A stretch of DNA of 32,838 bases. It comes from a virus. Below are positions 1-32,838 of the stretch, in pieces. The translations under genes and the position numbers were made by a program. How positions within the stretch are numbered: position 1 is the first letter of the stretch; every line of letters begins with the position of its first letter. The stretch lies in the IMG/VR virus record IMGVR_UViG_3300031851_000094, positions 1 to 32,838 of that record. One strand, given 5' to 3'. The notes under the pieces were generated by a model that saw only the letters and a list, made by a program, of their open reading frames with translations, made no database searches and had not been told where the DNA came from.

Positions 1-2
1 AG

Positions 3-149
3 TACTCTGACGAAAAGAAACAAGTTTTTTTTGAAATATGCTTGCATGGAGCTTACGAGCTGCATGAACATTTCACAGAGTTAGGTTATACAGAATTGGC
101 CCCAAAAGTAGAATTCCCAACTTGGCACCCCAACTATAAAAAAAGCTAA
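3..149 (+). CDS. 3' end of an unknown protein (partial)
   Basis: An open frame enters from the left edge and ends at TAA (147-149), giving 48 visible residues. The visible part is mixed charged and aromatic (YSDEKKQVFFEI at the left, ending in PTWHPNYKKS). I do not recognise a family, and the start lies outside the window. The other two forward frames hit stops early, so this frame is the likely coding one. It is followed at once by an A-run and a palindromic hairpin that could stop transcription. Function unknown. Confidence 0.5.
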   Translation, partial: YSDEKKQVFFEICLHGAYELHEHFTELGYTELAPKVEFPTWHPNYKKS

Positions 150-151
150 AT

Positions 152-200
152 AAAAAAACCCCCGTAACTCGTTGTCTATCAGCGAGTTACAGGGCGGGGG
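152..200 (-). terminator. Hairpin with T-run, possible leftward (or bidirectional) terminator
   Basis: Arms GTAACTCG (164-171) and CGAGTTAC (183-190) form an 8-bp stem, with outer C-run and G-run that can extend it around a small bulge. On the minus strand the hairpin is followed by GGGGG and then seven T, the pattern of an intrinsic terminator. On the plus strand there is an A-run before it but no T-run after it. It would separate the partial gene on the left from the sparse region on the right. Confidence 0.45.
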
Positions 201-284
201 CGGGCGGGGCGCTCTAACTCCTTACTAATCAGTGAGTTACAACGATTTTTACTTAATGTAAGTCTCTGATAATCAGTTAGTTAT
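165..284. repeat. Three diverged copies of a 26-base palindromic repeat
   Basis: Copies at 165-190, 215-240 and 259-284 follow the pattern TAACTC-N8-ATCAG-N-GAGTTAC. Copies 1 and 2 match best, and copy 3 matches copy 2 at about 18 of 26 positions. Each is an imperfect palindrome. Start-to-start spacing is 50 and 44 bases. The arrangement resembles iterons or arm-type sites for a recombinase or replication protein, but no such protein is in the window. Confidence 0.6.
192..209 (+). other. G-quadruplex-type motif
   Basis: GGGCGGGGGCGGGCGGGG has four G-runs of three to five separated by single C bases. It fits the usual G3+N1-7 quadruplex pattern with the shortest loops. It lies between palindrome copies 1 and 2 in otherwise AT-rich DNA. 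The reading of the bases is direct; folding is inferred. Confidence 0.65.
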
Positions 285-381
285 ACTGTCAAGAATATAA
301 TAACGTTTATTTGTCTATATGCTAGAAAACGGGCATTTGCTTATTTGTGTTTATTTTTATTTGCTGCTGATTAAAAAGTCC

Positions 382-409
382 TTGACTATAATATATTATT
401 TGTTATAGT
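382..409 (+). promoter_or_regulatory. Sigma70-type promoter for the GC-rich gene
   Basis: -35 TTGACT (382-387), 16-base spacer, -10 TATAGT (404-409). The ATG at 417 begins only 7 bases after the -10 box, so transcription should start at or next to the start codon. A second -10-like TATAAT at 387-392 overlaps it but lacks a good -35. Confidence 0.6.
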
Positions 410-416
410 TCTGTTG

Positions 417-650
417 ATGTCTGATACTACCTCTACTAGATACTATGTTGTTCAATGCCTATCTCATGCCTGTCCCTATGGGGGAACCCTAAATCTGGGG
501 TTCGGGCTTTCGCCTGACGACGCTTGGGAAGATGCGATGGGTCCGCACTGGCGGGAGTCGAAGCTTCGGAAACGCAGGTGGTGCAACGAGGTCGATGCCG
601 AGTTCTACCACTCTCGCGGTGAGGCTGGCTGGACCATTCACAAAGATTAA
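417..650 (+). CDS. Small GC-rich hypothetical protein (moron-like)
   Basis: 77 residues from ATG at 417. A TTG three bases earlier is less likely because it sits closer to the promoter. The protein is rich in Trp, Arg, Cys and His, with HACPYGG near the N-terminus and SPDDAWEDAMGPHW in the middle. I do not recognise a family. The DNA is visibly far richer in G and C than its neighbours and uses different codons, suggesting recent acquisition. It has its own promoter just upstream and a strong intrinsic terminator directly after, so it is a self-contained unit. Such units in phages are often expressed from a prophage and may alter the host, but no function can be read from the sequence. Confidence 0.65.
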   Translation: MSDTTSTRYYVVQCLSHACPYGGTLNLGFGLSPDDAWEDAMGPHWRESKLRKRRWCNEVDAEFYHSRGEAGWTIHKD

Positions 651-661
651 TTAATATCAGC

Positions 662-682
662 AAGCCCCTTCGGGGGCTTTTT
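662..682 (+). terminator. Intrinsic terminator after the GC-rich gene
   Basis: Stem AAGCCCC (662-668), loop TTCG, stem GGGGCTT (673-679), followed by a T-run. It lies 11 bases after the stop codon of the 417-650 gene. This is a textbook rho-independent terminator with a stable tetraloop. Confidence 0.85.
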
Positions 683-695
683 ATTTGTTTTGGTG

Positions 696-710
696 CTATA
701 TGTTTATTTG
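696..710. repeat. 15-base direct repeat, copy 1
   Basis: CTATATGTTTATTTG, identical to 1014-1028. Both copies are followed by related sequence (CAATTCT or TAAGTTCT, then an AAAAGTGGG-like run). Read on the minus strand it contains TATAG, which could serve as part of a -10 box. Confidence 0.6.
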
Positions 711-814
711 CAATTCTATAAAAAAGTGGGCATTTTGAGCCACCTTATTATTTGCGAAAATATCTGGCAAACTTGCACTTTATTATTTGCAAGAATATCC
801 TACAACCTTGGGGC

Positions 815-1003
815 TTATTTGTTTTTATTTTTTTTAGCTTGCTCCTTCTTTATTTTATCGTAGAATTTTCCTTTCTTTGAGCTATCAACCATGAAGTCTC
901 CAAAGGGCTGCTTATTATTAAATCCAAATATTTCTCTTAACCTCTCTGTTTGTTCAGGATCAAGGTTTACATCGAATTTATTTTTATTGTCATCTTGTTG
1001 CAT
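815..1003 (-). CDS. Small charged hypothetical protein
   Basis: 62 residues, beginning MQQDDNKNKFDVNLDPEQ and ending in a lysine-rich tail (KKEQAKKNKNK). No membrane segment or known domain is seen. The start lies in TAATACAATG, the same ten bases found at the starts of the genes at 8972 and 9389, which supports it. A -10-like TATAGT lies 9 bases before the ATG, inside the second copy of the 15-base direct repeat. It is isolated between non-coding stretches and reads leftward. Function unknown. Confidence 0.5.
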   Translation of the reverse strand: MQQDDNKNKFDVNLDPEQTERLREIFGFNNKQPFGDFMVDSSKKGKFYDKIKKEQAKKNKNK

Positions 1004-1013
1004 TGTATTAGTA

Positions 1014-1028
1014 CTATATGTTTATTTG
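1014..1028. repeat. 15-base direct repeat, copy 2
   Basis: CTATATGTTTATTTG, identical to 696-710. It sits just upstream of the leftward gene starting at 1003, where its minus-strand TATAG falls at the -10 position. This suggests a promoter or operator role, though no matching -35 is seen. Confidence 0.55.
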
Positions 1029-1193
1029 TAAGTTCTGGGAAAAGTGGGGGGTTTGCGCTTATTTGTTTGGCATAATAAAAACGGGCCAAAGCTAGCTTTT
1101 ATTTTGTTTTATTTGTTATAATAGGCTAAAAGGGCGCTTTATTTGGTTTTTTTTAGAAAAATAGGGCTGCTGTTTGTGTCTGGCTAGGGCTAG

Positions 1194-1469
1194 ATGTTAC
1201 TAATTATAAAAAAATATTATAAGCTGGGCTTATTTTATAAAATTTTGTTGACTCAGGGGTTATTTGGGTTGCTTTTGTTTGTTTTTATTAGCTATTTCGG
1301 GGCAAAATACACTAAGCTTACCATTATTTATTATTTAGAGCAACAGCCACTATCCTATTATCCATTCTTATATCTACAAGCATCTAATGAATCCCTTATT
1401 CTATCTTGTTTTCTTATTATGTTTCTACTATGTACTACTCTATATATTATATCAAGGAGTATTGTATAA
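1194..1469 (+). CDS. Possible small membrane protein
   Basis: 91 residues with a basic start (IIKKYYK) and two hydrophobic stretches, about residues 15-36 and 68-88, giving a possible two-helix membrane protein. The ATG is preceded by AGGG at a plausible distance. Caution: AT-rich non-coding DNA often translates as Phe, Leu and Ile, so a hydrophobic frame is weak evidence. No family recognised. It is convergent with the HNH gene ending at 1518. Confidence 0.35.
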   Translation: MLLIIKKYYKLGLFYKILLTQGLFGLLLFVFISYFGAKYTKLTIIYYLEQQPLSYYPFLYLQASNESLILSCFLIMFLLCTTLYIISRSIV

Positions 1470-1517
1470 AAAGGAATTAAAATTCAGTAATAAATAAGAA
1501 TATTTAATATTGATAAT

Positions 1518-2264
1518 TTATTGTAAATTATAGGTATCAGATATGCTAAGGTTGTGGTGGTTGGAGTTTAGATAAGCAGTCTCATTGATGATTTCATCTG
1601 CCAAAACGAGGTGATCAGAGAAGTGATCTCTAATACCTGACTTTAATGTTTCATCATATAAAAAAGCAAACTCTCTTTGTATTTGATGAGATTCGTCTTC
1701 AGAATATACTCTATGGTATTTTGTGACTTTACCTGAGCCTCCGACTAGAGGTATCTTTCTTTTAGCAAAGGAGCATAATACAACTATCCCAACATGATCT
1801 TCCCTCCTCTGTACTTTCTTCGAAACACCCTTGTATATACAAGTACTATTTTTATTTGGCCCAGAGTTTAAATTCTGTTCTACTTTCGTAGAGAACCTTA
1901 AATTGCTTATTTTATTATTATGAGGATTTCTATCTATATGATCCACAGAAATGTTTAGATTAACACCTTCCTTCGCTTTTTCAGTCAGTTGGCGACCTGA
2001 TTTAATAAACCTAGACAAAGGTGTGTGACTCATCAAGTCAGGGAATGTTTCACTCAAGACTTTGTGAATGACGAGGGACTCTTTACTTGAATTTACGTAC
2101 AAACGAACTAGCTGCGAACAATTTTTGAAGTTATTAGCCTTTAAATATATTTTATTTTTCAAGCTATACACCTGACCATTTGTATTCACAATGTAATTTT
2201 TGTTCTCATAGCCATTCCAAATCAGAGTCCTATGTTCTAAAGAATTTATTATATCTTCATGCAT
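1518..2264 (-). CDS. HNH homing-type endonuclease with NUMOD4-like N-terminus
   Basis: 248 residues. Residues 12-35 (a WNGYENKNYIVNTNGQVYSL-type segment) resemble the NUMOD4 DNA-binding module, and residues about 107-131 hold the HNH core (VDHIDRNPHNNKISNLR, with D108, H109, H115 and N117). Such enzymes cut DNA to spread their own gene or to exclude rival phage sequences. The C-terminal 100 residues show no domain I know. Its start overlaps the upstream HNH gene by 8 bases, so the two are cotranscribed at the end of a long leftward operon. I see no intron or intein around it, so it appears free-standing. The family call is firm; the target is unknown. Confidence 0.85.
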   Translation of the reverse strand: MHEDIINSLEHRTLIWNGYENKNYIVNTNGQVYSLKNKIYLKANNFKNCSQLVRLYVNSSKESLVIHKVLSETFPDLMSHTPLSRFIKSGRQLTEKAKEGVNLNISVDHIDRNPHNNKISNLRFSTKVEQNLNSGPNKNSTCIYKGVSKKVQRREDHVGIVVLCSFAKRKIPLVGGSGKVTKYHRVYSEDESHQIQREFAFLYDETLKSGIRDHFSDHLVLADEIINETAYLNSNHHNLSISDTYNLQ

Positions 2265-2868
2265 CCCAGTTAAATCTCTCTATTTTATCCTCTAAATACT
2301 CTTTGCCCCATTCTAACATCTCTGGGGTAAGTTTGCATTTATCATTGTGATCATTCCTATGTTTACCGTAGAATCTATGCTCTGCTGCTATACGAACCGC
2401 TACAGCTTCTTCAAAATTATCAAAAGTACCGAGGTGTTTGATTTTGTAATTATCACACACTTGAGCTTGCCATTTTGACTTTAATTTGTGCCAAGTAACC
2501 CCAGTAACACCAGAGCTATTATTGCTTGGTCGCTTACTATTCCGTGAATTTTCTTTCTTGGTAACCAATCTAAGGTTTGAAAATTTATTATTGTGACCAT
2601 CTCCATCTATATGGTCAACATACATTTCTTTTGGGTCCACCCCAGTGTGAAGAAAGTAACATACTCTGTGAGCAGGATAATTTAGCCATCTGAAAATGAT
2701 ATGTGTGTAGAACTTCCCTTTGCAACCCGTGACTTGATCTTTTTTTATCCTTTGCCCTCTATCAACTTTATTGGTTAAAACTCCTGTCTCTGGGTTATAA
2801 TCGATAAAATCTCCTATATCTTCGGGGATTAGCTTCGGTTTGAATTGATCACTCTTTTTCGCTCCCAT
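2257..2868 (-). CDS. HNH endonuclease with AP2 DNA-binding domain
   Basis: 203 residues. HNH core at about 84-103 (VDHIDGDGHNNKFSNLRL, with D85, H86, H92 and N94), followed at about 118-168 by an AP2-type DNA-binding domain (SGVTGVTWHKLKSKWQAQV through GTFDNFEEAVAVRIAAEHRFYG). HNH-AP2 fusions are common free-standing phage homing endonucleases. The gene lies 10 bases after the DUF2452 gene and overlaps the next HNH gene by 8 bases. The two neighbours share the HNH core but carry different targeting modules, so they are probably not a simple recent duplication. Confidence 0.9.
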   Translation of the reverse strand: MGAKKSDQFKPKLIPEDIGDFIDYNPETGVLTNKVDRGQRIKKDQVTGCKGKFYTHIIFRWLNYPAHRVCYFLHTGVDPKEMYVDHIDGDGHNNKFSNLRLVTKKENSRNSKRPSNNSSGVTGVTWHKLKSKWQAQVCDNYKIKHLGTFDNFEEAVAVRIAAEHRFYGKHRNDHNDKCKLTPEMLEWGKEYLEDKIERFNWDA

Positions 2869-2878
2869 ATCTATTATT

Positions 2879-3235
2879 CTAAATCTTTACCCAAATCTTG
2901 TCAACAGACAATCTAAATGAACCTAAATGTTTTTGACCCCATTCTTCTGGTTTAATCATAGAGAGTGTATTCTTACCCCGAATCTCATATAAGTAGTACA
3001 TCTCTCCTATTATTGGCTCGAAATTAAATTCTGATTCATATACTATCTTATTCCAATTAAACTCTTCTACTACCCTATCATACTCTTGCTTTAGCTCTAT
3101 CAGCTTCTGTTGGGTTACTCTCTCTATCTCACTCATACCTTTAGACTTGAACGAGGTAAGGTCGTTCGGTATTATGCGGGGAGATAGGGTGGAGACAGGG
3201 TACGGAAGGAAAGCTCCTGTATTTAAATCATCCAT
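2879..3235 (-). CDS. DUF2452-type protein
   Basis: 118 residues. The core 'VTQQKLIELKQEYDRVVEEF', then WNKIVYESEFNFEPIIGE, and a C-terminal LGSFRLSVDKIWVKI match my recollection of DUF2452, a family of unknown function found in phages, bacteria and eukaryotes. The middle is probably a helix or coiled coil (about residues 33-62) followed by a beta-rich end. It overlaps the upstream nuclease-like gene by 13 bases, indicating translational coupling. No catalytic motif is visible and the role is unknown. Confidence 0.6.
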   Translation of the reverse strand: MDDLNTGAFLPYPVSTLSPRIIPNDLTSFKSKGMSEIERVTQQKLIELKQEYDRVVEEFNWNKIVYESEFNFEPIIGEMYYLYEIRGKNTLSMIKPEEWGQKHLGSFRLSVDKIWVKI

Positions 3236-3777
3236 GATGTGTCAAAACCCTTCACTTTTGACTTACTCACTTTTTCTATAATCAAATGCTCCATGTCTTC
3301 AGCTTTAATGTATCCAATGATATCTTTATTTCCCGAAGATCCCCTATTATAAAGAACATAAGGTTCCTTTCTTTTCCTAGATTGGATCACATAGCCTTTA
3401 TCGTTTGTGGGTATGTTGCAAAGCTCGCGAGCAAGAGCACAAAGCTCTGATCTTTTAACCACAGAGTAATGATCTTTAGATTCAAAAGCAAAACAATCTG
3501 TTGTTTCAGAATCTACCCAACCCAACCTGCCTTCATTAGTTTGGAACTCTATGCAAATATACTTATCTTGAATAGGCTCATCTCGATGAAACACCTTCAT
3601 TGACTTCACATCACATCTCCCAAACTTCTTAATATGAAAGTCTATATGCTGCTTTTTATTCTCATCTTCTGTAGCTTTCTCATGCTCATAGCCATTCTCC
3701 GTTAATAATTTAGATAATTCATCTTCCTTATCCATTCCTCTCTTCCAACTCTCTGTATTTATAAAATCTCCGTGCAT
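3223..3777 (-). CDS. Putative PD-(D/E)XK-fold nuclease
   Basis: 184 residues. HIDFHIKKFGRCDVKSMK gives an acidic residue (D46) followed ten residues later by D56-V-K58, the arrangement of a PD-(D/E)XK nuclease active site, with a conserved-looking IEF strand after it. The N-terminal helix (KEDELSKLLTENGYEHEKA) also fits that fold. Possible roles are DNA repair, degradation of host DNA or a restriction-type activity. It starts 8 bases after the methyltransferase-like gene and overlaps the DUF2452 gene. The motif is short, so this is a fold-level guess. Confidence 0.5.
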   Translation of the reverse strand: MHGDFINTESWKRGMDKEDELSKLLTENGYEHEKATEDENKKQHIDFHIKKFGRCDVKSMKVFHRDEPIQDKYICIEFQTNEGRLGWVDSETTDCFAFESKDHYSVVKRSELCALARELCNIPTNDKGYVIQSRKRKEPYVLYNRGSSGNKDIIGYIKAEDMEHLIIEKVSKSKVKGFDTSWMI

Positions 3778-3784
3778 TGTTTTA

Positions 3785-4252
3785 TTATTTTATTATTGCG
3801 AAACTTTTCCCCACTCCAGTTAGGAATTCTATATTTTTATTTATAGCCTTAGATGCCTCTAGAGCAAATGAAAACTCCTTAGCTCTATTTGTATCATCCA
3901 TTATAATAGGCACATCTGTATTTAACTTATCCCAATGTTTAGCTAAGCCCCTTCTATTCCCAGAACCTTTCGGCCCATCTACTAGAATTAAATCATACTC
4001 TTCTGGTAGGTTTTTAAATAAAATATCTGCATCGTACCACCCATCTTTGATTGGAGCATGTATGTATTCTGCCTTCTCCGCTAAGCCCAACCACTGAGAA
4101 TCCTGCTCTACAGAATAAACATTGTAATACTTTGTTAACTCTATAGTACCCCTACCACTACCAAATTCTAATATCGTAGAACCTTCTGGTAGATTACTCC
4201 TAATCCAAGAGAATACCCCTTGACAAATTGCCCAACCTCCTAAATTACTCAT
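3785..4252 (-). CDS. Class I SAM-dependent methyltransferase-like protein
   Basis: 155 residues. STILEFGSGRGTIELTKY (residues about 25-42) is a typical motif I for S-adenosylmethionine binding, VEQD follows as the acidic residue that holds the ribose, and LILVDGPKGSGNR (about 88-100) sits where motif IV is expected. It is shorter than most class I methyltransferases and has no obvious substrate domain. It overlaps the upstream glycosyltransferase-like gene by ATGA, so sugar or surface-polymer methylation is a reasonable inference, but the substrate is unknown. Confidence 0.6.
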   Translation of the reverse strand: MSNLGGWAICQGVFSWIRSNLPEGSTILEFGSGRGTIELTKYYNVYSVEQDSQWLGLAEKAEYIHAPIKDGWYDADILFKNLPEEYDLILVDGPKGSGNRRGLAKHWDKLNTDVPIIMDDTNRAKEFSFALEASKAINKNIEFLTGVGKSFAIIK

Positions 4253-4911
4253 TTTATTCTACAAATTTCTTTATGTTTATCGTCTGATTTAACTGGATGA
4301 TAGACCCTACCATCTTTTATATTATCTAGTGGAACCTTAGATTGACTCCAATTAAAATACCTTGTATTAAAACAATTATAAAACCCTTCTGCTCTAAAAT
4401 CTTCCCTAGTTTCAGCTAAAGTCGGTAGAACTATCTCATGAAACAACCCTTTTTTATGTTTTTTAATGAATGATTTCGTTTTCTTGATAAGATTAGGAGA
4501 GACTCTGCAAAAACAATTTAACGATTTCCAACTTTGAGAAGCCCTTATGTCTGTGAATTCTTTGGTCAAAGGCCACCAACACCAACAGACACAGGTTTCA
4601 CGATGAGAAACCCAATTAGAAATCAGATCGATCTCTTTGAATTTAAATTTATTAAAAACAGACTCTATCGTTTCTTTGTTAAATGCCACATCGTCCTCTA
4701 TTATCCAAGTATATTCTTCTTTAAGATCCTTAAAAAGAATATCCCATGCTGTAGTACTATTCCTCCACTTGCCAGTCATACCTGTATGACCCTCTACATC
4801 TCCCTCCACATCCAATATTACCTCAACTTCACCCAAAGGAGAAAGTAATTTCGTTAAATTATCTGTTTTAACACTCTCTTTTCGGGCTAATATTTTAAAA
4901 ACATTCTTCAT
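4249..4911 (-). CDS. Glycosyltransferase-like protein (GT-A type)
   Basis: 220 residues. YTWIIEDDVAF (about 67-77) resembles the acidic metal-binding motif of GT-A glycosyltransferases, like the EDD of family 25-type enzymes. The order of an N-terminal Rossmann-like strand region, the EDD motif and a Trp/Cys-rich acceptor region (CVCWCWWPL, about 108-116) is compatible with that. The C-terminus ends with YHPVKSDDKHKE. It overlaps the dehydrogenase gene before it and the methyltransferase-like gene after it by four bases each, forming a three-gene sugar cassette. Family assignment is by resemblance only. Confidence 0.5.
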   Translation of the reverse strand: MKNVFKILARKESVKTDNLTKLLSPLGEVEVILDVEGDVEGHTGMTGKWRNSTTAWDILFKDLKEEYTWIIEDDVAFNKETIESVFNKFKFKEIDLISNWVSHRETCVCWCWWPLTKEFTDIRASQSWKSLNCFCRVSPNLIKKTKSFIKKHKKGLFHEIVLPTLAETREDFRAEGFYNCFNTRYFNWSQSKVPLDNIKDGRVYHPVKSDDKHKEICRIK

Positions 4912-5663
4912 TTCCTCTTCCTTATACTCTGATTATAAGCTCTAGCACAATCCATTATAGATAAAAAACTACCATATTTCTCAGAAGTCTTTACTAGTGC
5001 AGCACTATCTTTTGGGAAACAATGACCTCCAAATCCTCTCTCTTCAGTGATAAAAGAATGACTATCCCCTATTCTATGATCTGCAGTAGTATGTTCTCTA
5101 ACCTCGTCGTAGTTCACCCCAAGTTTTTGACAAAGATCGTACAACTGGTTAAAAAAAGAAACCTTTAGGGCTAAAAAATTATTTTTTGCATATTTAGTAA
5201 TGATTAAAGCTTCCGCCTCTGACTCTACGCATTTTAAATTATTAAAAACATTAGACCAAAATTTGAAATCATCTCCTCCGATCAGTATAGACTCCATATT
5301 TGAAATATCCTCAGACCAAGACTCTTGTCTCAAGAACTCTGGACTGAAACTGATATTAGAATTTGGGAATTTATTCTTCAACTCCCTCCAACCTTCTAAA
5401 CATATTGTACTTTTAATTAAAATGGGAACGTCTTTCGGACTTTCCTCAATAACACTAAAAACATTCCCCATATAACAAGCACCATCTTCTTGTTGGGGAG
5501 TAGCCACACAAATGACAACTGCGTCTGTATCTCGTGAGATGCCTTTACTATATTCTTGTAAAGCTGGGTCGCTTATTGCTAAACTGTAGTTTTGCCGATT
5601 AGATGAAAGCAACTGCTCATATCCTCGCCCTACAAAACCATATCCTGCGATTGTTATTTTCAT
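4908..5663 (-). CDS. Short UDP-glucose/GDP-mannose dehydrogenase-like protein
   Basis: 251 residues from the ATG at 5663, which overlaps the upstream stop as ATGA; the frame is open to 5711 but that would overlap the previous gene. N-terminal NAD-binding GYGFVG (8-13), SPEFLRQ (108-114), KYAKNNFLALKVSFFN (157-172) and the active-site segment GFGGHCFPKD (210-219, catalytic Cys215) are all present. This family normally oxidises a nucleotide sugar to the uronic acid in two steps. Full-length members are about 390-450 residues. This one stops soon after the catalytic Cys and lacks the C-terminal nucleotide-sugar-binding domain, so its substrate may differ or the missing part may be supplied in trans. 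Confidence 0.85.
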   Translation of the reverse strand: MKITIAGYGFVGRGYEQLLSSNRQNYSLAISDPALQEYSKGISRDTDAVVICVATPQQEDGACYMGNVFSVIEESPKDVPILIKSTICLEGWRELKNKFPNSNISFSPEFLRQESWSEDISNMESILIGGDDFKFWSNVFNNLKCVESEAEALIITKYAKNNFLALKVSFFNQLYDLCQKLGVNYDEVREHTTADHRIGDSHSFITEERGFGGHCFPKDSAALVKTSEKYGSFLSIMDCARAYNQSIRKRK

Positions 5664-5887
5664 TTTTTTTCTGCGTAACCTTGGTATTGGTCTGCTGGAT
5701 CTAAAGTCCAACCTTTAATTCCGAAATCATGCGCTCCTTTCCTAGCACACATTAAATCATGAACTTGTGGAGAATCTATCTTATAACAACAAGAATCAAT
5801 AGGGTTATCCTCTTTATTCAAAATAACAACCATTAATTCTTTATATCCGTTAGGTCCGATGACCCTGCTGTCGTATCTAAAACTCAT
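5660..5887 (-). CDS. Hypothetical protein in sugar operon
   Basis: 75 residues (MSFRYDSRVIGPNGYKELMVV through GIKGWTLDPADQYQGYAEKK). Alternating strands and charged turns suggest a small soluble beta-rich protein, and three Cys residues are present. No family recognised. Start and stop both overlap the neighbours by ATGA, so it is a real member of the leftward operon, between the membrane-anchored protein and the dehydrogenase-like enzyme. Confidence 0.7.
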   Translation of the reverse strand: MSFRYDSRVIGPNGYKELMVVILNKEDNPIDSCCYKIDSPQVHDLMCARKGAHDFGIKGWTLDPADQYQGYAEKK

Positions 5888-6306
5888 TCTGCACTAATTA
5901 CAATATAATCGTGAAAGCTCTTGTAGCTCTCAGCATATTCAACACAAGACTTAAAGTCTCCTGAGTGATCCACATAAGAAGAATCAATAACAAAGTACTT
6001 GCCCTCTGGGATTGGATATGGTTCAGCTCCTCTCGCCAAATGAGTCGAAGAGATTCTCCAACCTTGACCATCACTCTTCACTACTGTTTTAAATTTTAAA
6101 GTGTCAGCAGGATGAGCATCTTCTTCAAATGTTTTGAGCATTTTAGTAAGCTGCCATTTAGTTAGAAATACATGAGCATTCACCTTATCTGGAGGAACAA
6201 CCTTGACAGTCTCTTTCACTTGTACTTTTGGTTCTTTATAACCATGCCAAGCAGCTACACCCCATAGAGGCAAACAAACAGACGCGAATAATAATATTTT
6301 TTTCAT
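5884..6306 (-). CDS. Membrane-anchored or secreted hypothetical protein
   Basis: 140 residues. The N-terminus (MKKILLFASVCLPLWGVAAWHG) has a basic start and a hydrophobic core of about 17 residues, typical of a signal peptide or single anchor, so the rest should be periplasmic. The mature part carries WRISSTHLARGAEPYPIPEGKYF and a DHSGDFKSC segment. No family recognised. It lies between a run of tiny membrane proteins and the sugar genes in the same operon, consistent with a role at the cell envelope. Confidence 0.7.
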   Translation of the reverse strand: MKKILLFASVCLPLWGVAAWHGYKEPKVQVKETVKVVPPDKVNAHVFLTKWQLTKMLKTFEEDAHPADTLKFKTVVKSDGQGWRISSTHLARGAEPYPIPEGKYFVIDSSYVDHSGDFKSCVEYAESYKSFHDYIVISAE

Positions 6307-6319
6307 AGTTTCAATTTAA

Positions 6320-6478
6320 TTACCAATGCCTGATAGTATTTGCAATAATAAAACCACATGTTGTGATATGCACAAACCACCAGAAAGTTCGGATTAGAGC
6401 GGCGAGGTCAGCTTCCCTAGGGTTGTCTGACACTCGCTCGCCCATCGTCCTGCACCATATTCTCCACAGTTTCGACAT
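6320..6478 (-). CDS. Tiny single-helix membrane protein
   Basis: 52 residues read directly from the sequence. It begins MSKLWRIWCRTMGERVSDNP, followed by READLAALIRTFWW and a C-terminal hydrophobic helix (about 33-48, FWWFVHITTCGFIIAN) ending IRHW. The basic, Trp-rich N-terminus followed by a single membrane segment suggests an inner-membrane protein with its N-terminus in the cytoplasm. I recall similar short proteins in marine phage genomes, but without a known function. It sits 23 bases after the 55-residue membrane protein and 13 bases before the signal-peptide protein, all leftward. Confidence 0.7.
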   Translation of the reverse strand: MSKLWRIWCRTMGERVSDNPREADLAALIRTFWWFVHITTCGFIIANTIRHW

Positions 6479-6501
6479 GAAGTCAAGCTGCAATTATGGA
6501 T

Positions 6502-6669
6502 TTACTTAGTTAAAATGCTATAAATTAGCATTGCTGCGTCCAGAACAAACAATGTACCGAAGAATACGGCAATCGTCTTTAATCCTCTGGTCCTAATCTG
6601 GATCGTATCATTAAGATCACTAATATCTTTTTTGATTGATACAATCTCTTCGTTTTCTTTCTTCGTCAT
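6502..6669 (-). CDS. Small coiled-coil plus membrane-helix protein (XhlA-like layout)
   Basis: 55 residues read directly. Residues 1-31 form a charged, heptad-like segment (KKENEEIVSIKKDISDLNDTI) and residues 32-53 a single membrane helix (TIAVFFGTLFVLDAAMLIYSIL). This soluble-helix-then-anchor layout is seen in haemolysin XhlA and holin-associated phage proteins, but that is only a resemblance. The start overlaps the stop of the 6666-6875 gene as ATGA, strong support that it is real. The end lies 23 bases before the next tiny membrane protein. Confidence 0.75.
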   Translation of the reverse strand: MTKKENEEIVSIKKDISDLNDTIQIRTRGLKTIAVFFGTLFVLDAAMLIYSILTK

Positions 6670-6875
6670 AAGCTCTTTACTGTCACATTGTTTACTTCTC
6701 TCCTAATAATCACAATAGGATCATTATAAAAATTTAAATCTTGTATTGTTATTCTATTATTCTGCCAGTATACCAGTGCAGCTTCTTCATTGTGGAATTC
6801 TGGCGTGTTTTGAACTTGCTCATATACAAACCCCCTATCTTTTACAATCAGGTGAACCTGCTTATACCCTTTCAT
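6666..6875 (-). CDS. Small hypothetical protein
   Basis: 69 residues (MKGYKQVHLIVKDRGFVYEQV through YNDPIVIIRREVNNVTVKSL). Alternating hydrophobic residues suggest a small beta-strand protein, with a helix about residues 28-38 (NEEAALVYWQN). No family recognised. It begins 3 bases after the stop of the beta-propeller gene and its stop overlaps the next start by ATGA, so it is part of the operon. Confidence 0.65.
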   Translation of the reverse strand: MKGYKQVHLIVKDRGFVYEQVQNTPEFHNEEAALVYWQNNRITIQDLNFYNDPIVIIRREVNNVTVKSL

Positions 6876-6878
6876 TTT

Positions 6879-8225
6879 TTAAAATTCAAGCTTGATAGCT
6901 CTAGAGGTTCCTGCAAGCCCAAGAAAAACATCTTTGCCTTTCACTGTAGCGCAAGTAGAGTAGCCAGTCCCAAGGCTCATAATGCCAGAACCCTCTTTTG
7001 CTGTTGGCCAACCATCCATAAACTCATACTCATAATCCTTCCATTGGATCTCTTGAGTCAGAGGGTTAACTCTAAAACATTTAGTATCTCCCCAGAACGC
7101 GCTGTAAAGCCAGCCATCAGGGGCGAGGTAACCGTGGAAATTTTTATTTTTATTAGCTACCTTTAAGTATCCTTCTGGCAAATCAATCTCTTCATAGCTA
7201 TCATCAGCACAATTAATAATTAAAATCTTTTTACCTGTCCTTGGTAAGCAAAAGACTTTGTTTACACTATTGACATATGTGGCTCCGACATACTTAACAC
7301 TGAATCCAGAAACTCCAGAAGTAACGGGCTTGCCTTCCAGCAAGAAAGTTGTGCCATTCTTATCTACCTTAAGAATTTTATTTCCCAAAGCTGGTGGCAT
7401 ATAAACATTACCGTTTGGATCTGCTGCTGCTCCCCATACATGGCCAAAAAATCCTGGCTGTGGAGGGGTAAACGATCCAATCTGGCCTGTTTTAGTGTTT
7501 AAAGTATAAATCTTTAAGGTTTTAGTATAAGATGGCATATAAATAATACCATTTGCTCCCTCTGCTCCAGATCTAACTTGAGGACAAGAGCTAAATTTCT
7601 TTTCTAAAGTAATCTCTCCCGTTGATCTTTTTAACCTCCCTATAGAACTAGAATATGCTGGCAAAAAATAAGTATAACCATCAGAAGCTTCTACATTACC
7701 AATAAATCCTTTGTACCCCTGATCTTTCCTCTCTATAGTATCCTCAAGAGTGTCTGTCTGAATATGCATATCAGACTTATAACCTAGAGAGTGGATGAAC
7801 CCTTTTTCATCCATAGCCATTGTGCGGGTCTTCGTCAGATTACCCCTAATCTCCCCTTTTAGATACTTGAAGCTTGGCCAAGATGGAGGCGAGCCATCCA
7901 AAAAAAAACCACCGCTCGTCTCTGCGCTCGTCTCTGCGCTGGTGTATTCTGCGCTGGTCTCCGCGCTGGTGTATTCAGCGGAGGTCTCCGCGCTCGTCCC
8001 CGAAGTCGCACGTTGAACTCTTTGCGAAGGACTCATTAGCTCAATCTCACGAGCCTCAAGCTCGGAGGCAAGTTCGCGTGAACTTTTATATTCAGCACTA
8101 GAAACCTCCAACTCAGCGCTAGAAATAATTTCTGAACTTGATAAGTGATTTTTTAATTGTTTTAATTGACTCACAGAAGTCTCTAATGAGTTAATTACTG
8201 AGGAGATTTGGTCTGACGGTTTCAT
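6879..8225 (-). CDS. Beta-propeller-like protein with SAE-repeat stalk
   Basis: 448 residues from the ATG at 8225; the frame extends to a TTG at 8243, but a promoter -10 box lies inside that extension, so the ATG is preferred. Residues about 1-70 are a helical, Ser/Glu/Lys-rich segment with SAE motifs. About 76-105 is a TSAE/TSAEY tandem repeat, then GGFF. The remainder has repeated strand units around DGYTYFLPAY, NGIIYMPSY, NGNVYMPP, DGWLYSAF and KDVFLGLAG, typical of a six- or seven-bladed beta-propeller (NHL/SMP30-like). No signal peptide. The layout, an extended stalk bearing a propeller, suits a virion adhesin or receptor-binding protein, but an enzyme-like lactonase fold is an alternative. 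First gene of the long leftward operon. Confidence 0.65.
   Translation of the reverse strand: MKPSDQISSVINSLETSVSQLKQLKNHLSSSEIISSAELEVSSAEYKSSRELASELEAREIELMSPSQRVQRATSGTSAETSAEYTSAETSAEYTSAETSAETSGGFFLDGSPPSWPSFKYLKGEIRGNLTKTRTMAMDEKGFIHSLGYKSDMHIQTDTLEDTIERKDQGYKGFIGNVEASDGYTYFLPAYSSSIGRLKRSTGEITLEKKFSSCPQVRSGAEGANGIIYMPSYTKTLKIYTLNTKTGQIGSFTPPQPGFFGHVWGAAADPNGNVYMPPALGNKILKVDKNGTTFLLEGKPVTSGVSGFSVKYVGATYVNSVNKVFCLPRTGKKILIINCADDSYEEIDLPEGYLKVANKNKNFHGYLAPDGWLYSAFWGDTKCFRVNPLTQEIQWKDYEYEFMDGWPTAKEGSGIMSLGTGYSTCATVKGKDVFLGLAGTSRAIKLEF
7914..8003 (-). repeat. Tandem TSAE/TSAEY coding repeat
   Basis: The minus strand encodes six consecutive TSAE units, two with an added Tyr (order TSAE, TSAEY, TSAE, TSAEY, TSAE, TSAE). 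Serine is written AGC or TCC and alanine GCG, GCA or GCT in different units, so the protein pattern is kept while the DNA drifts. Base composition is clearly richer in G and C than the flanking DNA. A nine-base T-run on the coding strand (7900-7908) follows directly. Confidence 0.75.
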
Positions 8226-8233
8226 GCTAATAC

Positions 8234-8262
8234 ATTCTAACAAAAATTTGTTTAATTATCAA
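8234..8262 (-). promoter_or_regulatory. Sigma70-type promoter of the long leftward operon
   Basis: -35 TTGATA (8257-8262), 17-base spacer, -10 TAGAAT (8234-8239), then 8 bases to the ATG at 8225. It lies between the tRNA and the propeller gene and rules out the upstream TTG start. The transcript should have almost no leader. Confidence 0.65.
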
Positions 8263-8272
8263 GTTAATTTAT

Positions 8273-8349
8273 TGGTGCGCCCGACTGGACTTGAACCAGT
8301 GACAAAGGGTTTATGAGACCCCTGCTCTAACCAACTGAGCTACAAGCGC
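8273..8349 (-). tRNA. tRNA with CAU anticodon (Met elongator or Ile2)
   Basis: 77 bases including an encoded CCA. The acceptor stem GCGCTTG pairs with CGGGCGC (two G-T pairs), the D-arm is GCTC...GAGC, the anticodon stem is GGGGT/ACCCT with loop CTCATAA, and the T-arm is ACTGG TTCAAGT CCAGT. The first acceptor pair is a normal G-C, so it is not an initiator tRNA. Whether C34 is modified to lysidine, which would make it tRNA-Ile(AUA), cannot be decided from sequence alone. It lies inside a leftward run of genes. Confidence 0.93.
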
Positions 8350-8351
8350 AT

Positions 8352-8459
8352 TTAGAACATCTCTGGAAAAAGAAAATCAATTATACCAGAAGCCTTAATC
8401 AAAGCTAAAAGCAAAGCCGCTGATATAATATAAAAAATTTTCTTAACCATTTTGTTCAT
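8352..8459 (-). CDS. Tiny hydrophobic peptide gene (possible)
   Basis: 35 residues read directly, beginning MNKMVKKIFYIISAALLLAL and ending FLFPEMF. A basic start is followed by one hydrophobic stretch of about 17 residues, as in a signal peptide or single membrane helix. The stop is only 2 bases from the tRNA. A second in-frame ATG at 8450 is possible. No strong ribosome-binding site is seen. The case rests on the position between gene and tRNA and on the sensible membrane layout. Confidence 0.4.
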   Translation of the reverse strand: MNKMVKKIFYIISAALLLALIKASGIIDFLFPEMF

Positions 8460-8512
8460 AAAAGTATAAAAAGTACTCTAAAGTTTCGTAAAAATACGGA
8501 TGACGCTCTAGT

Positions 8513-8773
8513 TCATTCATCAACTTCTATTACACGAACAACCTCTTGTTTCATGTTTTTGAAGTCTTGATCGTACTTATCTGCCCAAGAGGGATCTTGA
8601 TCATCTGGTTTAGCCCTTACTGTCTCCTCATACTGTCTATCGATCATTTCATTCTGAACCTTCCTCTCCCTCCATGATGGAGGGTTAAGGACTTGAGGAT
8701 CGATCTTAGACTCACGCTCGACAAACCATTCAGCAGGATGGAACATCTTGAAGTTAAATATGCGCTTAAGCAT
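8513..8773 (-). CDS. Small hypothetical protein
   Basis: 86 residues from the ATG at 8773, chosen because it overlaps the upstream stop by only 8 bases; the frame is open further upstream (to 8842) but that part lies over the previous gene. The sequence FHPAEWFVERESKIDPQVLNP, then PPSWRERKVQNEMIDRQYEE, then PSWADKYDQDFKNM, is rich in charged and aromatic residues and probably helical. No family recognised. Part of a packed set of small leftward genes. Confidence 0.55.
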   Translation of the reverse strand: MLKRIFNFKMFHPAEWFVERESKIDPQVLNPPSWRERKVQNEMIDRQYEETVRAKPDDQDPSWADKYDQDFKNMKQEVVRVIEVDE

Positions 8774-8972
8774 CTTCATCTGTATCAATGACTGAGTTAA
8801 TACTGACTTGGGAGTAGCCCATAGACAGAAGCATAGGGACAACCATAGTATCCATAAAGTCTGTAAGGGTCATGTCATCCATTGGGTGCTCAAGACTCAA
8901 AGTGCTTTGCATAAACTTCGGGTCTTTCTTCGAAGACCAGTTATCTGTCGTTGGTTCGTATGTTAATCTCAT
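8766..8972 (-). CDS. Small hypothetical protein
   Basis: 68 residues from the ATG at 8972, which lies in TAATACAATG where the TAA is the stop of the upstream gene. The frame is open further upstream but would overlap that gene. The protein (MRLTYEPTTDNWSSKKDPKF, then MDDMTLTDFMDTMVVPMLLSMGYS) is Met-rich and ends in an acidic tail. No family recognised. Its end overlaps the next start by 8 bases. Confidence 0.6.
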   Translation of the reverse strand: MRLTYEPTTDNWSSKKDPKFMQSTLSLEHPMDDMTLTDFMDTMVVPMLLSMGYSQVSINSVIDTDEDA

Positions 8973-8976
8973 TGTA

Positions 8977-9171
8977 TTATTTTTCTGGGTATACTGTTTT
9001 TTCTGATCCATCTTCAGAGATGGCGATTACTTTTCCATTGCATTGAGCCGCATTTTGTCTAGCCATCTCGAAACAACAGATTGAAGGGTTAATCTTCTCA
9101 AGATCAATTGAATATCCTCCCATCCAGTCGCCCTTGCGATTGTAGACATCGTACTTCTTGACTTCAGACAT
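8977..9171 (-). CDS. Small hypothetical protein
   Basis: 64 residues (MSEVKKYDVYNRKGDWMGGYSI through VIAISEDGSEKTVYPEK). Looks like a small beta-rich protein with two adjacent Cys (CCFEMARQ). Not recognised. The start codon overlaps the last base of the upstream AT-hook-like gene's stop (TAATG), implying translational coupling. Confidence 0.6.
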   Translation of the reverse strand: MSEVKKYDVYNRKGDWMGGYSIDLEKINPSICCFEMARQNAAQCNGKVIAISEDGSEKTVYPEK

Positions 9172-9389
9172 TAGGCTGTAAGGTTGATCTCGATCTTATC
9201 GGAACTCTCTGTCGCGGCAGAATCACTTTTGATCACTGCTGTCTGAGCTTCTTCAACTGTAATGTCTAGCTTCTCTAGCCAGACTCTAGATACAGGTATT
9301 GATTGCCTACGACCAAAGAGATCGTTAAGCTGCTCTAGATTGATGTTCACGAATGATGTGCCACCTTTGGGTCTTCCACGTTTTGCCAT
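9171..9389 (-). CDS. Small AT-hook-like DNA-binding protein
   Basis: 72 residues. The N-terminus KRGRPKGG matches the AT-hook core (R-G-R-P flanked by basic residues), which binds the minor groove of AT-rich DNA. The rest (NLEQLNDLFGRRQSIPVSRVWLEKL) looks like a helical segment and may hold a ribbon- or helix-type DNA-binding or oligomer part. A regulator or DNA-architecture role is inferred. The start lies in TAATACAATG, shared with two other genes in the window, and the gene is followed by coupled small genes. Confidence 0.65.
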   Translation of the reverse strand: MAKRGRPKGGTSFVNINLEQLNDLFGRRQSIPVSRVWLEKLDITVEEAQTAVIKSDSAATESSDKIEINLTA

Positions 9390-9423
9390 TGTATTAGTTA
9401 GTTAGTTTTTTTGTTGGTTGAAA

Positions 9424-9618
9424 TTAGTACCCGCATTTAGATACGACTGCCCTAGCCTCTTCACTCAAGATCTCGATACAAGAGCCCTGCTTTATAAAAG
9501 ACGCTTCCTTCAAAGCCTCCTCTAAGCTATAGATGAGATTCCACGGGGTGTCTGAGTCAAGAGTTTTGCCATTGACAGTGACAACCACTTTGGGTTTTGA
9601 ATTATCTTGTTTGGACAT
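9424..9618 (-). CDS. Small hypothetical protein
   Basis: 64 residues (MSKQDNSKPKVVVTVNGKTL, ending RAVVSKCGY), with strands at VVVTVNG and a helix at LIYSLEEALKEAS. Not recognised. Its ATG follows a good promoter by only 6 bases, so it opens the leftward unit 9618-8352 and is probably translated from a leaderless mRNA. Confidence 0.65.
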   Translation of the reverse strand: MSKQDNSKPKVVVTVNGKTLDSDTPWNLIYSLEEALKEASFIKQGSCIEILSEEARAVVSKCGY

Positions 9619-9624
9619 GGGTGT

Positions 9625-9652
9625 ATTCTATATAATAAAATTGTTGGGTCAA
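9625..9652 (-). promoter_or_regulatory. Sigma70-type promoter for the 9618 gene
   Basis: -35 TTGACC (9647-9652), 16-base spacer, -10 TAGAAT (9625-9630), then 6 bases to the ATG at 9618. It lies between the AAA+ gene and the small-gene operon. Confidence 0.65.
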
Positions 9653-9686
9653 GCACTTTTTACTCAATAAATTCACTTTTCTTGAA

Positions 9687-10619
9687 TTAAATTGTTTTCG
9701 CAAATTTCTGACCTTCCCTAGTCAGTTTGCGCTTGACATCTATCTCCATGAGATCCTTCCTGAGTAGGATCTGCTCATAGTCCCTCTGGATGGCTTGCTT
9801 CTGATAGCCCGTGACTGATGACAACCCATTTAGGGTCATGGCCCCTCGATCTCGCAGAATCCTTATAATCTGCATCTCAGAGTTTGACAACCCCTTCGGA
9901 TTGATCCCCATAGCTAGACACATATCAGACCAAACTTTCTTAGTAATCTTCTTGACATTAGTCGCAGCCGCAAAAGTCTTTGCGTCTTCTGCCTTAACTA
10001 CAGCGTCTCTTGGGTTACCTCGAAAAACCGAAATGATATCTTTCTCAGCAGAAACATCGATATTCACCTTGGACTCAAGATTACTTTTGAAAATCTTGTA
10101 AAGCTCACTCTCCTTGTACTCCTCGAAAGAAACATCTCTAAGCCTATCACGCAAAGGCTCACATAATTTTTCTTGGTTGGTGGTAGCCATGCAGAGAGAA
10201 AGTTTAGTGAAATCAAATTGGAAAGTACCCTCGTCTGTAGTAACAGTACGAACTGGATTCTTGTCGATATTTAAAGCGGTCAAGAAAATCTCCTGCAAAT
10301 CTTTTGGAAGGTTGTGGCCCTCATCGATAAACAAAAAAGCTTTATGCTCAACCCAAATCGGGTAGACCTGCTCAAAAAAAGAACGAGCATTGCGAATAGT
10401 CTTACCATTGATCTCAAGCATCGGTGGCTTCGATCCATCAGAACGCCGAAGAGCTTCACGAAACTTACGAGCGAAGAACGTCTTACCTCCACCCTTCTGA
10501 GTAGTAAGGTTAAGAAAGGGGAGACGATCAGTCTTCTTGTAAGAATCAATAAACACACTGAGTGTGCGCTTAACCGACTCTTGCCCTATGGCGTCTTGGA
10601 ATGCTTTGTTGATCTGCAT
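9687..10619 (-). CDS. RuvB-like AAA+ ATPase with C-terminal winged helix
   Basis: 310 residues from the ATG at 10619; a GTG six bases upstream lies too close to the -10 box. Walker A GGGKT (43-47), Walker B FLFIDE (95-100), sensor-1 ATTN (145-148) and Arg-finger region PLRDRLRD (155-162) are all intact. The C-terminal part (about 235-305: LSNSEMQIIRILRDRGAMTL, then SVTGYQKQAIQRDYEQILLRK) looks like a winged helix. The order and motifs resemble RuvB, the Holliday-junction branch-migration motor, or a clamp-loader-type helicase. No RuvA or RuvC is in the window, so partners may be host proteins or lie elsewhere. Transcribed from its own leaderless-type promoter. Confidence 0.8.
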   Translation of the reverse strand: MQINKAFQDAIGQESVKRTLSVFIDSYKKTDRLPFLNLTTQKGGGKTFFARKFREALRRSDGSKPPMLEINGKTIRNARSFFEQVYPIWVEHKAFLFIDEGHNLPKDLQEIFLTALNIDKNPVRTVTTDEGTFQFDFTKLSLCMATTNQEKLCEPLRDRLRDVSFEEYKESELYKIFKSNLESKVNIDVSAEKDIISVFRGNPRDAVVKAEDAKTFAAATNVKKITKKVWSDMCLAMGINPKGLSNSEMQIIRILRDRGAMTLNGLSSVTGYQKQAIQRDYEQILLRKDLMEIDVKRKLTREGQKFAKTI

Positions 10620-10625
10620 GCCCAC

Positions 10626-10653
10626 ATAATATATAGAATGCAGTTGAGGTCAA
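10626..10653 (-). promoter_or_regulatory. Sigma70-type promoter for the AAA+ gene
   Basis: -35 TTGACC (10648-10653), 16-base spacer, -10 TATTAT (10626-10631), then GTGGGC and the ATG at 10619. The 6-base gap puts transcription start at the start codon. Confidence 0.65.
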
Positions 10654-10673
10654 TAGTTTTTTTGAATAAAAAA

Positions 10674-10967
10674 TCACTTTCCTCGTAAGTTACTGTTATC
10701 CAGTACCCAAGGAATAACTAAATTTTCCACACATCTGACATAAGCCTCCTCATCATTACATTCCATAAATGCCAACCCTGTCATTTCGAATATCATATGG
10801 GTAACCTCGTGAACCAGCGTCCACCAGTGCTGTTCTGGATCTTTGAGGCATTTTTTATTCAATTTAATTAACTTGTCATCCATGAAACATTCACCCCAAT
10901 CCTCCATTTCCTCGTAAACTATTTTAATTTTGTGATTTAAAACGTTCACAGAAGACACTTTTCTCAT
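10674..10967 (-). CDS. Small HExxH zinc-metalloprotein
   Basis: 97 residues. WWTLVHEVTHMIFEMTG contains HEVTH (53-57), the zinc-binding HExxH of minimal metallopeptidases, with an acidic cluster (NDEEAYVRCVENLV, about 71-84) where the third ligand is expected. It is far shorter than SprT- or ImmA-type proteases and consists of little more than the catalytic core. A peptidase acting on a host or phage protein is possible but unproven. It is divergent from the 11024 operon, with an inverted repeat between them. Confidence 0.6.
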   Translation of the reverse strand: MRKVSSVNVLNHKIKIVYEEMEDWGECFMDDKLIKLNKKCLKDPEQHWWTLVHEVTHMIFEMTGLAFMECNDEEAYVRCVENLVIPWVLDNSNLRGK

Positions 10968-10974
10968 CTATATT

Positions 10975-10990
10975 AATTACACTTGTAATT
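10975..10990. promoter_or_regulatory. Inverted repeat between divergent genes
   Basis: AATTAC-ACTT-GTAATT. It lies 8 bases from the leftward start at 10967, and its right arm overlaps the first two bases of the rightward -35 box (10989-10994). The position suits an operator that controls both directions. Confidence 0.4.
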
Positions 10991-11017
10991 GACAAACCCC
11001 TAGGCAAAATCTAAAAT
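10989..11017 (+). promoter_or_regulatory. Sigma70-type promoter of the 11024 operon
   Basis: -35 TTGACA (perfect, 10989-10994), 17-base spacer, -10 TAAAAT (11012-11017), then ATACAA and the ATG at 11024. The 6-base gap predicts a leaderless mRNA. Confidence 0.75.
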
Positions 11018-11023
11018 ATACAA

Positions 11024-11251
11024 ATGGACACTAAAGAAGAGTTGAATTTAATCAAGAAAGCCCAACAAACCTTAGCTGGCTTAGATTTGGAGAAGAGAAA
11101 AATCTACGATGAGATGCTTGAAAAGATCCAGCCTGAGCCTAGATTAGAGAGTGCGATGTGGGACTTCATTTTCAATGGAGTCCAATGCTACATCTACGAT
11201 ATTGAAGATCTACTTAAAAATAGAAAAAAATCACTTGACTCAGAAGAATAG
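11024..11251 (+). CDS. Small helical hypothetical protein
   Basis: 75 residues, with a predicted coiled-coil-like N-terminal helix (KEELNLIKKAQQTLAGLDLE, then KRKIYDEMLEKI), a PEPR turn, and a second helix (VQCYIYDIEDLLKNRKKS). No family recognised. First gene of a four-gene rightward operon whose other members are a conserved phage protein, a membrane protein and a DUF1599-like protein. Start fixed by the promoter six bases upstream. Confidence 0.65.
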   Translation: MDTKEELNLIKKAQQTLAGLDLEKRKIYDEMLEKIQPEPRLESAMWDFIFNGVQCYIYDIEDLLKNRKKSLDSEE

Positions 11252-11271
11252 ACTATTATCCTAACTGGGCA

Positions 11272-11799
11272 ATGAACATATTCGTTACAGACAAAGACCC
11301 TTACAAAGCGGCGCAAAACCTTTGCGACAAACACGTATCCAAGATGATCGTCGAGACTGCTCAAATGCTCGCTAATTGTTTTACTGTCGAGACTTTAGCT
11401 GAACCTGACTGCCCAAGAAGCCAAAAAGGTAATGCTAGAAAACATTCTTATTCCAAACATCCTTGCACAATCTGGTCCATGAAAACAAAATCTAATATGA
11501 TGTGGCTAATTCGTCACGGCATAGCAATGGCAAGAGAAAAGAAATTTAGGACAGACAAAGACCACTTCTCAGAACAATTTATCCTGTGGTGTATGCTGAA
11601 TATGCATAGATCAAATGTCCCTGCTGGACCCCTCACAGAGTTTGCTGTAGCGATTAGTCAAGACCAAAGATGTCGGACTCACCCACAATTCGAAAATCTT
11701 TCTATTGTGGAAAAGTACAGAGAATATTATAATTATGACAAATCCCGCTTCGCTAAGTGGACAAAGAGACAAGCTCCAGAATGGTACAAAATAAAATAA
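11272..11799 (+). CDS. Conserved phage protein of unknown function
   Basis: 175 residues. The N-terminus MNIFVTDKDPYKAAQNLCDK, continuing HVSKMIVETAQML, is a pattern I recall in many phage proteins: a short strand, an Asp/Pro turn and a helix with a conserved C-D-K-H cluster. HPCTIWSMKTKSNMMWLIRHG (about 63-83) and ILWCMLNMHRSNVPAG follow, and the C-terminus APEWYKIK completes the typical layout. The conserved Cys, His, Asp and Trp suggest an enzyme, possibly acting on nucleic acid, but no reaction is established to my knowledge. The next gene begins inside its 3' end. Confidence 0.65.
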   Translation: MNIFVTDKDPYKAAQNLCDKHVSKMIVETAQMLANCFTVETLAEPDCPRSQKGNARKHSYSKHPCTIWSMKTKSNMMWLIRHGIAMAREKKFRTDKDHFSEQFILWCMLNMHRSNVPAGPLTEFAVAISQDQRCRTHPQFENLSIVEKYREYYNYDKSRFAKWTKRQAPEWYKIK

Positions 11800-12056
11800 A
11801 AAATATTTTAGAAGAATCTTTTATCATCCTAGGGTCTATTCTCATAGGCTTGCCCTTGGGATTATTAGCGGGGATCGTATGTTGGATAAAATTTCCATTC
11901 GCGGTTTATTATGATGCTAGAGCTAAGCTAGCGATGAAAAGGATTAGAGAAGCAGAAGACTTTTTAGAGCGACACGGCCAAGAATCAAAATCTCAAGACA
12001 TTTGGGAAAGGCATATCGAAAGAATGGAAGCAAAAAAAAATAATTATGACAACTGA
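11781..12056 (+). CDS. Single-pass membrane protein with charged tail
   Basis: 91 residues from the ATG at 11781, preferred over a GTG at 11757 that would overlap the previous gene more. A hydrophobic segment at about 12-37 (FIILGSILIGLPLGLLAGIV) anchors it in the membrane. The C-terminal half is a long charged helix (RAKLAMKRIREAEDFLERHG through IERMEAKKNN). Not recognised. It overlaps the preceding gene by 19 bases and the next by 11. Confidence 0.6.
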   Translation: MVQNKIKNILEESFIILGSILIGLPLGLLAGIVCWIKFPFAVYYDARAKLAMKRIREAEDFLERHGQESKSQDIWERHIERMEAKKNNYDN

Positions 12057-12375
12057 AGAACTATTGGAACTACATAAAAGTACCTGCGATACCTGTCGGG
12101 ACATTATGAAACAAAAAAATAATGATTACACTGGAGGTAAAACTTCCAAAGATCCTTTCGCTAATTTTAATGCCGCGTCTGTCCTTGGCATTGATCCAGT
12201 GCAAGGCTTACTGCTTAGAGTCATCGACAAGATCCAAAGAATTAGGTCTTTTACAAACGATAAGGAACTAAAGGTCGCTAATGAATCTGTTGAAGATGCT
12301 TGTGACGATATTGTTAATTACGCCATCCTCGCAAAGGCAATGTTGAAAGAAAAAAGGGCTTCAAAAGTTGAGTAA
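12046..12375 (+). CDS. DUF1599 (Nmad1)-like protein
   Basis: 109 residues. NNDYTGGKTSKDPFANFNAA (about 25-44), GLLLRVIDKIQRIRSF (about 55-70) and VANESVEDACDDIVNYAILA (about 77-96) match the DUF1599 pattern, an all-alpha family associated with phage nucleotide modification and related in fold to MazG/dUTPase-type hydrolases. Conserved acidic residues in the last segment could bind metal. It probably acts on a nucleotide. It is last in the four-gene operon and is followed by a terminator. Confidence 0.75.
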   Translation: MTTEELLELHKSTCDTCRDIMKQKNNDYTGGKTSKDPFANFNAASVLGIDPVQGLLLRVIDKIQRIRSFTNDKELKVANESVEDACDDIVNYAILAKAMLKEKRASKVE

Positions 12376-12401
12376 AAACGATTAAAAATTCATTCATTAC
12401 A

Positions 12402-12433
12402 AAAACCTGCTTCCTCTGGGAGTGGGTTTTTTT
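12402..12433 (+). terminator. Intrinsic terminator
   Basis: AAACC (12403-12407) pairs with GGTTT (12425-12429) and CTTCC with GGGAG, around a TCT loop with a small internal mismatch, followed by a T-rich tail. It ends the 11024-12375 operon and precedes the tail-tube-like gene. Confidence 0.75.
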
Positions 12434-12445
12434 CTTTATTGTGTA

Positions 12446-12451
12446 TATAAT
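12446..12451 (+). promoter_or_regulatory. -10 box before the tail-tube-like gene
   Basis: A perfect TATAAT lies 8 bases before the ATG at 12460, just after the terminator. The -35 position (about 12423-12428, TGGGTT) is poor, so an activator or phage-specific factor may be needed. Confidence 0.45.
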
Positions 12452-12459
12452 AAGTACAA

Positions 12460-13341
12460 ATGCCTGTTACTCGCGTCCATTCAAGTGATACTCAAGTCTT
12501 CATTGAAGACATCCGAATATCTGGAGTTCAATCCGTTTCATTTGACACTTCAAAACAGATAAATGAGATTAGGAATTTGGGACATCAAGAAGTTACAGAT
12601 AGAATCTTAACAGCGAATCAAACAACAAATTTCTCTATGGATTACCATGTGGTTGAAGGAGAAAACGCTTTCGATCCATTCTTTTCTTTTACTGGTACTG
12701 CAGGATTCAACGATTTGATTTCTGTAGACAAATACAATATAAAAATAAAAGATAATGCAGGAGAAAACGAAATAGAAGGCGCATACCTATCCAGCTATTC
12801 TTTAAATTTATCTGTAGGAGAAATACCAAGCGTCTCAATATCTTATGAAGCTGATAGCATCTCATATGATCCTGATAATGCCATCACAAGCAGCCTTAGT
12901 GATTCTTATAATGTTTACAAACCTTCAGAGATTTCCGTATCCACCACAAAAGCAGATCCACCTTATACTCCAGAACTTAAAGCTGAAAACTTTGCAATAC
13001 AAAATGCCTCTTTAAGCTTCAGTATACCAAGAACAACTACAACGAGAATAGGCAAAAGAGTACCCGAAAGAAGATACCCAACCTTCCCAATCAATGGAGA
13101 AATATCTTTTTCTGTAATAAAGAACCAAGTAACTGGATTAGATATGTCTTCTTTAATTTTAAGCAAAGATAAAATCAACCTCACTTTAGACAAAAGTTCT
13201 GGCAATACTATACTTTTTAGCGTAGATGACTGTTCTTTAATTTCTGCAGCAGAATCGACTGACTTAGATGGAAATAGTTCAATTGATTTTAATTATAGTT
13301 TTGCGCTCACAAATAATTCTTTAACTCGATCAGTTAGCTAG
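12460..13341 (+). CDS. Tail-tube-like structural protein
   Basis: 293 residues. The sequence is Ser/Thr/Asn-rich and beta-strand-rich throughout, with a segment VQSVSFDTSKQINEIRNLG, then QEVTDRILTANQTTNFSMDY, near the N-terminus, and repeated strand-turn units (SLSFSIPRTTTTRIGKRVPE, ISFSVIKNQVTGLD). This is the look of a phage tail-tube or minor tail protein, whose hexameric rings form the tail channel. No cysteine cluster or enzyme motif. It is followed by a capsid-maturation-type domain protein, consistent with a virion cluster. The assignment rests on overall character, not a specific motif. Confidence 0.5.
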   Translation: MPVTRVHSSDTQVFIEDIRISGVQSVSFDTSKQINEIRNLGHQEVTDRILTANQTTNFSMDYHVVEGENAFDPFFSFTGTAGFNDLISVDKYNIKIKDNAGENEIEGAYLSSYSLNLSVGEIPSVSISYEADSISYDPDNAITSSLSDSYNVYKPSEISVSTTKADPPYTPELKAENFAIQNASLSFSIPRTTTTRIGKRVPERRYPTFPINGEISFSVIKNQVTGLDMSSLILSKDKINLTLDKSSGNTILFSVDDCSLISAAESTDLDGNSSIDFNYSFALTNNSLTRSVS

Positions 13342-13347
13342 CCCCTT

Positions 13348-13359
13348 ATTTGGCCAAAT
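13348..13359. promoter_or_regulatory. 12-base perfect palindrome upstream of the 13397 gene
   Basis: ATTTGGCCAAAT is a perfect palindrome, closely followed by GTTTAAAC (13363-13370). It lies between the tail-tube-like gene and a -10-like TAATAT (13386-13391). A regulator site is possible; there is too little sequence to form a terminator. Confidence 0.35.
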
Positions 13360-13363
13360 CCTG

Positions 13364-13391
13364 TTTAAACTTGCGACTTTTCGTGTAATAT
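13364..13391 (+). promoter_or_regulatory. Weak promoter before the 13397 gene
   Basis: -35-like TTTAAA (13364-13369), 16-base spacer, -10 TAATAT (13386-13391), then 5 bases to the ATG at 13397. The short gap fits the leaderless pattern of other genes here, but the -35 is poor. Confidence 0.35.
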
Positions 13392-13396
13392 ACATT

Positions 13397-13915
13397 ATGC
13401 CTTTACCCCAACCCAAAAGCGGAGAAAAGAAGTCTGATTTTATTAGCCGTTGCATGGTGAATCTTTCAGATAAGGAAGAGTTTAAAGACAACAAGCAAAG
13501 AGCTGCTGTTTGCTATTCTCAATTTGAGGAAGCTGAAAGTAAAGCTTCTGTAGTCCTCAACAATGAAGACGATTGTACCCTATTCTTTTCTGAAGCTTCT
13601 CCTGATGTTGGCAAACATTACTTTAAAACAAAAGAGGAGGCTCTAGAAGATGCTAAAAAAATGGGACTCAAAGGCATCCACCCTCATAAAACAAAAGACG
13701 GTAAGACTTTGTATATGGCTGGACCTGATCATGAAACATTCATGAAACGTCATAACGAAGTCTTAAAAGAAAAAGAAAAGTCTGATAGTAGTCTCTGGGA
13801 GAACATCAGGAAGAAAAAAGAAAGAATCAAGAAAGGTTCTGGAGAAAAGATGAGAAAAAAGGGCGACAAGGGAGCACCAACTTCTGATCAGATTGAAAAA
13901 GCAAAAGGAAAATAA
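13397..13915 (+). CDS. Protein with capsid-protease-associated cysteine domain
   Basis: 172 residues. The N-terminal segment LPQPKSGEKKSDFISRCMVN, then KEEFKDNKQRAAVCYSQFEE, has the pattern K-x-GE-x-x-x-DFI-x-RC...F-x-D-x-x-QR-x-AVC-x-x-QF, a short domain found in many phages, often fused to prohead proteases or next to head-maturation genes. About 45-115 hold HYFKTKEEALEDAKKMGLKG, then IHPHKTKDGKTLYMAGPDHE, an unrecognised domain. The C-terminus (about 118-172) is long and very basic, with many Lys. Two Cys about 21 residues apart may bind metal or form a disulfide. A virion or capsid-assembly role is inferred. Confidence 0.6.
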   Translation: MPLPQPKSGEKKSDFISRCMVNLSDKEEFKDNKQRAAVCYSQFEEAESKASVVLNNEDDCTLFFSEASPDVGKHYFKTKEEALEDAKKMGLKGIHPHKTKDGKTLYMAGPDHETFMKRHNEVLKEKEKSDSSLWENIRKKKERIKKGSGEKMRKKGDKGAPTSDQIEKAKGK

Positions 13916-13918
13916 GCC

Positions 13919-14161
13919 ATGCCAAGAAAAAAACAAGGAGAGATACACTGCGATTTTAGTTTAACTTCGGGAGATTGGGTTTCTTATAGGGCTGAAGTCA
14001 CTGGCTTCTATAATACTTATAATGAGTCAGAACTTAATGATCACATCACAAGAGAATTTAATAAAAAAATAAGAGACCTGAACATGCCAGAATCTCTTTA
14101 CATTTCTCCGTATGATGCGGGACTACGTTATATTGGAGATGGTAGCGTATTTGATGGATAA
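13919..14161 (+). CDS. Small hypothetical protein
   Basis: 80 residues (MPRKKQGEIHCDFSLTSGDW, YNESELNDHITREFNKKIR, ISPYDAGLRYIGDGSVFDG). It is probably a mixed alpha/beta fold. Not recognised. It begins 3 bases after the stop of the preceding gene, so the two are cotranscribed. Confidence 0.6.
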   Translation: MPRKKQGEIHCDFSLTSGDWVSYRAEVTGFYNTYNESELNDHITREFNKKIRDLNMPESLYISPYDAGLRYIGDGSVFDG

Positions 14162-14173
14162 CTAAAAAAAATT

Positions 14174-14368
14174 ATGATAAAAAAAACTATAATTTTAGCT
14201 ATAGCTTCAATCTTATCTGTATCTTGTTCTTCTTGTTGAGGGAGGCAAAAATGCGTGACCGTGAGTCATGAAGAAACACTTCAGCCAAATCTCAAAGATT
14301 ATGAGGTAAAAAATGGGAAGGTTTACCCCAAAGAAATGCACCCTGCATTAAAAAGACTGTTTCCTTAA
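14174..14368 (+). pseudogene. Lipoprotein gene interrupted by in-frame TGA
   Basis: From ATG at 14174 the frame encodes a short basic start, a hydrophobic core and a lipobox (LSVSC, Cys17), then CSSC and a TGA at 14237-14239. The same frame stays open for 42 more codons to TAA at 14366, with protein-like content (HEETLQPNLKDYEVKNGKVY, then KEMHPALKRLFP). Three explanations fit: a nonsense mutation of a lipoprotein of about 64 residues, read-through or recoding at TGA, or two coupled genes with a GTG start downstream of GGGAGG (at about 14257). TGA is a normal stop in this genome, since many ATGA overlaps use it. The end is convergent with the gene at 14348. Confidence 0.55.
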
Positions 14369-14599
14369 AGTCTTAAAGATGTCATACAGGCATAGGTCTT
14401 TCTTAGTTGCCTCTCTAACCTTATTCTTTAATTCAAAAGAATGAGAGGTGTGCGCTATCTCCCTTTTAATAACCCAGCCATCTTCAATAAAATAATCTGT
14501 ATCCCATTCAAATATCTCTGAAATATAATCCAAAGCAATCAAATGCCTTTGCGCTTCTGAGATCTCAATCTCTACTGTTTGCTTACCTGTTATCTTCAT
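14348..14599 (-). CDS. Small hypothetical protein
   Basis: 83 residues (MKITGKQTVEIEISEAQRHL through DIFKTLRKQSF). A strand-rich N-terminus is followed by a helix with WDTDYFIEDGWVIKRE. Not recognised. It overlaps the upstream MORN-like gene by 17 bases and ends over the 3' end of the convergent broken lipoprotein gene. Confidence 0.6.
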   Translation of the reverse strand: MKITGKQTVEIEISEAQRHLIALDYISEIFEWDTDYFIEDGWVIKREIAHTSHSFELKNKVREATKKDLCLYDIFKTLRKQSF

Positions 14600-14915
14600 G
14601 AGTACTATTTACACTAATAAGATCCTGATTCAAGCTAAATTTATTCTTAGCCTCAAGCCACTGTCGGTGGTTTAACCTCCTACCTCCCAAGTAATATACT
14701 TGTTTCCCATTTTTAGTTGTGATAGCTGGACCCTCAAGATTATGTAATCTTCCATGATCCCAATACTCTTCACAACCATTGTTTAAGATCACAGCTGGTT
14801 TCCCTTTCCTGTGCTTTATTGTACGATTGACATCATTAAAGTATCGTACCCCATCAAAATCAACACGCATGAACGCATCGTTTTCTGGATTAGCGTGATA
14901 TATTTCTTTTCCCAT
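14583..14915 (-). CDS. MORN-like repeat protein
   Basis: 110 residues from the ATG at 14915; an earlier in-frame start at 14969 would overlap the upstream gene. HRKGKPAVILNNGCEEYW, then DHGRLHNLEGPAITT and GKQVYYLGGRRLNHRQWL, show the W-x-x-x-G-x-LHNLEGPA-type unit seen in phage and bacterial MORN-like proteins. These repeats form a flat beta sheet and often mediate binding. The role here is unknown. Another MORN-like protein lies at 15254-15691, on the far side of the tRNA. Confidence 0.6.
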   Translation of the reverse strand: MGKEIYHANPENDAFMRVDFDGVRYFNDVNRTIKHRKGKPAVILNNGCEEYWDHGRLHNLEGPAITTKNGKQVYYLGGRRLNHRQWLEAKNKFSLNQDLISVNSTHEDNR

Positions 14916-14926
14916 ATTAACTATAT

Positions 14927-15151
14927 TTAAGTTTTTGATAAAAAGCAAGGGGTTGTATCTCCCATCCATGCTCCTATTTGATTAAAATAAAAAAATTCAA
15001 CTGCCTCTTCTTTAGTCATGCCATCAGATTTAAGGCGATCAATTACCTTTTCCTTATCATAGCAATAAATGAGTGGTTGGCCAAATCTCTCAACCGTACC
15101 GATAATACAATCGTCATACCCGTCCATAACCAACATGTCTGATTCTTCCAT
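14927..15151 (-). CDS. Conserved small phage protein
   Basis: 74 residues from the ATG at 15151. The frame is open to 15202, but that would run through the tRNA-Leu gene, so the shorter start is correct. Residues MDGYDDCIIGTVERFGQPLI, then YCYDKEKVIDRLKSDGMTKE and FFYFNQIGAWMGDTTPCFL, match a small conserved phage family I recall with no known function. The conserved Cys, Tyr and Trp positions suggest a compact fold. It is located 11 bases after the tRNA, so tRNA and mRNA are probably cotranscribed and separated by processing. Confidence 0.65.
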   Translation of the reverse strand: MEESDMLVMDGYDDCIIGTVERFGQPLIYCYDKEKVIDRLKSDGMTKEEAVEFFYFNQIGAWMGDTTPCFLSKT

Positions 15152-15162
15152 ATTTTTAAAAG

Positions 15163-15245
15163 TAGCTTTGGAGGGGATCGAACCCTCACGACCTAGGGTC
15201 AATGGATTTTAAATCCACAGCGTCTACCAATTCCGCCACAAAGCC
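15163..15245 (-). tRNA. tRNA-Leu (UAA anticodon)
   Basis: 83 bases without an encoded CCA. Acceptor stem GGCTTTG pairs with CAAAGCT, anticodon stem GTGGA/TCCAT with loop TTTAAAA (anticodon TAA), a long variable arm (TGACC-CTA-GGTCG) typical of class II tRNAs, and T-arm GAGGG TTCGATC CCCTC. It lies inside a leftward gene run between 15254 and 15151. UUA is the leucine codon favoured by AT-rich genomes, consistent with a role in supplementing translation. Confidence 0.95.
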
Positions 15246-15253
15246 TTAATTAA

Positions 15254-15691
15254 TTACTCTAAAACCATTTGTCCAGAGAAAATTTTCCCAGCTATTTCAT
15301 TAGCGTCTCCTTCAATCTCATCTCCATTTGAATGGAATGCCTTAAACCTGCGGAATCTTTCGCCTTTGTACCAAATGAGAGATATTTGTTTTTGTCCGTT
15401 CTCGTACCAGCTATCAAACGGGCCATGAAGCTTGCCCTCAAGAAGGCCAGCTTTTGCCAACATACCTCCATTAATATGGTACCTGATAGAAGTCCCAGAG
15501 AACAGATCTTCTTCTGCCATCTCAAATGAGGTATAAAAAGTATTCGTAGACCCGTCAACGAATAACTCTTCTCCATTTACTGTCGGGCCTTCTGGATAAT
15601 CTGACCCTCTGTTCATATAAGCCTCTGATCCATATCTAAATAAAGCAAAAGCTAACAAGAGCACTATCGTAACAACCACTGATTTTTTCAT
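15254..15691 (-). CDS. Membrane-anchored MORN-like protein
   Basis: 145 residues. The N-terminus (MKKSVVVTIVLLLAFALFRYG) is a signal anchor or signal peptide. The rest has MORN-like turns: KLHGPFDSWYENGQKQISL, WYKGERFRRFKAFHSNGDE and a preceding FSGTSIRYHINGGMLAKAGL. It is likely located in or outside the inner membrane. It belongs to the same operon as ThyX and the small genes and lies 8 bases before the tRNA. Similar proteins occur in phages and bacteria without a firm role. Confidence 0.65.
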   Translation of the reverse strand: MKKSVVVTIVLLLAFALFRYGSEAYMNRGSDYPEGPTVNGEELFVDGSTNTFYTSFEMAEEDLFSGTSIRYHINGGMLAKAGLLEGKLHGPFDSWYENGQKQISLIWYKGERFRRFKAFHSNGDEIEGDANEIAGKIFSGQMVLE

Positions 15692-15694
15692 AGA

Positions 15695-15889
15695 TTAATC
15701 TTGAGTGAATTCAATATTGCGGATGTTAAGGTCTTCCTTATTCTTTTTCGCACGAGACTCTGCCTTTTTCAATTCATTCTCAGTGAATAAAAAATGTCTC
15801 CCATCATCAGAACTAATCTGGAAGTAGACAAGAGAAGCATTATTTTTCTTCTGCTTGTTTACAACTGCGTTAATATAAGCGTATTTCAT
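15695..15889 (-). CDS. Small hypothetical protein
   Basis: 64 residues (MKYAYINAVVNKQKKNNASL, ending LNIRNIEFTQD), with strands flanking a basic helix (FTENELKKAESRAKKNKEDL). Not recognised. It ends 3 bases before the MORN-like gene and is part of the leftward operon. Confidence 0.6.
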   Translation of the reverse strand: MKYAYINAVVNKQKKNNASLVYFQISSDDGRHFLFTENELKKAESRAKKNKEDLNIRNIEFTQD

Positions 15890-15908
15890 AATAATATTAG
15901 ATATAAGT

Positions 15909-16199
15909 TTATTCTTCGTCGTAAGTCAATTCAAATTCAGAATCTTTTGTGAGACCATCTCGTGAGAGGAAATCAGATTGAGAAAGCTCCTCATAAAGAC
16001 TATCATGATCTTCGCCATCATATTCTTCTCCTATCCCATAACGGCAATTCTCGTCATAACAATAAATATTATACTCTGCTCCATTATTATCCTCTTCACC
16101 TAAAATGACGAATCTATCACCACCAATCTCAATATGGCAATGCCACATTACTTTTGTATAAGTTTCGTCTGGATCAGTTAATATTTTTAATTTTTTCAT
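15909..16199 (-). CDS. Acidic hypothetical protein
   Basis: 96 residues, strongly acidic (EEYDGEDHDSLYEELSQ), with VMWHCHIEIGGDRFVILGEE and NIYCYDENCRYGIGEE forming strands with Cys and His. No signal peptide. Not recognised. Located 3 bases after the ThyX stop codon, within the operon. Acidity could suggest a DNA-mimic or inhibitor, but there is no direct evidence. Confidence 0.6.
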   Translation of the reverse strand: MKKLKILTDPDETYTKVMWHCHIEIGGDRFVILGEEDNNGAEYNIYCYDENCRYGIGEEYDGEDHDSLYEELSQSDFLSRDGLTKDSEFELTYDEE

Positions 16200-16202
16200 A
16201 AT

Positions 16203-16820
16203 CTAATAACCCCAACTATTTAAGGTATGTTGAAAAGGATTATCTTCTATACCCTTAACCAAGTCAAGCATTTTCTCTGCTATTTCTCTAATTTCTTTTT
16301 GAGCGTGTTCACTTTTGCGTAATTTAATAAAGTTTGCGAAGCTACGCATGTTAAATTGTACATCGGCTTGAATGCGACTATTGTAGGTCTTAAAGAAACG
16401 TGCAGATTCTTTTGCTCGTTTGCGACCCAACTCTGGTTCAAGATCAGCAAGACATTTATGGTAAAGTCTATTACCGTCTTCAGTGTATTGTTTCAATTGT
16501 TGTTGCCAGAAATCTGGCCAATCATCAGGGATAAAAGTTTTATCCTCTTTCAGTTCTTTGTATCGTGCCGACTCTGCATTGAGAGAAGATAATCTATGCT
16601 TAAGTAAATGAATATGACTGGCAATATCGCAATCAACAAGAAAATGGACACTACCTTTTTCAAAAGGGGTCTCGTGTCCGTGGCTCCAAAGCATGTCGAT
16701 GAGCTTCGGAATTCTCTGTCTTTTCTTTTCATCTAAGTCTCTTGAAGTTGATGTCCAAGCACTACAAGCAATAACTTCATCACTACCATAGTGTCCTAAT
16801 AATTCTACTGTATTATCCAT
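16203..16820 (-). CDS. thyX: Flavin-dependent thymidylate synthase ThyX
   Basis: 205 residues from the ATG at 16820 (a TTG three codons earlier is possible). It makes dTMP from dUMP using FAD, NADPH and methylene-tetrahydrofolate. The signature is at 74-87: KHRLSSLNAESARY, matching RHRxxSxNxxSxRY except that the first Arg is Lys. HETPFEKGSVHFLVDCD (49-65) is the usual preceding segment, and FFKTYNSRIQADVQFNMRSF, then FIKLRKSEHAQKEIRE, near the C-terminus are typical. Full length for the family. Located in an operon with the glycosyltransferase-like gene upstream and small genes downstream. Phage thyX supports DNA synthesis during infection. Confidence 0.92.
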   Translation of the reverse strand: MDNTVELLGHYGSDEVIACSAWTSTSRDLDEKKRQRIPKLIDMLWSHGHETPFEKGSVHFLVDCDIASHIHLLKHRLSSLNAESARYKELKEDKTFIPDDWPDFWQQQLKQYTEDGNRLYHKCLADLEPELGRKRAKESARFFKTYNSRIQADVQFNMRSFANFIKLRKSEHAQKEIREIAEKMLDLVKGIEDNPFQHTLNSWGY

Positions 16821-16829
16821 TTTTTTCAA

Positions 16830-17600
16830 TTAAAAATTAAAGGGATCTGCCATTACCCAAGTAGAAGGCATAATCTTCCTGACAAAAAGATATCCATCCT
16901 TGCGATAAGTGTCAACCATTCCTTTGCTAATTTTATCAAAAGCCCTCGGATTCCTCTCCGCCTTCCCAAAAGAATCTTTCCTTATACTCCAATCAGAATA
17001 AGTCGTAGCTTGCCCCATCTCAAAATCCAGCCCCAGCTCTTTAGCTATCCCCCAAAAATAAAACTCATCAGCAAAAATAACTTTATCCCTTACAAAGTAC
17101 TTAGACCAATGATCAAAAGTCTCAACGAACTTGATCGCATCTTTTCGCCTTAAAACAAAAAATTGGCAAACTGCATTGTACTCATCAAACTTATAATCCT
17201 TAATCCCCTCCCTAAAAGTTAGTTGACTCTTAACCTTAGTATGAAAACTAAAGTGTTTTGAAAATGTAGTTTTACTATATCTTTCTTTTATTAAACCCAC
17301 TGTCTTATTTAAATCATAAAGAGGGAAGTGAGACTCACTAATTAAAGAAAAATATTCATTATCGTCATCTTCTAATGCTGCCTTGATTAGCTCAATAGTG
17401 GCTTCAACTAAGGAAAATTGGCCCCACGCAGTAGGAACTACATTATCTATATAATAGTCGGAGAAAATACTGGGCCTCCTTGTTTTAGGGTGGATGTATA
17501 AATTAAACTTAGATTGATCTCCATCATCAAAAAACTTCTTCCAAGTATTATTGTGGTTAAAGGAGTTGTAGGTTAAATTTAAGAAAGCTACTTTTTCCAT
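16830..17600 (-). CDS. Core-2/I-branching-type glycosyltransferase
   Basis: 256 residues. FLNLTYNSFNHNNTWKKFF, FNLYIHPKTRRP, AWGQFSLVEATIELIKAAL and NEYFSLISESHFPLYDL match the GT14-like Core-2/I-branching layout: an N-terminal strand region, WG-x-x-SLV, and the conserved SESHFPL where the sugar donor binds. CQFFVLRRKDA and FADEFYFWG follow in the expected places. It transfers a sugar to an acceptor, probably on the virion or on a phage-made glycan. First gene of the leftward operon; its promoter region is shared with the divergent 17648 gene. A TATAAT is visible on both strands around 17622-17627, but no good -35. Confidence 0.7.
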   Translation of the reverse strand: MEKVAFLNLTYNSFNHNNTWKKFFDDGDQSKFNLYIHPKTRRPSIFSDYYIDNVVPTAWGQFSLVEATIELIKAALEDDDNEYFSLISESHFPLYDLNKTVGLIKERYSKTTFSKHFSFHTKVKSQLTFREGIKDYKFDEYNAVCQFFVLRRKDAIKFVETFDHWSKYFVRDKVIFADEFYFWGIAKELGLDFEMGQATTYSDWSIRKDSFGKAERNPRAFDKISKGMVDTYRKDGYLFVRKIMPSTWVMADPFNF

Positions 17601-17647
17601 TTATTCTTCTATTTAGTGTATTATAATAATATAACCTTAATATAACT

Positions 17648-17992
17648 ATGGAAAATTTTGAAAATCCTTTAGAAAGTCAGGCTAGTTTCAACGAAGCTGG
17701 AGAAATGGAAGTAACCATCGCTAAGAAATATTCCACTGCGGAAGCTGGCGTTTACAAATCTTATATGAGCATGTGTGCGTCTGATGACAAGATGTTTACC
17801 AATACTGCAGAAATGGGGAATAAAGAAACTTATAGTGCTTGTGCTATGCAATATGGAAAGATGCGAGCCATGATGATGGATGATAGCAAGGGAGAACTCA
17901 CTGAAAAACAAAAGCAACTACCTCCCGCACTCCAAAAAAAGATCATCGAAAAGATGAAGAAAGAAGGCAAACATAAAGAAGAGGATAAATAA
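17648..17992 (+). CDS. Met-rich hypothetical protein with paired Cys
   Basis: 114 residues with many Met. The middle (SYMSMCASDDKMFTNTAEMG, then NKETYSACAMQYGKMRAMMM, about 37-76) has the layout Cys-x-x-D...F...Cys-x-x-QY. This resembles the capsid-associated domain of the 13397-13915 protein. The C-terminal part (LTEKQKQLPPALQKKIIEKM, then KKEGKHKEEDK) is basic and helical. Not recognised as a family. It is the first gene of the rightward group 17648-18973. Confidence 0.55.
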   Translation: MENFENPLESQASFNEAGEMEVTIAKKYSTAEAGVYKSYMSMCASDDKMFTNTAEMGNKETYSACAMQYGKMRAMMMDDSKGELTEKQKQLPPALQKKIIEKMKKEGKHKEEDK

Positions 17993-17994
17993 TA

Positions 17995-18023
17995 TTGATT
18001 TTTATTCCTTTAATCTTTAAAAT
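17995..18023 (+). promoter_or_regulatory. Sigma70-type promoter for the 18030 gene
   Basis: -35 TTGATT (17995-18000), 17-base spacer, -10 TAAAAT (18018-18023), then 6 bases to GTG at 18030. It starts directly after the stop of the 17648 gene and predicts a leaderless mRNA beginning at GTG. Confidence 0.6.
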
Positions 18024-18029
18024 CTTTTA

Positions 18030-18329
18030 GTGAAAACGATTGTCAAGAAAGAATTAAAGATCGAAACTAAACGTCATGATTTTGATAACGAATTTGCATA
18101 TCTAGAAACGTGGCATAACAATCAACTAAAAGACTGCTACTTTGTCGAAAAAGAATTTCTTTGGCCTGATGGTACTATAAAGTCTGGCGGTAAAAAATAT
18201 TTTTTCTGCAACAATCCTGATTTGCCTGAAAAAGAAATCAAATGCATCAACTATAATTCCTTTAAGCACTTCGATCATCTAAGCTTCTTTGATGAGAATG
18301 GTCAAATAATTAACATCTTATATAAATAA
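18030..18329 (+). CDS. Hypothetical protein with GTG start
   Basis: 99 residues beginning KTIVKKELKIETKRHDFDN, with FAYLETWHNNQLKDCYFVEK and CNNPDLPEKEIKCINYNSFK. The start is GTG, fixed by the promoter 6 bases upstream. Beta-rich and small, with several Tyr, Phe and Cys. Not recognised. Its stop overlaps the next start by one base (TAATG), implying coupling. Confidence 0.6.
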   Translation: MKTIVKKELKIETKRHDFDNEFAYLETWHNNQLKDCYFVEKEFLWPDGTIKSGGKKYFFCNNPDLPEKEIKCINYNSFKHFDHLSFFDENGQIINILYK

Positions 18330-18973
18330 TGTCTGGGTTTCATGTCAAATACGTAGGTAGGGATAGCTCTTTCTATATGATAAATGCTCTGCCATTTATG
18401 CCTGACGTTACTCAAACTGCAGAAACAGAATATGAGATAAAATTCAATGAAGCCTACGTGTTTGATTATGCGAATGGAGCACGAAAGCTTGCAGTCCAAT
18501 CCTTAACGCATAACGTAAACCAAGGAGAAGCATGTTCATTCAAATTAAAATTAACGATAGATAAACAAACTGGTAGGATAAGCTATGCTCAAATAATTAA
18601 AGGCGAAGGCTCTTCCGACTTCAACAATCTCTATGCCACCAGTACATGGGAAAACCCGCTAGAAGCAGATTACGCTGGGCAAGATGGGTATTATTACGTA
18701 GATTTAGCTGAATTTAACGGACCTGATCTATCAGAAATATACCTGAGAGATAACTTACACTTGCACTTCAGGGGCTTCGCACAAAGAGGCGCGGAGTACG
18801 GACAAGAAGATGTGGGTCCAGTAATGATGCCTGACGAATCATTCAATGCTAACGGATTAATAAAATTTAGGTCTCTAGCAAAAGACCCACGAGAAGATAA
18901 TTGTATAGAAATATCAGTAGAAGATGATAAGATTCTATTATACTCACCTTGCACTGGATCATCTGGCTCATAA
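18329..18973 (+). CDS. Hypothetical beta-rich protein, possibly virion-associated
   Basis: 214 residues. MSGFHVKYVGRDSSFYMINA is followed by strands and turns (DKQTGRISYAQIIKGEGSSD, then DGYYYVDLAEFNGPDLSEIY), and the end is Gly/Ser-rich (CTGSSGS). No enzyme motif, signal peptide or membrane segment. The composition, with Gly/Asn/Tyr turns and a flexible tail, suits a structural or surface protein, but no family is recognised. Convergent with the HAD phosphatase gene, whose stop codon directly abuts its own. Confidence 0.55.
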   Translation: MSGFHVKYVGRDSSFYMINALPFMPDVTQTAETEYEIKFNEAYVFDYANGARKLAVQSLTHNVNQGEACSFKLKLTIDKQTGRISYAQIIKGEGSSDFNNLYATSTWENPLEADYAGQDGYYYVDLAEFNGPDLSEIYLRDNLHLHFRGFAQRGAEYGQEDVGPVMMPDESFNANGLIKFRSLAKDPREDNCIEISVEDDKILLYSPCTGSSGS

Positions 18974-19282
18974 TTAAAAATAAAGTTCATCAAAGAACCT
19001 ATTTCCATTATAAGCTTTATCATCAATCCAAAAATCATATGATGGCTTATTCATCCTAAGCTCTGTATATTTGACTCCCCACTCTTCAAGCTGGCTCTTT
19101 GTTAACTCAGTCCAGTCTTTCCCCGAATTGCCCCCTCTAGCTGTCCAGTAGATAATTTCATTACCCTTCTTGTATAATTCATTAAAGTACTGAATACGAG
19201 AACCCATGGGTCTAGCTAACTCATATCTACCTCTGCTATCTGTACAGATAGTCCCATCAATGTCTACAATGAATGTTTTCAT
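18974..19282 (-). CDS. HAD-superfamily phosphatase
   Basis: 102 residues. FIVDIDGTICTD (4-15) is HAD motif I with the nucleophile D7 and acid/base D9. YWTARGG (about 45-51) fits motif II, with Thr. A Lys in the segment NKPSYDFWIDDKAYNG (about 78-93) is the motif III candidate and WIDDKA is motif IV. Small, capless, of the sugar-phosphate phosphatase type. Last of a four-gene leftward operon, after the nucleotidyltransferase with an ATGA overlap. In that context it would remove a phosphate from a sugar bisphosphate, as GmhB does in ADP- or GDP-heptose synthesis, though the sequence is not a clear GmhB. Confidence 0.75.
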   Translation of the reverse strand: MKTFIVDIDGTICTDSRGRYELARPMGSRIQYFNELYKKGNEIIYWTARGGNSGKDWTELTKSQLEEWGVKYTELRMNKPSYDFWIDDKAYNGNRFFDELYF

Positions 19283-19749
19283 TTGTTTTTAATATTATTA
19301 ATTATCTTTGTAGCGCTTATTCCTTCTAAGAAAGGCACAAATAAAATCTCAGTATTTTTAGCAGCGTCCTTTTCTGAGAAATTCAAGTTGGAAATATCAT
19401 AATCTCCACCTTTATACCAGAAAGCTGGTTTAAGACGCCTCAGATGCCTCTCTACAGTCACTTCATTAAATATGAATACACTGTCCACGGATTCATGACA
19501 AGCCACCAGATAAGCTCTCTGCTCCTCGCAAATGATAGGTCTGTCTGGACCCTTGTTTGCCCTAACACTTTCATCACTATTAATACCAACAACCAGCTTA
19601 GCGTCGAGAGGAGCTGATCTTTTTATACTCTTAAGCATATGAGCATGACCAGCATGGAACATATCAAAACACCCATTAGTAAAAACAATAGGAGAGGAAC
19701 TAATATTATAAAGAATCTCTTTTAAAGAAACTATTTTAGGATGATTCAT
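19279..19749 (-). CDS. RfaE2/HldE-type sugar-1-phosphate cytidylyltransferase-like
   Basis: 156 residues. TNGCFDMFHAGHAHML (24-39) contains HAGH (32-35), the nucleotide-binding HxGH of this superfamily. VVGINSDESVRANKG, KPAFWYKGGDYDIS (107-120) and GISATKII (143-150) are the other conserved blocks, the last matching ISxTK. It should join a nucleotide to a sugar 1-phosphate; in HldE the product is ADP-heptose. The protein corresponds to the C-terminal half of bifunctional HldE, and the kinase half is encoded just upstream. Confidence 0.88.
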   Translation of the reverse strand: MNHPKIVSLKEILYNISSSPIVFTNGCFDMFHAGHAHMLKSIKRSAPLDAKLVVGINSDESVRANKGPDRPIICEEQRAYLVACHESVDSVFIFNEVTVERHLRRLKPAFWYKGGDYDISNLNFSEKDAAKNTEILFVPFLEGISATKIINNIKNK

Positions 19750-19750
19750 T

Positions 19751-20524
19751 TTAGAATGGTGTGGCTACTCCCTTTTGGCTAACAACTTTACTACAACATT
19801 CTTGAGCAAAAGTAATTGCAAGATCAATCTTCTGATCTTTTGACCCATCTTCGTTCAAATACTTCGTAACAAAAGCAGCCAAAAAAGTATCTCCTGCTCC
19901 TGTGACATCACGCACCTCAACCTTATGGTTTAGAGGATAATCTCTCCTTTTGTAAGAGCATCCTTTAGAACCCTTGGTCACAATTAAGTTCTCCCAAAGG
20001 TTTGTAGAAAGAAACTTAAAGTTATTCTCTGTATATTCTTTCTCGTTTATTTTTATAAAAGTAAATTGATTAGCCCAGTTTAAATTACAATCTTTTTTAG
20101 TATCCAGAAACGATACTTTCGATCTTCTAGCAATATAGAATAAATCTTCATGACTGAGGAACCCTTTATTATAATCAGACACAACAACAGCATCGTATGA
20201 ATCAAAATCTATAGAACTTAAAACCTCTAATCCTATAGGATTGTGTTGATCTTCATCTACTCTAAGCAAGAGTTGATTCGATTCTGAATCTATATAACGA
20301 ACCTTATCTCCTACAACATCATTACTAATAAAACTAAATTCAATATCTAGGTCAAGGTGATCCCTCAAATTAACGAAATTGTGGTAAACATTCTTAGCCA
20401 TACCAACACTGTAAACACGAGAAACTTCTCTGAATACTGGGACTGGACCCTCTGGACAAAGCCTAGTCGCAGCACCATAAACAAAAGTGTCTTGGCAAGA
20501 CTCTCCGATAATTAATACTTTCAT
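19751..20524 (-). CDS. PfkB-family kinase, RfaE1/HldE N-terminal type
   Basis: 257 residues. An N-terminal IIGESCQDTFVYG is followed by PEGPVPV (24-30), SVGMAKNV in place of the usual GGAANV (39-46), SDYNKG (116-121) and the catalytic DVTGAGDTF (206-214, GAGD 209-212). This matches the kinase half of HldE, which phosphorylates heptose 7-phosphate at C1. It is shorter than the typical 310-330 residues, with a trimmed middle. The altered GGA segment near the sugar site may mean a different substrate. It overlaps the upstream cupin gene by ATGA. Confidence 0.85.
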   Translation of the reverse strand: MKVLIIGESCQDTFVYGAATRLCPEGPVPVFREVSRVYSVGMAKNVYHNFVNLRDHLDLDIEFSFISNDVVGDKVRYIDSESNQLLLRVDEDQHNPIGLEVLSSIDFDSYDAVVVSDYNKGFLSHEDLFYIARRSKVSFLDTKKDCNLNWANQFTFIKINEKEYTENNFKFLSTNLWENLIVTKGSKGCSYKRRDYPLNHKVEVRDVTGAGDTFLAAFVTKYLNEDGSKDQKIDLAITFAQECCSKVVSQKGVATPF

Positions 20525-20895
20525 TTTTGTGAATCTCCTTTCTGGATTCTATACGAATCATACTCGTAATGTCGAGTACTAACTTCAAAAACTTTAGAGT
20601 CTTCTAATGCTATAAGTTTATGCGGGATGCATGGTCGCAAATGAACAGTGTCACCTTCGTTCAACTCAACCTCTTTTTCTTCCGCATTACCCAAATCATA
20701 ATACTTTAAAGTTAACTTACCATCCATAACTGCCCAAGTCTCCTCTTTTTGAATGTGATAGTGCATAGAGAATTCTGCGCCCTTATTAAACTTTAAAATC
20801 TTACCACAATACAAATCATTATTAGTAATCCAAACCTCTTCTCCCCATCCCTTAGGGTGCCTTTGGACTTTTGAAAATACAGGATCTAAGTTCAT
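20521..20895 (-). CDS. Cupin, sugar-isomerase-like
   Basis: 124 residues. GWGEEVWITNNDLYCGKILK is followed by the cupin metal-binding motif: H45-x-H47 and E52, with a later His at 92 (CIPHKLIA). The VWITNN start and RPCIPHKL are typical of type II mannose-6-phosphate isomerase-like and sugar-biosynthesis cupins. In this operon it may act on a sugar phosphate before the kinase, supplying a missing isomerase or epimerase step, but that is inferred. It is first in the operon, with a leaderless-type promoter. Confidence 0.8.
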   Translation of the reverse strand: MNLDPVFSKVQRHPKGWGEEVWITNNDLYCGKILKFNKGAEFSMHYHIQKEETWAVMDGKLTLKYYDLGNAEEKEVELNEGDTVHLRPCIPHKLIALEDSKVFEVSTRHYEYDSYRIQKGDSQK

Positions 20896-20902
20896 TTAAA
20901 TG

Positions 20903-20930
20903 ATTATAGGAAACAATTGACCTAAGTCAA
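20903..20930 (-). promoter_or_regulatory. Sigma70-type promoter of the sugar operon
   Basis: -35 TTGACT (20925-20930), 16-base spacer, perfect -10 TATAAT (20903-20908), then 7 bases to the ATG at 20895. It lies immediately after the hairpin at 20936-20973. Confidence 0.75.
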
Positions 20931-20935
20931 TAAGA

Positions 20936-20973
20936 AACCCCCACATAAGTTTTTTAAGACTCATGTAGGGGTT
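20936..20973 (-). terminator. Strong hairpin, probable terminator of the DGQHR gene
   Basis: Read leftward, AACCCCTACATGAGT pairs with ACTTATGTGGGGGTT, a 15-bp stem with three G-T pairs around an A-rich loop. It is followed by TTTCTT, a weak T-run. It lies 28 bases after the stop of the 21001-22071 gene and just before the sugar-operon promoter, so it insulates the two units. Confidence 0.7.
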
Positions 20974-21000
20974 GGAAGTTAAATCAGTATATCAGTAATT

Positions 21001-22071
21001 TTAAAACTGTTTCTTATACAGATTCTCTACCCACTTAATGAGGGCAACATAATCACCCTGAACTCGACCAGTTATATAATGCCTTCTAGCTTTATCCCAA
21101 GCTTTTAGATTATTACCGATAGGCTCTATATCTTCCCTACTCCCTTTGGGTCTAAAGGGTGCCTTGGAAAACATATCGATAACATCTGCAACGTTGTATT
21201 TCATCTTTTTGTGAGCAAATAAGTATTCTTGTACGGCTGGCCAGAACTCTCCGCCAAACTTACTCTTAGTGAATGCTTCACTTCCAAATGTCGAAACCAT
21301 AATTTCCAACGTGTCCTCCCAGACCTTCAAAGCAACACTATTTCTCTTGGCCTGAACTTCAAGAGGGAGCGGATCACCTTTTTTAGTCTTACTCTCTCGT
21401 TCAAACTTGATGGTTAGCTTGTTGTACACATTATCTCTCCACTGTAGGTAAAGTTTGCCATACTTAGCCCCGAAATTTTTCGTCTTAGTAAAAGAAGAAC
21501 AGCATTCGAAGCCTTCGATGGAATTCATTGCATCTACAGTCTCATATATCATAGGAAACTTATTAAATTGATAGCCATCTCTGATACCATCATCAAGTGC
21601 CTGTTTTACATTCCAGACTACAGCCTCTTTAGGTAGAGAAGACTGAGTATCGGAATCATTAGCAAGCAAATAGTGGATGATAGGGTGGCCATCTTCAATG
21701 ACACGACACCTGATCGTGTCAGATGGGTAAGCGCAAACTCTATGCTGACCGTCTACAATGAGATTGTCAATCTTGCCATTTTTAAGTTTCTTCGCGAAGA
21801 CTGTAATTGGATCACAAATCTTGGCGTTCCAAGCATTTTTGATATTAGCAATCTTTTTTCTATCCAGCGGTCTTTGATATGTCTCAACTCTAAGATTTTT
21901 CTTAGGAATATTACATATTTTAAGATTGATATGCTGGCTTGAAGCATCGAACACTTCTTCATTGACTGAGCAAGGCTCCCCAAGTAAACCATATTTGGCA
22001 ACTGGTGAAACTTCAACACTGTCAATTTTAGATACATTCGATCCTTCTGACTTATTAGTTGGATAATTCAT
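21001..22071 (-). CDS. ParB/Srx-like DGQHR-domain protein
   Basis: 356 residues. YQRPLDRKKIANIKNAWN (65-82), ITVFAKKLKNGKIDNLIVDG and DGQHR (107-111) form a ParB/sulfiredoxin-like domain of the kind seen in DUF6551 and DGQHR proteins, which bind or cut nucleotides or DNA. The C-terminal 240 residues (with YLQWRDNVYNKLTIKFERES and FWPAVQEYLFAHKKMK) look helical and not closely known to me. ParB-type domains serve in DNA partition, CTP hydrolysis or as nucleases; in phages, this subtype has no settled role. It stands alone between the hairpin at 20936 and a structured upstream region. Confidence 0.65.
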   Translation of the reverse strand: MNYPTNKSEGSNVSKIDSVEVSPVAKYGLLGEPCSVNEEVFDASSQHINLKICNIPKKNLRVETYQRPLDRKKIANIKNAWNAKICDPITVFAKKLKNGKIDNLIVDGQHRVCAYPSDTIRCRVIEDGHPIIHYLLANDSDTQSSLPKEAVVWNVKQALDDGIRDGYQFNKFPMIYETVDAMNSIEGFECCSSFTKTKNFGAKYGKLYLQWRDNVYNKLTIKFERESKTKKGDPLPLEVQAKRNSVALKVWEDTLEIMVSTFGSEAFTKSKFGGEFWPAVQEYLFAHKKMKYNVADVIDMFSKAPFRPKGSREDIEPIGNNLKAWDKARRHYITGRVQGDYVALIKWVENLYKKQF

Positions 22072-22245
22072 ACTATTTTAATTAGTATCTTTCGCATCAT
22101 CATGATGCCCCTTTTACTATGTTGGGTTTAGATCCCTCGTGGATCTGGTTAATACTGTACCGACTGTTTTATTCCGTACAAGGCTTTTTTTGTACTTTTC
22201 TTCATTCTTTTTCTAAAATCCTTGTTTTATAAGGGCTGTAGGCCC
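22072..22245 (-). promoter_or_regulatory. Structured non-coding region upstream of the DGQHR gene
   Basis: No convincing gene is seen on either strand. Three inverted repeats occur: a perfect GCATCAT-C-ATGATGC (22094-22108), GATCC...GGATC (about 22131-22145) and GTACAA...TTGTAC (about 22186-22205). On the minus strand, TTGTAC-N16-TACAGT is a possible weak promoter that would give a leader of roughly 100 bases, unlike the leaderless units elsewhere. An operator set or RNA leader is possible. Confidence 0.35.
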
Positions 22246-22279
22246 AAAAAAAAGGCGACCTTCATAAGAAAGCCGCCTT
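22246..22279 (-). terminator. Intrinsic terminator of the lysis operon
   Basis: AAGGCG...CGCCTT stem with an inner CTTTC/GAAG pairing, followed on the minus strand by eight T (A-run 22246-22253). It ends the leftward unit that starts at 24659. Confidence 0.8.
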
Positions 22280-22303
22280 GGAAATGTTTTTAAGATACGA
22301 ATT

Positions 22304-22384
22304 CTATAAAATCAATACGCTAGCTTTAGCAATCGCTGCATAACATAAAACAGAAGTAATTATGGAAATGAATAGAACTCGCAT
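22304..22384 (-). CDS. Tiny hydrophobic peptide gene (possible)
   Basis: 26 residues read directly: MRVLFISIITSVLCYAAIAK, then ASVLIL. It is almost wholly hydrophobic, with a basic second residue, like a short membrane peptide. It lies 22 bases after the holin-like gene and before the operon terminator. There is no good ribosome-binding site and the length is marginal, so this is a weak call. Confidence 0.3.
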   Translation of the reverse strand: MRVLFISIITSVLCYAAIAKASVLIL

Positions 22385-22406
22385 GAATCACGAAAGTTTA
22401 ATTAGA

Positions 22407-22598
22407 TTACTTATCTCCCTTTTCCTTGGCTTTGCCGATATTGACACTAAGAAAGTCAATGACCTTGTATACCTTAGCGAGAATCGAACCTTCTTTTGGA
22501 GTAGGAGTAGAAGCTGCAAAAGTACTTGCAGCAGCAACTATAGCTGTAACCCAGTTAAACCAGACTTGACCTTCGACGAATTGTGTAAGAGCTTCCAT
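22407..22598 (-). CDS. Holin-like small membrane protein
   Basis: 63 residues. One hydrophobic segment (about 12-30, VWFNWVTAIVAAASTFAAST) is followed by TPTPKEGSILAKVYKVIDFL and then NIGKAKEKGDK. The TPTP...KVYKVIDFL...N-x-GKAK pattern recurs in small phage and prophage membrane proteins found next to lysozymes. A holin or holin-accessory role is inferred from size, one helix, a charged tail and the endolysin in the same operon. It is not a proven family match. Confidence 0.6.
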   Translation of the reverse strand: MEALTQFVEGQVWFNWVTAIVAAASTFAASTPTPKEGSILAKVYKVIDFLSVNIGKAKEKGDK

Positions 22599-22649
22599 AA
22601 TAAATTTATCTACAAGCTATATTACACAAAGCCACTTTTTAGGGAAATT

Positions 22650-22778
22650 TTAGCGTCCCTGACCTTTATAAGGCTTCTTGTAATTAGTGGCCCCTTTGAT
22701 CTGAGAGGTTTTACTCTTAGCATGAATCCCTTTTCTGCGGATTTTCTTCTTTCTTTCGTAAATTACTGCTTTTTTCAT
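22650..22778 (-). CDS. Tiny basic protein
   Basis: 42 residues read directly: MKKAVIYERKKKIRRKGIHA, then KSKTSQIKGATNYKKPYKGQ and GR. Very rich in Lys and Arg. I recall similar short proteins (RKK-x-RRKG-x-HAKSKTS) in marine phage genomes, which supports it. Its ATG follows the MazG stop codon directly (TAAATG). The high charge suggests nucleic-acid binding or a virion-core protein, but nothing more can be said. Confidence 0.75.
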   Translation of the reverse strand: MKKAVIYERKKKIRRKGIHAKSKTSQIKGATNYKKPYKGQGR

Positions 22779-23213
22779 TTAATTATCCTTAACAAATTGA
22801 CCATTAACCATCTTACCAGTACGCTTTTTGATTACATCATAAGCAGATTGCAGGCAATCCACTGTATCCATATCAACCATCTTAGCTAATAAAATAATAG
22901 TTACCAACATATCACCAATACCATCTTTAGCTTCTGCTAAGGCATCTTCTTCGAGATCAAGGGTATCAGGATCATCCGTTAGTAATTTCTCACTCAGAAT
23001 CTCTTGATCAGTTAGTGAAGCTAGTTTTTGCAATGCTTCCTTGGTCTCATCTAATTCTTCTTGAGTCTTGTCAAGTTGGCGGAGTGGGGTTGATTTAGCA
23101 AAGATGCCTTTATCTTCCCCCCATTGTAGCACTAATGCGCTTAGTTCTTCGTAGTTCATAGGTTTTTTCTCTCTTGCTACCATTTTAGCAAAGTGTTTTT
23201 CAAAAGACCTCAT
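22779..23213 (-). CDS. MazG-like nucleotide pyrophosphohydrolase
   Basis: 144 residues. MNYEELSALVLQWGEDKGIF, then LRQLDKTQEELDETKEAL, contains the first E-E-x-x-E cluster (about 52-56), and EEDALAEAKDGIGDMLVTII (about 93-112) holds the second acidic motif (E-x-K-D-x-I-G-D). This is the metal-binding layout of MazG-type NTP pyrophosphohydrolases, which hydrolyse (d)NTPs to the monophosphate or lower (p)ppGpp. It overlaps the upstream gene by ATGA. In phages, mazG is thought to tune nucleotide pools or the stringent signal. Confidence 0.85.
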   Translation of the reverse strand: MRSFEKHFAKMVAREKKPMNYEELSALVLQWGEDKGIFAKSTPLRQLDKTQEELDETKEALQKLASLTDQEILSEKLLTDDPDTLDLEEDALAEAKDGIGDMLVTIILLAKMVDMDTVDCLQSAYDVIKKRTGKMVNGQFVKDN

Positions 23214-23491
23214 AATTGCACCATCTTAGGGGCTATTTCTTCGATCTCTTCGCACAACCTTAATATCTCTGAAGTATGCATGTCAAGAGCTTTTCTCCTC
23301 AATTTGAACATTTCGTTGTAAAACTTCTTATATTCAGCATCTTGGTAGATATAATCCTGATCATCTATTTTTAAAATATAATCAGAATAGGTCTCATATA
23401 GAGTAGGGTCTATGCACTTCTCTACAGGATCATAATCACTACTCCTTATAACATAATCAAAAATATCATGCCTACTAACATTAATGTTCAT
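23210..23491 (-). CDS. Hypothetical protein next to MazG
   Basis: 93 residues from the ATG at 23491, chosen because GGAGAG precedes it by five bases, the best ribosome-binding site in the window; an upstream in-frame ATG at 23509 is less likely. MNINVSRHDIFDYVIRSSDY, DPVEKCIDPTLYETYSDYIL and a helical C-terminus (LDMHTSEILRLCEEIEEIAP). Not recognised. Its stop overlaps the MazG start. Confidence 0.65.
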   Translation of the reverse strand: MNINVSRHDIFDYVIRSSDYDPVEKCIDPTLYETYSDYILKIDDQDYIYQDAEYKKFYNEMFKLRRKALDMHTSEILRLCEEIEEIAPKMVQL

Positions 23492-23523
23492 TATCTCTCC
23501 ACTCATCATCTCAAAGGTAACGA

Positions 23524-23548
23524 ACCCACCATATTAAATATAGTGGGT
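23524..23548. promoter_or_regulatory. 25-base near-perfect palindrome
   Basis: ACCCAC at 23524-23529 pairs with GTGGGT at 23543-23548, and the AT-rich middle pairs except at the centre and two offset bases. As RNA it forms an 11-bp stem with a 3-base loop. No T-run follows on either strand, so it is not a standard terminator. TTGACG lies just upstream on the minus strand (about 23549-23556), so it may be an operator over a weak promoter for the 23491 gene. Confidence 0.5.
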
Positions 23549-23568
23549 CCGTCAATTACTTACTTTAT

Positions 23569-24456
23569 CTATGAACAAGAAGCCACTAAATCTGCCTCTT
23601 TATCTCTTCGCCTAAGAAGACCGTCTAAACCTTTACCCGCCCAAATCCTTTTCATTTTTCGGATCTCTTCTGCGATTACTAAATAATTTTTAGTAGGGAC
23701 AAGCTCACGAATACGAGCCATTTCCGCACGGCGGGAACCTCTTACAGAGCTACCACGATTAAACACCAAGCTAACCAAAGCCCCAAAAGCATCTGGGTGA
23801 AGTTCGTCAGCTTGAGGAAAAGCTCTCAGGGTCATTTTAATAAAACGTGGTACTGTGTTGATTTTAAATACATTTAAAGCCGCATCCCAAGGCACTTCAA
23901 TATCTTTTACCGAATATACTTTGGAATTAGCTGAGCTACCCTTGAAACCCAAACATTTCTGTAAACGCTTGAAATCTGAATCATTAATTTTGCCAGCCCA
24001 ATCGTCTTGGAACTGACTTGAAGTATTGTAGCCTAAATCATAACCAATACCTATTGTTACTCCACTAGCACCCTTCGGCCAGCATGGACGTTTTAAGTAT
24101 CGGTTATAGTAACCCTCTCCACCTCCAACCTCGTAATCTAAAATTAACTTCAGAGCCTTGGGGGAAAGAAGCTCTTCTGTATTCTCTTCAGATTCGTGTT
24201 GGCAGGTGGAAGGCGTTACAAAATCCTCTTCAACCAATAAGGTTTTAATAGTTTTCCAAGTAATCGGGCCATCAATGCCGTCATCTTCAACTTGAAGAAT
24301 CCGCTGCACATACTGGATCAACTCCTTTTCGTCTTTATCTTTCAACAAGCCAGACACAATAGCTGACCATGTTTTTGTACCATCAACTCCATCTACAGTT
24401 AAACCTAACTCAGACTGGATTTCTTTGACGATATGACTTTTACCAGAAAACCTCAT
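23569..24456 (-). CDS. Endolysin: two peptidoglycan-binding repeats plus lysozyme domain
   Basis: 295 residues. Two PG_binding_1-type repeats lie at about 8-38 and 48-75, with VDGVDGTKTWSAI and DDGIDGPITWKTI as matching cores. The catalytic part (about 97-295) has LILDYEVGGGEGYYNRYLKR (E109), GVTIGIGYDLGYN (T134, D140) and a C-terminal RIWAGKGLDGLLRRRDKEAD, a layout like T4-type or pesticin-like lysozymes that cleave the glycan chain. No signal peptide, so export would need a holin, and a holin-like gene follows in the same operon. N-terminal binding domains are typical of phages of Gram-negative hosts. Confidence 0.85.
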   Translation of the reverse strand: MRFSGKSHIVKEIQSELGLTVDGVDGTKTWSAIVSGLLKDKDEKELIQYVQRILQVEDDGIDGPITWKTIKTLLVEEDFVTPSTCQHESEENTEELLSPKALKLILDYEVGGGEGYYNRYLKRPCWPKGASGVTIGIGYDLGYNTSSQFQDDWAGKINDSDFKRLQKCLGFKGSSANSKVYSVKDIEVPWDAALNVFKINTVPRFIKMTLRAFPQADELHPDAFGALVSLVFNRGSSVRGSRRAEMARIRELVPTKNYLVIAEEIRKMKRIWAGKGLDGLLRRRDKEADLVASCS

Positions 24457-24464
24457 TGCCTAAT

Positions 24465-24659
24465 TTATTCAGCAGTTTCAGCCTCAGTCTCTTCGCCTTC
24501 TGGCTTAGGGAGTTGAGCTTGCGCTTGCTCGCGAATCTTAGTCGCCAAAAAAGAGGCGGCTTCTGCGACTTGCAAACCTTGGGACTTAACTGCAACGTCG
24601 ATCAGTTGGAGAAGGACATTAGCTTCGTTTTCTTGTAGTGTTAATTTTACTTCGTTCAT
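24465..24659 (-). CDS. Small helical protein, first in lysis operon
   Basis: 64 residues: MNEVKLTLQENEANVLLQLI, then DVAVKSQGLQVAEAASFLAT and a Gln/Glu/Pro-rich tail (PKPEGEETEAETAE). The N-terminal half matches a pattern I recall in small phage proteins: a strand with a helix of Leu and Val every third or fourth residue. No known role. It ends 8 bases before the endolysin start and opens the operon under a promoter 9 bases upstream. Confidence 0.65.
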   Translation of the reverse strand: MNEVKLTLQENEANVLLQLIDVAVKSQGLQVAEAASFLATKIREQAQAQLPKPEGEETEAETAE

Positions 24660-24668
24660 AAGTACCTA

Positions 24669-24697
24669 ATTATAAACAGAAGCAAAAAGAAATTCAA
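24669..24697 (-). promoter_or_regulatory. Sigma70-type promoter of the lysis operon
   Basis: -35 TTGAAT (24692-24697), 17-base spacer, perfect -10 TATAAT (24669-24674), then 9 bases to the ATG at 24659. It lies between the LamG-like gene end and the first operon gene. Confidence 0.7.
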
Positions 24698-24704
24698 CAA
24701 CTTA

Positions 24705-25412
24705 TCATTGGAATCTTGATTTTGTTGCGTTGTAGTTTTGAGTCACCTCTGCCGCTGTTAATACTTTTTTATAAATTCTAATACAGCCAATCCCGCCTAC
24801 CATAGACCAACCAGCATCCCAGTTCCCCACATAAAATCTTCTTGCAGAGGAAGGATGCGATACTGTCGAAGTTTGTTGGAGATTATTATCTATATAAACT
24901 TTATGCATATTTGAAGCAATATTATTATCATGAGTCATTACAACATTATACCATCTATTCATCTCTATAGTGTAACTACTTAAACCAGTGCCATATATTT
25001 TATTACCTGTAGAATGTTGGCCTCTAAATGCTAAATAATGGTTCCAGTAATAATTCCATATACCATCATAGTAAGTTCCTCCAGAAGTCGCCCATGTTCC
25101 ATAACCTGTTCTCATGAACCATGCGTCAACTGAATAACCATCTACTGTATTAAAATCAATGTCATAAGAGCCAAGGGTTGAGTTTGTAAGCTGGGCATAT
25201 GTATTACTATCAGCACCAAAGCCAAAATAATCTTGACTCTGTGATGGAACTGTCGTTGCGTCATTAATAAAAACTCTATTAGTAGAAGAGCCTAATAAAT
25301 CCATATTATAATCAGCACCAGCTGAAACAAGAGAAGCTCTTTCAGTAGCCTGAGAATCAATTACTCCAAACAATTCATCTGTTACAATATCTGGATTTGC
25401 ACTAGCACTCAT
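24705..25412 (-). CDS. LamG/concanavalin-like surface protein 1
   Basis: 235 residues. The central part (YSVDAWFMRTGYGTWATSGG, RWYNVVMTHDNNIASNMHKV, YIDNNLQQTS) has the pattern of a LamG/concanavalin jelly-roll domain: a W-F strand, the RWYNVVMTHD strand, and V-Y-I-D-N. It ends GGIGCIRIYKKVLTAAEVTQ, then NYNATKSRFQ, a tail shared with the two neighbours. Likely a sugar- or receptor-binding virion protein attached to the tail. It lacks the conserved N-terminal block (SGSGTTWTDRSGNGYN) of the other two copies, so it is the most divergent. Confidence 0.7.
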   Translation of the reverse strand: MSASANPDIVTDELFGVIDSQATERASLVSAGADYNMDLLGSSTNRVFINDATTVPSQSQDYFGFGADSNTYAQLTNSTLGSYDIDFNTVDGYSVDAWFMRTGYGTWATSGGTYYDGIWNYYWNHYLAFRGQHSTGNKIYGTGLSSYTIEMNRWYNVVMTHDNNIASNMHKVYIDNNLQQTSTVSHPSSARRFYVGNWDAGWSMVGGIGCIRIYKKVLTAAEVTQNYNATKSRFQ

Positions 25413-25555
25413 ACTTCTGTTAAATTTAATGTGTTAATAAATTCTATAGCCTCATCATAAGTATCATAGTTGTTTCTATACTCTACTGAATCTTCATCAT
25501 AATAAATAACTTCGAACCCAGAATCTGTTTCATTCATTTCTTTTAAGCAATTCAT
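25409..25555 (-). CDS. 48-residue acidic protein between LamG genes
   Basis: 48 residues read directly: MNCLKEMNETDSGFEVIYYD, then EDSVEYRNNYDTYDEAIEFI and NTLNLTEV. Start and stop each overlap a neighbour by ATGA (25552-25555 and 25409-25412), so it is translationally coupled on both sides and almost certainly real. Acidic, with a strand-strand-helix layout. Not recognised. It may be an assembly helper or small partner of the LamG-like proteins, which is inferred only from position. Confidence 0.75.
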   Translation of the reverse strand: MNCLKEMNETDSGFEVIYYDEDSVEYRNNYDTYDEAIEFINTLNLTEV

Positions 25556-26265
25556 AGTCCGAATCTTCCTTTCGTTGCGTTGTAGTTTTGGAGGGCCTCT
25601 GCTGCTGATAATCTTTTAGTATAAATTTTAATTGCAGCGATTTTACCCAGCCATTCACCCACTGCGCCACAGTCAGAAAACTTCCCTATAGTTAATTTAC
25701 CCCCACTACCGCCACTCGCATTACCTGTCCAAGTCTGATTAGATATACCATTTACGTACATATCATAAGTCCAGTTGTTCGCGCTATTTTTAATTCTAGT
25801 TACATTTATATTATACCAATTATCTTGGCTATATGTACTAGATGAAGTAAAAGAAGGGTTACCATTACCCCCACCACCTGCAATCAAACCAAATTTACCA
25901 TTAGCCCTACCAAATTCTAAAGCGAAATCATATATAGAACAACCCCCTGTTGTATTCATAGTCATTATAGGTCTTCCATAAGTAGCTAAAACAAAATTAG
26001 GGTTAACCCAAGCGTCAAGAGTAAAGTCATCTTGTGTAAAATCTACATCAAAATTTGTTGTAACGTGATCATCTACACCATCAAAATCAATACTACCACC
26101 ATTTGCAGAATCAAAAGTAGGTCCATTTGTTAGAGTACCATTATAGCCATTACCACTCCTGTCAGTCCAAGTCGTTCCACTACCCGAATACGACTTCTTG
26201 TCTGCTGCGTCTACGCAGAAGACAAGTCCATCTGTTATTATTTTTGGTGAATATGATGTAGCCAT
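25552..26265 (-). CDS. LamG/concanavalin-like surface protein 2
   Basis: 237 residues. The N-terminal block CVDAADKKSYSGSGTTW, then DRSGNGYNGTLTNGPTFDSA and GGSIDFDGVDDHV, leads into the LamG core (FTLDAWVNPNF, WYNINVTRIKNSANNWTYDM, YVNGISNQTW, KLTIGKFSD). The C-terminal tail is IAAIKIYTKRLSAAEALQNY, then NATKGRFGL. This domain, common in phage tail-fibre accessory proteins, binds carbohydrates. It is a paralogue of the next gene; their first 65 residues are nearly identical, and the DNA is also similar there, indicating recent duplication. Confidence 0.8.
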   Translation of the reverse strand: MATSYSPKIITDGLVFCVDAADKKSYSGSGTTWTDRSGNGYNGTLTNGPTFDSANGGSIDFDGVDDHVTTNFDVDFTQDDFTLDAWVNPNFVLATYGRPIMTMNTTGGCSIYDFALEFGRANGKFGLIAGGGGNGNPSFTSSSTYSQDNWYNINVTRIKNSANNWTYDMYVNGISNQTWTGNASGGSGGKLTIGKFSDCGAVGEWLGKIAAIKIYTKRLSAAEALQNYNATKGRFGL

Positions 26266-26267
26266 AA

Positions 26268-26966
26268 TTATGAGAATCTACCTTTTTGAGCGTTATAGTT
26301 TTGGAGGACTTCTGAGGCTGTAAAGTGTTTGTTTTTTGATATAAACACATTTGCTATACTAGCATTCATCACATAGCCACTACCATCTGCAGATGCTCCC
26401 ACTCTTGTTGGTGTGGTGAGGTTTGTGTAACTCGACAAAGCATAGGTCTTTTTGAGAACTCCATCCACATATGTTCTCACATTTGTGCCATCCCATGTTG
26501 TTATTACATGATGCCACACCCCTACGTTTGCAACCACATCTGTTAAACCAGCAGACCAACCTATACCACTCTCACGAGCACCTATAGTACCGACTATCTT
26601 ATTGGTATCTGTTTGAAGCCCAAACCAGTAAGACGAGTTTCCGATACTGTTATCTGTCGAATGATGTAATGCCGTCTCATAATTAGCTCCGTTTCCATTT
26701 CGGTTGAACCAACCACCAACAGTTAACGATGTTGGATTAGCTATTATCACATCGGTAATAGTTGCATAATCATTACTGCCATCGAAATCAATACTACCAC
26801 CATTTGCAGAGTTGAAAGTCGGACCATTATTTAATGTGGCATTATAGCCATTCCCACTCCTGTCACTCCACGTTGTCCCACTCCCCGAATACGACTTACG
26901 ATCCCCTGCATCTAAGCAGAGAACTAAACCATCAGTAACTATTTTTGGTGAGTGGGTTAATGCCAT
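26268..26966 (-). CDS. LamG/concanavalin-like surface protein 3
   Basis: 232 residues. N-terminal block CLDAGDRKSYSGSGTTW, then DRSGNGYNATLNNGPTFNSA and GGSIDFDGSNDYA, matches copy 2, then a more diverged core (LTVGGWFNRNGNGANYETAL, VWHHVITTWDGTNVRTYVDG, VLKKTYALSS) and the tail SKNKHFTASEVLQNYNAQKG, RFS. LamG fold, likely sugar binding. Together with copies 1 and 2 it forms a set of receptor-type proteins beside the tail fibre; variation in the cores would change what they bind. Confidence 0.8.
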   Translation of the reverse strand: MALTHSPKIVTDGLVLCLDAGDRKSYSGSGTTWSDRSGNGYNATLNNGPTFNSANGGSIDFDGSNDYATITDVIIANPTSLTVGGWFNRNGNGANYETALHHSTDNSIGNSSYWFGLQTDTNKIVGTIGARESGIGWSAGLTDVVANVGVWHHVITTWDGTNVRTYVDGVLKKTYALSSYTNLTTPTRVGASADGSGYVMNASIANVFISKNKHFTASEVLQNYNAQKGRFS

Positions 26967-26969
26967 AAT

Positions 26970-27224
26970 CTATTCTTCCATTTGACCTGTAGGAGTCCAC
27001 GCTTCTTCAGAAAGAACCTCAAGGATCTGACTGTGAGAGTATGGTCCTTCAGTATCTGTCAAATCAGAAACAAAAGATGGTGTTTCACCTTCCCATTTAA
27101 CAAACGATTTGGTTTCATCTACTGATAAACGTAGCGTTTCCGTTGAGGTTTCCAATACGTTAGTAAAGTCAACCGAATCGACTTCCGACATATTGAAAAT
27201 CAAGTAATTTCTATTCTCAAACAT
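26970..27224 (-). CDS. Tail-fibre-associated hypothetical protein
   Basis: 84 residues (MFENRNYLIFNMSEVDSVDF, SVDETKSFVKWEGETPSFVS, ending LSEEAWTPTGQMEE). Beta-strand-rich, then a helical acidic end. I recall similar small proteins after tail-fibre genes in marine phages but no established role; tail-fibre assembly is possible. It lies 15 bases after the preceding gene and 3 bases before the LamG copy 3 start. Confidence 0.6.
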   Translation of the reverse strand: MFENRNYLIFNMSEVDSVDFTNVLETSTETLRLSVDETKSFVKWEGETPSFVSDLTDTEGPYSHSQILEVLSEEAWTPTGQMEE

Positions 27225-27239
27225 GATTTAAATGGTTTT

Positions 27240-27542
27240 TTATTCAGCCTGTTTGGCATCATAGTAAGCTTCAATAGCTGGAACAGCATCAAAGATTGCT
27301 TCCATAGCAGTAGCAGCCTCTGGTACATTATTAATTACATCCCACAATTTTAATTGCATTCCTTTCGCTAAAGTCCTATCTGGATCTTCATCTGTATCTG
27401 TATCATAAGGAACTAATTGGATGAATAAATATCCTTTGGAAGTGTTCTTCGCGTCAATAGTCATTTGAGAAATCCACGTATGTGGAAGCGTCTTTTCTGA
27501 CTTTGCTGGTATTACCAGTGGGGTATCTTTTATAATTGGCAT
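27240..27542 (-). CDS. Tail-fibre-associated hypothetical protein
   Basis: 100 residues (MPIIKDTPLVIPAKSEKTLP, HTWISQMTIDAKNTSKGYLF, IQLVPYDTDTDEDPDRTLAK), with a C-terminal Ala-rich helix (AMEAIFDAVPAIEAYYDAKQ). Not recognised. The first gene of the leftward unit that carries the LamG genes. Its ATG lies 5 bases after a perfect -10 box, and the -35 overlaps the stop of the tail-fibre gene. Confidence 0.6.
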   Translation of the reverse strand: MPIIKDTPLVIPAKSEKTLPHTWISQMTIDAKNTSKGYLFIQLVPYDTDTDEDPDRTLAKGMQLKLWDVINNVPEAATAMEAIFDAVPAIEAYYDAKQAE

Positions 27543-27547
27543 GATAT

Positions 27548-27576
27548 ATTATAGTTTGTTTTGAAAAAAATATCAA
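27548..27576 (-). promoter_or_regulatory. Sigma70-type promoter overlapping the tail-fibre stop codon
   Basis: -35 TTGATA (27571-27576), 17-base spacer, perfect -10 TATAAT (27548-27553), then 5 bases to the ATG at 27542. The -35 box overlaps the TGA stop (27573-27575) of the giant fibre gene, so it is embedded in the coding end. Confidence 0.7.
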
Positions 27577-30500
27577 CCTGCTCTCCAATTAGATCCATCG
27601 GAGTAGCAAGGTATGGTATAGCTTCCACCCCCAGGAAAGGTGGACCCGTGAGAGGAAGCAAGATCATAGTAAGCATCGCTAACGAATGCTCTTTTACCTG
27701 CTGGAGAAGCAGATGGTAATGTTGATACAGTATAAACTTTATGTTCTATTGTCCCATCGACATCAAGAGTAGCAGTAGGGGTAGTTGTTAATATACCGAC
27801 CGAACCGTTTCCTGCTCCGTCAATATAAAATGCATTAGACTCAAGGTCCGATTCAATTCTGAAATTAACATCTCCTCCGTTCTCATTAATAACAATTTGA
27901 TCGTGTGTTCCTTCTTGAAGAGTCAACATCTTAACATTACCTGCATAGAAGTTAATCTGGTCAGTCGTCATTCCCATCCAAGTGTTGGAATCACCGTTGT
28001 GGGTTACTCTCTCACCTACATTTATATTGCTGTTAAATGTTACATTACCAGTCACTGTTCCACCAGATAATGGTAGCTTCGTACTATCGGCTACTGTGAT
28101 GTTAGAAGAGCCATTAAATGAAACACCATTAATCGTTCTCGCGGTAGTAAGTGTATCTGCATTTGGATGATATCCGTCATGGAATACTCTATTCACACTA
28201 CCTATAGAAGTAGAACCAGCATAAATTTCTCCTAAAACACTTAGACTTAAAGTCCCCGTAGTAGGGAACTGAGTATTTGTACTGCTTTCTTTAATAATGA
28301 GTCCATAACCACCAGCAGGTAATTCACCATCAAACTCGTTGAACTCTATGGCAACCCCCTGATTATTAGCTGTATCGAACTCAAGAGCGGGATAAGATCC
28401 CGAACCTGTGTTGCTATCATATATACGTATTAGTGGGCTTGTTTTACTAACGGTAAGATCACCAGTAAAGGTTGCTCCATTTAGGTTCGCCTTAAGGTTT
28501 AAGAAGCTGTTAGTCTCAGTCTCTGTATAGTAGCGACCATCTAGGTTAGCACTACTAATTGCGGTAATATGCCCATAAGTATCTAGAGTAATATCTTGGA
28601 TTACCGTACCACTACTATTGTTTACAGAAGCTTGTGACGAAGTATCTGAGTGAGATAACCCAGTAGAGGTTTGAGTGAGACCTCCACCAGCTGCTACACT
28701 AAAAGTCGTGCTACTTAAGCTAATACCGTTGCCAGCCGAATAAGTTGTATTTGTATCCGTATTAGTATCTGACCAAGGTACGTTAACAACTGCTTGTCCA
28801 GCTGAGTTGAGTTGTATTCCGTAAGTTCTCCCTGATGTCGCGGAGACCGAATTAGCCGCAACGCTTTGATCAGTGTTACTAAACAATTCAATACCACCTC
28901 TTGCAGTCGCAGTAGCTTCTGGCAATGAATAGTTGTTAGCGTTAGTTGCTCCAGTATAACCGAGATTAGCGAGTGTCAGTGTTCGTGTGCTGTGTGATTG
29001 GATCACACCATCTGTCATATTCAACTGATCTATAACAGTAGCCCCAGACGTATCGATGTCAGAGTCTGTTCCGATAATCGTGTTACCACTTGAGGTTACA
29101 TAACCAGCAGAAGCGTGATTCCCCCATCCATATGCAGTATTCCAGTTTGTGGAATCGCCTCCTGATGCGTATACTACACCCCCTGTTTTAATGCCTTCTT
29201 CGGCAGCAAGGGTTACTAGATTTAGATTTTCTAGCGCACTCCCATGAACCGCGTAACCTGATTTTGTGTTTTCTATAACTGGAGTTACTGTTCCATGAGC
29301 AGCATAACCTCTAGGAGAGCCGAGTGTATGGACTCGAACTCCATAAGTAGAACCTGTAGTAACGTATACCTGTAATAGCTTAGTCCCGTAAGTATTATCG
29401 CTTGTTTGATACAATACTCTTACGCCTGTGATATTATTGCTATGCCCACCTACTTGTAGAACAGAGAAGTTAGAATCTTGGTAAGAACGCATCCAGTCTA
29501 TGCGGATAAATGCGTGATCACCACTATCAGAATCGCTAACAATTACTTCGCCATGCTTTCTGCCGCTAGTATTCGTTGCAACGGTTACCCAACCCGCTGA
29601 ACTTACAGCCCCATCAACTTGAGACGTTGTTCTATAGGAATTTGCAGAAGTGGAATAATCACCTATCTCAGTCTGAACATAAGCTGTAGTCGCAATCCGA
29701 GTCGAATTATTATTTGCTGCTTGTGTTGGTGCTGTTGGGTTTCCAGTAAGAGCTGGACTCGCCAAGTTAGCCTTAAGGTTTAAGAATCCGCTAGTCTCAG
29801 TCTCTGTATAGTAGCGACCATCGTGTGTATGACTATCATTCGCAACTGCAACGGTGAGGGTAGCATTCCCAAGATTAGTAAATGTTGCGGCCCCAGTTGC
29901 ATCACCCGCAAGTGTTAGAGTAGGATCAGCAGTGTTTGTCGTTGCAATAGTAATATTAGAACCTCCATTGAAACTAGCACTGCCTGTAACTGCTCCACTA
30001 AGAGCTATCGTTCTCGCAGTCGTAAGCGTATCCGCATTTGGGTGATAACCAGCGTTAAATACTCTTTGTAGCCCACTACCTTCGTCAACTTCAAAGGCAC
30101 CATTTCTAGTTTTCTTTATGTCCCAATTAGCCCAGTTCCCATCTAAGAATCCATACTGGCTGGATGTACCATAAAGCTGTATAGAATGAGTTCCATTACC
30201 TAAGTACATACTAAGCCCAACATCAGTACTGGTAGCAGTGGGTTGAATTCTAAAGTTCTTGGGAAGATTGCTATCGTCTCTAAACGTCATCCCATTGACA
30301 CTTAAATCACCAGCGTAAGAATCACTAGCATCACTTCTTAAGAATGATGACGCATGAACACCATCAACTGTATCTGCATCTAATCCAGAATTAGGTCCAT
30401 CGTTACCTGCATGCCAGAACTTATTACCCCCTGAATACATCTGGCTATTACTAGTATACCATTCTCTACTTGTTGCTGCTTTGTCGTCACTACCAGCGGT

Positions 30501-32838
30501 AGGCGCTGTTGATGAACCAGCACTAGTTGGAAATGTAATAGGAGTACTAGACCCGTGAGTGACCCAAGACTCAGCGACGACTGTGAAAGTATCTCTCCAA
30601 TCGCCCGACATTTGGACATACAAATCATACGTATTTGAAAGACCAGAAGAGCTACTTCTTATAGAGCGAACTTCGCTAAATGTGGTAGCATTGTTGTCAG
30701 TAGTATACCAATTTAAAATGTGGTGCTCTTGCGACGAAGCCCCGTTTTCGTAACTTACATCGATAGCCTCTACACCACTTGCTACGTCATCGTATGAGTT
30801 GATATTAAACTTAATTCTTGCTTTCTCGTAAGCGAGATCAAGGACCACCCTTGCAAGATACACCCATACCCCTCCTATGTCTGCCCCAGTTACACCTACA
30901 GAACGAATATATTTTTTAGTTTTCCAATTTGCACTCCCAGCATTGTGATATTCTCCGTCTTTTAATATCCCACCTACGGTAACATCACCAGTAAAGGTCG
31001 CTCCATTTAGGTTAGCCTTGAGATTCAAAAACCCGTTAGTCTCAGTCTCTGTGTAATAGCGGTCATCATGATTGTGAGATGCTGTAGCGAAAGCTGAAGT
31101 GTTCTGCGTAGCAGCACTACCAAGACCTAAAGACGTACGACCTGTAGAAGCGGTCAATCCTGTCGATCCCCCATCCCACTTGTTACGGTCTGTGTATGCG
31201 GTATTCCAGTTAGTTGAGTTACCTCCTGTGGCTGTTACAGTTCCAGTAGTAGTAATATCTTTATTGATCTCGACAGTGCTACCATCTAATATTATACTAT
31301 TATCACTACCTCCTCCAGCCCCTAGACGTAATTCCTTTCCAGATGTAGCATATATACTAGCCCAATTAGTATCCCATGTTAGAATACCTCTACTAGCCCC
31401 CCACTGAGTAACCCCTCCTGAGTTAATACTTAAATAAGTTCCACCGAAAGCATTGGCCCCCGTATTTAAAGCTCCAGTCATCGTGCCACCAGCTTTTGGC
31501 AATGCGTTTTCAGCAGAAGTCCCTTGGGCCGCTGTAGCGAAAGCCGTAGAGGCTGAAGTCGCAGCAGTTCCCAACCCTAAGTTAGTTCTTGCGTTACTTT
31601 TTTGAGTCGAATTTAAACCCTGCGAAGCCGTGTCAACCCTTAACCTATTCCCTAAAGACGTAGTAACCGTACTTGAGAATGCTGAATCATCGTTAATTGC
31701 ATCTGCCAATTCGCTAAGTGTATCTAATGCGGCTGGTGCAGCACCAATTAGATCAGTAAGCTCTGTCTGAACATAAGCGGTAGTAGCGATCTTTGTTGAA
31801 TTATCATTCGGTGGCTGTGTTGAGGCAGTAGACAGTCTAGCTGCAGCTACAGTACCAGCATTTAAGTTGGTTGCATTTCGATAATAAGACCCCTCTTGAG
31901 CATCAAGCAAATCAGCATCTAACCCAGTACCAGTGCCATCGTTACCAGAGTGCCAAAGCGTTTTTACACCATTCCCATCATTAATATAACCTCCTGCATA
32001 CAAATATCTTGAAGCATTACCTACCCCACCTCCAATATACGATCCATAGCTTGGATTATACCCAAGGAAATCAGAAAATCCTGTCCTCGCAGCTAAACTG
32101 CCACTAGAAGCTTTTGCAAATGTTATTTTTCCTGTAGTAGTATCGTCTGCATCACTTCTCAAGTATTTACTTTGAGTAGAGGATGACGTTAAGTAACCAG
32201 CGCCAGAGTGATCACCCCATCCGTAAGCGGTCTCAGCAGAAGACCCTTGGGCTGCTGTAGCAAAAGCTGAAGCGTGATTACCATCGAGTAAGTCAGCATC
32301 TAAACCAGTGCCACTGCCATCGTTACCTGCATGCCAAACTGTGTTTCCATTAACAGTCAGTCTATCGTTGCCCCTTACAATGTTAACATAACCCTGATGA
32401 TTAATTGATATAGCAGACTTAGAACCTGAAGCATAAGAATCTGTCGTCGATAGATACATTTTTGTTCCATAACTCCCATCGGACTTAACGTAGATACCTG
32501 CTTGAGCACCATTTGAATCAGACGCATCAAAGGTGATTGCACCACCAGCATGGTCAGAACCTATACTCATAAGGTGCAGACTGCCCTGAGAAGTTCCTTG
32601 TGTAGTCGTGTCCCAAACTGAGGAACCATTAGCGCTCGTTACTCTTCCTCTTGCTGTTACAGTAGATAGTGTATCTGTTTCAGTATATGACGTTAAGTAA
32701 TTTTGGCCTTTAACATATGCAGTAGTCGCTATTCTAGTTGAATTATTATTTGCCGCTTGTGTCGGTGCTGTTGGATTCCCAGTTAAAGCTGGACTTGCTA
32801 ATGGTGCATAAGCAGTGCCATCAACATTACCGTTAGCT
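27573..32838 (-). CDS. Giant modular tail-fibre protein (N-terminus outside window)
   Basis: At least 1754 residues; the frame stays open to the right edge, so the start is not visible (an internal ATG at 32570 is not the real start). It is Ser/Thr/Ala/Gly-rich with recurring modules: WHAGNDG-x-GTGLDADLLDG, NNNSTRIATTAYVQTE, DGRYYTETETN-x-FLNLKANL with GATFTGD, SYGWGDHSGAGY and TASQGLN-type stretches. These are typical of phage tail and baseplate fibres that form long trimeric rods ending in a receptor-binding part. The C-terminus (VYTVSTLPSASPAGKRAFVS, then YTIPCYSDGSNWRAG) is the common ending block of such proteins. No catalytic chaperone domain is seen at the end. It likely sets host range. 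Confidence 0.9.
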   Translation of the reverse strand, partial: ANGNVDGTAYAPLASPALTGNPTAPTQAANNNSTRIATTAYVKGQNYLTSYTETDTLSTVTARGRVTSANGSSVWDTTTQGTSQGSLHLMSIGSDHAGGAITFDASDSNGAQAGIYVKSDGSYGTKMYLSTTDSYASGSKSAISINHQGYVNIVRGNDRLTVNGNTVWHAGNDGSGTGLDADLLDGNHASAFATAAQGSSAETAYGWGDHSGAGYLTSSSTQSKYLRSDADDTTTGKITFAKASSGSLAARTGFSDFLGYNPSYGSYIGGGVGNASRYLYAGGYINDGNGVKTLWHSGNDGTGTGLDADLLDAQEGSYYRNATNLNAGTVAAARLSTASTQPPNDNSTKIATTAYVQTELTDLIGAAPAALDTLSELADAINDDSAFSSTVTTSLGNRLRVDTASQGLNSTQKSNARTNLGLGTAATSASTAFATAAQGTSAENALPKAGGTMTGALNTGANAFGGTYLSINSGGVTQWGASRGILTWDTNWASIYATSGKELRLGAGGGSDNSIILDGSTVEINKDITTTGTVTATGGNSTNWNTAYTDRNKWDGGSTGLTASTGRTSLGLGSAATQNTSAFATASHNHDDRYYTETETNGFLNLKANLNGATFTGDVTVGGILKDGEYHNAGSANWKTKKYIRSVGVTGADIGGVWVYLARVVLDLAYEKARIKFNINSYDDVASGVEAIDVSYENGASSQEHHILNWYTTDNNATTFSEVRSIRSSSSGLSNTYDLYVQMSGDWRDTFTVVAESWVTHGSSTPITFPTSAGSSTAPTAGSDDKAATSREWYTSNSQMYSGGNKFWHAGNDGPNSGLDADTVDGVHASSFLRSDASDSYAGDLSVNGMTFRDDSNLPKNFRIQPTATSTDVGLSMYLGNGTHSIQLYGTSSQYGFLDGNWANWDIKKTRNGAFEVDEGSGLQRVFNAGYHPNADTLTTARTIALSGAVTGSASFNGGSNITIATTNTADPTLTLAGDATGAATFTNLGNATLTVAVANDSHTHDGRYYTETETSGFLNLKANLASPALTGNPTAPTQAANNNSTRIATTAYVQTEIGDYSTSANSYRTTSQVDGAVSSAGWVTVATNTSGRKHGEVIVSDSDSGDHAFIRIDWMRSYQDSNFSVLQVGGHSNNITGVRVLYQTSDNTYGTKLLQVYVTTGSTYGVRVHTLGSPRGYAAHGTVTPVIENTKSGYAVHGSALENLNLVTLAAEEGIKTGGVVYASGGDSTNWNTAYGWGNHASAGYVTSSGNTIIGTDSDIDTSGATVIDQLNMTDGVIQSHSTRTLTLANLGYTGATNANNYSLPEATATARGGIELFSNTDQSVAANSVSATSGRTYGIQLNSAGQAVVNVPWSDTNTDTNTTYSAGNGISLSSTTFSVAAGGGLTQTSTGLSHSDTSSQASVNNSSGTVIQDITLDTYGHITAISSANLDGRYYTETETNSFLNLKANLNGATFTGDLTVSKTSPLIRIYDSNTGSGSYPALEFDTANNQGVAIEFNEFDGELPAGGYGLIIKESSTNTQFPTTGTLSLSVLGEIYAGSTSIGSVNRVFHDGYHPNADTLTTARTINGVSFNGSSNITVADSTKLPLSGGTVTGNVTFNSNINVGERVTHNGDSNTWMGMTTDQINFYAGNVKMLTLQEGTHDQIVINENGGDVNFRIESDLESNAFYIDGAGNGSVGILTTTPTATLDVDGTIEHKVYTVSTLPSASPAGKRAFVSDAYYDLASSHGSTFPGGGSYTIPCYSDGSNWRAG
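28451..31068 (-). repeat. Dispersed repeats inside the tail-fibre gene
   Basis: A coding repeat with the core YYTETET then FLNLKANL appears at about 28451-28540, 29764-29820 and 30975-31068, with long near-identical DNA stretches (for example CTCAGTCTCTGTATAGTAGC on the plus strand in the first two). The first and third copies also share an upstream part encoding GATFTGD. Other shorter repeats (GLDADLLDG, STRIATTAYV) recur across the gene and beyond 31068 to the right edge. Confidence 0.75.

Follow-up and report, generated by a model that had tools for sequence, protein, structure and literature searches.

Start-abutting sigma70-type promoters, a second promoter-like motif and predicted leaderless mRNAs in a phage lineage with Shine-Dalgarno motifs near chance

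The window analysed here, a stretch of 32,838 nucleotides of viral DNA, exhibits sigma70-type promoters whose -10 box ends a few bases before the start codon. The best explanation, which we regard as probable from the DNA sequence, is a fusion of promoter and start in two classes (E and L), in a lineage with Shine-Dalgarno motifs near chance and a common host group. At operon-first genes the RNA polymerase would begin within about 3 nt of the AUG or GUG. Class E would be a host sigma70-type promoter, TTGA(C/T)N-16/17-TATAAT, with a gap most often of 6 nt, so that the A of ATG would be at +1, while class L would be the motif GTGTAA, beginning mostly 14-16 nt before the ATG and probably read by a phage-encoded sigma. 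Leaderless mRNAs are predicted for both classes because the host-type and the probable phage-sigma promoters both abut starts. Internal cistrons would begin by coupling or re-initiation, and the common host group would translate without Shine-Dalgarno and accept leaderless mRNAs. We infer the true 5' ends, the early and late timing and the reading of GTGTAA by sigma from these data.

Class E sites were scored as matches of 12 against TTGACA-16/18-TATAAT, the gap being counted from the end of the -10 box to the start codon. The window contains the following sites and one exception:

382-409, + strand: TTGACT-16-TATAGT, gap 7 to ATG 417
2904-2876, - strand: TTGACA-17-TAGAAT, gap 7 to ATG 2868, HNH-endonuclease-like gene (11/12)
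8262-8234, - strand: TTGATA-17-TAGAAT, gap 8 to ATG 8225
9652-9625, - strand: TTGACC-16-TAGAAT, gap 6 to ATG 9618
10653-10626, - strand: TTGACC-16-TATTAT, gap 6 to ATG 10619, RuvB/clamp-loader-like ATPase
10989-11017, + strand: TTGACA-17-TAAAAT, gap 6 to ATG 11024
11235-11262, + strand: TTGACT-16-TATCCT, gap 9 to ATG 11272, pyrimidine-dimer glycosylase-like gene (9/12)
17995-18023, + strand: TTGATT-17-TAAAAT, gap 6 to GTG 18030
20930-20903, - strand: TTGACT-16-TATAAT, gap 7 to ATG 20895, sugar unit (cupin/kinase/cytidylyltransferase)
24697-24669, - strand: TTGAAT-17-TATAAT, gap 9 to ATG 24659, unit with a lysozyme-like gene
27576-27548, - strand: TTGATA-17-TATAAT, gap 5 to ATG 27542, tail-region unit
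17600..17648: exception, a pair of genes diverging from 17600 (-) and 17648 (+), whose TATAAT boxes end 19 and 20 nt ahead of the starts, predicted short-leadered

All nine promoters that an earlier note had claimed are present, with gaps of exactly 7, 8, 6, 6, 6, 6, 7, 9 and 5; eight of them score 10-11 of 12 and that of 18030 scores 9. The count of nine was too low, 2868 (-) and 11272 (+) having been overlooked. Starts 22071 and 25412, each opening a stretch, showed no recognised promoter site upstream. The ORF list gives longer alternative frames from 414 (TTG), 8243 (TTG) and 10625 (GTG), a caveat on the start codons; the starts 8225 and 10619 of the earlier note agree with the N-termini of ortholog proteins.

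The short gap is far commoner than expected. Over gaps 0-79 of the 52 gene starts placed from the ORF list, sites of at least 10/12 numbered 9 at gaps 5-9 versus 4 across the other 75 gaps (11 versus 14 at a threshold of at least 9/12). Shuffling these 52 upstreams 1,000 times at the dinucleotide level yielded a mean of 0.13 and a maximum of 2 at the higher threshold, and a mean of 0.78 and a maximum of 4 at the lower. When genes were called automatically, a site stood before 9 of the 56 ATGs that start a gene, versus 0 of 1,097 other ATGs (Fisher p = 8e-13, descriptive). The signal resides in the position of the sites and not in the abundance of promoter-like sites, because a general promoter scan was over expectation in 1-20000 (85 versus 63.6) and under it in 17000-32838 (30 versus 47.1).

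The same design recurs in relatives. Short-gap enrichment was observed in 6/6 of their records examined, with a per-gap ratio of 13-60 at at least 10/12 (the 60 uses a floor), and at 10/12 the signal was absent from eight reference phages. Over pooled starts, 255 of 2,533 had TTGA and at least 4/6 of the -10 box at gaps 4-10, compared to 29, 24 and 42 in three control ranges of equal width. In the window and in the pooled starts, -10 boxes lying some 5-9 nt ahead of the start codon, as predicted for leaderless mRNAs, exceed chance. The logo of 153 dereplicated sites exhibits TTGACA/TATAAT-like hexamers at a spacing of 16-18, as for sigma70 (RpoD-type) promoters, and is informative only at the other positions because the selection fixed TTGA, A2 and T6.

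Among orthologs, counted as distinct upstreams with a promoter of at least 9/12 at gap 5-9, the promoter was found in 16/16 for 24659, 11/11 for 20895, 11/11 for 18030 (promoter, gap and GTG start all retained), 20/23 for 11272 (the gap shifting among 5, 6, 7 and 9 after dereplication, always in range), 10/15 for 10619, 10/13 for 11024 (the remaining 3 at gap 10), 5/5 for 8225 (window copy counted, gap 6 or 8) and 3/4 for 9618. The gap of 27542 was retained in only 2/9 upstreams and the promoter of 2868 in 0/3, and the search for orthologs of 417 found none. For genes outside class E the counts were 0/24 (17600), 0/17 (17648), 0/20 (10967), 1/37 (12460) and 5/20 (13397).

These data bear on the possibility that the motifs simply reflect start regions rich in AT and weak in folding, in a genome without Shine-Dalgarno sites, with transcripts beginning farther upstream. 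Such starts are known at Shine-Dalgarno-less genes of some phyla, according to PMC5397173. Nevertheless, the bipartite TTGA-16/17-TATAAT at fixed spacing exceeds what AT-richness gives in the shuffles, other ATGs lack it, and the -35 box, spacer and gap are retained in most ortholog sets, which makes this explanation very unlikely. The earlier note had called the consistent use of a leaderless design across the early, lysis, sugar and tail units of one phage unusual. The design itself is borne out as non-chance and, from sequence, predicts leaderless mRNAs; its restriction to one phage is not supported, since it spans the lineage and extends to further ThyX-bearing loci, T4-like ones included.

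The earlier promoter scheme held for class E and overlooked a second promoter-like class, GTGTAA. The window carries the following sites of this type:

10967..10982, - strand: GTGTAA, 15 nt from its first G to ATG 10967
12441..12460, + strand: GTGTATATAAT, of the late type, 19 nt from its first G to ATG 12460, TATAAT gap 8
13383..13397, + strand: GTGTAATAT, of the late type, 14 nt from its first G to ATG 13397
14599..14614, - strand: GTGTAA, 15 nt from its first G to ATG 14599, gene overlapping the preceding one

A terminator-like hairpin at 12401-12431 precedes the GTGTATATAAT motif of gene 12460.

GTGTAA precedes non-class-E genes, among them virion genes, and occurred 26 times versus 2.1 expected among upstreams without class E. 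In 127 dereplicated upstreams its first G fell mainly at -14 (47), -15 (43) and -16 (14). Of 764 genes, 339 overlap or sit at most 10 nt from a preceding same-strand gene, in line with the coupling or re-initiation proposed for internal cistrons. Class E or L was present at 157/425 strand-opening or more widely spaced genes versus 16/339 abutting ones. Neither class was found at 268/425 genes with promoter room (63%), 18 of which have a site of at least 10/12 at gap 11-39; some of these 268 are probably spurious ORFs or have weaker promoters.

GTGTAA could alternatively be a translation element, a non-Shine-Dalgarno ribosome signal, as its fixed distance from the ATG, the copy at 14599 lying within the preceding gene and the failure to find a fixed -35 element upstream would allow. 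It is, however, scarce at abutting genes (4/339 versus 46/425, class E genes excluded) and often preceded by a T-run (35/101 versus 7/101 in a control stretch). Its distribution is also restricted: 89/949 genes of loci L015-L056 carry it, but 2/360 in L057-L076, 0/211 in SD-rich loci and 0/461 in reference phages. We consider a translation element unlikely and the promoter reading preferable.

A candidate reader of the motif is a small sigma factor, the gene of which lies close to packaging genes in relatives; the window, which is a fragment, contains none. Sigma70_r2 (PF04542) scored above cut-off in 5/10 records and 2/3 proteins, and an alignment of 22 related proteins was built. The region 4 profile stayed below cut-off (E 0.0085 and 0.011 in two proteins, absent in the third), and the modelled C-terminal helices align to sigma region 4, e.g. 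6ono_B with Z 7.7 and 1.9 A over 65 residues. The top-ranked structural neighbours of the model are all sigma factors, and a Foldseek search gave no match at E <= 0.001. A Cys-bearing stretch of low model confidence separates the sigma2 and sigma4-like parts. This phage sigma probably reads GTGTAA, the link being one of association.

Throughout these phage genomes, Shine-Dalgarno motifs occur at the chance level or close to it. The 4-mers were found at 69/523 starts (13%, as against 13% in shuffles); for G009, a relative of 148 kb, the rate was 0.09 versus 0.10 expected. Where a gene had a class E site of at least 9/12, the 5-nt core occurred in 1/86 and the 4-nt core in 5/86 cases. The whole gene set is near chance, internal genes likewise save a slight excess, and 2/7 records showed a small excess (G004, 0.23 versus 0.16; G002, 0.14 versus 0.12).

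Other ThyX-bearing loci, some T4-like with a different DNA polymerase type, have class E and no Shine-Dalgarno enrichment, and almost no GTGTAA. Under a loose split of these loci (SD4 above expectation by >0.08), which were grouped post hoc after their values were seen, class E was equally common in 'SD-rich' (39/485) and 'SD-poor' (98/1,333) loci; the contrast emerges in a stricter set of 8 ThyX loci at SD4 >= 0.38, with class E at only 3/211. Five T4-like loci (107 genes) had 11 sites at gaps 15-34 versus 13 at gaps 5-9. Since class E and the missing enrichment extend to ThyX loci without the lineage motif, a shared host group is the simplest cause, and a host translation not reliant on Shine-Dalgarno fits because the design and chance-level Shine-Dalgarno span both the lineage and these loci.

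The earlier note had seen in the design a phage strategy for translating despite altered initiation factors or ribosomes. Leaderless mRNAs bind mostly 70S ribosomes and are differently affected by IF3, as stated in PMC9031893, in keeping with such a strategy. Chance-level Shine-Dalgarno in the whole gene set and the sharing of the design by ThyX loci without the late motif fit a host trait better, and phage bS21 was found in none of 10/10 records searched, mostly fragments. The proposed function is thus not supported and appears rather unlikely, and the design probably reflects the host group common to these phages.

A Flavobacteriaceae host, from a group without Shine-Dalgarno usage, is suggested by one MAG that holds two capsid relatives. 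Its contig C66 likewise shows no Shine-Dalgarno enrichment, and class E is mildly over-represented there (1 site at gaps 5-9 versus 4 over the 75 remaining gaps for at least 10/12, and 7 versus 33 for at least 9/12). Yet the Bacteroidetes-type promoter TAnnTTTG is enriched near starts in C66 and not in G009, the phage promoters being sigma70-like; the capsid genes sit on contigs C42 and C20, where mis-binning is possible, and 299 sampled Flavobacteriaceae genomes gave no match save that MAG itself. Leaderless mRNAs make up 5.5% in F. psychrophilum, as given in PMC9723704. Such a host is therefore improbable.

Tentatively, with confidence just short of even, we propose a widespread uncultured lineage in which a host-sigma early and a phage-sigma late programme are both leaderless and the genome is nearly Shine-Dalgarno-free, other phages of the same host group sharing the first programme. 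If true, this predicts not-yet-recognised bacteria with ordinary sigma70 promoters, in which initiation at operon heads is mainly leaderless, GUG included. Should 5' ends confirm it, the lineage would be one largely without Shine-Dalgarno, with host-type and phage-sigma promoters fused to starts. Chance-level Shine-Dalgarno together with start-adjacent promoters would provide a sequence-only marker for hosts translating mainly without leaders, start calling in such phages would be aided, and how leaderless initiation might sustain an entire infection becomes testable.

Among known systems, lambda cI from PRM is a leaderless phage mRNA. This is a single gene in a phage otherwise using Shine-Dalgarno (SD4 0.44 versus 0.25), and no site of at least 10/12 at gap 5-9 was found in its 70 genes. 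T4 late promoters are read by the phage sigma gp55, which is without region 4, at a -10-like box TATAAATA with no recognisable -35. What the proposed class L system has in common with it is the phage sigma together with a -10-like box that lacks a recognisable -35, whereas a region-4-like part is present in the model of this lineage's sigma and T4 retains Shine-Dalgarno (over a 40-kb stretch, SD4 0.56 versus 0.16). Identity with the gp55-type late promoter TATAAATA was rejected, the motif found being GTGTAA. With its sigma2 part and its modelled sigma4-like part the phage sigma may resemble ECF-type sigmas, which have only regions 2 and 4; it differs from them in the Cys-bearing stretch of low confidence in between and in that no fixed -35 was found.

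The nearest precedent is the Thermus phage phiYS40, which reportedly combines host-type promoters with another class that has a -10 only, uses host sigmaA throughout and makes the majority of its middle and late transcripts leaderless; leaderless mRNA was reportedly suggested there as a strategy against altered initiation factors or ribosomes. Its DNA exhibits a start-abutting gap signal as in this lineage (3/4 sites of at least 10/12 in a 40-kb stretch fall at gaps 5-9). It differs in retaining Shine-Dalgarno (SD4 0.47 versus 0.25 expected), whereas this lineage is at or near chance and, unlike phiYS40, has both promoter classes abutting starts. In Deinococcus-Thermus, as described in PMC12340547, TANNNT a few bp before an ORF is a promoter yielding leaderless mRNA. 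Such '-10-motif' genes, which average about 30% of ORFs, need no more than the -10 and occur alongside RBS genes, in a cellular setting. Unlike Deinococcus-Thermus, this viral lineage presents a full -35/-10 in class E and Shine-Dalgarno near chance.

The window spans an entire virus record of 32,838 bases. Fifty-two gene starts in it were set by hand from the ORF list, and their upstream regions were scored against the consensus TTGACA-16/17/18-TATAAT, with the −10 box allowed to end anywhere from 0 to 79 nt before the start codon. Sites with at least 10/12 consensus matches numbered 9 at gaps of 5–9 nt against 4 over the other 75 gaps, and at a threshold of at least 9/12 the counts were 11 and 14. 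The nine host sigma70-type promoters (class E) that an earlier note had placed at this short distance from the starts 417, 8225, 9618, 10619, 11024, 18030, 20895, 24659 and 27542 were all recovered by consensus scoring with the gaps it gave, together with two that it had overlooked, at 2868 (−) and 11272 (+). Nor is the short gap a chance feature, since 1,000 trials with shuffled upstream regions yielded on average 0.13 such sites and never more than 2, against 9 observed (at least 10/12). With an automatic gene call of the window, a site of at least 10/12 stood at gaps 5–9 before 9 of the 56 ATGs that begin a gene and before none of the 1,097 others; Fisher values are only descriptive because relatedness makes the sequences non-independent. 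Outside the window, genes were called automatically, with ATG starts only.

Relatives were reached in IMG/VR through ThyX (16203–16829) and the RuvB-like protein. The short-gap excess, for which the earlier note had proposed comparison with related phages, recurs in six of these records (G001 to G006), with 6, 10, 4, 3, 4 and 5 sites of at least 10/12 at gaps 5–9 against 7, 5, 4, 2, 0 and 2 at all 75 remaining gaps together. No such site at gaps 5–9 was found in 40–50 kb each of HTVC008M, P-SSM2, HMO-2011, lambda, T4, phiCbK, phi38:1 and DSS3phi2; phi38:1 has 2 at 9/12. Three of the 4 sites in a 40-kb stretch of phiYS40, whose middle and late genes are reportedly leaderless, lie at gaps 5–9, so a phage of this kind is picked up by the scoring.

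The promoter and its gap are mostly kept in distinct ortholog upstreams, counted where the aligned protein starts differed by no more than 4 residues, half of the query or more was covered and at least 45 nt lay upstream, others being dropped; in a few rows the anchor point falls 3 nt inside the ATG.

Class E promoter and gap in distinct ortholog upstreams of window genes (the sets of 8225, 9618, 10619, 11024 and 11272 include L012, a contig identical to the window)
24659: kept in 16/16
20895 (−): kept in 11/11
18030: kept in 11/11, with a GTG start
11272 (+): kept in 20/23
10619: kept in 10/15
11024: kept in 10/13, the remaining 3 at gap 10
8225 (−): kept in 5/5
9618: kept in 3/4
27542: exception, gap kept in 2/9
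2868 (−): exception, promoter kept in 0/3
417: no orthologs found

Control genes without class E, treated in the same way, gave 0/24, 0/17, 0/20, 1/37 and 5/20.

Several of the surrounding features were recorded. A tRNA-Met (8273–8349, −), judged by eye to be an elongator from its G1-C72 pair, lies directly upstream of the 8225 promoter, and a tRNA-Leu(TAA) lies at 15162–15245 (−); Rfam at the gathering threshold returned two tRNAs and nothing else. The 8225 protein (6879–8225, −) has a tandem TSAEYTSAETSAE-type repeat near its N-terminus, and a G002 protein (16461–17807) has a similar start with a different repeat (VGVGSSS). The unit at 18974–20895 (−) encodes a cupin, a PfkB-type kinase, a cytidylyltransferase and a phosphatase-like protein, and resembles a split HldE-type pathway for heptose or a similar nucleotide sugar. 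Three consecutive similar-looking proteins at 24705–26966 (−), which we take to be perhaps lectin-like (LamG) tail proteins, have a common SPKIVTDGL..YSGSGTTW-type start, clearest in two of them. In G009, a 147,748-base record (loci L212–L219), a 4.7-kb direct repeat (18608–23281 and 142979–147652, 99.6% identical) duplicates several class E genes, being either an assembly artefact or a real duplication.

Shine-Dalgarno usage was close to chance. In seven records, 4-nt cores preceded 13% of 523 genes against 13% in shuffles, and 5-nt cores 6% against 4%. Missing sites at the predicted leaderless starts therefore belong to a lack that extends over nearly the whole genome. Genes without class E that overlap the preceding gene or follow it closely showed a slight excess (22% against 16% and 10% against 5%), as did G004 (23% against 14–16%). 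Seven of the eight reference phages were clearly enriched, the exception being phi38:1 of Cellulophaga. No phage bS21 was found in the 10 records searched, mostly fragments.

Among genes without class E, the most enriched upstream 5-mer was GTGTA (33 seen, 4.1 expected), with GTGTAA at 26 against 2.1. In 127 dereplicated upstreams from pooled relatives in which GTGTA begins 13–19 nt ahead of ATG, the first G lay at −14 (47), −15 (43) or −16 (14), and in the remainder at −17 (7), −18 (7) or −19 (9). A T-run precedes GTGTAA in 35/101 cases against 7/101 in a control stretch, and no fixed −35 element was seen in the pooled upstreams. These pooled counts, like those of class E starts, take in loci outside the lineage of the window phage and ATG starts only.

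GTGTAA sites in G009
Before 35099 and 37142: the pair that follows the terminase-like gene; portal on the basis of position
Before 44779
Before 47873: 2,018 aa, tape-measure-like by length

The G002 counterpart of the portal-by-position gene had no family match. The virion region of G009 (30–62 kb, 26 of 248 genes) holds 4 of 11 genes with GTGTAA (class L) against 3 of 40 class E genes, several of the latter being counted twice through the repeat. We infer that a phage sigma factor uses GTGTAA as its promoter, probably late, early and late being named from gene content; the position of the motif would also predict leaderless messages.

Five of 10 relatives' records carry a gene whose sigma region 2 scores above the Pfam cut-off; in G002 this gene lies upstream of both the terminase gene (by about 2 kb) and the capsid gene (by 8 kb); 41 distinct sigma proteins, two partial, were listed among 80 capsid loci. 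A model from 22 proteins (mean pLDDT 72) has a predicted sigma2 part and a C-terminus resembling region 4, separated by a low-confidence stretch in which four Cys are conserved. Its top structural neighbours, in a list not exhaustive of folds, are sigma factors: 6jcy_F (Z 9.0, 20.9 Å over 133 residues, because the two domains sit differently) and 5uxx_A (Z 8.6, 2.5 Å over 80 residues), Z values that are modest for a helical protein. Foldseek gave no match to the model at E ≤ 0.001, and the four matches that the sigma profile gave among PDB sequences (E 0.08–0.93) were judged chance. The cysteines, C84, C87, C96 and C108 in the protein of L114 (1295–1972) and its relatives, lie between the sigma2 and sigma4-like parts and are possibly a zinc site.

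Promoter placement was counted in eight records (764 genes) as class E (at least 9/12, gap 4–10) or class L. Either class was found at 38/110 strand-opening genes, at 36/143, 48/88, 35/84 and 12/118 genes with more than 60, 31–60, 11–30 and 1–10 nt upstream, respectively, and at 4/221 genes overlapping the preceding one. The 31–60 nt peak is about the length of a single promoter fused to the start. Neither class was found at 268 of 425 genes with room for a promoter.

The ThyX loci served as natural controls; 71 of 80 were scored, nine shorter than 8 kb being dropped, and all 71 replace hand-picked groups covering 43 of them.

Class E (at least 10/12), class L and fraction of genes with 4-nt Shine-Dalgarno cores (expected fraction in brackets) in ThyX loci
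L015–L056, closest in ThyX: class E 73/949 genes; class L 89; 0.13 (0.14)
L057–L076 minus an SD-rich one: class E 39/360 genes; class L 2; 0.10 (0.12)
Remaining 10 loci: class E 22/298 genes; class L 12; 0.15 (0.12)
Eight SD-rich loci, by a strict cut chosen post hoc with the values already seen: class E 3/211 genes; class L 0; 0.65 (0.19)

With a looser SD-rich/SD-poor split of the 71 loci, class E was no different. Some of L057–L076 are T4-like with a gp43-type polymerase, whereas the lineage has a DnaE-type polymerase. Thirteen further records, all fragments not belonging to the strict SD-rich set, yielded neither the sigma nor the capsid of the lineage; two of these, L084 and L085, carry class L. 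Class E and missing Shine-Dalgarno sites go together across only partly related phages, which points to a probable host trait; class L goes with the lineage. In the T4-like loci L061, L057 and L060, a TTTACA-type −35 and start-adjacent TATAAT-like boxes precede the DNA polymerase gene.

A near-identity search of named phages with window bases 1–25000 gave no match, and neither the 12460 protein nor a relative's major capsid protein matched any named phage. Matches of the RuvB-like protein and DnaE-type polymerase were all under 60% identity, with no informative host, and the best terminase-stretch matches were at about 25%. The L061 polymerase has Phage C48C1 as its nearest named record (48% identity), which names no host and gives no clue; that phage is Shine-Dalgarno-rich (0.49 against 0.20 for 4-nt cores, 35 kb examined), and a literature search following this match found nothing. 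A single Flavobacteriaceae MAG, the sole match among 299 sampled genomes of the family, agrees with the missing Shine-Dalgarno sites and disagrees with the promoters (the count of TAnnTTTG covered a single MAG contig, three phage loci and G009), and was not accepted. Its contigs C42 and C20 hold two different capsid relatives, through binning error or a true host link. Leaderless GUG is reported to work poorly in E. coli and better in some actinobacteria (PMC9031893); conservation of the GTG start at 18030 may point to a host that tolerates it.

We consider it likely that both promoter classes are fused to start codons, giving leaderless mRNAs, with a cause in the host group; our confidence is somewhat lowered by the 268 genes with neither class and by the post hoc SD-rich grouping. 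A phage lineage combining near-chance Shine-Dalgarno usage with two such promoter classes was not met in the literature examined, which is no claim of its absence from print. Leaderless mRNAs are themselves a known phenomenon, and phiYS40 reportedly makes many leaderless transcripts, in its middle and late genes. In Deinococcus-Thermus, −10 boxes adjoin about 30% of ORFs (PMC12340547).

Follow-up and report, generated by a model that had tools for sequence, protein, structure and literature searches.

Layout of the operon and its spread among viruses

The window analysed here, 32,838 bases long, is an entire virus record of IMG/VR; no completeness estimate accompanies it, and it probably represents only part of a phage genome. 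On its minus strand, at 18974-20895, a cupin, a PfkB kinase, an HldC-type nucleotidyltransferase (NT) and a HAD phosphatase are encoded in a single operon (Table 1), and all four open reading frames grouped there by the first-pass annotation are present and could be assigned to families. The ATGA overlaps which that annotation had described are found at the cupin/kinase and NT/HAD junctions, whereas the kinase and NT genes are 1 nt apart. Upstream of the cupin, 18 related contigs (lying among L040-L051 and L120-L132) have a promoter similar to that of the window, ending 6-7 nt ahead of the cupin ATG (7 nt in the window), and because of this short spacing the operon mRNA may be leaderless. Downstream of the module, the window's relatives encode a GT14 glycosyltransferase with 63-79% identity, and most of them keep both GT14 and ThyX; the latter is probably external to the pathway, and the linked GT14 is a candidate for the enzyme that would use the sugar nucleotide. 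Genes for tail fibre and structural proteins are found on the upstream side of the operon. Elsewhere in the window (4908-5711), a UDP-glucose/GDP-mannose dehydrogenase-like protein of just 267 aa apparently lacks the beginning of the NAD-binding domain as well as the C-terminal domain.

Table 1. Features of the operon and of its surroundings in the window
Feature	Position	Strand	Remarks
ThyX	16203-16829	-	TIGR02170 above cut-off; conserved neighbour of GT14
GT14 (Core-2/I-branching type) glycosyltransferase	16830-17600	-	PF02485 5.5e-18
Minimal HAD phosphatase, EcbF/BcbF-like	18974-19282	-	102 aa; TIGR01689 3e-6; proposed 7-phosphatase
NT, RfaE2/HldC-type	19279-19749	-	156 aa; TIGR02199 1.3e-38
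Short PfkB kinase, HldA-like	19751-20524	-	257 aa; PF00294 5.1e-14; proposed heptose 7-phosphate 1-kinase
Cupin	20521-20895	-	124 aa; PF07883 8.7e-10; proposed sugar-phosphate aldose-ketose isomerase
Promoter TTGACT-16-TATAAT	20903-20930	-	11/12 sigma-70-like; 7 nt to cupin ATG
Terminator-like hairpin, 15 pairs	20936-20973	-	between ParB-like gene and operon
Weakly ParB-like protein	21001-22071		directly upstream of operon; PHROG 1033, 7.7e-5
Long tail fibre protein	27573-32570	-	PHROG tail fibre matches; upstream of operon

The four-gene operon belongs to a phage module that is already known and widespread, and the initial impression that such sets are rare in phages is contradicted by the survey: relatives of the kinase are found in 35 phage records, nearly all from cyanomyoviruses or marine viruses, those of the cupin likewise in 35, and at least 585 and at least 558 stretches in IMG/VR encode kinase and cupin relatives, respectively. 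The clustering of the four genes is far beyond chance, as the same set groups in other viruses in many orders. All four occur within 8 kb in 36 of 80 kinase-anchored viral loci, in about 10 gene orders, and cupin, kinase and NT occur together in 51 of 79 cupin-anchored ones, these loci being best matches and mutually related, such that the counts are not independent. In 28 of the 80 kinase-anchored loci the kinase has no NT, HAD or cupin gene within 8 kb; L059, L065, L067, L070, L072, L073 and L078-L081 are among these kinase-only loci.

No DNA-level relatives of the window were found in the phage collection. At the protein level, the cyanomyovirus 'LPS' cluster T4-GC 304-308 of P-SSM2, S-SM2 and S-SSM7 features homologous NT, kinase, HAD and cupin genes with an HldD-like epimerase nearby, but differs from the window in gene order, with about 27-47% protein identity. 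In P-SSM2 and S-CAM3 the order is NT, kinase, HAD, cupin and then epimerase, and S-SSM7 has the same order with insertions. T4-GC 304, 305, 307 and 308 were reported to co-occur with three others in the three cluster-bearing phages, and Sullivan et al. (2010) noted that these clustered 'LPS genes' may be functionally linked (PMC3037559). Furthermore, the LPS-related genes of pelagimyophages, which lie partly among the tail-fibre genes, include rfaE and UDP-glucose dehydrogenase (PMC7029224), and an epimerase is listed together with a heptose kinase and a phosphoheptose isomerase in a cyanophage announcement (PMC7378029). The window module has a tail-fibre neighbourhood too, the same setting as in cyano- and pelagimyophages. 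Several nominally cellular contigs (L025, L026, L029, L030, L031, L037 and L039) carry the cupin or the whole module and look like phage contigs inside single-cell genomes or MAGs; in one of them (L031, from Prochlorococcus AG-409-P03) a UvsX-like protein, judged by eye, is encoded near the cupin.

Family relations of the kinase, transferase, phosphatase and epimerase

The heptose-type pathway with separate HldA- and HldC-like genes, as read from the sequence at first, is borne out by the family scores, the structural match of the kinase model and the kinase tree. The best NCBIfam family of the window kinase is TIGR02198, at 94.6 bits and thus far short of the equivalog cut-off of 345, a distance at which drift of its substrate is possible. 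Structure prediction, proposed as a check in the first-pass annotation, yielded a kinase model (pLDDT 91) with B. cenocepacia HldA as its best structural match (4e84; Z 24.5, rmsd 2.2, 240 aligned, 28% identity), the best match outside HldA being a ribokinase (Z 23.3, 17% identity), and the PfkB GAGD motif (G209, A210, G211, D212) is invariant. Kinase phylogeny had been named as a possible refutation of the heptose reading. In a tree of 40 kinases, those of the phages group with HldA/HldE, apart from five further PfkB kinases of E. coli, with support of 98/97, and the phage clade is sister to HldA/HldE rather than to ribokinase, PfkB, FruK, PsuK or YihV. With a length reduced by about 60 aa, the phage kinases form a clade that sits beside HldA on a long branch (2.3 changes per column), which makes its exact place less certain.

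A similar picture emerges for the NT. Its best family is TIGR02199 at 132.1 bits, below the equivalog cut-off of 181.5 and again compatible with possible substrate drift, while the glycerol-3-P cytidylyltransferase family scores 31 bits, about 100 lower. By sequence, its nearest relative in the PDB is 5x9q (3e-21), identified as the HldC of B. pseudomallei in PMC7993394, where the HldC motifs TNG, NSD, KG, EXTP and KGG are also given. Four of these five (TNG, NSD, KG and KGG) are kept in the window protein, and the EXTP position reads EVTV. The nucleotide that it adds would probably be ADP.

The phosphatase had been taken to correspond to GmhB, an assignment that we reject: the window HAD has no match to GmhB (TIGR00213/PRK08942) and instead matches the EcbF/BcbF family TIGR01689, at 27.2 bits, below the subfamily cut-off of 162. 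The catalytic HAD residues D7, D9, T47, K79 and D88 are invariant, 9iqw and 1xpj are the closest solved chains, and no GmhB relatives were found in 159 viral loci. In cyanophages, GenBank and PHROG (PHROG 1238) label this HAD 'phosphoheptose isomerase', as at L007:10719-11063, at L005:13975-14286 and in other cyanophage records, as well as in the T4-GC 304-308 cluster. As the P-SSM2 copy matches EcbF-BcbF only and no SIS_2 domain was found in the six cyanophage genomes searched, the label is probably wrong and the protein a HAD phosphatase. 'Phosphoheptose isomerase [gmhA]' also stands in a list of viral marker genes (PMC9238414).

No HldD/SDR epimerase was found in the 32.8-kb fragment of the window. 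Among the relatives, an SDR match of some kind occurs in 39 of 44 records, two of which pass the HldD (TIGR02197) cut-off, and the HldD-like epimerases match TIGR02197 best by far. A phage SDR at L162 exceeds the cut-off (343.6 vs 274.6 bits), the epimerase of P-SSM2 reaches 210 bits with HldD vs 52 with GalE, and five phages closely related to that of the window (G005, G007, G008, G009 and G038) have HldD scores of 211-229.

The cupin and the place of GmhA

The window cupin displays motif 1, G(X)5HXH(X)3-4E(X)6G, and the metal-binding histidine of motif 2, which provide the metal ligands H45, H47 and E52, and H92, respectively; these four residues, like K50, are the same in all of 46-50 homologues. 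The profile of the cyanophage and window cupins aligns with D-lyxose isomerase (2y0o) and L-ribose isomerase (5avp) at a K-x-E pair, K50-x-E52 in the window, and the HxHxxKxE spacing is identical in 5avp (HYHxxKxE). D-lyxose isomerase is known to depend on the metal-binding Glu and on the Lys that precedes it by two positions: in lyxose isomerase, mutating the residue matching K86 abolishes activity and that of E88 strongly lowers it (PMC8378251). Against the D-lyxose isomerase family PF07385, the window cupin scores 22.2 bits (cut-off 20.8), with no stretch passing alone. Overall, the phage cupin shares its fold and metal ligands with cupin isomerases for D-lyxose (2y0o, 7nzo), L-ribose (5avp) and phosphomannose (7zvm), and the K-x-E pair with the lyxose and ribose enzymes; these isomerases differ from it in acting on other sugars, with identities of at most about 24%, and the lyxose and ribose enzymes are larger proteins than the cupins of phages and CPR.

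The fold search on its own was rejected as proof of an isomerase, since many cupins tie: the AlphaFold2 model (pLDDT 95.8) matches phosphomannose and D-lyxose isomerases among many others, with CapF ranking high. The 'cysteine dioxygenase' label of PHROG 7851, which the cupin also bears in the cyanomyovirus cluster, is unsupported. Lyxose, ribose and phosphomannose isomerases are among the PDB matches of that profile, where quercetinase and oxalate decarboxylase score too, and oxalate decarboxylase ranks first for the cupin of the Patescibacteria genome G054.

The absence of GmhA, noted from the outset, holds beyond the operon: no SIS_2 match was found among the window proteins scanned, and SIS_2/GmhA (PF13580), sought elsewhere in the phages, was found in none of 50 records with the module or its relatives, six cyanophage genomes included (controls positive in 9/14). 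The suggestion that the cupin may replace GmhA is the best-supported part of the first-pass annotation and draws on Patescibacteria, where a homologous cupin (37-45% identity) occurs beside or fused to HldA in ADP-heptose operons which, unlike the phage module, use classical HldA, GmhB and HldC. A Parcubacteria operon (L036) encodes a heptosyltransferase, the cupin, HldA (349 bits, cut-off 345), HldC-GmhB and HldD (308 bits, cut-off 274.6). Among 380 Patescibacteria genomes, HldA was found at E < 1e-30 in 19, and in 15 of these it lies in a heptose operon or adjoins GmhA. GmhA is present in nine of the 15 loci, the cupin in six and both in none, an exclusion with an exact probability of 1/5005 if kinship is ignored. 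In the nine, GmhA adjoins HldA or is fused to it (a GmhA-HldA fusion in G168), with no cupin there; in the six, the cupin adjoins HldA (G002, G054) or is fused to it, as cupin-HldA in G210, G232 and G352 and as HldA-cupin in G269. In G054 and G076 the gene order is the same with the cupin swapped for GmhA, HldA being 67% and GmhB 73% identical. Over the HldA tree as a whole, the exchange of cupin and GmhA implies at least three changes. Genome-wide, G002, G054 and G269 have no SIS_2 match, G210 and G232 have only SIS_2 ORFs of about 600 residues, which are probably GlmS, and G352 has a 46-bit match on another contig.

Beyond the 15 loci, G240 and G439 contain HldA and the cupin without SIS_2, as does G438 but for a weak SIS_2 match, while cupin, GmhA and HldA are all present in G242 and G437, and the cupin occurs without a clear HldA in G239 and G241 (no HldA match) and in G436 (a weak one); some of these genomes are incomplete MAGs. 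Replacement of GmhA by the cupin is thus strongly suggested without being universal. From the exclusion at the loci, the HldA fusions in both orders, the three or more exchanges and the isomerase active-site patterns, the cupin is probably a sugar-phosphate isomerase that stands in for GmhA. No description of a cupin sedoheptulose 7-phosphate isomerase was found in the searchable literature, outside which most subscription journals fall, and relative to that literature the replacement appears to be new. More broadly, we lean towards a hitherto unrecognised cupin family of metal-dependent sedoheptulose 7-phosphate isomerases that replaces GmhA both in a widespread phage pathway and in part of the Patescibacteria, and towards some of the 'phosphoheptose isomerase' labels of marine viruses being mislabelled HAD proteins.

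A proposed route to an activated heptose and its alternatives

We consider it likely that the enzymes of the operon by themselves convert a ketose phosphate drawn from the pentose-phosphate pool into a nucleotide-activated heptose, the starting compound most likely being sedoheptulose 7-phosphate. Beyond the computed family relations, clustering, GmhA absence, bacterial GmhA replacement with its fusions and active-site patterns, we infer the reactions catalysed, the identity of the sugar and of the nucleotide, and the acceptor, be it the virion or the host surface; the heptose reading itself appears well supported by context and homology. The cupin, in place of GmhA, would isomerise sedoheptulose 7-phosphate to D-glycero-D-manno-heptose 7-phosphate, from which the PfkB kinase, in the role of HldA, would form the 1,7-bisphosphate; the small HAD would then remove the 7-phosphate, a GmhB role filled by a different HAD family, and the HldC-like enzyme would attach the nucleotide. 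Many related phages add an HldD-like 6-epimerase. As a last step, the heptose would be transferred to virion proteins or to the surface of the host by a glycosyltransferase, which may be the linked GT14. A GT9 heptosyltransferase was rejected as the phage acceptor enzyme, as it is above cut-off in 5 of 44 records and weak. The module would share its logic with the GmhA/GmhB-type heptose pathway (isomerase, 1-kinase, 7-phosphatase and NT, with an HldD-like epimerase in phage relatives) but differ from it by the cupin in place of GmhA, an EcbF-like minimal HAD in place of GmhB, a short kinase and the viral location of the genes.

This reading provides a testable function for a cupin that hundreds of viral contigs encode, and it puts right an annotation error common in cyanophage genomes, the HAD as phosphoheptose isomerase and the cupin as cysteine dioxygenase. 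If the cupin assignment is true, there is a second way to heptose 7-phosphate, and phages own a complete pathway of their own design. Cyanobacterial LPS has been reported to be without heptose (PMC4515613), by which a heptose pathway in cyanophages points to a sugar foreign to the cell, on virions or on a remodelled surface; the tail-fibre neighbourhood fits virion glycosylation and surface remodelling against superinfection alike. The uses put forward in the first-pass annotation were virion decoration, receptor remodelling and mimicry of the host.

The same report would also suit a module with identical enzyme logic that, after drift from HldA and HldC, acts on a different phosphorylated ketose-derived sugar (a pentose, hexose or octose), as would the kinase and NT scores far below the equivalog cut-offs, the shorter kinases on their long branch and the HAD of an unrelated family. 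We nevertheless regard another sugar as unlikely, given that many relatives have linked HldD-like epimerases, some of them above the family cut-off, and that the same cupin family sits in bona fide ADP-heptose operons.

Supply of heptose 7-phosphate by a host GmhA, which the first-pass annotation had offered as one explanation for the missing gene, looks less likely because the cupin occupies the place of GmhA in bacterial operons. The cupin would then act otherwise, in regulation or in a later isomerisation of the sugar nucleotide, and the high rank of cupins such as CapF in the fold comparison and the bacteria that have both cupin and GmhA speak for this. In a survey at the level of the Prochlorococcus-containing family (81 genomes, the genus being represented by one), about 20 genomes have a GmhA-sized SIS_2 ORF, but most lack one, and with the mutual exclusion of cupin and GmhA at the 15 Patescibacteria loci, each of the two being found fused to HldA, we deem host supply improbable. 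Finally, that the module is cargo of little function in a variable tail-fibre region, as filler or in transit, is very hard to credit: 'stuffer DNA' was raised for cyanophage LPS clusters by Sullivan et al. (2010; PMC3037559) and gene order is shuffled between phages, but active-site residues are retained across very divergent copies, the set stays together through rearrangement and the promoter is conserved.

In S-SM2 and P-TIM68, a transketolase-like gene is located near the kinase. Apparent split transketolase and transaldolase genes also precede the GmhA-HldA fusion of the Patescibacteria genome G168 (L249:3095-6187), where they likely represent a local supply of sedoheptulose 7-phosphate.
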